DNA from: Oscillospiraceae bacterium
GTDB taxonomy: Bacteria > Bacillota > Clostridia > Oscillospirales > Oscillospiraceae
Length of the DNA: 43,960 bases
Direction of reading: 5' to 3'
Assembly: GCA_902790375.1 (NCBI GenBank)
Contig: CADARY010000010.1
Span: 1-43,960 of the forward strand
The notes beneath the pieces are model-generated. The model was not told the DNA's origin. It saw only the letters and a list, made by a program, of their open reading frames with translations, and made no database searches. Below, piece after piece: positions 1 through 43,960 of this stretch. The position numbers were made by a program, and so were the translations under genes. Numbering within the stretch: position 1 is the first letter of the stretch; each line of letters opens with the position of its first letter.

Positions 1-147
1 TTTGGACGCTTACTTAAGTACATCTGCGAAAAAGTGCCTTTATCAGAACCCAAATTTTCTCAGGATCTGCTCTTGCCGAATTATGCGGTATTGCCCTTGC
101 AGTCTGTGTAATTCCACGGCGCCGACACTGTCGCCCATCCGGCCCGG

Positions 148-1017
148 TCAGGCGTCAAACAGCGAAAGCTGCGCCGTCTCCCCGGGCATGGCGGCGATGC
201 AGCGGAAGCACGCCTCCGGGTCGTGCAGGACGCCGTGCTTTTCGCACTCGGCATGGAACAGCCGCATCAGCGCCGTATGATCGGGGCTCAGCACCTCGTA
301 GGCGTCGGCATAGCGCTTGCGGTAATCCTCGCTCAAGCCTGGAAAATGCCGATCGAGCGCGCGGTAATAGTACTCCCGGTTCCCCTCTCTGAGGGTTAAT
401 CCCGCACCGAAGCAGACGATGCCCTTCACGCCCGCATCAAAACACCAGTCAAGGATGCGCCGCACATTCTCCTCCGTGTCTGTCAGGAAGGGCAGCAGCG
501 GCGTCATCCAGACCACCGTCGGGATCCGGCGGCGCTGAAACTCCCGGAGCACCGCATAGCGCCTTGCGCCGGTGCAGACGTTCGGCTCCAGGATGCGGCT
601 CAGGCTCTCGTCCGAAACGGTGAGCGTCATTTGCAGGACGCTTTTGCTTTTTCGGTTGATGCTGTCAAAGAGGTCGATGTCCCGCAGCACCAGATCGGAC
701 TTCGTGATGACCGAAGCGCCGAAGCCGTAACGCTCGATGATTTCCAGGCAGCGGTGCGTCAGCCCGAGCTCTGCCTCGCAGGGCTGGTACGGGTCGCTCA
801 TGGAGCCGGTGGAAATCATGCAGGCCTTGCTCCGCGTTCTCAAGGCGCGCTCCAGCAGCTGCGGCGCGTTCTGCTTGACCTCGACATCCTCAAAGGGATG
901 GGTAAAGCGGTAACAGCTGCTGCGGCTGTCGCAGTAGACGCAGCCGTGCACACAGCCGCGGTACAGGTTCATCCCGTTCCAGCGGGACAGCAGTGATTTT
1001 GCCTCAACAAAATGCAT
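148..1017 (-). CDS. Radical SAM protein, SPL / Rv2578c-like
   Basis: The product has 289 residues. A CxxxCxxC cluster (C22, C26, C29) in a Gly-rich context, preceded by NLYRGC, is the [4Fe-4S]/SAM site of radical SAM enzymes. Its position close to the N-terminus and the following DSRSSCYR stretch match the spore-photoproduct-lyase-like/Rv2578c group. Members are mostly uncharacterised and are thought to generate a 5'-deoxyadenosyl radical; the substrate is unknown. The ATG has an AGAGGA ribosome site five or so bases upstream. The next gene upstream ends 75 bases away, so the two may be cotranscribed. The family call is firm; the function is not assigned. Confidence 0.85.
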   Translation of the reverse strand: MHFVEAKSLLSRWNGMNLYRGCVHGCVYCDSRSSCYRFTHPFEDVEVKQNAPQLLERALRTRSKACMISTGSMSDPYQPCEAELGLTHRCLEIIERYGFGASVITKSDLVLRDIDLFDSINRKSKSVLQMTLTVSDESLSRILEPNVCTGARRYAVLREFQRRRIPTVVWMTPLLPFLTDTEENVRRILDWCFDAGVKGIVCFGAGLTLREGNREYYYRALDRHFPGLSEDYRKRYADAYEVLSPDHTALMRLFHAECEKHGVLHDPEACFRCIAAMPGETAQLSLFDA

Positions 1018-1092
1018 TGTTCCTCTTCATCCTGTTTGATCAAGCGCCGCAGTCCGACCCGGGCGCAGGGGCCTCCCGGCAGCGGTGTTGCC

Positions 1093-2292
1093 TTAATTCT
1101 CAGAGCTGTCCCTGGCGAGGATGTCCAGCTCTCTGAGCATCTGGTATTTTTTCCTGCCGTTATCCAGGTTGCTCTTGAAGTCTTTTCGATATCTCTTATC
1201 GAGAAACAGCCTGCCGTAGCGAAAGAGCTGATAGAGCCAGGCGCAGGGCTTCAGCTGAGGATATTTCTTCAGCGCATCCCAGTGGAGCTCACCGGCTTTC
1301 TGAAGATAACGAAACAGCCCCGCATTGCGAATGGAGGCCGCTGTCGATTCGACCCTGACGCCGCCCGCGTTCTTCGTTCCGAAATTGCCGGAGTTCATGA
1401 CGTTTTCCAGCAGGAAGTCGCACATCTCGTCACTGGCATCCGCGCACCAGCGTATCGTGTCCGGCAGGCCGAGGCAGCGCTGGCAGACCCGCGCGGCCGC
1501 TTTGGCCAGGGTTTCCATATGCTCCTGCCTGGCAGCGGCGCAAAACGTGTCTGTCCAGAACGCGTCGTCCAGCTCCCGCTCGACGTACATCATCCAGTCG
1601 ATCAGCTGCCGCAGGCCGACGCCCGCGCGAAGGTGATGGCGCAGATGATCCAGCAGCACGATGCCGTTTGCAAGCTTCGGCAGCATTGGGATCCGGTGCC
1701 CGTCCACTTCGCCCGTGACGCGCTCCTGCAGGCCTTCGATCACATAGGACTCGAGGTCCTCGTTCCTGTGGCTGTAGGTATGATGCAGCTCATACTCCAG
1801 TCTGTTTTTTTCAAACTCGATATGGCGCCCGTTGTCATCCCGCTTTAATTGAAATCCGTTGCGGAGCATTAGCTCCTTTGCCTGTGAAAAGAGCTCCCGG
1901 GGGACGATCAGGTCAATATCCCCCATGGCCCTGAGATAGGGGCGCGCATAATAGATCCCCGCAGCCGATCCCTTCAGGATCACCATGGGGATGTCGTTTT
2001 CGGCAAAGAGACGGCAAAGCCCATCCTGCGCGAACATGTAGCGGGTATAGGCATCCACCTGAACGTATTGCGCGTTTTTCCAAGGTTTTCTCTCCTCCTC
2101 GGAGAGCGACGCCGGCAGCGCCGCGGCGGCCATCGCCGTCACGGTCTGGTTGTTCGCCTCTTTCAGAACCGCGTTCCAGTCCTGCTGCTCCTGATTTTCC
2201 CAGCGCTCTCCCCGGAGAGCGCATTTCAGCAGGTCAAGCAATGTTTTTTGAGCCTGATTCATCTCTGATCGGATCTCCCTGTTCTCAATCAT
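1093..2292 (-). CDS. Nucleotidyltransferase family protein (NTP_transf_5 type)
   Basis: The product has 399 residues. The segment around residues 105-130 has the family signature: LKG at 106-108, a spaced Tyr/Arg region, and a DIDLIV metal-binding Asp pair at D125 and D127. This is the PF14907-like nucleotidyltransferase fold often found near surface-polysaccharide or peptide-modification genes; the transferred nucleotide and target are unknown. AAGGAA lies seven bases before the chosen ATG. A later ATG at 2262 is possible but less well placed. A candidate promoter lies at 2337-2365. Known: family fold. Inferred: an enzymatic role, because both Asp residues are kept. Confidence 0.75.
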   Translation of the reverse strand: MIENREIRSEMNQAQKTLLDLLKCALRGERWENQEQQDWNAVLKEANNQTVTAMAAAALPASLSEEERKPWKNAQYVQVDAYTRYMFAQDGLCRLFAENDIPMVILKGSAAGIYYARPYLRAMGDIDLIVPRELFSQAKELMLRNGFQLKRDDNGRHIEFEKNRLEYELHHTYSHRNEDLESYVIEGLQERVTGEVDGHRIPMLPKLANGIVLLDHLRHHLRAGVGLRQLIDWMMYVERELDDAFWTDTFCAAARQEHMETLAKAAARVCQRCLGLPDTIRWCADASDEMCDFLLENVMNSGNFGTKNAGGVRVESTAASIRNAGLFRYLQKAGELHWDALKKYPQLKPCAWLYQLFRYGRLFLDKRYRKDFKSNLDNGRKKYQMLRELDILARDSSEN

Positions 2293-2336
2293 GCTGCGTT
2301 TCCTTAGTCTCTGTGCCGTCTGGATCAGCTACTTTG

Positions 2337-2365
2337 ATTTTACTCCATGGTTTTCTTTTTTACAA
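2337..2365 (-). promoter_or_regulatory. Candidate sigma-A promoter for the nucleotidyltransferase gene
   Basis: Reading the minus strand, TTGTAA (2365-2360) and TAAAAT (2342-2337) are separated by 17 bases in an AT-rich stretch. It lies 45 bases upstream of the ATG and is back to back with the plus-strand promoter at 2394-2421, so the two genes share a divergent control region. Confidence 0.5.
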
Positions 2366-2393
2366 TGCTTTCCTTCCCTGCATAATCTCTCAA

Positions 2394-2421
2394 TTGACTT
2401 TCCCAAGCGCTATGATATAAT
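2394..2421 (+). promoter_or_regulatory. Candidate sigma-A promoter for the secreted protein gene
   Basis: TTGACT (2394-2399) and TATAAT (2416-2421) are 16 bases apart. This would give a leader of roughly 100 bases before the ATG at 2527. I see no riboswitch or clear hairpin in the leader. Confidence 0.55.
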
Positions 2422-2526
2422 TCGTTATTATGCGTTTTGGGCTATCTGCGGCAGGGACATGCTTCTCCGCCAGAGACGGCTTCTCGCATCGAGCCATACT
2501 CCATATTTGGAAGTGAGGTAACGCTC

Positions 2527-4728
2527 ATGAAAAACGGCATGACCGCGCTCTTGCTTGCTGCGCTTGCTTTTCTTGCTCCTTTTTTTGCCCAGGGCGCCGC
2601 TTTTGCCGCTTCAGGAGAGGACACGCCGGCCCCCGGTCTGTACGGAGAGCATGTCCGTCTGATCACCGATGTGAACAGCGCCCCCATGGAGATTGAAAAA
2701 ACCGATCCGGTGACCGGACAGCGCAGCATCAGGACTGTCCGGGGAAGCGATTATATCCCCGTCAATTCCACGGATTTTGTTCAAATGATCTGCGGGCACG
2801 CTTCCGGCTCGTACAGTCTGGTCGGCGGGGAGTTCTATCTTTATTTTTACGATCAGGATCTGAATGTCAACTGGGACATTCTCGATCACACGGATGCGGC
2901 CACCGGCGAGAGAAACCGGGTCTCCATCGAATATCTGAAGGCGCTCAACGGCTTTCAGTTTACCGGCATTCCCGATGGGAGCTATGTCCGACTCGCACCC
3001 GCCAACGGCTATGAGTGCCGGCTTTTGATCTGGGATGGATGCCAGACCGGCTATCCCGTATCCGGGCTGACGACGGTCTTCAACGCCGACGGCGAGAAGG
3101 AGCGGCTGCCTGCGGACGGCTCCGCCTGCATTCAGGTGCCGGTAACGGCGGTCTATCTGATTGCAAAGCCCGGCTACACCTTCCTCAGTATGACGACAAG
3201 CAATACCGAGGTCACTGAGCCGGTATCCCACCCGGAATGCCGCTTCCCGGCCCAGGTGATCCATTTGCGGGGCTTCGGCGGCGCAGGCCGTGCAAAGAAC
3301 ATCCGCATCGCTGCCGGATATGATTACACGACCGGGAGCTTCTCCCGTGTCATGCCGAATACGGATCTTTCCGATTCGGTCATTGTGCTGGATGACGCCC
3401 ACTATCAGCCGGTTTCCTTGTCGAATCCGCAGCTCGATCCGGTGATGCAGAATATCCGCAACTGCATGGATTTTACCTGGACCGCCACGGCTGATATTGT
3501 GGACTGCTGGGGTCCGGACGGTACGAGCGACGGTGTTCCCGGCGTTTTCCGGAAGGGCGTCACCTATCACGGCATCCCCTATCGCTCCGGCTGGTCCACG
3601 CCGATCTATGTCGGCTGGCATGTCAGCAAGCAGACCTTTATGAACGCCGCCAACGATCCGGACAGCATCTTCTATCACCACAAGTCCACGGCCAACCCTG
3701 GGCCCTATTACAGCCTCGTCTGCTCCTCCTTCGGTGCGCTGGTTTCCGGTTTCCCCTATCCCATGACGAACTACGGCATGATGAAGGACCCGCAGCTTCT
3801 TGTCACAAGGACGGAGGAGCCGGTTATCGGCGGGCTGATGTCGGATGGCGTCGGCCACTGCTTTATTCCGGTGGCGCGCTCCGTAAGCGCGGACAAGCCC
3901 CCTGTTCTGACGCTGTCAGAGCAGGTCGGCCCTCTGACCGCCTGTCGCAATGTGTTTCAAGGGATCTCAAAAAGCTGGAAAGGGATCGGCCTGAAATCCA
4001 CCTACCCGTCGGAATTTGTTTACCATGTCTCTGCCGGCTCGTTCTCTCCCATTCCCTATGACATCAGCACTTACACCATCAAAAACGGCAGCGCAAGGCC
4101 GCATCGGGGCGACCAGAGTGTCTACACCTCTGCGATGAGTGTGCTTGTCAACATCAAGGATCCTGACGCCACGAGGCTCTATTATCAGAAATTTGATGTT
4201 GTCTGTGACCACGGGGTACCTGTCAGTGTTTCTCCATGCCAGTCCCCGCAGTATGTGGACATCGCTCCGGGAACCACCCAGGTGATGCTGAGAAGCTCCA
4301 CCTCCGGCAGCGGCACCTTCACCGGGGTCCCGCTTGAGGGCAGCGCAGTCTACGGCGTGTGGGCAAGCCGCGGCAATGAACAGCCCTCAGCCCCGAACAA
4401 CACAGAGTTTTTTGAGTGGCACGATCTGGCAGCGGAGACGATCACCTATCAGATCCGGGACGGCGTCCTTGTCACGGACGACGAGTTCTGGTACGCCGTT
4501 GCGATGGCTACCAATGAGATGGACTATGTCAAGGCAAATCACAAGAGCGGCCTGATCAGCATCCCCTATCAGCTGCCGGTCCGGTCAGAAGGCGAGACCG
4601 AAGCGCACTCGGATTATTCCAGCTATGCCGAGCGCGCGCGCATCACGTCCGACAGGCCCGTCTGGGCTTTCTTCCGCAAGGGTGTCTTTGGGGCGTATGT
4701 CACGGGATTGACGCTTGCGGAAGGCTGA
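2527..4728 (+). CDS. Secreted protein with NlpC/P60-like cysteine peptidase centre
   Basis: The product has 733 residues. The ATG at 2527 follows a GGAAGTGAGGT ribosome site and opens a clear signal peptide (Lys, about 20 hydrophobic residues, AFAAS). Residues about 50-160 look like a beta-sandwich (SDYIPV, YLYFYD, YVRLA), a pattern also present in the GDPD-like protein at 22607-24271. Further on, C399 in VCSSFG and H444 in GHCFIP are spaced like the catalytic Cys and His of NlpC/P60-type cell-wall peptidases, after a GIPY/GW segment typical of that fold. The C-terminal 250 residues look like beta-rich domains. There is no LPXTG or C-terminal anchor. It ends one base from the stop codon of the opposing fumarase-type gene. 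A peptidoglycan hydrolase or amidase role is inferred; the similarity is weak. Confidence 0.6.
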   Translation: MKNGMTALLLAALAFLAPFFAQGAAFAASGEDTPAPGLYGEHVRLITDVNSAPMEIEKTDPVTGQRSIRTVRGSDYIPVNSTDFVQMICGHASGSYSLVGGEFYLYFYDQDLNVNWDILDHTDAATGERNRVSIEYLKALNGFQFTGIPDGSYVRLAPANGYECRLLIWDGCQTGYPVSGLTTVFNADGEKERLPADGSACIQVPVTAVYLIAKPGYTFLSMTTSNTEVTEPVSHPECRFPAQVIHLRGFGGAGRAKNIRIAAGYDYTTGSFSRVMPNTDLSDSVIVLDDAHYQPVSLSNPQLDPVMQNIRNCMDFTWTATADIVDCWGPDGTSDGVPGVFRKGVTYHGIPYRSGWSTPIYVGWHVSKQTFMNAANDPDSIFYHHKSTANPGPYYSLVCSSFGALVSGFPYPMTNYGMMKDPQLLVTRTEEPVIGGLMSDGVGHCFIPVARSVSADKPPVLTLSEQVGPLTACRNVFQGISKSWKGIGLKSTYPSEFVYHVSAGSFSPIPYDISTYTIKNGSARPHRGDQSVYTSAMSVLVNIKDPDATRLYYQKFDVVCDHGVPVSVSPCQSPQYVDIAPGTTQVMLRSSTSGSGTFTGVPLEGSAVYGVWASRGNEQPSAPNNTEFFEWHDLAAETITYQIRDGVLVTDDEFWYAVAMATNEMDYVKANHKSGLISIPYQLPVRSEGETEAHSDYSSYAERARITSDRPVWAFFRKGVFGAYVTGLTLAEG

Positions 4729-4729
4729 G

Positions 4730-5581
4730 TCAGGCCAGATCCACCGTTGCGATCCTGGGCTCGAAGCAGCAGGTGGGGCGCACGCACACAATGCGCACCC
4801 CGCTTGCCCGCTGGGGGCCGACCTTCAGGAAGCTTGCAAGGACGGAAGTATTTCCGCCGAGGCCGAGCGGGCCGATGCTCGCCTCGTTCACACGGCGGGT
4901 GATCTCCCGCTCCATCTCGCTCTGCACATCGTATCTGCCGTCCGCCTGGGCCTGCAGCATCATGGATGCCGCCTCGAAATGGGACCTGCCGATGCCCACG
5001 GCCAGCGTGCAGGGAGAGCAGCCGAGCTGCGCCACCCCTTCGGTGGCCCACTTGACGATCTCATCGAGCACGACTTGGGTGTCGTGCTTGTGGAAAACCC
5101 GGTAGGTCTTAGCGCGGATCGCGGGTCCGCCGCCGAACATCAGGATATGCAGGCGGAGCACATTCTCCTCGCAGCGGCGCAGCAGGATCGGCGCGGGCTC
5201 CACGCCTGCGCTGTCGGGGTCCAGGCCTCCGCTCTGGTCGATACGGGAGCTGTCGTCGCCCATGATGCCCATGGGCCGGCCCGGCAGACTGCGCAGGCCC
5301 TGCCGGACCCCCTCGCGGATCTCGTCCAGCATTCTGCCGGTGACGGCGCAGTCCGCCCCCACCTCCAAAAGCAGATGCGGGATGCCGGTATCGTCACACA
5401 GGGGGCTGCGGTTTGCCTCCGCCGCCTCCGCGTTATCCAGGATCGTTTTCAATACCCATCTGGCTTTTTCGTTCTGCTCTCTCTCGATCGCCTGCCGATA
5501 CGCCTCTTTTTTGTCCGCCCGGAAGGTCGAGCCGGCCTCAACGAGCGTGTCCCTCACGAGACTGACAATATCATTTTTCAT
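4730..5581 (-). CDS. Class I fumarase / tartrate dehydratase-type alpha subunit
   Basis: The product has 283 residues, usual for the separate alpha subunit of an oxygen-sensitive [4Fe-4S] hydro-lyase (fumarase class I, TtdA). Cluster ligands are likely C62 in LCDDTG, C188/C191 in LGCSPCT, and C271/C272 near the end. The GLGGNTS loop is also present. The enzyme adds or removes water on a dicarboxylate; fumarate, mesaconate and tartrate are all known substrates of the family and sequence alone does not decide between them. Its start overlaps the beta gene by 11 bases, indicating translational coupling. It is the last gene of the TRAP catabolic operon. The stop lies one base from the stop of the plus-strand gene. 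Confidence 0.88.
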   Translation of the reverse strand: MKNDIVSLVRDTLVEAGSTFRADKKEAYRQAIEREQNEKARWVLKTILDNAEAAEANRSPLCDDTGIPHLLLEVGADCAVTGRMLDEIREGVRQGLRSLPGRPMGIMGDDSSRIDQSGGLDPDSAGVEPAPILLRRCEENVLRLHILMFGGGPAIRAKTYRVFHKHDTQVVLDEIVKWATEGVAQLGCSPCTLAVGIGRSHFEAASMMLQAQADGRYDVQSEMEREITRRVNEASIGPLGLGGNTSVLASFLKVGPQRASGVRIVCVRPTCCFEPRIATVDLA

Positions 5582-6080
5582 AAATGCTCCTCCCGTGGGC
5601 CGCGCCGATGATGGCGGGGTATTTGTCGACCTTGATCAGATGCAGGGCCTCCATCCCAAGCTCCGGAAAGGCAAGGACTCTCTCCTCGCCGGTCTTGCTC
5701 CCCAGCAGCGCCGTCACGGGCGGGATCACCGCATAGACCGCGTTATATCGCTCCAGCGCGGCAACCGTCTCGGGGTGCAGCGCCCCCTTGCCCAGGTGAA
5801 GCTTGACGCCTGCGGCGCTCAGCGGCGCGATGCTGCTCTCGATCTCCAGCTTGTTGGAGCTCGTAGGCCCGACGCCCGCCGGGCTGACCGCCGTATGAAA
5901 AATGACCTGACCGTGTAAATCTATGCCAAGGGAAGCTTCCGTTCCGTCTTCAATCATCCGCAGGAGCTTCGGAAGCACCGCGTCTCTCCCGCAGAGGATA
6001 TAGCCGCTGATCTCGACCGTATCGCCCACCTGAAGCGCTTTCGCCGCTTCCTCGCTGATCGGTGTGGTCAATTGTATCAT
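5571..6080 (-). CDS. Class I fumarase / tartrate dehydratase-type beta subunit
   Basis: The product has 169 residues, a little short for FumB-type beta subunits (often 180-200). Visible landmarks are ISG (24-26), RD (32-33), GPTSS (71-75) and GKGA (97-100). The usual RDAAHKR stretch reads RDAVLPK here, so the conserved His is missing, and the Arg normally found after GPTT is replaced by a Lys-containing stretch. These changes near the substrate pocket argue for a substrate other than plain fumarate (inference). GGGAG lies seven bases before the ATG. Here beta precedes alpha, with an 11-base overlap. A strong hairpin separates it from the aldolase gene. Confidence 0.82.
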   Translation of the reverse strand: MIQLTTPISEEAAKALQVGDTVEISGYILCGRDAVLPKLLRMIEDGTEASLGIDLHGQVIFHTAVSPAGVGPTSSNKLEIESSIAPLSAAGVKLHLGKGALHPETVAALERYNAVYAVIPPVTALLGSKTGEERVLAFPELGMEALHLIKVDKYPAIIGAAHGRSIYEK

Positions 6081-6104
6081 TGTTTCACTCCCTTTTATGG
6101 AAAG

Positions 6105-6164
6105 GACAGTCTGCCTCCGCGTCAGGCAAGCAAGCGATGCGGGGGAAGCAGACTGTCTTTTTTT
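6105..6164 (+). terminator. Strong hairpin with T-run, oriented opposite to the operon
   Basis: The arms GACAGTCTGC (6105-6114) and GCAGACTGTC (6148-6157) are perfect. They extend inward by a CCTCCGC/GCGGGGG stem with a two-base bulge and are followed on the plus strand by seven Ts (6158-6164). As an intrinsic terminator it points rightward, against the flanking minus-strand genes, and its T-run touches the stop codon of the aldolase gene. Read leftward it ends in CTTTCC, so it could also weakly attenuate transcription into the hydratase genes. Confidence 0.65.
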
Positions 6165-7308
6165 ACTCGTTCACCGCAAAGAGCTTTACATAGCCGCTCT
6201 CATTCTTGATTACGCCGAAGGCGCGGGCGCGGTTGTAGATTTTCTTTGCCCAGTTGGTGTGGGGCTTGATCTCGTTCATCTTATTGCCGCCGGCGCCCTT
6301 GACTACGCCCCCGTCGGTGCCGAGGATCTGGCAGGCATCCTCATACTCCTCCCTGGTGACGGCCATCAGGGCGTTGACGAACTTGACGTGGGTCGGGTGG
6401 ATTACGGTGCGGCCGATAAAGCCGTTGGCCTTGTCCAGCAGCACCTCGCGCAGCAGGCCGTCGATCTCGCCGTTTACCAGCGGCTGGCGGCGCATGAGAT
6501 AATCCTCGATCCCATAGTGCTGCAGATCCTCAAACATGAGCTCCTTCGGCGCGCGGAAATACTCCCACACGGGGCCGGAGATCACATAGTCGTTATTGCG
6601 GCCGCACACGTTGACAATATCGCTCAGGCACTCGCGGACCGTCATGATGTCATAGAGACTGTAGTCAACGCCGCGGCGCACACCGAAGACAGAGCTGAAA
6701 TCCGTCCCGCCGACACGCACCTGCAGCACCAGATGACGATACTTGTCCAGGATCTTCTTGATGCCCATGAGCTGCTGCATGCGGCTCTCCTTATAGGCGA
6801 CCTCCGGGTCCTCGATGATCGGCATGCCATAGAGGATCTCCCCGAAGCGGTCGTTCAGATCCTGCAGGTAGGCATAGTATTCATAGCCGTTCTCGGCGTT
6901 GAATTTGGGGAAATTGACGCCGCAGAGGGAGCGGACCTCCTGCTTTGTCAGCTTCTCGCCAAAGGCCTTGAACTGCGCGAGATTGCGGATACGCACGAAA
7001 ATCAGGGGCACATGGTCCGCATCCAGCTCCCCGCTGTCCACCGCCTGGGTGACCGTGGCCAGCAGATGATGGACGTTTTCCATCGCCTCCGGCACGCGCT
7101 CCTCCGGGCAGGCATCCTCAAAGCAGAGCACCATGGTGGTAAGCCCCGGCATGGCATGCTGCAGGATTTTCGGCGTGAAATCCTTGAAGCCCGGCATATA
7201 CATGGTAGCGCCCAGGCAGTATTGCAGCAGCTCGCGGTCAGTATATTTGTTGAAGTGCTCCGGCTCAACCACGAACTTGAAATCCGGGTTGTACAGATGA
7301 TGTCTCAT
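6163..7308 (-). CDS. HpcH/HpaI aldolase / citrate-lyase-like C-C lyase
   Basis: The product has 381 residues, longer than typical CitE (about 290). It resembles the TIM-barrel C-C bond lyase family related to CitE and malyl-CoA lyases (FEDACPEE, VRIRN, RVGGTDFSS, GRTVIHPTH near the C-terminus). Such enzymes cleave or form a C-C bond next to a carboxylate with a divalent metal, usually on citryl-, citramalyl- or malyl-type substrates. Related long members are known from tellurium-resistance-type clusters, but none of the other ter genes is here. It sits between the TIM-barrel gene and the fumarase-type hydratase. Family good, substrate unknown. Confidence 0.75.
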   Translation of the reverse strand: MRHHLYNPDFKFVVEPEHFNKYTDRELLQYCLGATMYMPGFKDFTPKILQHAMPGLTTMVLCFEDACPEERVPEAMENVHHLLATVTQAVDSGELDADHVPLIFVRIRNLAQFKAFGEKLTKQEVRSLCGVNFPKFNAENGYEYYAYLQDLNDRFGEILYGMPIIEDPEVAYKESRMQQLMGIKKILDKYRHLVLQVRVGGTDFSSVFGVRRGVDYSLYDIMTVRECLSDIVNVCGRNNDYVISGPVWEYFRAPKELMFEDLQHYGIEDYLMRRQPLVNGEIDGLLREVLLDKANGFIGRTVIHPTHVKFVNALMAVTREEYEDACQILGTDGGVVKGAGGNKMNEIKPHTNWAKKIYNRARAFGVIKNESGYVKLFAVNE

Positions 7309-7357
7309 GTACGCTTAATATCCTTTCTTAAATTCCGGTCGCTGCCGGGGTTCGTAA

Positions 7358-8260
7358 TCAAATCAGGCTGCCCTTCGGGCTCCAGACCGCCTCCGGATAA
7401 TAGGCGTCGATCATTCGCTTGACAAGGGCGCACTGCTTGGCGCGCTTTCTCGCGTCATCCTCGGTGCTGTCCCAGCTGTGGGTCGCCGCGACGGAGCCGC
7501 CGGTCTTGAGATAGATGGGCGCTGCGATGCGGATCATCTCCGGTACCTCATAGTGGCGGATAAAGCCGCCTGTGGACTTCGGGTTTTCGGTGTGGATATC
7601 AATGGGGCAGTCCACGGCCTGGCGCATGGCGGCAAGCATTTGCAGCTGGATATCGCGCACGGGATTGATGGAGTCGGCGCCGATGCTCTCCAGCAGCTTT
7701 GCCGAGCAGGGATTGCCGTGGCCGGCATGGGCCGAGACCTTGAAATGGCAGTCCTCGGGGATCTCTCCGGCCTTGCGCATCTCATTGAGGATCCAGAGGC
7801 AGCCCTCGTCATACACCAGAAAGCCGCGGCAGCCGATGTGCGCGGCGCGCTTGACGTCCTCGATCGCGCGCACGATCTGCTCCTGACCGCGCAGGCGGTA
7901 GCCCATGCGCACACCCTCCTCGGTATGGACGGAGGCGGAGGTGTCGGTCGTGGCGCGCGGGCCGATGGCGAGGATCAGATCGGTCTTCCACTGGTGGGCA
8001 AGCTCCACCATCTTGCCGATCTCCTCATCGGTCAGGCGCATGATGCCCTGGGTCTGGGTGACGCGGTGGAGGTACAGGCCGTAGCCGTCCATGGCCTCCA
8101 GCAGGGCCCGCATGACCTTCGGCCCCTGGATGCCGGGGACCTCGAAACGGTACTGGCCGCCATCCCGAAAGCGCTTTTCAGAGCTCGGCAGATCGTAGGC
8201 ATCGCCGCCGGGAAGCCCGACAGACTTCAGAAACTCTCTCGTTTTATCCATGCTGTTCAT
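7358..8260 (-). CDS. TIM-barrel protein, possibly peptidase-U32-like
   Basis: The product has 300 residues. Alternating beta/alpha segments (LILAIGPRA, GCRGFLVYDEGCL, CHFKVSAHAGHGNP, GADSINPV, CPIDIHTE, PIYLKTGG) point to a TIM barrel. The overall look recalls U32-peptidase-like or HisA-like barrels, but I cannot find a diagnostic catalytic motif, so no reaction is proposed. Its His, Asp and Glu residues at strand ends are compatible with a metal enzyme. It starts five bases after the decarboxylase stop and lies inside the catabolic operon, so a role in the same pathway is likely. Confidence 0.5.
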   Translation of the reverse strand: MNSMDKTREFLKSVGLPGGDAYDLPSSEKRFRDGGQYRFEVPGIQGPKVMRALLEAMDGYGLYLHRVTQTQGIMRLTDEEIGKMVELAHQWKTDLILAIGPRATTDTSASVHTEEGVRMGYRLRGQEQIVRAIEDVKRAAHIGCRGFLVYDEGCLWILNEMRKAGEIPEDCHFKVSAHAGHGNPCSAKLLESIGADSINPVRDIQLQMLAAMRQAVDCPIDIHTENPKSTGGFIRHYEVPEMIRIAAPIYLKTGGSVAATHSWDSTEDDARKRAKQCALVKRMIDAYYPEAVWSPKGSLI

Positions 8261-8265
8261 TTCTT

Positions 8266-9417
8266 CTATTTCCTTTCCGTCGTAAACATTTTATTCAGCT
8301 CGTCGATCAGCGCGTCAATAGCCTCCCGGTGGTCAAAGACGATCGGCGGAAGCTTGCGGCTGAGCCCCTTATGGATCCGGCAGTCGATGAAGGCCGCCCT
8401 GCCGCAGCCGCGCAGGCTGCCGATCGCCTCAATCAGCTCCTCCCTGCTTGTCACCGCATGACCGACCGTCCGATATCCGCAGGCCTCGGCGATCCTGGTA
8501 AAGTCCACAAGGTGTCCCGCGGAGGGCTGGCCGCCCACGGATTCGTGCGCTCCGTTATTGAGCACCACATGCAGGAAGTTCGGCGCGTCCACCTTGCTCA
8601 CCATGGTCATGGCGCCCAGGTGCATGATGGCGGCGGAGTCCCCGTCCAGCGCAACCACGGGCCGCTCCGGCTTTTCAAGCGCAATCCCCAGCGCGACCGA
8701 GCTTGCGTGCCCCATGGCGCCGACATTGAGAAAGTCGCGGGCCCTGGTCTCCCCGCGCTTTTCACGCAGGAAAAAGAGCTCGCGCGTGGCGCGCCCGGTC
8801 GTTGCGCTGTATATCGTATCGGCGGGCATGTGATCCAGGATCACCTCGATCGCCTCCTCCCGGCTCATGGGATAAACGGCGTCCACATTGTTGGGCTTGT
8901 CCGGGTCGGCCATGACGCCCTTCGGCGCGATCAGGGCATAGGGCTGCCGGGTCTCCCGGCACCGGGCCGCCGCCCTTCTGACCGTCTCGGCAAAAGCCGC
9001 GTCGTCATCCGTGAGCACGGTATACGGGATGTGCATCAGCTCGAGAAGCCCGGGCGTGATCTCGCCCTGCAGCCGGTGCTGGGGGTGGTTGGGCTCGGAA
9101 TCGCCCTGTCCGCGCCAGCCGATCAGCAGGAGCATCGGGACGGCGTACACTGCCTGATCGACAAGGCTTGCCAGGGGATTGACCGCGTTGCCCTGGCCGC
9201 TGTTCTGCATATAAACAAGCGGCAGCTCCCGGCTTGCAAAATAATGCCCCGCCGCAATGGCGACCGCGTTTCCCTCGTTCGCGGCGATCACGTTGCGCGC
9301 TCCGCAGTGGGCGAGGGCGTAGTTGCAGAAGCCGTTGAGATAGCTGTCCGGTACGCCCGTAAAAAAGCGGACGCCATTATCCGCCAGGGCTTTGAATACG
9401 CTTTCCTGATTCAGCAT
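8266..9417 (-). CDS. ThDP-dependent phosphonopyruvate-decarboxylase-like enzyme
   Basis: The product has 383 residues, the normal length of phosphonopyruvate decarboxylase (AepY/Ppd) and related sulfopyruvate decarboxylases. The N-terminal pyrimidine domain has GVPDSYL and the activating Glu E48 in ANEGNA. The C-terminal cofactor domain has GDS at 259-261 and NN at 287-288, the thiamine-diphosphate/Mg site. The expected reaction is non-oxidative decarboxylation of a 3-substituted pyruvate to an aldehyde. No phosphoenolpyruvate mutase is present anywhere in the window, so a true phosphonate role is not supported. The aldo/keto reductase gene ends one base before this start, suggesting that the aldehyde is reduced next. 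Confidence 0.85.
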   Translation of the reverse strand: MLNQESVFKALADNGVRFFTGVPDSYLNGFCNYALAHCGARNVIAANEGNAVAIAAGHYFASRELPLVYMQNSGQGNAVNPLASLVDQAVYAVPMLLLIGWRGQGDSEPNHPQHRLQGEITPGLLELMHIPYTVLTDDDAAFAETVRRAAARCRETRQPYALIAPKGVMADPDKPNNVDAVYPMSREEAIEVILDHMPADTIYSATTGRATRELFFLREKRGETRARDFLNVGAMGHASSVALGIALEKPERPVVALDGDSAAIMHLGAMTMVSKVDAPNFLHVVLNNGAHESVGGQPSAGHLVDFTRIAEACGYRTVGHAVTSREELIEAIGSLRGCGRAAFIDCRIHKGLSRKLPPIVFDHREAIDALIDELNKMFTTERK

Positions 9418-9418
9418 C

Positions 9419-10399
9419 TTACTTCTTTTCGCCTCCTACAGAGCCCTTGCCCTTGTAAAGGGTGAAGTATTCCGGGCTGTCGCCCCTGGTGATCGTCCAT
9501 GCCCTTTCAAAGGCCTCCACAACGTCCTGCGGCAGGGGGCCGGCCTTGACCGTCTCCATATTCTGCTGCAGGTGATGGAGCTTGGAGGCGCCGACCAGGA
9601 TCGCGTCGCCCCTGTCGCCGTTGAGCATGGAGTGATACGCAAGCCAGCGGTAGGTCGCTTCAATGCTGGACATGCCCTGCCTGGACGCTGCCGCTTTGAT
9701 CAGCTCAACCGCGTCAAAAAAGCTTCTCTTCCAGTAGCGCCCCTGGTAATTGGGCCGATGGGTAAAGCGGCCGTCGGCGGGCGCATCCTCAAACCTCCCG
9801 TAGCGCCCGGTCAGCAGGCCGCCGCACATGGGATTGTAGGCATAAAAGCGCATGCCAAAGCTGTTGAGGCAGTCGTTCAGCTCCGCCTCCGCGCGCCTTG
9901 TCAGCGGATTGTACACGCCCTCGAACACCGTGGGCCGGACCCAGCCGTGCCTGTCGCAGATATGCCAGACGTCCGCGACCATCCAGGCGGGGAAATTGGA
10001 GAGGCCGAGCTCGCGGAATTTTCCCTGCTCGTGCAGCTCGGCCATTGCCCCCAGCACGCCCTCCACCGGTGTCGCGGGATCGGGAAAATGGAGGAACACC
10101 GTGTCCGCCGCGGGCAGCTTCATCCGCTCCAGCGATTCGTTCACCTGCTTATAGGCCGCGTCCGCGTCCAGCTTTCCGCTGATGCGCGGATTGACCTTGG
10201 TGGCGATCCGGAAGGGGCGGTCGAGCTGCGGCAGAACCTCGCCCAGCAAGCGCTCACAGTTGCCCTCGTTGTAGACATAGGCTGTGTCCAGCTCGTCATA
10301 GCCCGCATCCAGGAAGGCCTTGACAAATGCCTCCACATCCGGGCTGAAAACAGATTCGCCGAAGGTCATCGTACCGAGGATCAGTTTCACATCATTCAT
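9419..10399 (-). CDS. Aldo/keto reductase, AKR7-like
   Basis: The product has 326 residues. The NAD(P)H-dependent aldo/keto reductase tetrad is visible: D38, Y43 (AYVYNEG), K68 (ATKVNP) and H104 (FLHFPDP). LGLSNF and YNPLTRR follow the aflatoxin-aldehyde/succinic-semialdehyde reductase pattern (AKR7). The ATG lies inside the operon with a one-base gap to the downstream decarboxylase gene. A reasonable inference is reduction of the short carboxylated aldehyde made by that decarboxylase. The exact substrate is unknown. Confidence 0.85.
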   Translation of the reverse strand: MNDVKLILGTMTFGESVFSPDVEAFVKAFLDAGYDELDTAYVYNEGNCERLLGEVLPQLDRPFRIATKVNPRISGKLDADAAYKQVNESLERMKLPAADTVFLHFPDPATPVEGVLGAMAELHEQGKFRELGLSNFPAWMVADVWHICDRHGWVRPTVFEGVYNPLTRRAEAELNDCLNSFGMRFYAYNPMCGGLLTGRYGRFEDAPADGRFTHRPNYQGRYWKRSFFDAVELIKAAASRQGMSSIEATYRWLAYHSMLNGDRGDAILVGASKLHHLQQNMETVKAGPLPQDVVEAFERAWTITRGDSPEYFTLYKGKGSVGGEKK

Positions 10400-10409
10400 A
10401 TTCTCATTC

Positions 10410-11744
10410 CTATAAACGCTTTACCAGCTTACTGACTGTTTCGTTTCCACTGTAAACGGAGGCAAACACCTCTGCGCTGACTTGCGGGTCCACCCCGGCG
10501 CAGGCCATCAGACCGTCGTAGCGGGCTCTGAATTCTCCGTCGCTCAGCGGGTTTTCCGGTTCTCCCTTGGGATAGTCCACCCGCTCGCTGTATTCCCCGT
10601 CCGGTGTTCGGATCGTTACAACGGCAGCCTGTATTTCGGGGAAGACCGCGCTCAGCGCAGCATCCGCCAGCACGCGCACCTTTCGTGTGAGCGCCAGGAT
10701 TTCGGCGTCCTTCACGCTCTGCTCCGAAAATTCCTGCAGGCCGGCTTTGCCGCAGAGAAAGCCGACTGCCGTGGCATACGGGATGCTCATCTTGGCGCTA
10801 TAGCTGCCGGGGATTTCTGTGTGGTCATGTCCGGCGACTGCCAGATCATAGGTTCTGACCTCGATCTCCCTCACCTCTGCCGGCTTTACCTTTTCCCGCA
10901 GACAGATCGCCGCTTCCACGGCAGGGTGCGTATAACGGCAGGAGGCGTAGGGCTTCGTATAGGATTTCATGATAGCCCAGCTGCCGCCGAGCAGGACGGG
11001 CTTGAGCTCCACATTCTCCCTGCCGGTCATCATTTTCAGAAAGCCGCGCCCGCCGAGGGGATCCGGATGCCCTTGAAACCCGGCTTTGCCGAGCTGCAGC
11101 GCCGTCAGAGCCAGTAGGCTTGTCTTCGCCACATTGTATGGCTTCAGCTCGCTCCCGTCGTCGAGCACCTTCAGCATCCCGCTTGCCGCCACGCAGGCCG
11201 CTGCAAAAGCCTGAAAGCGCTCCTCTCCGGAAAAGCCGAGCATATAGCTCGCCGCAAGCGCCGCCCCGAGCGTACCGCAGGTGCCGGTCGCATGGTAGCC
11301 CATGGCCTTGTGTTCCGGCTGAATGGAGACCGCCATCGTATAGGAGGCCTCATAGCCCACGATGGCAGCGCGCAGCAGCTCGTCGATCGTGATCCCATAG
11401 CGCTGGGCCAGGGGGATCAGGAGGCTGAAAATCGGGCTGCCCAGGTGGATGATGCCGGAATTTGTCCCATCGTCAAAATCCAGCGCGTGGCCGTTCAGTC
11501 CGTTCAGGAACACCGCTTCCTTCAAAACCAGGTCCTTCCCGGTCCCGATCGCTTTGAACGCGCCCGGCTCCGGTTGGGCAAAGGCGAAGTACTTCTCCAG
11601 CTTGCTCCTCTGGAATACAGCCCCGGCGCAGGTCACGGCCAGATAGTCCTGCAGGCTCCTTCTCGCCCGTGCCATGACGGGCTCCGGAATCTGCAGCTCT
11701 CTGACAGCGTTGATGGCTTCCAGAAATTCAGTTGATCTGTTCAT
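10410..11744 (-). CDS. MmgE/PrpD family protein
   Basis: The product has 444 residues, the standard length. HALDFDDG near residue 100, GYHATGTCGTLGAA and the SYTKPYASCRYTHP stretch identify the MmgE/PrpD fold. Known members are 2-methylcitrate dehydratase, cis-aconitate decarboxylase and iminodisuccinate epimerase, all acting on di- or tricarboxylates. The rest of the methylcitrate cycle (PrpB, PrpC) is absent, so the PrpD role is unlikely. GGGAG lies eight bases before the ATG. A 94-base gap with a hairpin separates it from the transporter genes. Together with the TRAP transporter it suggests carboxylate breakdown. Confidence 0.85.
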   Translation of the reverse strand: MNRSTEFLEAINAVRELQIPEPVMARARRSLQDYLAVTCAGAVFQRSKLEKYFAFAQPEPGAFKAIGTGKDLVLKEAVFLNGLNGHALDFDDGTNSGIIHLGSPIFSLLIPLAQRYGITIDELLRAAIVGYEASYTMAVSIQPEHKAMGYHATGTCGTLGAALAASYMLGFSGEERFQAFAAACVAASGMLKVLDDGSELKPYNVAKTSLLALTALQLGKAGFQGHPDPLGGRGFLKMMTGRENVELKPVLLGGSWAIMKSYTKPYASCRYTHPAVEAAICLREKVKPAEVREIEVRTYDLAVAGHDHTEIPGSYSAKMSIPYATAVGFLCGKAGLQEFSEQSVKDAEILALTRKVRVLADAALSAVFPEIQAAVVTIRTPDGEYSERVDYPKGEPENPLSDGEFRARYDGLMACAGVDPQVSAEVFASVYSGNETVSKLVKRL

Positions 11745-11795
11745 GTGTAATTCTCCCGCTCGGTCAGGCTTTTTCCGGCAGTATCATATGAGAAG

Positions 11796-11832
11796 CAGGC
11801 CGGCACAAGCAGCACACCGCCATGCCGGCCTG
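11796..11832. repeat. Intergenic inverted repeat between transporter and enzyme genes
   Basis: Ten-base arms CAGGCCGGCA (11796-11805) and TGCCGGCCTG (11823-11832) enclose 17 bases. The plus-strand side is followed by a loose T-rich stretch and the minus-strand side by CTTCTCAT. It may be a weak terminator or an RNA-processing/stability element that uncouples transporter and enzyme expression. Confidence 0.5.
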
Positions 11833-11838
11833 TTATTC

Positions 11839-12129
11839 TCACTTTTCTCCCTCTTCAGACGCTTTCTTCATGTCCGGTACGAGCGCCTTTTCCCCGGCCA
11901 GGTACATGGTGGCCAGGCCGAAGAGGATCAGGATCGTAGATGCATAGATGATTACAGGAATAAAGGATTTATAGATCCAGGTGCAAATCGCGCCGGCCGT
12001 CTCTCCGCCGATGATCAGCGCGAGGACATAGCCAAAGAAGGTCAGGCCGCCGGCGAAAAGAACGATCATGATGCCGTATCCGAAGATGAGCTTACAAACG
12101 TCCGCAATCTTCTTCCGTGTTTCTTTCAT
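11839..12129 (-). CDS. Short TRAP-associated membrane subunit (DctQ-like position)
   Basis: The product has 96 residues and two hydrophobic segments (about 17-40 and 45-78, the second perhaps split in two), followed by a charged tail. It lies 13 bases after the large TRAP permease gene, where the small DctQ subunit is expected, but DctQ proteins normally have four membrane spans and 150 or more residues. It is therefore either a reduced DctQ-like partner or an unrelated accessory subunit. AGGAG lies nine bases before the ATG. Confidence 0.6.
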   Translation of the reverse strand: MKETRKKIADVCKLIFGYGIMIVLFAGGLTFFGYVLALIIGGETAGAICTWIYKSFIPVIIYASTILILFGLATMYLAGEKALVPDMKKASEEGEK

Positions 12130-12142
12130 CGCTATTCTCTCC

Positions 12143-13507
12143 TTACAGTCCCAGGATCGGCAGCCAGCCCATCAGGACGATCACTTCCATGAGGAACTGT
12201 GCGGCCACCCACCACAGATTGTTCTTGAAGGTCTTGCCGAAATCGGATTCCGCCAGACTCATGCCGGCGTACATGCCGAGACCGAGGGGCGGCGTGATGC
12301 CGCACATGACGCCGCAGATGCAGGGCAGCATGGCGGCCGCCAGTGTGGGATGAACGCCCTTGGAGGCGAGGATGGTGATAAACACCGGTCCGAAAATAAC
12401 CACCAGCGAGGAGCCGGGGATCACCATGCCGAGCAGGCAGGTGATGAGGCAGATGAAGACCACAAGGCCGAATTTGCCCATGCTCATGCCCTGCATAAAG
12501 ACCAGCATCTCATCGGTCACCTTGAGGTCCGTGAACATGGCACCGATCATGTAACCGAACACGCACACGCCGATTGCGGGCGCAATCGTCTTGATGCCGT
12601 CGGCGAACATGCGCGCGATGGCATTCGGGGTGCACTGCTTTTTGTCCTTTGCGATGAGGACGGCATAGATGGACGCGAGGCCGCCAATGAAAATGAGCAG
12701 CGAAGAGCTCATATACTTGGCGCCGTCCTTGCCGAGGCGCGCTGTAAAGAAGGTGGATTTGAAGTAGTAGTCCAGGATGAACGGGAGCAGGATGATCACA
12801 GGCAGCAGCAGCCCCTGCCAGCCCTGCCGGAAGGTCTCCTTCAGATCGGGCAGATCCTCCTTTCTCATCGGGGCGACTTTATAATATTTGCAAAAGGCAA
12901 ACACCATGACAATACGCTGCAGAATGAACCAGAGGCTGCATCCCCAGAGGACGATCCAGAACTCCGCCTGGGTGATGAAGCCCTCGCCATAAGCAGCCAT
13001 GCCGGTCAGGGCGCCGAGGGCCGCCGTTATATTGCCGGAGGGCGGGATCATATTGCCGAGATAGGACGAGTTGGACTCGATATTGGCCGCGAGCTCCGCA
13101 GGGAAGCCGGATTTCTTCATGGCCGGAATGGTGATGGAGCCGGTTGCCATGACGTTGCCCGGGCCGGAGCCGGAAAGCGCGCCCATGAACGCGCTTGCCA
13201 CGACGGCGACATAGCCGGCGCCGCCGGTGACGCGCCCGAGCAGGGCAAGGATGACCGCGATGGCGCTGTCGATGACCTTTGTCTTTGTCAGCAGGATCGA
13301 CATGGCGCAGAACGCCGTCATCGAATACAGAAGCGAAGTCTTCAGTCCGGTGTCGATATATCCGCCGACGTGTCCCCAGGTGCCTGTGATCGTCAGCAGA
13401 ATGATAAAGCTGATCAGAACGGCCTCATAGACCGGTCTTTTCAGCAGCAGGAACCATACAATGATCACTGCGAGCATAATAGCCAGATAGGTTAATGCTG
13501 CTGGCAT
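12143..13507 (-). CDS. TRAP transporter large permease (DctM-like, TAXI-type motifs)
   Basis: The product has 454 residues and about 12 hydrophobic segments. Motifs GALSGSGPGNV, TGSITIPAMKKSG and NMIPPSGNI match the DctM family, closest in style to the TAXI subgroup. These are Na+- or H+-coupled importers of carboxylates that use a periplasmic or lipoprotein binding component. That binding protein is not encoded anywhere in this window. I chose the ATG at 13507 because AGGAGG sits ten bases upstream; a longer frame to 13570 lacks a ribosome site. It is the first gene of the catabolic operon. Confidence 0.85.
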   Translation of the reverse strand: MPAALTYLAIMLAVIIVWFLLLKRPVYEAVLISFIILLTITGTWGHVGGYIDTGLKTSLLYSMTAFCAMSILLTKTKVIDSAIAVILALLGRVTGGAGYVAVVASAFMGALSGSGPGNVMATGSITIPAMKKSGFPAELAANIESNSSYLGNMIPPSGNITAALGALTGMAAYGEGFITQAEFWIVLWGCSLWFILQRIVMVFAFCKYYKVAPMRKEDLPDLKETFRQGWQGLLLPVIILLPFILDYYFKSTFFTARLGKDGAKYMSSSLLIFIGGLASIYAVLIAKDKKQCTPNAIARMFADGIKTIAPAIGVCVFGYMIGAMFTDLKVTDEMLVFMQGMSMGKFGLVVFICLITCLLGMVIPGSSLVVIFGPVFITILASKGVHPTLAAAMLPCICGVMCGITPPLGLGMYAGMSLAESDFGKTFKNNLWWVAAQFLMEVIVLMGWLPILGL

Positions 13508-13596
13508 ACTGTTTTTTCCTCCTCTTTCTCTCTTTGCGAAGACGCTTTTCCAGTACTTCAGGAGTTGCACCTGAAAAAAGGCTGCTGTACTGATGC

Positions 13597-13625
13597 GGGG
13601 GGGCCATATGGCCCCCCCTTTTTTT
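13597..13625 (+). terminator. Perfect GC hairpin plus T-run, plus-strand orientation
   Basis: Nine-base arms (seven G then CC, 13597-13605; GG then seven C, 13610-13618) enclose ATAT and are followed by seven Ts (13619-13625). It is a textbook intrinsic terminator on the plus strand, although both flanking genes run on the minus strand. Read leftward there is no T-run after the stem. Confidence 0.65.
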
Positions 13626-13642
13626 ATGGGATCTGGGTCTGA

Positions 13643-15061
13643 TTACTTCATTTCGCTCAGGTTCGTGCAGTCCTTGAAGGCGCGTGCATGGATAATTGCG
13701 ATCGAGTCAGGCAGGTCGACGGATTTGACAGACGTATTGCCCATGAAGGCTTCCTCGCCGATCTCGGTGACGGCATAGTTCCTTACCGTATTGGGAATCT
13801 TAACGCTGGCGTCGCTGCCAAGATACTTCTCGACGCCGACATTCGCGGAGTCAATGATATAATATTTGACATTGTTCTCAACGAAGGATGCGGGCTTTAC
13901 GATCTTGACGGTATCCGTGTACAGCGTCTCGCCGTTCTCGCCGGTCAGCTTGCAGCGGTAGTCATATTTGTATCTTGCATCCGTGGCCTCGGTCTTCAGG
14001 GTCGGGGTGTTCTTGCCCTCGGCAGAGGAATACATGGCCTTCCAGGTGCTGCCGGTGCTCAGCTTGTACTGCCATTCATAGGTGGCAACGCCGGTTGCCT
14101 CGACTGCGAAGGTAACGCTTTCGCCCACATTCGCGCTGGCGTCCACGGGCTGCTTTACGATCTCGGGCTTTTCTGCGGGCTTTACGATCTTGACGGTATC
14201 CGTGTACAGCGTCTCGCCGTTCTCGCCGGTCAGCTTGCAGCGATACTCATATTTGTATCTTGCATCGCTGGCCTCGGTCTTCAGGGTTGCGGTGTTCTTG
14301 CCCTGGGCGGAGGAGTACATGGCTTTCCAGCTGGAGCCAGCTTTGTACTGCCATTCGTAGGTGGCAACGCCGGTTGCCTCGACTGCGAAGGTAACGCTTT
14401 CGCCCACGTTTGCCGTTGCGTCCACAGGCTGCTTGGTGATCTTAAGCCCGCTGGGCTTTACGATCTTGACGATATCGGTCGTCACGACCGCGCCGTTGGT
14501 GCCGGTCAGCTTGCAGCGATACTCATATTTGTATCTTGCGTCGGTGGCCACGGTCGTCAGGGTTGCGGTGTTCTTGCCCTCGGCAGAGGAATACATGGCC
14601 TTCCAGGTGCTGCCGGTGCTCAGCTTGTACTGCCACTCATAGGTCTTCACATTGTTTGCCTGCACGGTAAAGGTAACGGACTCGCCGACATTTGCTTCGG
14701 CGTTCACAGGCTGCTCCACGATCACGGCCGCTTTTCCGGCCTCAAAGTCCAGCGTCTCGCTCGCCTCGAGGCCGTTTTCCTCGTTCTGCTCGTCGTTGTT
14801 CTCCTCAGCCGCCGGATTTTCCTCCTCAAGGAGCTCGTCCTGATTGGCGTTATCCGCATCGCCAGGCACGTTTCCTTCGTTCTCGTTAATGATTTCGTCT
14901 TCGTCATTCAGGACTTCATCAGGCAGTTCGGTGTAAGTATCTTCCTGCTCGACAGCCTCATCCAGGATCTCAACATCGTCGGCAAAAACAGTCGCCGGAG
15001 CAAGGATGGAGAGAACCATCAGAAGGGAGAGGACAAGGCAGAGAATTTGTTTTTTGTTCAT
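13643..15061 (-). CDS. Secreted Ig-like-repeat surface protein with C-terminal LRR_5
   Basis: The product has 472 residues. The ATG at 15061 has AGGAG upstream and starts a signal peptide ending FADD. Residues about 30-105 are strongly acidic (Glu/Asp/Asn-rich linker). Three tandem bacterial Ig-like units of 92-95 residues follow (each with QPV, ANVGESVTF, TYEWQYK, DARYKYEYRCKLTG, KIVKP), and then a short BspA-type leucine-rich segment (IGEEAFMGN, ARAFKDC). The protein stops right after this segment, so it may be a shortened member. No anchor is seen. The probable role is cell-surface or extracellular binding (inference). The signal peptide closely resembles that of the GDPD-like protein at 22607-24271. 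Confidence 0.8.
   Translation of the reverse strand: MNKKQILCLVLSLLMVLSILAPATVFADDVEILDEAVEQEDTYTELPDEVLNDEDEIINENEGNVPGDADNANQDELLEEENPAAEENNDEQNEENGLEASETLDFEAGKAAVIVEQPVNAEANVGESVTFTVQANNVKTYEWQYKLSTGSTWKAMYSSAEGKNTATLTTVATDARYKYEYRCKLTGTNGAVVTTDIVKIVKPSGLKITKQPVDATANVGESVTFAVEATGVATYEWQYKAGSSWKAMYSSAQGKNTATLKTEASDARYKYEYRCKLTGENGETLYTDTVKIVKPAEKPEIVKQPVDASANVGESVTFAVEATGVATYEWQYKLSTGSTWKAMYSSAEGKNTPTLKTEATDARYKYDYRCKLTGENGETLYTDTVKIVKPASFVENNVKYYIIDSANVGVEKYLGSDASVKIPNTVRNYAVTEIGEEAFMGNTSVKSVDLPDSIAIIHARAFKDCTNLSEMK
13889..14722. repeat. Three tandem coding repeats of 276-285 bp
   Basis: The Ig-like units are repeated at DNA level. The stretch starting CGGGCTTTAC at 13891 recurs at 14176 (285 bases on), nearly identical over more than 100 bases, and a diverged copy starts about 14452 (276 bases on). 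Such repeats can expand or contract by recombination, changing the length of the surface protein. Confidence 0.85.
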
Positions 15062-15133
15062 TACAATCTCCTTTGTATCAATTAAAAGTATTTTTGGCCT
15101 GTTGTCGGCCGCATGGGTACTTGTCACTGATAC

Positions 15134-15718
15134 TCACGGGAACCTGTAATCGATGGGGTTCAGCTCCGGCCGATCCTGCGGCCTCATGCTGATTGCGCGT
15201 GCTGCGATATATCTCTTGATTCTGCGTCTGTCATCCGACAGCGGCAGACAGAGAACAAAGAACCAGGCCAGCAGCGTTCCGAGCAGATCCCGTATATTAA
15301 GCGGGGAAGAATACCAGGAATCTCTCGCTTCAAAGCTGATCTCATGCTGTCTTGCCCACTCCTGAGCGTAGCTGCCTGCAGAGCCGCAGATCCGTTCAAG
15401 ACTTGAATCGATAAATGCGGAATCCGCAATGTATTCCACTGTACGCGGAAGCTGCGCTTCTCTCAGCAGTTCCATGCCGCCGAAAACGCGATCGCCGATA
15501 TGCCGGAATCCGTCCCTGAAAACCAGGACGCGGAACGACGTCCCCACAAAGGCTTCATCCTCTATGGTCTTCAGCGAATGCGGGAAAAGGGCCGCATTCC
15601 CCGGCGGCATGCTCTGATCCGTGTGCCTCTGACCCGAAAGCAGGGGGAATACAAATATCTGAAGCGCGAGCGCCGCAAGGATCAAACAGATCAGCAGCTT
15701 TCTTTTACATATCTTCAA
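15134..15718 (-). CDS. Membrane-anchored BspA-type leucine-rich repeat protein
   Basis: The product has 194 residues from a TTG at 15718, chosen because GGGGGGAGG lies just upstream; no ATG is suitably placed. A basic N-terminus is followed by a hydrophobic segment (LLICLILAALALQIFVF), then LRR_5/BspA motifs (LKTIEDEAFVGTS, IGDRVFGGM, IADSAFIDSS, SYAQEWARQ) on the outer side. A second membrane span (LLGTLLAWFFVLCLPL) precedes a basic C-terminal tail. It begins 42 bases after the rfbB stop, as the tail of the dTDP-sugar operon. Function unknown; its LRR part resembles the C-terminus of the neighbouring Ig-like protein. Confidence 0.65.
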   Translation of the reverse strand: MKICKRKLLICLILAALALQIFVFPLLSGQRHTDQSMPPGNAALFPHSLKTIEDEAFVGTSFRVLVFRDGFRHIGDRVFGGMELLREAQLPRTVEYIADSAFIDSSLERICGSAGSYAQEWARQHEISFEARDSWYSSPLNIRDLLGTLLAWFFVLCLPLSDDRRRIKRYIAARAISMRPQDRPELNPIDYRFP

Positions 15719-15760
15719 TTTGCCTCCCCCCTTTCTGATCAGATCACAGGGAATCAATCA

Positions 15761-16780
15761 TTATCGATTATCGTACATTTTCTTGTAATAATTCTGGTAT
15801 TCGCCGGAGACGATCTCCTCCCACCAGGGTTTGTTGTCGAGATACCAGCGGATGGTCTTTTTGATGCCGTCCTCAAACTTCGTCTCCGGAAGCCAGCCCA
15901 GCTCGTTGTGGATCTTGGTCGGGTCTATGGCATAGCGCATGTCATGCCCCTTGCGGTCGGCAACGTGGGTGATGAGGCTCTCGGGCTTTCCCAGCTCATG
16001 GCAGATGAGCTTTACGATGTCGATATTCGCCATCTCATTGTGCCCGCCCACATTATAGACCTCGCCGATGCGCCCCTTGTGCAGGATCAGGTCGATGGCC
16101 TTGCAGTGGTCCTCCACATACAGCCAGTCGCGCACGTTCTTTCCCTCGCCGTAGACGGGCAGGGGCTTGTCGTTGAGGCAGTTGATGATCATCAGCGGGA
16201 TAAGCTTCTCCGGGAAGTGATAGGGCCCGTAGTTATTCGAGCAGCGCGAAATCGTCACCGGCAGGCCGTAGGTGCGCAGGTACGCCAGCACCAGCAGATC
16301 CGCCCCGGCCTTGGAGCTGGAGTAGGGAGAGCTCGTGCGGATCGGCGTCTCCTCGGTGAAGAAGAGGTCGGGCCGGTCCAGCGGCAGGTCGCCGTAGACC
16401 TCGTCGGTCGATACCTGATGATAGCGCACATTGCCGAAGGTGCGGCAGGCATCCATCAGCACCGAGGTGCCGATGATGTTGGTCTCCAGGAAAACAGAGG
16501 GGTTTTCGATGCTGCGGTCCACATGGCTCTCGGCGGCAAAGTTCACGACCGCGTCCGGCTTTTCCTCCTCGAACAGCCGGTACACGCCCTCCCTGTCGCA
16601 GATATCCAGCCTCACAAAGCGGAAGCGGGGATGATCCATGATGTCCTTCAGTGTGGAAAGATTCCCTGCATAGGTGAGCTTATCCAGGCAGATGATCCGA
16701 TCCTCCGGATGCGCCTTCAGCATATGAAAAATAAAGTTGGAGCCGATAAAACCGGCGCCTCCGGTTACGATAAGCGTCAT
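15761..16780 (-). CDS. rfbB: dTDP-glucose 4,6-dehydratase
   Basis: The product has 339 residues, normal for RfbB. It shows the Rossmann TGGAGFIGS (6-14), the catalytic STDE with T125, D126 and E127, and YxxxK as Y153/K157. It converts dTDP-glucose to dTDP-4-keto-6-deoxyglucose in the cytoplasm. Its start overlaps the end of rfbA by four bases. RfbC and RfbD, needed for rhamnose, are absent; the upstream VioA-like transaminase suggests that the keto sugar is aminated instead. Confidence 0.95.
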
Positions 16781-17649
16781 TTTTTCTCCTCCGCAATTGA
16801 TATCAGGTACTGCCCATACTCCGTCATTTTCAGCTCCTCACCCAGCGCATCAAGCTGGCTCCTGGTGATGAAGCCGCGCCGCCAGGCGATCTCCTCAATG
16901 CAGGAGACGTAAAAGCCCTGACACTCCTGTACCGTCGCCACGAACTCTGACGCCTTGAGCATATTGGCGGGAGTCCCGGTATCCAGCCAGGCCATACCGC
17001 GGCCAAGCAGCGTCACCTTCAATTCGCCCATTGCAAGGTAGGCATTGTTGACGGCGGTGATTTCAATCTCTCCGCGGGCGGAGGGCTTGACATTCTTCGC
17101 GATCTCCACGACGCGGTTGTCGTAAAAATACAGTCCGGGCACCGCATAATTGCTCTTCGGATTCCCCGGCTTTTCCTCTATGGAGATTACCCGATGGTTC
17201 TCGTCAAACTCGACTACGCCGAAGGATCGGGCATCCTTCACCGGGTAGCCGAAAATCGTCGCGCCTGTTTTGTTCTCCATCGCCCGGTGCAGCATGCGCG
17301 TCATATCCTGGCCGAAGAACACATTGTCCCCCAGGATCAGGCACACGCTGTCCGTGCCGATAAAGTCCTCGCCCAGAATAAAGGCGTCAGCCAGGCCGCG
17401 CGGCGTCTCCTGCACTTTATAGGAAAAGCGCATTCCCAGGCGTTCTCCGTCGCCCAGGAGCTTTTCGTAGAGCGGCAGATCCTCCGGTGTGGAGATGATC
17501 AGGATCTCCCGAATACCCGCCAGCATAAGGGTCGACAGCGGATAATAGATCATCGGTTTATCGTAGATCGGCAGAAGCTGCTTGCTGACCGCCTTGGTCA
17601 TGGGATACAGACGTGTCCCCCTTCCGCCGGCGAGGATGATTCCTTTCAT
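16777..17649 (-). CDS. rfbA: Glucose-1-phosphate thymidylyltransferase
   Basis: The product has 290 residues, normal for RfbA. The N-terminus [16 protein letters not shown] is the nucleotidyltransferase loop, followed by [15 protein letters not shown]. It makes dTDP-glucose from glucose-1-phosphate and dTTP. AGGAG lies seven bases before the ATG at 17649; the longer open frame overlapping the upstream gene is not needed. It is between the VioA-like transaminase gene and rfbB and feeds both. Confidence 0.95.
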
Positions 17650-17662
17650 AACCGTACTCCTT

Positions 17663-18775
17663 TTACCCTCTGCACGAGAGCACAATATCACAGATGCGGT
17701 CGACATCCTCCAATGCCAGATCCGCATACATGGGGAGCGTCAGCACCCGGTCGGCCAGATACGCGGCAACCGGCGTCTTTTCCACACCCGCCGTGGGGAG
17801 ATCGGTATAGCATTCAAAGCTGTTGGTCAGGGGGTAGAAATACTTGCGCGCCGTGATTTCCTGTTGGCCCAGCGCCTCAAAGACCTGATTCCGGTCTGCG
17901 CCGAAGCCGTCAAAAACCACCGGGAAATAGGCGTAATTCGATTCCACATCCTTCTGAGGCCTGCACAGACGAAGGCCGGCCACGCCCTCCAGGCGCTCAC
18001 GATAGCGCTCCATCACGCTTTTACGCTTTGCGATCTCCCGATCCAGATGCCGCAGATTGCATATCCCCATCGCGGCCTGAAACTCGTTCATTTTCGCATT
18101 GCCGCCCACAAAGACGCATCTCTCCGGGCCGCGGATGCCGAAATTCTTCATATCATTGAGCGTATCCACCAGCGTGTCGTTCGCAAGGCAGACCGCGCCG
18201 CCCTCGATGGTATTGAACACCTTGGTCGCGTGGAAGCTGAACATGGCCGCGTCGCCGAAGTTTGCCGAGGACACGCCCTTATACTTCACCGCGAAGGCGT
18301 GGGCCGCGTCATAAATGACCTTCAGGCCGTGCCTTTTCGCAATGTCCGCGATCTTCTCCACATCGCACATATTGCCGTACACATGGACCGGAACGATGGC
18401 CACCGTCTTTTCCGTGATCAGGCTCTCGATTTTCTCTGCGTCGATGGTATAGTCCTCCGGATTGACATCGCAGAAAACCGGGATGAGATCGTTGCGGACG
18501 ATGGCGTGGGTGGTGGAGGCAAAGGTGAAGGGCGTCGTGATGACCTCGCTGCCCTTGGGAAACTGCATGGCCGCAATCACATTTTCCAGGGCAAGATGGC
18601 CGTTGGTATACAGCACCACATGCGGGCAGCCGAGATAGCCTTCCAGCTCCCGCTGGAGCTCTTTATGCTCTGTGCCCATGTTGGTCAGCCAATGGCTCTC
18701 CCAAAGCTTTTTGATTTCCTCGCAAAATTCCTCATAGTCCGGCATGGAGGAACGCGTAACAAGAATCTGACTCAT
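17663..18775 (-). CDS. vioA: VioA-like dTDP-4-amino-4,6-dideoxyglucose transaminase
   Basis: The product has 370 residues. It is a DegT/DnrJ/EryC1/StrS PLP aminotransferase: D156 in YDAAHAF and the Schiff-base Lys K185 in SFHATKVFN. The opening [22 protein letters not shown] and [10 protein letters not shown] follow the VioA pattern, which aminates dTDP-4-keto-6-deoxyglucose to dTDP-Qui4N. FdtB/QdtB transaminases need a ketoisomerase that is not here, which supports the VioA assignment. It heads the unit VioA-RfbA-RfbB-LRR, with a promoter just upstream. The class is certain; the exact product sugar is inferred. Confidence 0.8.
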
Positions 18776-18798
18776 TGTATCCCACCTGCTATATTACT

Positions 18799-18828
18799 AT
18801 TATACTGCAACTGCTGCTATTCCAGCAA
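18799..18828 (-). promoter_or_regulatory. Candidate promoter for the dTDP-amino-sugar unit
   Basis: On the minus strand TTGCTG (18828-18823) and a perfect TATAAT (18804-18799) are 18 bases apart, 24 bases upstream of the VioA-like ATG. It lies in the 204-base gap 18776-18979, which holds no gene. That gap also contains the 12-base palindrome TTTCTTAAGAAA at 18867-18878, a possible regulator site. Confidence 0.5.
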
Positions 18829-18979
18829 GGGCAAAGTCACATTTTTCTGCCCAAACATCTAAATATTTTCTTAAGAAATACCGGTCATTCCGCTGAAGCT
18901 GCAGTTTATTTAACAATTCCCCGCGAACAATTGACCCGTTTCCCGTAAAAACGCCCGTTTGAGAATCAGACTGCAGGAC

Positions 18980-20356
18980 TTAATAATCCATGCTTAGCTT
19001 GCTGACATCGAATCTGTCTAACAGCATATCTTCCCCGTCCGTGTTTTTGACGGAAACCGTATCCTGAATAAAACGGATTGTATCCCTGATCGCATCCAGA
19101 TCCGGGCCGATGATGAAGGCCCTGAAAGCCTTCGGGAACTGCGAGCCGTTGTTGACGATCTCCGTCCCGATCCTGTGGAAATAGGTCGAATACAGCACAT
19201 TCGGCAGGCTGTCCACCTTTTCTTTCCCGGACATGGAAGCGATGACGCCATCTTTCGCCAGCAGGGTGAAGGTGCAGCCATAGTGTCCTTTAAATGTCGG
19301 GTCTTCCTTTTCAAGCTCCTCCGGGTGCATATTTCCGGTCAGGGAATGGCTGATGAGCATTCTGAGATGACTGACTCCGTTAAAATGCTCCGTATAGTGG
19401 AAGGCGCTTGTGCCGCCAAGGCGGAAGCCCAGCTCAAAGAAAACGATGCTTCCGTCAGGTTGTGCAAAACCCTGCAGGCTGATCACGCCGTTTTTCAGGC
19501 CCATCTCCTGCAAAAGCCGGCGCACATTGGCGTCGTATTTTTCCAAATATTTCTTCAGCTGATTGGACGGATACAGATATGCGTCCATCAGCGCGTTGAA
19601 GCCCTCCCGTTCGATGCGGGCATATTTGTCAAAGATCGACGAGAACGCCGCCCGGCCATCGGCGAGTGTATAATAGGCGACAACTTCATGTCCATGCAAG
19701 ACTTCCTCTACCACGACTCTCTTTGATTCCGAGTAGCTGAGGGCATATTCAATGCAGGAAGCAATGTCTTCCCTTCGGTTACAGAAGCGGATCCCCCTCG
19801 AGCCGGCATTGTCCGTGGGCTTGACAATCACAGGATAGACGATCTTTTCCAGATCCTCCGCCTTCATTTCCGCCGTGACATAGTAATCCTTTGCGACCGG
19901 GACGCCATACTGTCTGCAGATGCTCTTGAAAAGCAGCTTGTCCCTGGTGATTGCAAGCTGATCTTCATCCGTGATGTAAAACGTGGTTCCCAGCTCTCTG
20001 CTGAGCTTGATGGCGCAATTGGTCCTGAATTCACTGTACCCGGCAATCACGCCATCAACCCGGCTGTTGAGCGCCATCTCCTTCAGTGCCGGGATATCGG
20101 ACCAGCTGATATTCCACGCCTCATCTGCGATTTTTTTCGCCGGCGCGTCGTCCCAGTTTTCGTTGGAATCCGTTGTGATCGTATAGATGCCCATCTCTCT
20201 GGCCGCATCAACGATCTGGCATTCAAGCTCCGTCGCCCCAAGGATGAGAAGCCGCTTGCCCCTCAGATCTTCATATTGTGTCAGACCGCCCCTCCCGTTC
20301 TCGGAGGAGCTTTCAAGGTGTTTGTCTTTTGTCTCTCTGGAAATTGCGTTCGGCAT
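18980..20356 (-). CDS. ATP-grasp protein 1 (carboxylate-amine ligase-like)
   Basis: The product has 458 residues. A PurK/CarB-like pre-ATP domain (RLLILGATELE at 35-45) is followed by the ATP-grasp fold: K179 in VIVKPTDNAGSRG and the Mg-binding E307/R311 in FELGFRLGG. The segment at 350-430 is an extra C-terminal region. ATP-grasp ligases activate a carboxylate as an acyl phosphate and join it to an amine or thiol. GGAGG lies nine bases before the ATG. It is the last of a three-gene run (ATP-grasp 2, PLP enzyme, ATP-grasp 1). The substrate is unknown; an amino-acid or sugar amide is inferred from context. Confidence 0.8.
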   Translation of the reverse strand: MPNAISRETKDKHLESSSENGRGGLTQYEDLRGKRLLILGATELECQIVDAAREMGIYTITTDSNENWDDAPAKKIADEAWNISWSDIPALKEMALNSRVDGVIAGYSEFRTNCAIKLSRELGTTFYITDEDQLAITRDKLLFKSICRQYGVPVAKDYYVTAEMKAEDLEKIVYPVIVKPTDNAGSRGIRFCNRREDIASCIEYALSYSESKRVVVEEVLHGHEVVAYYTLADGRAAFSSIFDKYARIEREGFNALMDAYLYPSNQLKKYLEKYDANVRRLLQEMGLKNGVISLQGFAQPDGSIVFFELGFRLGGTSAFHYTEHFNGVSHLRMLISHSLTGNMHPEELEKEDPTFKGHYGCTFTLLAKDGVIASMSGKEKVDSLPNVLYSTYFHRIGTEIVNNGSQFPKAFRAFIIGPDLDAIRDTIRFIQDTVSVKNTDGEDMLLDRFDVSKLSMDY

Positions 20357-20404
20357 CTATCTCTTCCTCCCGGTTTTTCTTTTCACCGTATTGTGTTTTT
20401 ATGC

Positions 20405-21352
20405 TCAGGCTTCTTTGACAGCCGCTGCCAGAATCCGCATGTCGTCCGCGTCATATCGCTGGTCGATCGGCAGCGGCAGGATATTCGCCGCGAGCTTATA
20501 TTCCGTATCTGCCTCGCCGCACCAGCCAAAAACGTCCGGCCACAGCGTCGGGATATAGATCTTTTCCTGCTGCAGCTTTTTCCGGATCGCCGCGCCGTTT
20601 TCCAGCAGCAGCGGGTACATAAAGCTCCCCGGCTGATCGCTGAGCGCCAGGCCGTTGATGCCGCCGAGCGCCCGGTGAAGCGTCCGGTAGTTTTCCTCCC
20701 GGCGCGCTTTGACGAACGCATAGTCGATCCCGTGCAGCAGATTCGCCGTCAGCCTGGACATGCGCTTGATCGGCTCGGTGTAGAACAGCTCATTGTTCGC
20801 GGCATATTCGCCGTAAAACTCCGCGGCGGTCCGCTCATAGCGTCCCAGCAAAAAGCGCATTCTTTCAAAGGATTCGTCCTGCGGCAGCTCCTCCCCCAAT
20901 ACGCTGTCCGTGTAGAGAAAGGCCCCGTCCGCAACGCCGAAATACTTGCGGCAGGTATAGAGCGTATCCACTCCCGGCAGCGGCGGCTGGAAATAGCTCT
21001 GGGCCTGGTCGACGATCACCCGCCGGTATTTTCCGATCAGCGCCGCAATGCGGCTGTTGTCGAATTGGGAGTAATAATTGACGAAGTAGACCCACTCGTC
21101 CTCCCCCGGCGTGAGCTCCTGTGCCGGGAGAAAATCCCAGCCGACGCTGTAGAAGGCCCAGGCAACGCCCTCGCGCGTACAGACCTCGGTCACGGAATCG
21201 CAGATGAATTTCGGGATCCACAGTTTTTTGATCCGCCGTGCCCGCAGCAGCCAGGCCAGCGCATTGCGCCCGCAGTTGAGGGCGATCGCCCCCTCATGCA
21301 GCATGGGCAGGCGGTAGCTGTCCAGCTCGATATAGCCGCCGATTTCTCTCAT
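20405..21352 (-). CDS. Small PLP-dependent aminotransferase-like protein (DegT-related)
   Basis: The product has 315 residues, about 50-60 shorter than usual DegT enzymes. CGRNALAWLL (27-36) matches the phosphate-binding GxxAL segment, D115 in VIVDQAQS would contact the PLP ring nitrogen, and K136 in TCRKYFGVADGA is the likely Schiff-base Lys. So it is a diverged, shortened fold-type I enzyme. It starts four bases after the ATP-grasp 2 stop and precedes ATP-grasp 1 by 48 bases, which suggests a three-enzyme module. The substrate is unknown; it could aminate or epimerise a small metabolite that the ligases then attach. Confidence 0.65.
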   Translation of the reverse strand: MREIGGYIELDSYRLPMLHEGAIALNCGRNALAWLLRARRIKKLWIPKFICDSVTEVCTREGVAWAFYSVGWDFLPAQELTPGEDEWVYFVNYYSQFDNSRIAALIGKYRRVIVDQAQSYFQPPLPGVDTLYTCRKYFGVADGAFLYTDSVLGEELPQDESFERMRFLLGRYERTAAEFYGEYAANNELFYTEPIKRMSRLTANLLHGIDYAFVKARREENYRTLHRALGGINGLALSDQPGSFMYPLLLENGAAIRKKLQQEKIYIPTLWPDVFGWCGEADTEYKLAANILPLPIDQRYDADDMRILAAAVKEA

Positions 21353-21356
21353 CTTC

Positions 21357-22571
21357 TCATTGCTGCTCGCGCAGCGTCACTTTCACGTATTTGCCCGGCT
21401 CGCGCATGATCTCCTGAAGCCGCGCCTGTGTCTCAAACTTCAGCACCAGCGTCCCGATGGCTTCGTTCGCCGCGCTGAAGCCGCCGATCCTTGTGCCCGG
21501 CTCGATCCAGAGATCCCGCTCAACCACCGCGTCCACGATCGAGGGATCAATGGAAAGGGAGTCGAACACGCCCGGCCTGTCGCTGTGCAGGATCACTTCC
21601 GCCCAGCAGCCGTCATAGGGCCTCTGCTCCACGCCGACCGTCGGCATCCCGAGGGCGGCCCGAACCGCGTTCTCCACCAGCCTGACGCCGGTGGCATACT
21701 CCAGGCACTCCGCCAGGCGGTTGCCGCCGCCCCTGGGCGAGCACTCCATGATATAGGCTTTGCCGTCCGTCCCCTCGCGCGTCTCGATATTGTAAATGGA
21801 CGTGCCCAGATGCAGCAGCTTGATCAGCCGCTGGATCTCCGCGCGCAGCTCCTCCTGGTGCTCCTCGCTCATGGAGGAGGGCCAGCTGTAGGCCGCCGGG
21901 GTATAGGGGTTCTCCGCCCCGCTGTCAAAGCGCTGGCAGTTGAAGGAGACGAACTTCAGCTCTCCGTCAACGGAAAAGCTGTCCGTATCCGAGGAAAAGC
22001 CGTGCTGGGTGATGAAGTCCTCGATGATAAACTCTTTGCCGCGGGAAAAGCCCAGGGCGTATTCGATGGCCTCACCGAGCTTCGCCGGGTCGTCCACCCG
22101 GGTAACGCCCTTGCTGCCCGCCGAATCCGTCGGCTTGACGATCACGGGCCAGTGGAAAGCATCGGCCTCCCGGAGCGCATCCTCAACGGCGGTATAGCCC
22201 TTTGCCGTCGGCACGTTGAAGCCGTGCTCCGTCAGGAAGGCCCGGAAGCGGCCCTTGTTCTGCAGGATCGAAACCGCCTCGAAGGAACCGACAGAGGGAA
22301 GCCCCAGCTGCTCGGCGACATAGGCGGCCGTCACGACGCCGGGGTCGCAGGCGAAGGAGATGATACCGTCGATTTCCCTCTCCCGGGCCGCGCGCAGCGT
22401 GGCCTCCCGATCCGTGATGCTGACGTTGCAGTATTCATCGGAATATTTGTGGGCAATATTGTCCGGCAGATAGTCCGCCGTGATCACATACGCGCCAAGC
22501 TCATGGGCTGCCCTGATCACAGGCAGCGCATAGCGCGACCCGCCGAGTATCATCAGTTTCTTTCTGTTCAT
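21357..22571 (-). CDS. ATP-grasp protein 2 (carboxylate-amine ligase-like)
   Basis: The product has 404 residues from the ATG at 22571, which has GGAG about ten bases upstream. It has the same architecture as ATP-grasp 1: LMILGGSRYA (6-15), K147 in VIVKPTDSAGSKG, and E276/R280 in MECSPRGGG. The two share the VIVKPTD-AGS signature and are probably paralogs. The C-terminal part carries an extra beta-rich region. It lies 35 bases after the GDPD-like gene and is tightly coupled to the PLP enzyme gene. Predicted to form an amide or similar bond using ATP; partners unknown. Confidence 0.8.
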   Translation of the reverse strand: MNRKKLMILGGSRYALPVIRAAHELGAYVITADYLPDNIAHKYSDEYCNVSITDREATLRAAREREIDGIISFACDPGVVTAAYVAEQLGLPSVGSFEAVSILQNKGRFRAFLTEHGFNVPTAKGYTAVEDALREADAFHWPVIVKPTDSAGSKGVTRVDDPAKLGEAIEYALGFSRGKEFIIEDFITQHGFSSDTDSFSVDGELKFVSFNCQRFDSGAENPYTPAAYSWPSSMSEEHQEELRAEIQRLIKLLHLGTSIYNIETREGTDGKAYIMECSPRGGGNRLAECLEYATGVRLVENAVRAALGMPTVGVEQRPYDGCWAEVILHSDRPGVFDSLSIDPSIVDAVVERDLWIEPGTRIGGFSAANEAIGTLVLKFETQARLQEIMREPGKYVKVTLREQQ

Positions 22572-22606
22572 TACGTTTGCTCTCCAAATTTCAGCTTTTT
22601 TCGTTT

Positions 22607-24271
22607 TTACCAGTTGAGGCCCATGGAGCAATGGTGGTCAATGGTAAACTCTGTTACGCCCAAGCCGATCAGCCGCTCCTGCTCCAGGCCGCTGATCCCT
22701 GCTCCTGTTGTGGCGATGGATACGGGGAAACCTTCCCTCTGGGCAAGCAGTATTTTTTCATCTGTCGCCGCCGCATAGAAATATTCCATGACGAGCGGAT
22801 ACTCGCTTTCCGCCGCGCTGACAGCGTCGGCTGCAACGAAGCCGCACCTCTTTGCCATTTCCAGCGGATCCCATGTTGAGTTCTGACCCTGCAGGAGAAT
22901 ATAGCCGCCGATGTCTTTTCCGAAAACGCGCCGCGCCGCATATTGAACGGCAGCGCTTCCGCTCTTGATGCGCAGCCTGTCAAGGACGCCGCAGCGTTCA
23001 GCGGCATCCCGGATCGCGGAAAAATGCGCCTCCCCTTCCTCGTCCCGAAAGCCGGAGTAGGCGTGAATGGAGAGCACCGGCGCCATCTCATAGCGCGCGC
23101 ATATTTCAAAAAACTCCTCTATGGATGCCACCCTGGCCCCGGCATAGATCCTGTTTTTTCTGCTCCCTGCGTCAAACCGCATCAGTTCCTCGAAGCTAAA
23201 GGCAGATACAGGTCTGTCATCGGCGGAGCCCTCCGGGATCACGCTGCCGTCGGCATACCGGAGCTTCCTGCGGATCGTATCGTCGTCATGAAAGCAGACG
23301 CAGACGCCGTCCGCTGTAAACTTGGGGATCGTGACGCAGCTTCGATAGCCCATCCTGCCCGCCATCTCAAAGGCATAGACTGTTGACGCGGGGCACAGGC
23401 CGGAAAAGCCCTGGTGCGCATGATAGAGGATCTGCTCGTCCTCCCGCCGTCTCCCGTCATCCGGACGGCTGCCGATATCGGCGATGTCCAGGGAAACTCT
23501 CTCCGGAATGCTGACGGTGATTTTGTAGCGATCATACTCCCCCTGAACCGGCGGGAGCCGCCACTCTTTTCTCTCAAAGCTGTCCGGCGCGCCGAGCCGG
23601 TACGCGGGCGAATAATAAAGCGCCTTGTCGTCCCGATTGACAAGAAAGCCCTGTATGGTCGGGACCCCTTCCCCGTCGGCACTGTATTTTGCCTCGCAGG
23701 CAAGGATCTGCGGGCAGCCGTTGTCCGTCCCTTCAAGATATACCGAAAGGGTCCGGCCGACGCCGGTGTGATCGCTATAGTTCACAAGGTCAGTCAATGC
23801 CGCCGGTGTCGGTTTGTTGACCTGTCCCCGGAAAACAAAGCCATACAGGCCGGGGTTCTCCGGGTCCATTGCCTCGCCCCGTTTGTTGCTCAGCAGCAGC
23901 CTGATATACGCGCAGCCCGGGGCCGCCGCAGAAATCATATCATGTCCGATCTCCCGCTGTCCTTTGCAGGTGCCGAGAAACGAAAAGAACTTGTCATAGG
24001 CAAAGTACCGGACATAATACGCCTCATCTGTTTTTGCGCTCACAAAGCCGTTGAGCGGGATATAATCGACGCTCCGTATCGGGTTTTGATTGGCGCCGGA
24101 GTTTTGCCCGGTGGTGCTGCTTAGATTCCCGCGCTCAAACGCAGGCGTCAGAGCCTGCTGTCCAGCTTTCCCCGGGTTTTCCATATCTTCGGCGAAAGCG
24201 GCTGTCGGAGCCAGCACAGAAAGCGCCGTCAGAAGGGACAGGAATATGCAGAGAGCTTGTTTTTTCTTCAT
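22607..24271 (-). CDS. Secreted GDPD-fold protein lacking key catalytic residues
   Basis: The product has 554 residues from the ATG at 24271 (GAGGAG six bases upstream; a GTG directly precedes it). The signal peptide ends AFAED. Residues about 65-150 form a domain like that in the plus-strand secreted protein (VDYIPLN, YIRLLLSN). The second half has the glycerophosphodiester phosphodiesterase layout: H286 with QG instead of RG, PAST instead of PENT, then V313/I315 where the metal-binding Glu-x-Asp should be, and a retained H328-D329. With the Glu and Asp both lost, ordinary GDPD catalysis is unlikely. It may bind a glycan or phosphodiester, or use other chemistry. It follows the TagD-like gene. 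Confidence 0.7.
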   Translation of the reverse strand: MKKKQALCIFLSLLTALSVLAPTAAFAEDMENPGKAGQQALTPAFERGNLSSTTGQNSGANQNPIRSVDYIPLNGFVSAKTDEAYYVRYFAYDKFFSFLGTCKGQREIGHDMISAAAPGCAYIRLLLSNKRGEAMDPENPGLYGFVFRGQVNKPTPAALTDLVNYSDHTGVGRTLSVYLEGTDNGCPQILACEAKYSADGEGVPTIQGFLVNRDDKALYYSPAYRLGAPDSFERKEWRLPPVQGEYDRYKITVSIPERVSLDIADIGSRPDDGRRREDEQILYHAHQGFSGLCPASTVYAFEMAGRMGYRSCVTIPKFTADGVCVCFHDDDTIRRKLRYADGSVIPEGSADDRPVSAFSFEELMRFDAGSRKNRIYAGARVASIEEFFEICARYEMAPVLSIHAYSGFRDEEGEAHFSAIRDAAERCGVLDRLRIKSGSAAVQYAARRVFGKDIGGYILLQGQNSTWDPLEMAKRCGFVAADAVSAAESEYPLVMEYFYAAATDEKILLAQREGFPVSIATTGAGISGLEQERLIGLGVTEFTIDHHCSMGLNW

Positions 24272-24337
24272 CACGATCTCCTCGGATGGGATGAAATCCT
24301 TCTGCGCGCATGCCGGTGCTTCTTCAAGCGCAGCAAA

Positions 24338-24769
24338 TTACTTTTCTTCCAGAATCTTTTGCAGAACGTCCTTTAACATGGTCGAAGAAATCCCGGCCGT
24401 GTGCGGCAGAAAAACCATGTCAACGCCAACCGCCTTCAGCTTCCTTTCGATCTCATTGTACATATCGGAGCCGCGCCAGTCGTCGCCGTGGAAAATCGCA
24501 TTGAAACGGTATTTCTCCCACGCGGCGAACTTGTCCATGGAGACCTGCGGTACGACCTCGTCTACGTAGCGTATGCTCTCGACGATCGCAAGCCTCTCTT
24601 CAAAGGGGATGACCGGGGTTTTGTGCTTATACGATTTCACCAGTTCGTCGGTGCTGACGCCGACGATCAGATGCTCGCACCGCTCCTTCGCATTCTTGAG
24701 GATGTTCAGGTGTCCGACATGGAACATATCGAACACGCCGGTCGTATATCCGATTTTATATTTTTCCAT
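24338..24769 (-). CDS. TagD-like cytidylyltransferase (glycerol-3-phosphate type)
   Basis: The product has 143 residues, close to TagD/GCT length. The nucleotidyltransferase signatures are all present: GVFDMFHVGH with HxGH at 17-20, GDDW at 95-98 and ISST at 127-130. TagD makes CDP-glycerol from glycerol-3-phosphate and CTP; other members use other phosphates, so the substrate is not certain. AAGGAA precedes the ATG at 24769. No CDP-glycerol glycerophosphotransferase is visible in the window. The preceding 71-base gap has a small GC hairpin without a T-run. Confidence 0.85.
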   Translation of the reverse strand: MEKYKIGYTTGVFDMFHVGHLNILKNAKERCEHLIVGVSTDELVKSYKHKTPVIPFEERLAIVESIRYVDEVVPQVSMDKFAAWEKYRFNAIFHGDDWRGSDMYNEIERKLKAVGVDMVFLPHTAGISSTMLKDVLQKILEEK

Positions 24770-24840
24770 ACTGTTTCCTTCTTTTGGCATGTGATGCCGG
24801 AGACCCCCGGCGGCGCTTTGCCGGGACAGACGTGCAGGAA

Positions 24841-26307
24841 TCATCCCTTCCTGCCGCGGAGCTTCGGGATCACATTTCTTTTCGTATATGACAGCGCGAA
24901 ATGATAGCTCTCGTTTTTGGTGATCACGGACAGCCCGAGATACACCGCCGCGCCTGCCACGATCTGGAGGACGAGGGTGAGCAGATCCGGCAGGCCCAGC
25001 AGCCCTATCGGATAAACGCAGACCCCCATCAGCACCGCCGGGGCCAGATTGACAAGGATATCCTTGAACTGCTCCAGGTGGCCGTATTGCAGGATTTCAT
25101 AATTCGGGACAATATTGATCATCATGGAGATGAAATAAACGAGTACGAGACTCCACGCGATCCAGATGACGCCCATCCTCGCGCTGGCGATCAGGATAAG
25201 AAGCCCGATCCCCTTTTTCAGGATATCCAGCTTCAGGAGCAGTCCGCTCCGTCCGCTTGCCTTGATCACGCAGTTATTGATAAACTGCGGGCAGCGAAAC
25301 AGGTTTGCCGCGCACCCGATCTGCAGATAAACCACGCACGGCAGCCATTTCTCAGTCAGCAGCACCTTGACAAGCGGTTCGGCCGTTACGATCAGCCCGA
25401 TCAGGATCGGGGATATGAGATAAGTGCTGACCTGAAGGACCCGGCGCGTGATATGCCGCATCTGGGCCTGATTGTCATTGCAGTTGGCCAGCGTCGGGAA
25501 GAGCACGGAATTGACCGTCGGCTCGATCAGCCGCATGCCGAAGGAGGGGAACGAATACCCGCGATTATAATAAGCCAGATCCTGACTGGAGTACATCTTT
25601 CCGATCAGCAGGCTTCTCAGGCGCGAATATACCGTGTCGATCAGGCCGACAGCCAGGATCTTCCAGCCGTAGCTGTAGATCGCCTTCAGCCGCTCAAAGG
25701 AAAACTCCCGTGTAGGTCTCCATCCGACGATGAACCAGAGGCAGACCGTATCAATAAGGGAATTGCCAAGATACTGCTCTACCAGCGCCCAGACACCGTA
25801 GCCCATATAGGCCATCACAACGGCAATGACGCCGGAAACCACCGTGCCGATCAGCGTTGCGTAAAAGAACTTCTTGAAGCGCAGATGCTTTGACACATAC
25901 GCATGCTGAACCGAATTGACGGCAGCCAGCGGAATGCGAAGTCCCATGACCCGTATGACCGGCGTCAGAAGCGGGTTATTGTAAAACTTCGCCACGACCG
26001 GCGCCGAGGTAAAAACGATCAGATACAGCAGGGCGGAGAGCGCGATGCAGAAATAAAAGCAGGTGGAAAAATCCAGACTGTCCGAGTTTTTATTTGCAAC
26101 CAGCGCGTTGCCGAAGCCGTATGTCACAAATACATCGCAGATTGTGATCAGCACCGTCACCAGAGCGACCAGGCCATATTCCTCCGGCATCAGCAGTCTC
26201 GCTAAAATCAGCTGGAGCACAAAGCTGATCCCTCTGGCCAGCACTCTCTCGGCAAAGCGATATGCAAATCCCGACGCCGCTTTTTTCTTCAGGGTCTGAT
26301 CGTTCAT
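24841..26307 (-). CDS. Wzx-type polysaccharide flippase (PST/MOP family)
   Basis: The product has 488 residues with about 12-14 hydrophobic segments. The N-terminus KKKAASGFAYRFAERVLARG, then LARLLMPEEYGLVAL, is typical of WzxC/TuaB-like lipid-linked oligosaccharide exporters. It would flip the undecaprenyl-diphosphate-linked repeat unit across the membrane for the polymerase. AGGAG lies six bases before the ATG. A 135-base gap without visible features separates it from the sulfotransferase gene upstream. Confidence 0.9.
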   Translation of the reverse strand: MNDQTLKKKAASGFAYRFAERVLARGISFVLQLILARLLMPEEYGLVALVTVLITICDVFVTYGFGNALVANKNSDSLDFSTCFYFCIALSALLYLIVFTSAPVVAKFYNNPLLTPVIRVMGLRIPLAAVNSVQHAYVSKHLRFKKFFYATLIGTVVSGVIAVVMAYMGYGVWALVEQYLGNSLIDTVCLWFIVGWRPTREFSFERLKAIYSYGWKILAVGLIDTVYSRLRSLLIGKMYSSQDLAYYNRGYSFPSFGMRLIEPTVNSVLFPTLANCNDNQAQMRHITRRVLQVSTYLISPILIGLIVTAEPLVKVLLTEKWLPCVVYLQIGCAANLFRCPQFINNCVIKASGRSGLLLKLDILKKGIGLLILIASARMGVIWIAWSLVLVYFISMMINIVPNYEILQYGHLEQFKDILVNLAPAVLMGVCVYPIGLLGLPDLLTLVLQIVAGAAVYLGLSVITKNESYHFALSYTKRNVIPKLRGRKG

Positions 26308-26442
26308 GAGGATCTCCTCTTATCTGCCTGCGTTCTTTTTGCTCCGGCAATGAGACAAACCGTCAAACCGGTGCAGCAAGGCTGTAACATGCTGTTCATG
26401 TGCGGGCAGGCTCCCGGTTTAATACCGCTTCTGCTCTCCGCG

Positions 26443-27507
26443 TCACTTTCTCGGTTTTCCGGGATTCAGCGGGGATTTCCCGAAAAACATTTTTCCATTC
26501 GGATCCGGCGCCGGATATCTGGAGTAATCGAACAGATACTCCGGCAGCTCCCTCTCGATCTTTTTTACATCCTCGGCAAATTCCGGGAAGCGGAGAAACA
26601 CCTGGGTGTTCGCAACGGACAGGGCCGGATCAAAGACGGACTTCGGTCTGGGGTTTTCCGGCAGCTTCAGAAACGCCCGCAGCTTTGCGGTCGTTTCCTC
26701 ATACTCATAGACCATGTCTTCAAACTTCAGGATCATCACCCTGTCATCCGGCTGAAGATACGGCTGATCCTTCCGCAGCGCGCGGTAATAGGCGATGAAG
26801 TCCTCCACGGGCTCGACCGCCATAAAATGATTCCTGCCCAGAAGCTTTGTCCTTGCGAAGACATAGTTGTCGCGGGGATCCCGGTCGACGACCACCGCAT
26901 AGGGGTCCCGGAAGAACGGAAAGCAGGCCTGTGGATTATTGCCGGAAAACGGCTGATCAAGCGCGATGATCCCGTTGGTATCCATCCCCATCCTGCCCAG
27001 CATCGTATCAACCAGCTTCTGCGCTTCCGTATAAAAGTTTTCCGGATGCACGGAGACTCTGACCTCTCTCAGCGGCCAGCAGCTCAGCTGGTGTCCCGCC
27101 TTCCTCTCCAGCTTCGGAATGACCTTGCGGCGCATGATATAGTCGGCAAAACGAGAAGGCAGGTTTTCCGCCTTGTTCTCGTTGGTGTACCCGACCCATT
27201 TCACCGTGGTAATGGCGTCGATAAACGCCTCGACCATCTTTTCAAAATCGTCCCGGGGAAGTCCGTGGATCTCATACGTCAGCAAAAGCCTTTTGACAAG
27301 CTTTTCAAATCTGCGGATGGCGACGCCGGAATCACTCGTTCGAAAATGCGGGTTCATGACCGCGCGCTCGAGATCGATCAGACCGTCAACCTTCGGCACC
27401 CAGGTAAACTCAAAGTCGTCCTTGACCGTCACGTTGTCGAATTCTCTCAGATAATCCGTGATCACGCTCGAGCCGGTTGAACCGAAGCCGCACGCCCCAA
27501 TTATCAT
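26443..27507 (-). CDS. Sulfotransferase-family protein
   Basis: The product has 354 residues from the ATG at 27507; a TTG six bases earlier is an alternative. The N-terminal GFGSTGSS loop (7-14) matches the 5'-phosphosulfate-binding loop, and VVVDRDPRDNYV, with DRDPRD at 208-213, matches the 3'-phosphate motif of PAPS-dependent sulfotransferases. It would transfer sulfate from PAPS to a hydroxyl or amine, here presumably on the glycan or its lipid-linked precursor. PAPS-making genes are not in the window. It overlaps or abuts the glycosyltransferase stop, so the two are coupled. Such enzymes are uncommon in Firmicute glycan operons. Confidence 0.7.
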   Translation of the reverse strand: MIIGACGFGSTGSSVITDYLREFDNVTVKDDFEFTWVPKVDGLIDLERAVMNPHFRTSDSGVAIRRFEKLVKRLLLTYEIHGLPRDDFEKMVEAFIDAITTVKWVGYTNENKAENLPSRFADYIMRRKVIPKLERKAGHQLSCWPLREVRVSVHPENFYTEAQKLVDTMLGRMGMDTNGIIALDQPFSGNNPQACFPFFRDPYAVVVDRDPRDNYVFARTKLLGRNHFMAVEPVEDFIAYYRALRKDQPYLQPDDRVMILKFEDMVYEYEETTAKLRAFLKLPENPRPKSVFDPALSVANTQVFLRFPEFAEDVKKIERELPEYLFDYSRYPAPDPNGKMFFGKSPLNPGKPRK

Positions 27508-27509
27508 TC

Positions 27510-28769
27510 TCAACGCCCCTCTCTTCTCACGATCTTGTATGCGCTGACAAATCTGTTCAAGCCTGCCGCGCCGATCGTATGTCCGACAAGCCAGTGCACC
27601 GTGTGTCCTTTGATATGTGTTGTCCTGATTTTCATCAGTCGCGCTTCGTCATAATATTCCTTCTGCGCTGCCGTCTCCGCTATGGAAAGCTGCCGGGCAA
27701 ACTCGATGTTCATTCTCTGCGTATAATCCTCGTACCCGTTGTAGACATAGTTGATCTCATCCGCATGCGCAAGGGCGCTTTCGATGCACGCCTCAAGCGA
27801 TGTATCCGGCAGCGGATCATACATGGTCTTTGCGCCCGACTCCCCCAGGCCCAGCACGCCGCAGGGCTCGCCGGTCGAAGGATGCACAATCACCGTAGGG
27901 CGATGAAAGCGATAGCTGACGGTGGCAGAGCCGGCCGTTGAGACAAACACATCAATATTCCGCAGCAGGGACGCCGGAATGGGGTAGAGATACCCCGTGA
28001 TGATCGTGTGAATCGTGTCGCACGCTTTCATTTCCTGAAGGATTTGCCGCAGCCTTTTCCTGCCGGTTGCGCCGCCGATCAGGACAAGGTTGTATTTCTC
28101 CCCCGGATGCGCTGCGGCGTATGCCCGGAAGCCCTTCAGAATCGCCGGTACGCAGCCTTTATCGAGCCTGCCGATGCTCCCGAACGTCAAGGCAGCCCCC
28201 TTTGGGATCTGGTCAGAAATCAAATCTTCACATTCTTCAACCGAATTCTGGCAGCACGCCGCAATTTTCGCGTCAGCCCGCGGCTCCATATGCTCGTCCG
28301 CAAAGATCTGGTTCATGGAGTGTACGGTAATGCCGGCAAGCTCATGCCGATCATATTTGAATCTTAAAAAAGCCCTTATATCCTCATCGTAAGGGTGGCG
28401 TTCCTGCAGAAGGAAAACCACGTGCTTTGCGCCAAGACGCTTTGCGATCAATTCGCCCCACACGGCTCTGTTGACCGCATCCGACTCGATTATGCAGCGC
28501 TCGTCCCCCGGCTCGCCGATGGCCGCCGCGACATCATCCACGGTCTTTTTTACTTCCCGCCGGGGATAGCATTCCGGCGCGTAGGTCAGGGCAGGAAAAA
28601 CAAGATTGGAATAATGCTCATTGCTGTCAAAGGGCGTCGTCTCTTCTTTTCCGCTGAGAAAGATGACCCGCCAGCCGAGGGAGAGCATATATCGCATCTT
28701 GTTGTAGTGATATATTTTTTCACCGCTGACTTTGCCGAGATGGCGCGCTACCAGGATATACGTTTTCAC
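27510..28769 (-). CDS. Glycosyltransferase, GT-B fold (GT4-like)
   Basis: The product has 419 residues and starts with GTG (GAGGTG eight bases upstream), overlapping the polymerase stop by four bases. TFGSIGRLDKG, the VLIGGATG region and a C-terminal nucleotide-sugar-binding-like stretch (SVSYRFHRPTVI, GEPCGVLGLGE) suggest a GT-B glycosyltransferase. It is the only clear glycosyltransferase in the locus besides the initiating enzyme. Donor and acceptor are unknown; dTDP-Qui4N derivatives or UDP sugars are possible. Confidence 0.7.
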   Translation of the reverse strand: MKTYILVARHLGKVSGEKIYHYNKMRYMLSLGWRVIFLSGKEETTPFDSNEHYSNLVFPALTYAPECYPRREVKKTVDDVAAAIGEPGDERCIIESDAVNRAVWGELIAKRLGAKHVVFLLQERHPYDEDIRAFLRFKYDRHELAGITVHSMNQIFADEHMEPRADAKIAACCQNSVEECEDLISDQIPKGAALTFGSIGRLDKGCVPAILKGFRAYAAAHPGEKYNLVLIGGATGRKRLRQILQEMKACDTIHTIITGYLYPIPASLLRNIDVFVSTAGSATVSYRFHRPTVIVHPSTGEPCGVLGLGESGAKTMYDPLPDTSLEACIESALAHADEINYVYNGYEDYTQRMNIEFARQLSIAETAAQKEYYDEARLMKIRTTHIKGHTVHWLVGHTIGAAGLNRFVSAYKIVRREGR

Positions 28770-30028
28770 AAGCTCTGCACCTCAATTTGATCGTCCTCAT
28801 TCATCTCATACACCAGCCTGAACAGGAGCGGCAGAATAATAAACATTGTGGCTCCGATCGAGGGCGCATAGAGCGTACCTACGAACCCGCGTATGATAAA
28901 AAACAGGAAAATCACCAGCATCTGCTTGAAAAGTACGCTTTCCCTCGGCAGCGAAACATATTTCATGATCGTGTACAGCGTCGAAACAGTAATCCCGTTG
29001 CTCAGCAGGCCGCCAAAGACGCCGTATCTTGCGAACTCATCGAAAAACTGTCCATGCCCGCCGACCAGCAAATAATCCGCTTTATCCCCCACTCCGATCA
29101 GGAAATTAGGGACTGACGCAAAAAAGGTTTGTATACTCAATCCCATCAGCTGTAAACGAACCGTCAGCGAGTTGCTCTCCTCCATTGCCGCACTGCTTTG
29201 GTCAAACAGCCTGATAATCGAAAATATGCGGTCTGCAAGTCTCTCTGAGCCGAGAAGGTTGGCAATCCCGGTCAGGATCACCCGGTATCCCAGCAGGCCA
29301 AAGACCAGCACAGAGCTCAGCGCCAGGAATCGGAGGATTCGCCCGACCCCGCGCTTGGAATTCACCATGATGAGGAACGGAATCATGACAAAGGACAGCA
29401 GGATCGTGATGGCGCGCTGCGTCACAACGGCATTGAATAAAAAGCAGACCAGTGCGATTCCCAGATACAGATAGCGCAGAAGCTTTCTTCTCTCCCGGAG
29501 AAACGCGGAAAACGTAATGCCGGACAGGAGCATGAGCGCGCTGACGTATTGTGTATTGACAACCTCCGTATAGCCCTCCAGGAACATGTGCATGGGGACA
29601 AAGCCAAAGCGCCTCCACAGCAAATAGTTCTGCCACATTGTAACAAAAGCTGTCACAATGCTGACGGCCAGAATAAATATACATTGCTTCCTGTCCAGCT
29701 TGTGGTATATCGGCAAAATGCTGATATAGGGGATAAAGAAAAGGATCGTCGTCGTGATACCGGTTCCCTCATCCGACAGACCGATATATCTGTACAGGAA
29801 ACAGATCGCAAGGTAGCCCACAATCAGGAGCAGCGTGATGCTTTCCTGCAGCTTTATGTGAAGAAGATCATATCCTTCCAGGAAGCAATACAGCATCCAC
29901 AGGGCCAGGATCGCTGTCAAGCCGATCGTCCTCTGAACCTTAAGGGAAAGGCAGCAAATGCAAATACACGCCAGCAAAAAGGTCGGTAAGTCTGACCATT
30001 TGATTGTCCATCTATTTCTACTGATCAT
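28766..30028 (-). CDS. Wzy-type O-antigen/capsule polymerase
   Basis: The product has 420 residues with about 11-12 membrane spans and a large extracytoplasmic loop at roughly 270-340 containing GVGDKADYLLVGGHGQFFDEFARYG, which resembles the Wzy/O-antigen-ligase loop. It would polymerise flipped repeat units outside the membrane. GGAG lies seven bases before the ATG. This stretch is more AT-rich than the catabolic operon. The 208-base gap upstream (30029-30236) has no gene but contains a GC hairpin at 30079-30103. Confidence 0.8.
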   Translation of the reverse strand: MISRNRWTIKWSDLPTFLLACICICCLSLKVQRTIGLTAILALWMLYCFLEGYDLLHIKLQESITLLLIVGYLAICFLYRYIGLSDEGTGITTTILFFIPYISILPIYHKLDRKQCIFILAVSIVTAFVTMWQNYLLWRRFGFVPMHMFLEGYTEVVNTQYVSALMLLSGITFSAFLRERRKLLRYLYLGIALVCFLFNAVVTQRAITILLSFVMIPFLIMVNSKRGVGRILRFLALSSVLVFGLLGYRVILTGIANLLGSERLADRIFSIIRLFDQSSAAMEESNSLTVRLQLMGLSIQTFFASVPNFLIGVGDKADYLLVGGHGQFFDEFARYGVFGGLLSNGITVSTLYTIMKYVSLPRESVLFKQMLVIFLFFIIRGFVGTLYAPSIGATMFIILPLLFRLVYEMNEDDQIEVQSL

Positions 30029-30078
30029 AGAATAACTCCGTTTTGGCGGTATTCAACGCCTTACTCAAAGTCTTTTGC

Positions 30079-30103
30079 CCGGGCGCCGTCTCGCCGCGCC
30101 CGG
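30079..30103. repeat. GC inverted repeat in the 208-bp gap before wzy
   Basis: CCGGGCGC (30079-30086) and GCGCCCGG (30096-30103) form an eight-base stem with a nine-base loop. No T-run follows on either strand, so it is at best a weak terminator or pause site between the ATP-grasp 3 gene and the polymerase gene. Confidence 0.4.
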
Positions 30104-30236
30104 ATATGGAGTCTGTTGTCATTCAAATTCTTCCCGCAGGAGATCGCCTTGCCCGCGATTTGTTTTTCCGGGCTTTCCGCTTCGCAGCGCGCACGCGCCT
30201 GCTGATTTATGCCGCAAGTGCGCGAATGTCCTGTGC

Positions 30237-31394
30237 TCAGTGCTCCTTCTTTTTTATTTTTGCCCGATAGCTGAGGAGCTGCTGGAGCAGATGGGTGTAA
30301 AACGGTTTTTTGTCGTCCCTGCTGTAAAGGATCTCCTGTGTATTTTTCCAGCTGAACCAGGAAGGCTTTGCGCGGAAGCGGTCCGAAGATTTCAGGAACC
30401 AGGCGATATCCGTGTCGAGATGCCGGATGTACATGCCAAACCTGTTGTTCTCCGGATACTGGATCACATCCTGATCATAGATCATCTCCAGCATCTGTCT
30501 GGAGACATTGCAGCCGCACATAAAGGCCACCTTGACGCTGGCCGGGATGCGCCCGTTGATCTCCAGCAGCCTCGGCTCGCCGGTCTCCTTGTCGACCATG
30601 AACGCCACGTTGGCAAAGCCCTTCCACTTCAGCGCCTTCAGCAGCTTGCCGGCATACTGGAGCACCTCATGGGCGTCAACCGTAACGATCAGCACGCCGG
30701 CGCCCGCATCGACCGGGAACCAGCGCAGGACATTCACCGCGTAAGAGGTGCAGATGTTGCCCTTTTGGTCCATGAAGAGATTTGTCCCGATTCGATTTTC
30801 GAAATTGACAAACTCCTGGATGACATAGTCGTCCGGGTCCAAGCCCTTTTCCTTCATGTAGGGCCAGAATTCCTCCCGCTTTTCAAACTTGTGAAAGCCG
30901 ATGGAGCCAAGCCCCTGGCGGGGTTTTATGATAATGGGGAATTTGCACCTGGAAAGAAAGTCATGGATGTCCTGCCTGCTGTGGCGCGTATAGGGGCAGG
31001 GGATGCCGTTTTCCATGGCGGTATCGAAGGTAATCTGTTTATTGAAAGCTTTGATATAGGTCTCCCGGGGTGCGCAGGCAATCTTCACATACTTTTTGAA
31101 TTCATCCTCATGCTGTGTGACAGGATTTGTGCTGAGCTCACCGATCGGCATCAGCACATCATATTCCCCCGTTGAAACAAGCCGGAGCAGCGTTTTGATA
31201 TAATGGTCATCAATGACCGCCATGTCCGGCATCAACAGCTTCCGGTCCGGGAGTCTGGAAACATAGCACACATCCAGCTTGGATTTGCACAGCACCGTAA
31301 CGCGGCAGCCGATCTCTTTCAGACCCCGCACCATTGCGAGCGTCTGCTTCCCGCCGCCGTCCAGCACCAGTACCCTCAGGTTCTTAAACTCCAT
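30237..31394 (-). CDS. ATP-grasp protein 3
   Basis: The product has 385 residues. The N-terminal domain begins LRVLVLDGGGKQ. The ATP-grasp domain has K157 in IIIKPRQGLGS and E278/N280/R282 in LLEINGRIPAS, the Mg-ATP ligands. A basic C-terminal tail of about 70 residues follows. It differs from ATP-grasp 1 and 2 (no VIVKPTD) and is closer in style to ATP-grasp 4 (both have GCN after the metal motif). Its start overlaps the phosphoglycosyltransferase gene by 11 bases. Predicted carboxylate ligase; substrate unknown. Confidence 0.8.
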   Translation of the reverse strand: MEFKNLRVLVLDGGGKQTLAMVRGLKEIGCRVTVLCKSKLDVCYVSRLPDRKLLMPDMAVIDDHYIKTLLRLVSTGEYDVLMPIGELSTNPVTQHEDEFKKYVKIACAPRETYIKAFNKQITFDTAMENGIPCPYTRHSRQDIHDFLSRCKFPIIIKPRQGLGSIGFHKFEKREEFWPYMKEKGLDPDDYVIQEFVNFENRIGTNLFMDQKGNICTSYAVNVLRWFPVDAGAGVLIVTVDAHEVLQYAGKLLKALKWKGFANVAFMVDKETGEPRLLEINGRIPASVKVAFMCGCNVSRQMLEMIYDQDVIQYPENNRFGMYIRHLDTDIAWFLKSSDRFRAKPSWFSWKNTQEILYSRDDKKPFYTHLLQQLLSYRAKIKKKEH

Positions 31395-32049
31395 CTTGCT
31401 TAGCCCTGCCCTTTATTTCCAAATATTCCGGCATATCCTTGAATTTCTTTTTGCCGCACAGCACCTGCAGTATGGTCACGATCGTCCGCCAAACCAGGTT
31501 GCAGTCATAGGCAAAGCTCTGCCGCTCGACATACATTTTCTCCATCTCCAGCTTAATGGGAAGCACCTCGCGCCGGTACGCCTCATTGTCCTTATAGGTA
31601 TCCCCGACGGTATAGTCATAGAGGCTTGCCGCGCTGGTGAGGCCGGGCTTTACATTCAGGATCATCGCGTATTTGCCGCAGTACAGCTCATCCACATGCT
31701 CTACCGTCATCGGTCTCGGGCCGACAATGCTCATGTCTCCCTTGACGACGTTGAAAAGCTGCGGAAGCTCATCAATTTTCAGGCGGCGGATCAGCCTGCC
31801 GAACGGGAACACCCGCTTGGGATCGGTGATGAACATGTCCTTCTTTTTCCCTTTGGGCGGATGCATCGACCTGAATTTGTAAAACTTGAACGGCTTTTTG
31901 TGGATGCCTGCCCGCATGGAGTGGTAAAGGATCGTCCCGGGGCTGGAGAGCTCTATGCCGAGAGCGGTAAGAAGATATACGGGGGAAAGAGCAACAACGG
32001 CAAACAGGCAAAGGATAATATCAAGGAATCTCTTTACAGGCTTGTACAT
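31384..32049 (-). CDS. Initiating sugar-phosphate transferase (PglC/WcaJ family)
   Basis: The product has 221 residues, the size of a monotopic PglC-type enzyme. A hydrophobic N-terminus (FLDIILCLFAVVALSPVYLL) is followed by KFYKFRSMHPP and DELPQLFNVVKGDMSIVGPRP, the bacterial sugar transferase signature. It moves a sugar-1-phosphate from a UDP sugar to undecaprenyl phosphate at the cytoplasmic face, starting the repeat. GGGGGAG lies seven bases before the ATG. With PglF- and PglE-like enzymes in the same operon, the likely first sugar is a UDP-diamino-trideoxyhexose (bacillosamine type, inferred). Confidence 0.92.
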   Translation of the reverse strand: MYKPVKRFLDIILCLFAVVALSPVYLLTALGIELSSPGTILYHSMRAGIHKKPFKFYKFRSMHPPKGKKKDMFITDPKRVFPFGRLIRRLKIDELPQLFNVVKGDMSIVGPRPMTVEHVDELYCGKYAMILNVKPGLTSAASLYDYTVGDTYKDNEAYRREVLPIKLEMEKMYVERQSFAYDCNLVWRTIVTILQVLCGKKKFKDMPEYLEIKGRAKQDGV

Positions 32050-32065
32050 AGGTGCGCTCCCCCTG

Positions 32066-32713
32066 TCACAAAATATCCCGGATCAGCATGAACGCTTCCG
32101 CCGCTTCGGCGCCGATCGTGGAACCCCTGTATTCCGCCAGGGCTTTGATCGCTTTCAAAGACCGCGGATGGGGAAACTCGTGCAGCTGCGACCGGTAACG
32201 CTCCATGGCCTTTATTTTGCTGTCCAGCTCGCCGCTTATATCCACCCAGACATTGGGAATGAACGCATTGTTTGCCGACGGGGTATTCCATTCGGTTTCT
32301 GACAGAGTCTCGTATGCCAGCACCTTTTTTACAAACGGAGCCGCCAGCGGCCGTACTGCGACCATGGCCCCCTCTGCCACCCAGCGATGGTCCAGGTGCA
32401 TATCCCCATAATGCGGAATCAGCACGATCTCCGGTTTCACATCGGCAACGACCCTGCAGAAAGCGCTGTTCATCTGCGGCTTCGACATGCTGTCGAGCTC
32501 ACACGCAGGAAGATTGAGGAAAAGCGAATGCGATACGCCGAGCATTTCATGCGCTGCCTTCGCCTCTTTTTGAAGCTTCTCAGAAGAGGGGCCGGACGTC
32601 ACTTCACACACGCTGATGCTGTACCCCGCTTTCGCGAGCTTTGACAGCGTCCCTCCGGCGCCGAGAACTTCATCATCATTATGAGGTGCAAATACCAAAA
32701 CTGTCCTTTGCAT
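32066..32713 (-). CDS. PIG-L/LmbE family zinc deacetylase
   Basis: The product has 215 residues. Zinc-site motifs PHNDDE (10-15) and HLDH (106-109) are intact. The family removes acetyl groups from N-acetylglucosamine derivatives and similar compounds. In this locus it could expose an amine on a sugar for re-acylation or amide formation by the GNAT or ATP-grasp enzymes (inference). It ends 16 bases before the phosphoglycosyltransferase gene. Confidence 0.85.
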   Translation of the reverse strand: MQRTVLVFAPHNDDEVLGAGGTLSKLAKAGYSISVCEVTSGPSSEKLQKEAKAAHEMLGVSHSLFLNLPACELDSMSKPQMNSAFCRVVADVKPEIVLIPHYGDMHLDHRWVAEGAMVAVRPLAAPFVKKVLAYETLSETEWNTPSANNAFIPNVWVDISGELDSKIKAMERYRSQLHEFPHPRSLKAIKALAEYRGSTIGAEAAEAFMLIRDIL

Positions 32714-32726
32714 CAGGAGAGACCCC

Positions 32727-33689
32727 CTATTTGATAATTTTAACCTCGTTATACTTCATCATATAGATGCCTTCGTCGTAGGCGCCGATCTTCCTCTGAT
32801 TCACCACACCGTTAAGGTTATTCAGGATGAGCTCCATATGATTGCAGCCACACTCAAAGGCGTGCGGATAACCGCCGCCGAACCGGGGATTAACCTCGGA
32901 TATATAATACTGCCCGTCAACTTCAAAGATGTCAATGTCGATCTGGCCTCTGTAACCGGCCTCCAGGACAAAGCTCTCAATCAAGGCAAACAGCGCGGGG
33001 TCTTTAAAGCTGACGGCCTTGTCCGTCTCTCCGGCGCGCATCAGGATCTTCTTTTTTGTGAAGATGGAGACGACCTCTCCGGACAGCAGATCAATATAGA
33101 CATCCGCGCCGATCTCCTGTCCATTCAGATATTCCTGAATCATCAGGTCATCATAATGTGAGAAAAGGAGCTCGATCGTTTCCTCGTCATATACCTTGGA
33201 AATGTTGATGGATGCGGAGCCTCTGTACGGTTTAACAAAAACGGGGTAGCCAATCTCCCCCTCTTTGACCGCCCTGCAGAAGGCCTCCTTATCCATCCAG
33301 GATCTGGCGCAGCGATACCCGTGCGCTGTCAGCCAGTGATACATCTGCATTTTGTCCAACGCCATTTCGCAAAGCTCATAAGAGCTTCCGATCACGGTGG
33401 TTCCCACTGCCCTGAACTTTTCTTCATTCCTGGCAAGCAGACTCAGCTCCGGATCAATCAGGCTCAAAACGCCGTTGATCTGTTCTTTTTTGCAGATGTC
33501 GAGGATCACGTCAATATAGCCGGGCGCGGTGATATGCGGCACGATATAGTGCTTGTCCGCCTCATAGATGGCGGGGCCGAGCGCGCTTGCGTCCGTAGCG
33601 ACAACGCATCCTGCGCCGTCAAACACTCTCCTGAAATACTGCACCACTTTATTCCGCGTGCCGGCAGCAAGTATCAATATATTTGTCAT
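32727..33689 (-). CDS. ATP-grasp protein 4 (CarB/PylC-like)
   Basis: The product has 320 residues, the shortest of the four. ILILAAGTRNKVV opens the N-terminal domain; K153 in VFVKPYRGSAS and E265/N267/R269 in ISEVNPRFGGGYP mark the ATP-grasp site. It is similar in layout to PylC and to the carbamoyl-phosphate-synthase-like ligases of sugar and antibiotic clusters. Its ATG overlaps the GNAT stop by four bases, so acyltransferase and ligase are translationally coupled. Substrate unknown. Confidence 0.8.
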   Translation of the reverse strand: MTNILILAAGTRNKVVQYFRRVFDGAGCVVATDASALGPAIYEADKHYIVPHITAPGYIDVILDICKKEQINGVLSLIDPELSLLARNEEKFRAVGTTVIGSSYELCEMALDKMQMYHWLTAHGYRCARSWMDKEAFCRAVKEGEIGYPVFVKPYRGSASINISKVYDEETIELLFSHYDDLMIQEYLNGQEIGADVYIDLLSGEVVSIFTKKKILMRAGETDKAVSFKDPALFALIESFVLEAGYRGQIDIDIFEVDGQYYISEVNPRFGGGYPHAFECGCNHMELILNNLNGVVNQRKIGAYDEGIYMMKYNEVKIIK

Positions 33690-34222
33690 TTTTGGAATCT
33701 TTCCTCAAATTCGTTTTTCAGAATACTGTGGACGTACAAATCCTGCTGTTTTCCGCGGCAGTAAACCTGCTGCCTCAGAATCCCGTCCAGCTTCAGCCCG
33801 TTTCTCTCATATACATGTCTGCCGCGCTCGTTGTTCGGAAGCGTATACAGGTAGATTTTTTTCAGCTCCAGCTCCGAAAATCCATACTCGAGGACGAGCG
33901 GGATCACCTCATCCGGCAGATGCCTTCCCCTGTACGCTTTATTTCCGATCGTGATGTAAAGCTGGGCGTGATGGTTGATCCGGTCAATGTTCAGCAATCC
34001 CGTCATGCCGATCAGCTCGTTTGTCTCCTTATCCACAATGCTCAGGTTCAATTTTGAATTGTCAAACACGACATTGCTGAACCATTTCTGCGTTTTTTCA
34101 AGGGAGGTTGGCCAGTCAAACAACAGCGTCTGGATATTCTCTTCATCATTGATCCAGGACACGCGATCCCTTAAATCCTCCTGGCTGAGGAGCCGCAGAT
34201 AAACAGTCTTTCCCTTCAGCAT
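33686..34222 (-). CDS. GNAT N-acyltransferase (RimJ/PseH-like)
   Basis: The product has 178 residues, typical of the RimL/PseH branch. It opens MLKGKTVYLRLLSQEDL, has the acetyl-CoA loop region at about NKAYRGRHLPDEV and ends with LYTLPNNERGRHVYERNG. In sugar operons such enzymes N-acetylate UDP- or dTDP-4-amino sugars; that role fits both amino-sugar pathways here. GGGGAG lies four bases before the ATG. The four-base overlap with ATP-grasp 4 suggests linked action. Confidence 0.82.
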   Translation of the reverse strand: MLKGKTVYLRLLSQEDLRDRVSWINDEENIQTLLFDWPTSLEKTQKWFSNVVFDNSKLNLSIVDKETNELIGMTGLLNIDRINHHAQLYITIGNKAYRGRHLPDEVIPLVLEYGFSELELKKIYLYTLPNNERGRHVYERNGLKLDGILRQQVYCRGKQQDLYVHSILKNEFEERFQK

Positions 34223-34236
34223 CGTTCTCCCCTCTT

Positions 34237-35232
34237 TCAGTATCCCTTGCTTGTATTGACCACGCCGGACAGCCCGGCTCCCTTTGACAGCGCAATGATG
34301 TTCTCAAGCGCCCCGTCCAGATGCGGAAGAGAACCCTCGACGAATCCGGCGCGGTGCGGAGACATGACCACATTCTCCAGCTCCCAGAACGCATGCTTTG
34401 CGGACGGATAGCTCCGGCTCTCTCCGCGCTTTGGTGCATTCCACCATACGTCGGAGCCGAAGGCGCCGAGCTTTCCGCTCTCCAGCGCTCTCCATGCCGC
34501 GTCCTCGTCCACGACGGCCGCGCGGGACATGTTGACGAAAGCCGTGCCGTCCTTCATGAGGGCGAACAGTTCATCGTTGATCAGCCCCCTCGTCGTCTCG
34601 GTGAGCGGCAGTGTGCAGATGACGACGTCTGCCTTTTGAACGGCCTGCCCGATCTGGTTTCTGGGATAGACCTCGGCCGCGATCTCTCCGGCACGGGCGT
34701 GTCCGTCGACCGCGATCACCTTCGCCCCGAAGGCGGCGATCAGCCTTCCGATCCTGGAGCCGATATTGCCGAAGCCAAGCACGCAGACCGTCTGCCGGCT
34801 CAGCATCCTGGATTTCAGGTCAAGCGGGGCCTGATCCCTGTTCCAGTTTCCGGCGCGCATCTTTCGGTCATGGTAGGAAAGCTTCTTCAAAAGGTCAAGC
34901 GTGATCGCAATGCCCATCTCCGCGACCGAATCCGCGTTGCTGTGGGTGTTGCAGACAGGGACCGCGCAGCCCTTCACCGCATTGAAATCGAAGGTATCCA
35001 TACCGGTCCAGGGCACCTGGATCAGCTTGAGCTGCTTCGCCGAGGCAAGGATCGCCGGGGTCACAAAGGGCCCCAGAAGAACGTCCGCCCCCGCGCATAC
35101 CGCGCAGATGCCCTCCTCGGAAAAAGCATCGGGGATCACGATCTCGTACTGCCCTTTGATCTCCCGATCCAGACCGTCCTTTATATACTGGATATCGCCG
35201 GGGAGCATGCTTCTGGTCAAAACGATCTTCAT
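34237..35232 (-). CDS. D-isomer-specific 2-hydroxyacid dehydrogenase
   Basis: The product has 331 residues from the ATG at 35232, four bases after the upstream stop; a TTG at 35247 is an alternative. The NAD loop GFGNIGS (153-159), catalytic R237 in MSRAAVVDE and H293 in SPHRAG are present. The usual acidic residue of the DVFxxEP stretch is not evident: the sequence reads DVWWNAP. It interconverts 2-oxo and 2-hydroxy acids. Its place next to an aminotransferase inside a glycan operon suggests production of a hydroxy or amino acid building block. Confidence 0.82.
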   Translation of the reverse strand: MKIVLTRSMLPGDIQYIKDGLDREIKGQYEIVIPDAFSEEGICAVCAGADVLLGPFVTPAILASAKQLKLIQVPWTGMDTFDFNAVKGCAVPVCNTHSNADSVAEMGIAITLDLLKKLSYHDRKMRAGNWNRDQAPLDLKSRMLSRQTVCVLGFGNIGSRIGRLIAAFGAKVIAVDGHARAGEIAAEVYPRNQIGQAVQKADVVICTLPLTETTRGLINDELFALMKDGTAFVNMSRAAVVDEDAAWRALESGKLGAFGSDVWWNAPKRGESRSYPSAKHAFWELENVVMSPHRAGFVEGSLPHLDGALENIIALSKGAGLSGVVNTSKGY

Positions 35233-35236
35233 GTTC

Positions 35237-36394
35237 TCATCTCTCAAACGTATAGTCTTTCAGCAGGCCGACCGCTCTTTCGAGCGTGGACATCGGGACG
35301 GCGATCGAGAACCGGACGTAAGCGTCCCACTCGGGGCCGAATGCGACGCCCGGCGTGGAAGCGATCCCTGTTTTCTTCAGCAGATCCGCGCAGAAGGTGT
35401 TGGAATCCACACCCGCGGCCGAAATGTCCACAAAGTAAAAGAATCCCGCCCTGGGTCTGACTGTCTTGAAATACGGCAGTTTGCTGAGCTCCGTGTCGAA
35501 ATAGTCGATGCGTCTTTCAAGCTCCTCCACATAGGGCTTGAGATGAACCGCTTCGTTTTTATATATGGAGCATGCGCCGACCTGAACAAACGTGCAGGTA
35601 TTGGTATTGATATGCTGCTGGAGCTTATTCATTTTGGCAATGATTTCCCGCGCGCCGATGGCGTAGCCCAGGCGCCATCCGGTCATGGCATGGGATTTGC
35701 TGTATCCGTTGCAGATGATCAGTCTGTCGCTGATATCCTTATACAGTCCGAAGCTTACATGCCTGCCGCCGCTGTACACGAGCTTTTCATATACCTCATC
35801 CGAAACAATGTAGGCATCGTTTTCTCTGGCCAGCGCGACGATCTCTTCCACCTCGTCCTGCGACAGCACCATGCCGGTCGGATTGTTGGGCGTGTTGACA
35901 AGGATCGCTTTTGTTTTTTTATTGAACGCCGCTCTCAGCTTCTCAATGTTGAGCGTAAAGTCCTTATTCAAGGTCACGTTGACGATTTTCGCTGTCGGCT
36001 CCGCCAGCTTGACCATGGCGGGGTAGGACACATAATAGGGAGAAATGAGGATGACCTCGTCCTGCGGCTCGAGCAGCGCTGCCAGGGTGAAGTATACGGC
36101 GGCCTTGATGCCGGGCGTAACGATCACGTTGTTCATATCGTAGGCGGAGCCGAAGGCGGCATTGCAGTCGGCCGCAATCAGCTTTCTCAGCTCCGGCCAG
36201 CCCTGCGTTGCGGAATAGTGCGTAAACCCGTCCTGCATCGCCTTGATCGTGGCATCGACAACATAGGCGGGGGTTTTGAAATCCGGCTCGCCGAGGCCCA
36301 GGGAGATGATCTCTTTTCCCTGCGCCTTCATTTCTCCGGCAGCCTGTGCAAATTTATATGTCAGAGACTCTCCGACTTCCTTTTCAAAATGCAT
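35237..36394 (-). CDS. Aspartate aminotransferase-like class I aminotransferase
   Basis: The product has 385 residues. The PLP Lys is K233 in NGYSKSHAMTGWRLGY, with NTPNNPTG, SDEVYE and the C-terminal Arg region also present, all typical of class I/AspAT-like fold-type I enzymes. AAAGGAG lies seven bases before the ATG at 36394. It transfers an amino group between an amino acid and a 2-oxo acid; the specificity cannot be read here. Together with the dehydrogenase gene four bases downstream it may supply an amino or hydroxy acid for the ATP-grasp ligases. Confidence 0.87.
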   Translation of the reverse strand: MHFEKEVGESLTYKFAQAAGEMKAQGKEIISLGLGEPDFKTPAYVVDATIKAMQDGFTHYSATQGWPELRKLIAADCNAAFGSAYDMNNVIVTPGIKAAVYFTLAALLEPQDEVILISPYYVSYPAMVKLAEPTAKIVNVTLNKDFTLNIEKLRAAFNKKTKAILVNTPNNPTGMVLSQDEVEEIVALARENDAYIVSDEVYEKLVYSGGRHVSFGLYKDISDRLIICNGYSKSHAMTGWRLGYAIGAREIIAKMNKLQQHINTNTCTFVQVGACSIYKNEAVHLKPYVEELERRIDYFDTELSKLPYFKTVRPRAGFFYFVDISAAGVDSNTFCADLLKKTGIASTPGVAFGPEWDAYVRFSIAVPMSTLERAVGLLKDYTFER

Positions 36395-36431
36395 GCTCGA
36401 GCTCCTTTCTGTTTCGCAGCGTGTCAAGCCG

Positions 36432-37742
36432 TCAGGCAAAGCACCGGTGTATGATCTCGATGATACGGTCCTGCTGAGCGGGCGTCATTTTATTGTCGCT
36501 CGGCAGACACAGGCCGCGTCGGAAAATGTCCGCGCCGACGTCGATGCCGGCACCGGCTATGTAGGCGTTGCTGCGGGCGCGCCCGTTGCCCTCGGCCGTG
36601 ATGAAGGCGTGGGTGCGGTAGATCGGCTGCATGTGCATCGGCTTCCAGACCGGGCGTCCCTCCGCATTGAAGGCTGCAATCGCAGCCAGGATTTCGCCCG
36701 GGCTGCTCTTGCCGGGTTCATGGGTCCAGAGCTCGTCCTGCTCGCCTCGCACATGCGGGGCCATGGCGTCCTTGTCGATGATCAGGCAGCTCAGCCAGAA
36801 GTTCGGCACACTCTTCTCCCGGTCCCAGGGGTTCATCCTGACCGGCAGGTCCGCAAGGCCCTTCTCGTAGCGCTCCCAGATTGCCCGCTTCTGGTCGATA
36901 TGCTCCGCCAGATACGGCATCTGCCCGCGCACGATGCCCGCGATGATGTTCGACATGCGGTAGTTGTAGCCGATCTCCTCATGCTGATACCAGGGGGCCG
37001 CCTCACGGCTCTGGGTGCTCCACTTGCGCACCTTGTTGGCGTCCTCCAGATTATCGGTCAGGAACATGCCGCCGGCGGAGCCGGTGATGATCTTGTTGCC
37101 GTTGAAGCTGATGCAGTTGAAGTCGCCGAGCGTGCCGGTCTCGACCCATTTGCCGTTGAGCAGATAGCGCGCGCCCAGCGATTCCGCCGCGTCCTCCACG
37201 ATCAGCGCGCCGTGGCGGTCCGCGATGCGCCGGATCTCCTCGAGCTTGCCGGGTGTGCCGTACAGATGGGCGACCACGATCAGCCTCGTGTCCGGGTAAA
37301 AGGAGAAGGCCTTCTCCAGCGCCTCCGGGCACATGTTCCAGGTGTCATACTCGGTATCAATAAAGACGGCCTCGCCGTCCTCATAGGCTACGGGGTTGAT
37401 GGAGGCGTCAAAGGTCGTGTCGCTGCAGAAGACGCGGTGGCCCTGGAGCGTCCCCTCGTTCGGCCGCGCCTGCCCGTACAGGCGCTCCCCGGCGAGCTTT
37501 GTGGCCAGGTGCAGCGCCGCCGTGCCCGCGGAAAGCGCCACGGCATATTGGCAGCCGACATAGTCCGCGATTTGCTTTTCGACCTCGTTGATGTTTGCGC
37601 CGACGGTCGACACCCAGTTTGTCGCGATCGCATCGTCTACCCAGTGCTGCTCATCCCCGTGCATTGTGGGGCTGGAAAGCCAAACTTTTTTCTCAAATGC
37701 TTCGATCCCGGCAAAACGTGGATCTGACTTGAAATCCGTCAT
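36432..37742 (-). CDS. DegT/DnrJ/EryC1 transaminase, PglE-like
   Basis: The product has 436 residues from the ATG at 37742, which has AGGAG seven bases upstream; the ATG six bases earlier is too close to that site. PLP residues are D184 in VEDAAES and Schiff-base K217 in FNGNKIITGSAGG. The length and WLSSPTMHGDE opening resemble transaminases acting on UDP-4-keto-6-deoxy-GlcNAc (PglE/LegC type). It would use the product of the PglF-type dehydratase upstream. The exact sugar is inferred. Confidence 0.85.
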   Translation of the reverse strand: MTDFKSDPRFAGIEAFEKKVWLSSPTMHGDEQHWVDDAIATNWVSTVGANINEVEKQIADYVGCQYAVALSAGTAALHLATKLAGERLYGQARPNEGTLQGHRVFCSDTTFDASINPVAYEDGEAVFIDTEYDTWNMCPEALEKAFSFYPDTRLIVVAHLYGTPGKLEEIRRIADRHGALIVEDAAESLGARYLLNGKWVETGTLGDFNCISFNGNKIITGSAGGMFLTDNLEDANKVRKWSTQSREAAPWYQHEEIGYNYRMSNIIAGIVRGQMPYLAEHIDQKRAIWERYEKGLADLPVRMNPWDREKSVPNFWLSCLIIDKDAMAPHVRGEQDELWTHEPGKSSPGEILAAIAAFNAEGRPVWKPMHMQPIYRTHAFITAEGNGRARSNAYIAGAGIDVGADIFRRGLCLPSDNKMTPAQQDRIIEIIHRCFA

Positions 37743-37774
37743 GTTCATTCTCCTATCCCACTCTGAACTGCCGC

Positions 37775-38806
37775 TCAGAAGAAGCTGACGTCTTCCCCTG
37801 TCGTCTTCTTATAATCACGCGCCCAGGCCTCGTCGGCATTGCTCTGGGCGGCGCTGTCGCGCTCGATCTCGATCAGCACGCGGCCGGCCGCCGCGCTCAC
37901 GGCGCAAACGCTGTATCTCCCGGGCAGGGCGGCAAGCGCCTTTTCTCCGTTTTCATAGTCCCGGGACTGGCCGTCCAGCCTGATCGTCAGCGGTCCGTTC
38001 ACGCAGGAGAGCAGGCTGCGCAGAGGACTGCCGCCGGAGGAATACAGCGAAAAGTCCTGCACTGTAAGGCCAAGACGCCCGCAGCGTTCGAGGATCTGCC
38101 CCCTCGTTTCCTGCGGCATGACGGCGTCGGCCAGAATCACGCCTTTGACGCCGTATTTGGCGCTGGCCTCCTCCAGCCGCTCCAGTCCGCCTACAACAGG
38201 CAGACCGTTGAAGAGCCTGCCGCTCTCCAGATTTCTGTAATCCAGGACACAGACAGGCTGCTGCACATTGTGCACGTCGCTCTCGAGCTGGCGCAGCAGC
38301 ATTCTCGCCGTCTCGCCCGCGCCGACGATCATGACCTTGACCGCGGCGTTTTTCCCCTTTGCGAATTTGGAAAACTCAATGGCGAAAAGGCGGTAGGAAA
38401 AGCGGCTTGCAAAGATCAGGACAAACTGGATCGCCGCGCCGAGCACATAATAGGTCGTGGGCATGCGGCGGATAAAGAGCAGCGTACCGAAAACCTGAAT
38501 GGCGCAGGTGACGGCATTGGCCCATATGACACGGTTTATATCGTTGAAGCCGGCATATCTCCACATGCCGTTATAGAGCTTGAAGAGCCAGAAGACAATG
38601 ATGCAGCAGACCGTGTAGTAGGGGGCGAACTTCAAAAACAGGGGCATGAAGAGCGTTCCGGCCAGATGAAACTCATGGTTTACATAGAAGCGCAGGACCA
38701 GAGCCATATAATACGAAAAGTTGACCGCAAAAATGTCAAACAGCACCAGCAGCAGCTTGAGCGCCCATCTGCGGAGCTTGCCTGCGTTTTCTGCTTCCTT
38801 CTTCAT
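37775..38806 (-). CDS. Half-length PglF/CapD paralog without the SDR catalytic domain
   Basis: The product has 343 residues from the ATG at 38806 (GGAGG eight bases upstream). It matches the N-terminal half of the 670-residue neighbour: four membrane spans with a YNGMWRYAG segment, then a Rossmann domain (MIVGAGETARMLLRQL, LPVVGGLERLEE). Where the neighbour continues into its dehydratase domain, this protein instead has about 100 residues I do not recognise, ending DYKKTTGEDVSFF. It cannot dehydrate a sugar. It could be a regulatory or scaffolding partner, or the remains of a duplication with a new tail. Confidence 0.75.
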   Translation of the reverse strand: MKKEAENAGKLRRWALKLLLVLFDIFAVNFSYYMALVLRFYVNHEFHLAGTLFMPLFLKFAPYYTVCCIIVFWLFKLYNGMWRYAGFNDINRVIWANAVTCAIQVFGTLLFIRRMPTTYYVLGAAIQFVLIFASRFSYRLFAIEFSKFAKGKNAAVKVMIVGAGETARMLLRQLESDVHNVQQPVCVLDYRNLESGRLFNGLPVVGGLERLEEASAKYGVKGVILADAVMPQETRGQILERCGRLGLTVQDFSLYSSGGSPLRSLLSCVNGPLTIRLDGQSRDYENGEKALAALPGRYSVCAVSAAAGRVLIEIERDSAAQSNADEAWARDYKKTTGEDVSFF

Positions 38807-38899
38807 TTTGCCCACCTCCGTGCCCGAAAGCTCCCTCGCCTCACACGTGCGGGAAGAATATCGGAATGAAATATGTTTTATTGTCTCTGCCGGGTGCTG

Positions 38900-40912
38900 T
38901 CACGTCAGCGCAACATACCTGGCGTCCTTGACGATCGTGACCTCGGGATTGGTCGTGTGATAGGTCTTTACCAGATCGGCCACGCGCTCCCGGATATCCC
39001 GGTCATTGCGGTATGCCGCCCTCATCAGCCCGCTCATCTGCCCGAGGAAATAATCGGTATCGAAGGGGATCGGGCAGCCGACATGGATCAGGTCGTTATC
39101 CGTCCTGCGCAGCCCTTCCTCGGCCATCAGCTTTTCCTCATACAGCTTCTCGCCGGGGCGAAGACCGGAGTAGACGATCTTGATATCCACATCCGGCTTA
39201 AAGCCCGAGAGCTTGATGAGGTTGCGGGCCAGGGTGTCGATCTTGACGGGGCTGCCCATGTCAAGCACAAAGATCTCTCCGCCCTTGGCATAGGTGCCTG
39301 CCAGCATCACAAGGCTCACCGCTTCGGGCACGGTCATGAAATAGCGGATGATGTCGGGATGCGTCACCGTGACCGGGCCGCCCTCCTCGATCTGGCGTTT
39401 GAAGATCGGGATCACGGAGCCGTTGGAGCCCAGCACGTTGCCGAAGCGGACCGCCACGAACTCCGTCCTGACATTCTGGAAGATCCTGCCGGTCTTATCC
39501 GGGTCCACGTCTTCATCCTCGACATGGGTGAAAAGCTGCGGGATCTGCGCCGCCCGGCCCGCCTTGATCTTCGTGTCAAAGCTCTGAATGATCATCTCGC
39601 ACAGGCGCTTGGAGGCGCCCATAATATTGGTGGGGTTGACGGCCTTGTCCGTGGAGATCAGCACAAAACGCTCACAGCCGTTGAGCATGGCGGCATAGGC
39701 GGTTTTGTATGTACCGATGGCGTTATTCTTGATGGCCTCGCAGGGGCTGTCCTCCATCAGCGGGACATGCTTGTGGGCCGCCGCATGATAGACGATCTGC
39801 GGGCGGTATTCGGCGAAAACGTCCATCAGGCGTCGGCTGTCGCGCACGGAGCCGATGAGCGTCTCCAGCTTCAGATCGGGAAACTTCTTTTTCAGCTCCA
39901 GCTGGATGGCATAGGCGTTGTTTTCATAGATATCGAAAATGATGAGCTGTTTGGGTTCATGCGCCGCGATCTGCCGGCAGAGCTCCGAGCCGATGCTGCC
40001 GCCGCCGCCCGTGACCATGACGACCTTCCCGTGGATATAGTTGAAGACCTCGGTGAGATCCGCCCTGATCGGCTCACGTCCCAGCAGATCTTCAATGGCC
40101 ACGTCCTTCATGGCGTTGACCGACACCCTGCCCATGGCGACCTGGGCCATGCGCGGGATCTGCTTGAGCTCACAGCCGGCCTCGTTGCAGATGCCGAGGA
40201 TCTCCTTCTTGTCCTCAGCGCTTGCGGAGGTGATGGCATAGTAGATCTTGTTGACCTTGTATTTCTCCACGGCGGCGAGAATATCCTCCCGTCCGCCGAC
40301 GATGGGCACGCTTTCGATATAGCGGTTCCATTTGTTGGGGTTATCGTCGATAAAGCAGACCACTTTATCGTTCATGTCCCTGGAAACGGAAATGTCACGC
40401 AGAAGCATCTGTCCGGTCTGCCCGGCGCCGATGATCATGACGCGGCCGCTTTTCCGGTTGTTGTTTTTGAAGGCGTTGACCTTATAAAACAGCAGCAGGC
40501 GATAGGCAAAGCGCGGCAGGAGCAAAAACACGAACTGCGCCCCGGCGCCCCAGATATAATAGGACATCGGCATTTTCCTGAAGATCAGCGTAATCAGGAT
40601 CGTATGCAGCAGCGATGCCGTGGCAGAGCCGCAGAAGGTGCGGACCAGCTCCGTATAGCTTGCGTAGCGCCACATACCCCGGTACATGTGAAAAATCCAG
40701 AAAACCAGGATCGCGCCAACGGCATAGGGCAGGATAAACTTGGTGAAGGGCGTGATGTATCGCTCCGGAATCTGTGAATACTCGCAGTCAAAGCGCAGCC
40801 ACAGCGCCAGAAAATATGCCATACTCACAGAAATCAGATCGCAGATCATCAGGCACAGAGCCATGACCTTCCAATGTTTCAGTGCTAAGAATTTGTTTTC
40901 CTTTGTATCCAT
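38900..40912 (-). CDS. pglF: UDP-N-acetylglucosamine 4,6-dehydratase (PglF/WbpM type)
   Basis: The product has 670 residues, full length for membrane-bound PglF/WbpM/CapD enzymes. Four N-terminal membrane spans, a CoA-binding-like Rossmann domain (MIIGAGQTGQML at 159-170) and a C-terminal SDR domain from about 297 (GGGGSIGSE at 302-310, STDKAV at 420-425, MGASK at 431-435) are all present; Met in place of the SDR Tyr is normal for this group. It makes UDP-4-keto-6-deoxy-GlcNAc. It is the first gene of the 27-kb glycan locus, behind a strong promoter and a long leader. Confidence 0.92.
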   Translation of the reverse strand: MDTKENKFLALKHWKVMALCLMICDLISVSMAYFLALWLRFDCEYSQIPERYITPFTKFILPYAVGAILVFWIFHMYRGMWRYASYTELVRTFCGSATASLLHTILITLIFRKMPMSYYIWGAGAQFVFLLLPRFAYRLLLFYKVNAFKNNNRKSGRVMIIGAGQTGQMLLRDISVSRDMNDKVVCFIDDNPNKWNRYIESVPIVGGREDILAAVEKYKVNKIYYAITSASAEDKKEILGICNEAGCELKQIPRMAQVAMGRVSVNAMKDVAIEDLLGREPIRADLTEVFNYIHGKVVMVTGGGGSIGSELCRQIAAHEPKQLIIFDIYENNAYAIQLELKKKFPDLKLETLIGSVRDSRRLMDVFAEYRPQIVYHAAAHKHVPLMEDSPCEAIKNNAIGTYKTAYAAMLNGCERFVLISTDKAVNPTNIMGASKRLCEMIIQSFDTKIKAGRAAQIPQLFTHVEDEDVDPDKTGRIFQNVRTEFVAVRFGNVLGSNGSVIPIFKRQIEEGGPVTVTHPDIIRYFMTVPEAVSLVMLAGTYAKGGEIFVLDMGSPVKIDTLARNLIKLSGFKPDVDIKIVYSGLRPGEKLYEEKLMAEEGLRRTDNDLIHVGCPIPFDTDYFLGQMSGLMRAAYRNDRDIRERVADLVKTYHTTNPEVTIVKDARYVALT

Positions 40913-41053
40913 AAGACCTCTTTACGTGAAAACCCGCTTTCCGGAGCCTCGGTGCCGGGGGGAGAATACAGCCGCCGCGGCGCCGGGAGTCTGAAATTAT
41001 CTAATAATTCAGCGTCATTATATAACAAATTGGTGTCATGAGAATCATTGTTT

Positions 41054-41082
41054 ACTATATCATATTTGTCTTTCCTGTTCAA
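41054..41082 (-). promoter_or_regulatory. Candidate promoter of the glycan operon
   Basis: On the minus strand TTGAAC (41082-41077) and TATAGT (41059-41054) are exactly 17 bases apart. Transcription would start near 41046, giving a leader of about 135 bases before the pglF ATG. A second TATAAT at 41022-41017 has no good -35. Confidence 0.65.
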
Positions 41083-41186
41083 CACTAAAATTCGGCACAA
41101 TTACGTGTTTAGCGAAAATTGATCGAATGCCGCTTCTCTGCTTCCTTCGATGCAGAGGACGGGCCGGCGCAAAATGTAAAGGGTGC

Positions 41187-41215
41187 TTGACATTTTGTGC
41201 CGCCTGTGCTATGCT
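41187..41215 (+). promoter_or_regulatory. Promoter of the XRE regulator gene
   Basis: A perfect TTGACA (41187-41192) and TATGCT (41210-41215) are 17 bases apart. The start point would fall inside the palindrome at 41219-41240, so repressor binding there would block initiation. Confidence 0.75.
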
Positions 41216-41218
41216 CTG

Positions 41219-41240
41219 ATTGTAAAGCAAGCTTTACAAT
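41219..41240. promoter_or_regulatory. Operator-like palindrome at the XRE promoter
   Basis: ATTGTAAAGC (41219-41228) and GCTTTACAAT (41231-41240) are perfect 10-base arms around AA. A lone half-site TGTAAAG lies at 41175-41181 just before the -35. The position over +1 fits autorepression by the XRE protein. Confidence 0.65.
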
Positions 41241-41256
41241 TTCGGGAGGTGATCCG

Positions 41257-41454
41257 TTGAAGAACCGAATAGAGGAAATCCGCAACGAAAGGGGCATCCG
41301 GCAGGAGGAGCTTGCCAGACAGATGGGCGTCTCCCGGCAGACGATCAGTTCTCTGGAAAACGGACGCTATAACCCATCCATCCTGCTGGCCTGGAAGATC
41401 GCGAAATTCTTTGGCATGACGATTGAAGACGTTTTCATTTTTGAGGAGGAATGA
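41257..41454 (+). CDS. Small XRE-family helix-turn-helix regulator
   Basis: The product has 65 residues from a TTG at 41257, chosen because GGGAGGTGA is placed just upstream and the protein then begins directly at the HTH domain. The sequence IRNERGIRQEELARQMGVSR, then QTISSLENGRYNPS, is a Cro/C1-type HTH of the YozG-like group that consists of little else. It probably represses its own promoter through the palindrome 17 bases upstream. The next gene starts three bases after its stop, the common pairing of such regulators with a small membrane protein. Confidence 0.9.
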   Translation: MKNRIEEIRNERGIRQEELARQMGVSRQTISSLENGRYNPSILLAWKIAKFFGMTIEDVFIFEEE

Positions 41455-41457
41455 GCC

Positions 41458-41862
41458 ATGTATGACAACAAACGCCTGTTTTTAAGCATATTCTGGGTGA
41501 TCCTCGGCGCGGTGCTGCTGATCCTCGCCGTGACGGAGAAGCTCGATTCCACCCTTTATGCCGGGATGGGCGGCGGGCTCATCGCCGTGGGTCTGCTGCA
41601 AATCATGCGCAATCTCCGGTATCGCCGGGACGCTGCCTACCGTGAGAAGATCGACACCGAGGTCAGCGACGAGCGCAACCGCTTCCTGCGCATGAAAAGC
41701 TGGTCCTGGGCGGGCTACATCACGGTGCTTGCAGAGGCCATCGCCGCGGTCATCGCCGCGGTCAGGGGGCAGGAGACCGTGCAGCTGGTGCTGAGCTATT
41801 CCGTGTGCCTGCTGCTCGCCGCGTACTATATCTCCTATCTGGTCCTGAGCCGGAAATATTAA
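41458..41862 (+). CDS. Small four-span membrane protein (DUF2178-like)
   Basis: The product has 134 residues and four hydrophobic segments (about 7-28, 35-50, 80-100, 107-130). The loop between the second and third is charged and contains VSDERNRFLRMKS, similar to the DERxxxI/KA motif of DUF2178-type proteins. A GGAGG site precedes the ATG, which follows the regulator stop by three bases. Function unknown; gene pairs of this kind are common in Firmicutes and may sense membrane or cell-envelope state (inference). Confidence 0.75.
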   Translation: MYDNKRLFLSIFWVILGAVLLILAVTEKLDSTLYAGMGGGLIAVGLLQIMRNLRYRRDAAYREKIDTEVSDERNRFLRMKSWSWAGYITVLAEAIAAVIAAVRGQETVQLVLSYSVCLLLAAYYISYLVLSRKY

Positions 41863-41863
41863 G

Positions 41864-41935
41864 GGCCGATCCCCTCATGGGCCCGCCGTTTCGCGCCATT
41901 GCGCGGAATTCGGCGGGTCGATCCGGGGATCGGCC
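41864..41935. repeat. Nested 72-nt inverted repeat between convergent genes
   Basis: The outer arms GGCCGATCCCC (41864-41874) and GGGGATCGGCC (41925-41935) are perfect. Inside lie CCCGCCG (41882-41888) with CGGCGGG (41911-41917), and CGCGC with GCGCG around a CATT loop. No clear T-run follows on either strand. It sits between the plus-strand membrane protein and the minus-strand carboxypeptidase, where a bidirectional terminator is expected. Confidence 0.65.
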
Positions 41936-41968
41936 TCTAAGGTCGTGTAGGATAGCTTTTATTCGCTT

Positions 41969-42820
41969 TTACTGTGCTCTCACGGTGTATTCGTTGACGT
42001 AGTTGACGCCACGGAAGGTCTTGCCGTAGAGGGCCAGGAACTCCTCCAGGCAGAGGTGATTGTCCATAATGTACTTTGCGGCCTCCCTGCCCACATAGCG
42101 GTAGTGACCGGGGTAGCAGGCCATGCCGTAAACCTCCGCCTTGTCCGCCGGGTAGCGGACGATAAAGCCGTACTCGGCACAGTGCTCGTCCATCCATTTG
42201 CAGACGGGAGTGCCGGCCACGGTCTCGTCGTGGACGTTGCTGTAGTTCATATCCGCCCAATAGACCGACTCGTCCGTGATGTCGAAGGCAAGGCCGGTGG
42301 AATGCTCGCTGCAGCCGGCGGCAAAGCCGTGCTTTGCGGCCTCATAGGAGGCGCCAGGCAGAAAGTGGTTGTACTCGTTGTCAAACTCGCCGTACTTGTG
42401 CATCTCCTGCTCGTACCAGAAGGTGGTGTACTCCCAGTTGCGGTACGCAGTGCAGGCATAGACCTCAAAGCCGCTGTTGCGCGCCGCAGCCATGAACTCG
42501 TTAGCGGCGTCGACGCAGCGCTCATCCAGGTACTGGCCCTCAAAATTGCCCACATGGGGGTGATAGCGCCCGACGCCGCAATGGGGACCGGCGTACAGGA
42601 ACTCCCAGCTGTTGATGTCCACATCCGGCAGGGGCGGCAGCTCGTTCTTCGGGACCGGCGTCGGTGTGGGAACGGGCGTCGGCGTGGGAACCGCTGTCTC
42701 GACCGCTTCCGCCGGGGTCGGGAGCGGCGGCACGATGGCGCTCTTCTCCCGTTTTGCGCATCCCGCCGTCAGCACCAGGCAGGATGCCGCCAGCAGGATT
42801 CCGATTTTTGTTTTGATCAT
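41969..42820 (-). CDS. M15 (VanY-like) carboxypeptidase lipoprotein, catalytic Glu missing
   Basis: The product has 283 residues. It has a lipoprotein signal with LTAGC (lipidated C21) and a Pro/Thr linker (about 31-58), then an M15B domain. SEHSTGLAFDI supplies zinc ligands H173 and D180, and GHYRYVG supplies H239. In active relatives this last motif is ExWHxRYVG; here the Glu position is Y236 and the Trp is Gly, so the catalytic base seems lost. It may be inactive or altered in activity on D-Ala-D-Ala ends of peptidoglycan. Its ATG overlaps the upstream paralog by four bases. Confidence 0.8.
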   Translation of the reverse strand: MIKTKIGILLAASCLVLTAGCAKREKSAIVPPLPTPAEAVETAVPTPTPVPTPTPVPKNELPPLPDVDINSWEFLYAGPHCGVGRYHPHVGNFEGQYLDERCVDAANEFMAAARNSGFEVYACTAYRNWEYTTFWYEQEMHKYGEFDNEYNHFLPGASYEAAKHGFAAGCSEHSTGLAFDITDESVYWADMNYSNVHDETVAGTPVCKWMDEHCAEYGFIVRYPADKAEVYGMACYPGHYRYVGREAAKYIMDNHLCLEEFLALYGKTFRGVNYVNEYTVRAQ

Positions 42821-43716
42821 ACGTTTATGCCGTCTCCAAACTGCTGCCAGAATTCCTCAAGCGTGAGGTCGTGATCCATGATATAGCGCGCGGCGTCCAG
42901 GCCCACGTAGCGGAAGTGCCAGCCCTCGTTCATGACGCCGGTGATGTCCTCCTTCCCGGTGGGGAAGCGCAGGATAAAGCCGTAGTCGGCGCAGTGATCC
43001 CGCAGCCAGCGGAAGGTCTCGGTCTGGAAGATCTCGTCGTTCTTGATTTCGCGGTAGCGGTCGGTAATGTCGCAGCACAGTCCCGTCTGGTGCTCGCTGC
43101 AGCCGGCGGGCATGGTGATGTAGTGGCCGTTTGCATCCTTGCCGTCCGTGATGCCGTTATTCTGGCAGATGCGGGTGAAGTTCGCCGCCTGCTCGGAATA
43201 GCTGCGGTAGCCGGAGGACAGGAAGACCGGCAGGCCCGCCGCCTTGCACCCCAGCGCCATATCCAGCAGCGGCTGGGCAATGCGCGCATCCACGGCAATG
43301 CGGTTGGGGTTATAGGAGGTCTGGAGATCCGTCTCGTCGGCGGTCATGTTGAGATAGACCAGGTTCTCCGGCTCATACTGGTCGATGGAGTGGTCGCCGT
43401 TGACCAGCATGTACTTCCAGTCGCTCATGTCAAAGCGCAGCGGCTCCGGCGTCGGCTCCGGCAGCTCGGCGGGCGCCTCCGGCACGGCGGGCATCGCGGG
43501 CTCCGGCGTTGTGAAGTTCATCTGGACAGGGGCCTGCTGCTGTTCGGCGTTCATGTCGACGCCGGCTTCAAAGCCCTCAGGATGCAGGCCGGTCGCCGGG
43601 CCCCAGGATTCCACATCGGCGCTGTGCCAGTGGATCTGCTCCTGCCGGTAGGTATAGAAGCCGAACAGAACCAGGGCGAGGATACCGATGATAGCTCTTC
43701 CAACTCGGTTTTTCAT
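42817..43716 (-). CDS. M15 (VanY-like) D-alanyl-D-alanine carboxypeptidase
   Basis: The product has 299 residues. An N-terminal membrane anchor (AIIGILALVLFGFYTY) is followed by a Pro/Glu-rich linker (about 70-93) and the M15B domain: SEHQTGLCCDI with H209 and D216, and EGWHFRYVG with catalytic E264 and zinc ligand H267, all intact. It would trim terminal D-Ala from peptidoglycan stem peptides outside the cell. GGAGG lies five bases before the ATG and a strong promoter lies upstream. It is the first of a two-gene operon of paralogs. Confidence 0.9.
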   Translation of the reverse strand: MKNRVGRAIIGILALVLFGFYTYRQEQIHWHSADVESWGPATGLHPEGFEAGVDMNAEQQQAPVQMNFTTPEPAMPAVPEAPAELPEPTPEPLRFDMSDWKYMLVNGDHSIDQYEPENLVYLNMTADETDLQTSYNPNRIAVDARIAQPLLDMALGCKAAGLPVFLSSGYRSYSEQAANFTRICQNNGITDGKDANGHYITMPAGCSEHQTGLCCDITDRYREIKNDEIFQTETFRWLRDHCADYGFILRFPTGKEDITGVMNEGWHFRYVGLDAARYIMDHDLTLEEFWQQFGDGINV

Positions 43717-43754
43717 GCTGTCCTCCCATAAACTAACGCGATTTGATACATGTT

Positions 43755-43783
43755 ATCATATCATTTTCCCTTCCCCCGGTCAA
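43755..43783 (-). promoter_or_regulatory. Promoter of the carboxypeptidase operon
   Basis: On the minus strand TTGACC (43783-43778) and TATGAT (43760-43755) are 17 bases apart, 38 bases upstream of the ATG. Confidence 0.7.
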
Positions 43784-43811
43784 CTGGTTTTTGCGTCCTT
43801 TCACACAAACG

Positions 43812-43835
43812 GCCCCTCGGGAAATCCCGAGGGGC
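43812..43835 (-). terminator. Terminator-like hairpin after the right-edge gene
   Basis: GCCCCTCGGG and CCCGAGGGGC form a perfect ten-base stem with a four-base loop. Read leftward it is followed by CGTTTGTG, a poor T-run, 27 bases after the stop codon of the partial gene. Confidence 0.6.
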
Positions 43836-43861
43836 TGTGAAGGTTTATGCGGTTTTGCGGA

Positions 43862-43960
43862 TTATTCGTAGAGGGCCTTGAGCTTCATCAGATGCGCGTA
43901 GCGCTTCTTCGCTTCCTCCTCGTTCTCGGTGAAGAGTCTCTCGGCTCTGTCCGGGAACTC
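43862..43960 (-). CDS. C-terminal end of a gene, probably pyruvate:ferredoxin oxidoreductase
   Basis: Only the last 32 codons lie in the window, ending at TAA (43864-43862). The peptide has AERLF, EEEAKKRY and KLKALYE, the charged helical end often seen at the C-terminus of NifJ-type pyruvate:ferredoxin (flavodoxin) oxidoreductase. The catalytic parts are outside the window, so the call rests on a short tail. Confidence 0.45.
   Translation of the reverse strand, partial: EFPDRAERLFTENEEEAKKRYAHLMKLKALYE

Follow-up and report, generated by a model that had tools for sequence, protein, structure and literature searches.

The window, the whole 43,960-nucleotide stretch analysed here, carries a surface-polysaccharide locus of the Wzx type with four distinct ATP-grasp proteins (AG1 to AG4; Table 1). 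Pfam scans covered its 37 predicted minus-strand and three plus-strand proteins. A preliminary description had placed four ATP-grasp genes here, and all four are present on the minus strand at the coordinates it gave, each passing the Pfam ATP-grasp cut-off. The boundaries of AG1, AG3 and AG4 are exactly those of the listed ORFs, and AG2 is the ATG-started form of the listed ORF 21357-22631. Its other gene assignments (DegT1, class I/II aminotransferase, 2-hydroxyacid dehydrogenase, GNAT, PIG-L and Wzx) were verified as well.

Table 1. Features of the window. Arms A and B are the apparent UDP-sugar and dTDP-sugar gene sets; n/80 gives presence among the loci of the best 80 of 238 U300 relatives.
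Feature	Position	Strand	Basis
Class I fumarase-type hydratase, N part	4730-5581	-	PF05681 169 bits; 70/80
Class I fumarase-type hydratase, C part	5571-6080	-	PF05683 76 bits; 69/80
HpcH/CitE-like C-C bond lyase, acid cassette	6163-7308	-	PF15617 379 bits; 72/80
U300, unnamed, distantly U32-related, acid cassette	7358-8260	-	no family above cut-off
Ppd-like TPP decarboxylase, acid cassette	8266-9417	-	TIGR03297 398 bits (cut-off 312.5); 61/80
Aldo/keto reductase (AKR), acid cassette	9419-10399	-	PF00248 192 bits; 60/80
MmgE/PrpD-family enzyme, acid cassette	10410-11744	-	PF03972 and PF19305; 68/80
DctM-type transporter, adjoins acid cassette	12143-13570	-	PF06808 165 bits; 21/80
RmlB, dTDP-glucose 4,6-dehydratase	15761-16780	-	TIGR01181 499 bits (cut-off 365)
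RmlA, glucose-1-phosphate thymidylyltransferase	16777-17727	-	TIGR01207 467 bits (cut-off 361)
DegT2, DesI-like sugar aminotransferase, arm B	17663-18775	-	PF01041 327 bits; DesI model 277 bits, under cut-off 650
AG1, ATP-grasp ligase, arm B	18980-20356	-	PF13535 45.6 bits (cut-off 27)
PLPx, divergent aminotransferase-like protein	20405-21352	-	profile match, invariant residues
AG2, ATP-grasp ligase, arm B	21357-22571	-	PF13535 42.4 bits (cut-off 27)
Glycerophosphodiesterase-domain protein, signal-like N terminus	22607-24274	-	PF03009 29.5 bits; signal judged by eye
Glycerol-3-phosphate-cytidylyltransferase-like	24338-24844	-	PF01467 74 bits; TIGR01518 91 bits, under cut-off 165
Wzx-type flippase	24841-26307	-	PF13440 324 bits
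Sulfotransferase-like protein	26443-27513	-	PF13469 22 bits, under cut-off 27
Probable glycosyltransferase	27510-28769	-	no family match; predicted
Probable Wzy polymerase	28766-30028	-	hydrophobic, no family match; predicted from sequence
AG3, ATP-grasp ligase, arm A	30237-31394	-	PF02655 38.9 bits (cut-off 23.2)
PglC-type phosphoglycosyltransferase	31384-32049	-	PF02397 169 bits; 11-nt overlap with AG3
PIG-L type deacetylase	32066-32713	-	PF02585 78 bits
AG4, ATP-grasp ligase, arm A	32727-33689	-	PF02655 46.3 bits (cut-off 23.2); NF009406 523 bits (cut-off 271)
GNAT acetyltransferase, weakly PseH-like	33686-34222	-	PF13302 75.6 bits; PseH model 43 bits, under cut-off 93
D-2-hydroxyacid dehydrogenase (2HADH)	34237-35247	-	PF02826 161 bits
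Class I/II aminotransferase (AspAT-like)	35237-36439	-	PF00155 220 bits
DegT1, LegC-like sugar aminotransferase, arm A	36432-37748	-	PF01041 227 bits; TIGR04181 271 bits, under cut-off 420
PglFn, PglF-like without dehydratase domain	37775-38815	-	PF13727 24 bits, under cut-off 25
PglF, nucleotide-sugar 4,6-dehydratase, arm A	38900-40912	-	PF02719 378 bits

All PDB matches of the four ligases are ATP-grasp enzymes. AG4 matches 2pn1 over almost its entire length (E 2.7e-90) and belongs to the same 'carbamoyl phosphate synthase-like protein' family (NF009406); 2pn1 is also the one match of AG3 (E 3e-4). When aligned with 16 relatives, all four proteins retain both ATP lysines as well as the last Glu and Arg, and their pairwise identity of 11-23% indicates that they are not recent duplicates. 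At the E-x-N-x-R ligand motif of ATP-grasp enzymes, AG3 has EINGR, AG4 EVNPR, AG1 ELGFR and AG2 ECSPR. The Glu/Asn/Arg ligands proposed earlier are therefore correct for two of the four, since the Asn is Gly in AG1 and Ser in AG2; PDB 4dim has Thr at this position in the printed alignments. Across the 3.1-Mb genome there are five PF13535 matches, two of them in the window, and seven PF02655 matches, at least three of them in the window, so that the clustering exceeds chance.

The genes around the ligases look like two sugar arms. Arm A (UDP) would consist of PglF, DegT1, PIG-L and the phosphoglycosyltransferase, with AG4 and AG3, and arm B (dTDP) of RmlA, RmlB and DegT2, with AG2 and AG1. PglFn has relatives in the genomes G514 (93%) and G520 (43%). 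PLPx, previously called a PLP enzyme, gave no matches in family searches; its profile reaches two PDB 'putative aminotransferase' entries (5u21, E 0.0013; 5u1z, E 0.004), and all eight sequences compared share Asp115 and Lys136, PLP use being likely on this evidence.

The preliminary description had called for a search for this neighbourhood in other genomes. We collected 16 ATP-grasp relatives independently of the acid cassette described below, and nine of them (L028, L032, the second copy in L033, L036, L038, L040, L043, L044 and L046) lie within 2.5 kb, on the same strand, of a 4-aminotransferase, phosphoglycosyltransferase, RmlA or RmlB gene. No sugar gene is present within that distance on the strand of the other seven, some of which are on short contigs. 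Relatives of AG3 (52-89%) come after PIG-L and PglC in G514, G520 and G131.

The near relative G514 carries its version of the locus between the same flanks (VanY 97-98%, NTP_transf_5 87%, radical SAM 94%). It keeps PglF (94%), DegT1 (99%) and AG3 (89%) of arm A, AG2 (95%), PLPx (86-94%, in two fetched pieces), DegT2 (92%), RmlA (94%) and RmlB (96%) of arm B, and the acid cassette including DctM (82-99%). Between DegT1 and PIG-L, a hexapeptide transferase, an AMP-ligase, a GNAT and a PglD-like gene replace the AspAT-like aminotransferase, 2HADH, GNAT and AG4; following PLPx, AG1 gives way to a hexapeptide transferase, two HpcH aldolases and a carboxyltransferase. An ATP-grasp profile search of this G514 locus finds AG2 and AG3 only. 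The places of AG4 and AG1 are thus taken by other N-acylation genes. Together with the neighbours of the nine relatives, these replacements make the attachment of acyl or aminoacyl groups to amino sugars by amide bonds, as first suggested, the best-supported reading; two different amino sugars would probably receive small acids from AG1 to AG4. The genes look more like two sugar arms than a single four-step assembly line, and G514 retains one ligase of each.

The most unusual part of the window, and the larger finding, is the cassette at 4730-13570, outside the region that the preliminary description covered. Its order over 4.7-13.6 kb is DctM-PrpD-AKR-TPP decarboxylase-U300-HpcH lyase-fumarase, and no description of this widespread cassette was found in the literature. 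U300 scores 13.3 bits against the peptidase U32 family PF01136, under the cut-off of 22.4, and hhalign relates it distantly to a U32 protein (96.6% over 134 columns). Iron-sulfur U32 proteins such as UbiU and UbiV have conserved cysteines; unlike these, U300 has no invariant Cys among 13 sequences. A scan yielded 238 relatives, and the titles of the best 80, to which all locus counts refer, name mostly rumen or gut Clostridia and a few other phyla. Of the 80 loci, 60 have Ppd/AKR only, 13 have 2HADH only, one has both and six have neither, a near-exclusive choice that suggests a single 2-keto acid intermediate completed along either of two routes.

ATP-grasp genes occur in 37 of the 80 U300 loci (48 ORFs in 1.33 Mb, every one on the U300 strand), compared to one of 20 control stretches (0.30 Mb). 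Twenty-eight of these ORFs, in 27 loci, lie no more than 120 nt from a gene of the cassette (2HADH being included among these), some overlapping it. In the remaining 43 loci, ATP-grasp genes are absent from the DNA examined, many contigs being short; in G514, they sit 18-23 kb away. The order Wzx-AG2-PLPx-AG1-cassette-DegT2 forms one run in L071, L109 (HpcH unlabelled) and L142, continuing with RmlA-RmlB in the first two. Six of 150 family genomes drawn irrespective of ATP-grasps, the window's own included, have U300, and all three U300 genomes at ≥84% (G000, G095 and G131) carry ATP-grasps on the same contig. Among five AG3 relatives gathered irrespective of U300, the closest (G131, 52%) alone has the cassette on its contig, cassette genes being absent from the fetched stretches of the other four (29-38%); for the AG1 relatives from the family search (L031, L033, L034, L040 and L041), only the contig of L033 is known to bear it. 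The gap between DctM and PrpD is 398 nt, so that the cassette may be a separate transcription unit. We read it as the putative source of an acid with which the sugars are acylated.

To our knowledge, ATP-grasp (amino)acylation of surface amino sugars is known as single cases with one ligase each. The ligase idea has published precedents, although the preliminary description knew of no described system with such a set of genes. Neisseria PglB2 is reported to combine an ATP-grasp unit with a phosphoglycosyltransferase and to be responsible for glyceramido-acetamido-trideoxyhexose (GATDH) (PMC11130364). The window resembles it in gene layout, with the PglC-type gene overlapping AG3 and the 4-amino-sugar genes, PglF and DegT1, lying further upstream in that run of genes; unlike PglB2, the phosphoglycosyltransferase and AG3 are separate proteins, and the window has four ligases, a second, dTDP arm, a putative acid-making cassette and a Wzx-type glycan as target. 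Two reports on Clostridioides difficile type B flagellin (CDR20291_0244-0247) describe a cap in which taurine, alanine and glycine are attached to Fuc3N by amide bonds and which is missing in a mutant of the PF13535 ATP-grasp 0245, a neighbour of FemAB-like and FdtB-like genes (PMC5207246, PMC5207245). Here too, PF13535 proteins (AG1 and AG2) stand beside dTDP-amino-sugar genes (DegT2, RmlA and RmlB); on the other hand, flagellin and FemAB were not found among the scanned window proteins, there are two arms, and RmlA/RmlB accompany a DesI-like aminotransferase rather than FdtB. A FemAB-like gene does lie near the ATP-grasps of the relative G131 (L033).

We consider it reasonably probable that the locus makes a Wzx/Wzy-type surface glycan with two ATP-grasp-acylated amino sugars, at least one acid coming from the cassette. 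In the scheme that we infer, which extends to each reaction, the unit order and the identity of the acid, PglF and DegT1 would produce a UDP-4-amino-6-deoxy sugar, to which AG4 and AG3 would join carboxylic acids by amide bonds, using ATP and an acyl-phosphate intermediate; PIG-L would strip an acetyl group, and transfer of the sugar onto undecaprenyl phosphate would fall to the PglC-type enzyme. RmlA, RmlB and DegT2 would give a dTDP-4-amino-4,6-dideoxy sugar, to be acylated by AG2 and AG1. Tentatively, AG2 and AG4 would add an inner unit, which may be an amino acid, and AG1 and AG3 an outer one, a split that is weak because relatives of AG1 and AG3 also adjoin sugar genes where the cassette is absent (L040, L056 and L058) and because an AG2 relative comes directly after U300 in L126. 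PrpD, AKR, the Ppd-like decarboxylase, U300, the HpcH lyase and fumarase would make at least one acid from a precursor imported by DctM. The amide bonds in this scheme are supported by genomic context. A wider proposal, plausible but to be held loosely, is that a mobile cassette makes an undescribed acid via a new U300 reaction for glycan ATP-grasps in Clostridia from the gut and rumen, and in bacteria of a few other phyla, and that each of the two sugars here bears a two-unit acyl chain. The cassette would consist of PrpD-AKR-TPP decarboxylase, or of PrpD with 2HADH replacing the last two, plus U300-HpcH-fumarase.

The ligases could instead amidate uronic-acid carboxyls with amines, as the TupA-like ATP-grasp domain of Campylobacter jejuni Cj1438C is reported, on biochemical evidence, to do to capsule glucuronate with serinol or ethanolamine phosphate (PMC11800379). 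The likeness lies in the ATP-grasp domain and the (here predicted) amide bonds on a surface polysaccharide; the polarity, carboxyl amidated rather than sugar amine acylated, is opposite. We regard this as quite unlikely: Pfam found no UDP-sugar 6-dehydrogenase among the 40 scanned window proteins, both arms make amines, nine of the 16 relatives are close to amino-sugar genes, and G514 has acyltransferases at the AG4 and AG1 positions. That the ATP-grasps belong to unrelated small-molecule pathways within a composite locus seems to us scarcely credible, given that such genes repeatedly adjoin those for sugars and lipid linkage in different genomes, and given the replacements in G514, even if ATP-grasp reactions are many, the sole NCBIfam model passed (by AG4) is 'carbamoyl phosphate synthase-like' and seven of the 16 relatives have no sugar gene nearby.

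The cassette might also be an independent catabolic operon that merely adjoins the glycan locus, with DctM importing dicarboxylates and PrpD, fumarase and HpcH breaking them down. The distant U300 relatives L163 and L206 are clustered with citrate lyase genes, L164 and L165 with genes for malic enzyme and for transporters of the tricarboxylate or TRAP type, and the DctM-PrpD gap and the 43 loci without ATP-grasps point the same way; the close spacing and uniform strand of the ATP-grasps, and the ATP-grasp or sugar genes that lie in among the cassette genes of L050, L094, L119 and L126, nevertheless make this explanation unlikely, if worth keeping in mind. A glycan-attached phosphonate, with the Ppd-like decarboxylase acting on phosphonopyruvate, would fit the TIGR03297 score and a PEP mutase fusion just past the cassette on the G520 contig. 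This is very unlikely because PEP mutase (TIGR02320) is above cut-off in only four of 37 U300 genomes, whose completeness is mostly not stated; it was not found in G000, which is 89% complete, and the G520 contig has a second Ppd-like gene (L080), 44% like that of the window.

With acylation of amino sugars as the preferred reading, the window looks like a mix-and-match system that pairs two sugar arms with as many as four ligases and a putative dedicated acid pathway. From the N-acylation genes that replace AG4 and AG1 in G514, one would expect the acyl group to switch in a serotype-like manner, and the genes make the reading directly testable by mass spectrometry. If it is true, these bacteria would be coated with acyl-amino sugars bearing an undescribed acid, made through a protein family without assigned function (U300).

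The preliminary description had placed four ATP-grasp proteins (AG1 to AG4) in the glycan locus, and this is confirmed: all four reading frames lie on the minus strand where they had been located (table) and score above the Pfam cut-offs. It had also assigned Lys and Glu/Asn/Arg ligands to the four. Aligned with 16 relatives, every one of the four keeps both ATP lysines as well as the Glu and the Arg, whereas the Asn is found in AG3 and AG4 but not in AG1 and AG2. AG1 and AG2 fall into the PF13535 type, while PF02655 is the best general ATP-grasp model for AG3 and AG4. AG4 additionally scores 523 bits against NCBIfam NF009406 (cut-off 271) and is matched across nearly its full length by PDB 2pn1. 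Given pairwise identities of 11–23%, the four are not a recent tandem duplication. An estimate of the rarity of four ATP-grasps via PF02655 counts was dropped, because this model also takes very long proteins (at least 1000 aa) in many genomes.

Coordinates of the features discussed, in the window unless a fetched locus is named
Feature	Positions	Strand	Observation
ORF of 763 aa	2437-4728	+	no Pfam match; 733-aa ORF at the matching place and orientation in G514
U300	7358-8260	-	cassette protein
Palindrome	13597-13618		perfect, GC-rich, T run on the + strand only; between LRR gene and DctM
LRR_5 and Ig-like domain proteins	13643-15757		between RmlB and DctM; diverged relatives (42–47%) in G514 between RmlA and RmlB
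AG1	18980-20356	-	ATP-grasp
PLPx	20405-21352	-	divergent aminotransferase-like protein
AG2	21357-22571	-	ATP-grasp
GDPD-domain protein and glycerol-3-phosphate-cytidylyltransferase-like gene	22607-24844	-	signal-like N terminus on the GDPD-domain protein
AG3	30237-31394	-	ATP-grasp
AG4	32727-33689	-	ATP-grasp
PglF-like protein	37775-38815	-	conserved, without dehydratase domain, after PglF; 93% in G514, 43% in G520
FemAB/Acetyltransf_6 protein	L033 9589-10617		between the PLPx and PIG-L relatives of G131
Second ATP-grasp of the window's genome	L055 (G000:C18:66000-85900) 9425-13243		with DegT aminotransferase and GNAT genes close by
PEP mutase fusion with TagD-like stretch	L198 16942-18987		just past the cassette in G520

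The minus-strand order is PglF, a PglF-like fragment, DegT1, a class I/II aminotransferase (AspAT), a 2-hydroxyacid dehydrogenase (2HADH), GNAT, AG4, PIG-L, a PglC-type transferase and AG3, followed by a probable Wzy, a probable glycosyltransferase, a sulfotransferase-like protein, Wzx, a TagD-like protein, the GDPD protein, AG2, PLPx, AG1, DegT2, RmlA and RmlB. Intergenic gaps are mostly −11 to +84 nt, with wider ones at AG3-Wzy (208 nt), SulfT-Wzx (135 nt) and AG1-DegT2 (204 nt); RmlA and DegT2 overlap by 65 nt as called. Two amino-sugar arms are present, one for a UDP sugar (arm A; PglF and DegT1) and one for a dTDP sugar (arm B; RmlA, RmlB and DegT2), and two ATP-grasps lie with each. Pfam scans of the window's proteins gave no UDP-sugar 6-dehydrogenase. 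The PglF-like protein is perhaps a partner or regulator, and the GDPD-domain and cytidylyltransferase-like genes suggest that the glycan also carries a glycerophosphate substituent.

The near relative G514 (Ruminococcaceae bacterium RUG10684, L067) has the same locus with the same flanks. Identity to the window is 86–99% for PglF, the fragment, DegT1, AG3, AG2, PLPx, DegT2, RmlA and RmlB, and the diverged genes are PIG-L and PglC (only 47–48%) and Wzx (43%). Both the AspAT-2HADH-GNAT-AG4 block and AG1 are missing. The slot of the block holds genes for a hexapeptide transferase, an AMP-binding ligase, a GNAT and a PglD-like transferase, and that of AG1 holds genes for a hexapeptide transferase, two HpcH/HpaI aldolases and a carboxyltransferase, along with a 153-aa ORF. 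Since an amino sugar can also be N-acylated by hexapeptide transferases and PglD-like enzymes, this is most likely the job of AG4 and AG1 too. In the 60 kb fetched from G514, the ATP-grasp profile finds AG2 and AG3 only, and elsewhere the same framework carries two (G131) or three (G520) ATP-grasps. The four proteins had been proposed to form one line acylating amino sugars; the acylation is supported by the genes in the AG4 and AG1 slots, but G514 shows that such a locus does not need four ligases.

Relatives of these proteins are sporadic. At the E cut-offs used, they occur among 150 family genomes (the window's included) in 6 for AG1, 5 for AG2, 3 for AG3, 4 for AG4 and 6 for PLPx. For 9 of the 16 aligned ATP-grasp relatives, a DegT, PglC, RmlA or RmlB relative lies within 2.5 kb on the same strand; for the other 7 no such sugar gene was seen within that distance and strand (L031 twice, the first copy of L033, L034, L035, and L041 and L042, which are short contigs). 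Gene orders include AG2-DegT2-RmlA-RmlB (L038), Wzx-AG2-PLPx-GNAT-DegT2-x-RmlA-RmlB (L032), DegT1-PglC-AG4 (L028, L043), DegT1-PglC-AG1 (L040), PIG-L-PglC-AG3 (L033) and AG4-DegT2-RmlA-RmlB (L046). The FemAB/Acetyltransf_6 protein of G131 has a counterpart in C. difficile, where a FemAB-like gene also stands beside an ATP-grasp. L055 is possibly another acyl-amino-sugar locus.

Several precedents have been reported. Neisseria PglB2, an ATP-grasp/phosphoglycosyltransferase, is described as responsible for GATDH (PMC11130364), the Fuc3N of C. difficile type B flagellin as bearing taurine, alanine and glycine (PMC5207245), and a C. difficile PF13535 ATP-grasp mutant as being without the flagellin cap (PMC5207246). 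Campylobacter Cj1438C is reported to amidate a capsule uronic acid (PMC11800379), and a gene-neighbourhood study includes an ATP-grasp among the genes of a carbohydrate cluster from clostridia (PMC4000134). In view of PglB2, C. difficile and Cj1438C, the ATP-grasp ligase idea is therefore a variation on something already known in kind. The earlier statement that no described system with this set is recognisable needs correcting as to the ligase idea, which has PglB2 and C. difficile type B as precedents; neither a locus with four ATP-grasps nor the cassette discussed below was found in a search of titles and abstract openings covering few subscription journals.

The cassette (DctM, PrpD, AKR, a Ppd-like TPP decarboxylase, U300, HpcH lyase and the fumarase parts FumC and FumN) was initially read as an unrelated catabolic operon at 4730-13570, a reading abandoned on the evidence of L050 and a U300 scan. 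In L050, a single run comprises RmlA-RmlB-kinase-DegT2-PglC-2HADH-PrpD-U300-ATPgrasp-ATPgrasp-HpcH-FumC, followed by a transposase, which ties the window's downstream cassette genes to the ligases. U300 matches no named family above cut-off, U32 proteins being distant relatives; against solved structures, by sequence or profile, nothing better than E 0.37 was obtained. A scan of GTDB genomes gave 238 relatives, and the best 80, all at 87% or above, were analysed with flanking DNA of up to 10 kb in either direction. Sporofaciens musculi (L131) and Lachnospiraceae bacterium FE2018 (L127) are among the sources of U300 loci. Labelled by best BLAST match to window proteins, these loci contain HpcH (72), FumN (70), FumC (69), PrpD (68), Ppd (61), AKR (60) and DctM (21). 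An ATP-grasp profile made before the U300 scan finds 48 ORFs in 37 of the 80 loci, all 48 on the U300 strand and 28 of them (in 27 loci) no more than 120 nt from a cassette gene, with 2HADH taken as one of these. This corresponds to 48 in 1.33 Mb, versus 1 in 0.30 Mb for 20 control stretches, 13 of them 20 kb long and 7 shorter, taken from U300 genomes. No ATP-grasp was seen in the DNA examined at the other 43 loci; many loci are metagenome-assembly fragments, and the profile overlooks some kinds, such as the ATPgrasp_ST protein of L161. Among loci of at least 20 kb, 24 of 38 have an ATP-grasp.

As for the acid that the cassette would supply, Ppd/AKR and 2HADH alternate across the 80 loci (Ppd/AKR only, 60; 2HADH only, 13; both, L083; neither, 6), which suggests a 2-keto acid intermediate with two fates, decarboxylation plus reduction or direct reduction. 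The Ppd-like protein scores above cut-off with the phosphonopyruvate decarboxylase model, but a phosphonate product is disfavoured for most genomes, since PEP mutase is above cut-off in only 4 of 37 U300 genomes; our guess is another 3-substituted pyruvate, oxaloacetate- or sulfopyruvate-like. In G520 a further Ppd-like gene (L080), like the PEP mutase fusion, lies just past the cassette. The window holds both options, Ppd/AKR in the cassette and, next to AG4 in arm A, 2HADH with AspAT; a second acid, e.g. glycerate or malate, may therefore serve arm A.

AG2 and AG4 might attach inner units and AG1 and AG3 outer units. This is weakly suggested by the genes directly before PrpD, which in several loci are of the AG1 clade (L092, L109, L142 and others) or the AG3 clade (L076, L083, L091, L124), while AG2 and AG4 relatives are found also without a cassette. 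Genes whose proteins the tree places in the AG2 and AG1 clades adjoin each other, sometimes with PLPx in between, in L071, L092, L094, L109, L126, L142 and L143; L031 has them the other way round. Against such a split, AG1 and AG3 relatives stand by sugar genes without a cassette (L040, L056, L058), and in L126 the gene right after U300 is an AG2 relative. A fifth ATP-grasp clade also directly precedes PrpD (L082, L085, L087, L116, L130). In L082, L087, L116 and L130 a single ligase stands beside the cassette, and direct acylation must therefore be possible, if our reading is right. The idea that AG3 is a strict cassette partner was rejected: of five AG3 relatives found without U300 choice, only the one in G131 shares a contig with the cassette, and no cassette was seen in the fetched stretches of the other four. 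An AG3 relative occurs in 5 of 12 U300 genomes searched, all picked for U300 and one of them (G531) being G131 again.

Genomes were also picked without regard to ATP-grasps. U300 is present in 6 of 150 family genomes, the window's included: G000 (the window's own), G095 and G131 (84–100%) have ATP-grasps on the same contig, and in G012, G062 and G025 (37–72%) none was seen in the fetched stretch, which for G012 and G025 ends at the contig end. Among 291 class genomes, 9 have matches, G000 included; two matches are partial, and Pfam identifies one of these two as a U32 protein. In G650 (85%), U300 is directly followed by an ATPgrasp_ST gene and an AG2-like gene, the U300 of G657 (77%) is on a 3 kb contig, and no ATP-grasp was seen in G825, G570 and G679 (56–72%) or G807 (37%). 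G062 (L205) has U300-FumC-FumN-PrpD, with PglC-like and fucose-pyrophosphorylase genes on the other strand, and in L166 a ketopantoate-hydroxymethyltransferase-like neighbour and a DctM gene lie near the U300 relative. Of the relatives at 72% or below, a group that takes in these two as well, L163 and L206 stand beside citrate lyase genes, and L164 and L165 beside genes for malic enzyme and for transporters of the tricarboxylate or TRAP type. With ATP-grasps beside close U300s and citrate lyase or malic enzyme beside distant ones, the close group looks glycan-linked and the more distant ones mostly catabolic, in small numbers. L163, L206, L164 and L165 (U300 55–72%) perhaps represent an undescribed catabolic route that was the source of the glycan cassette.
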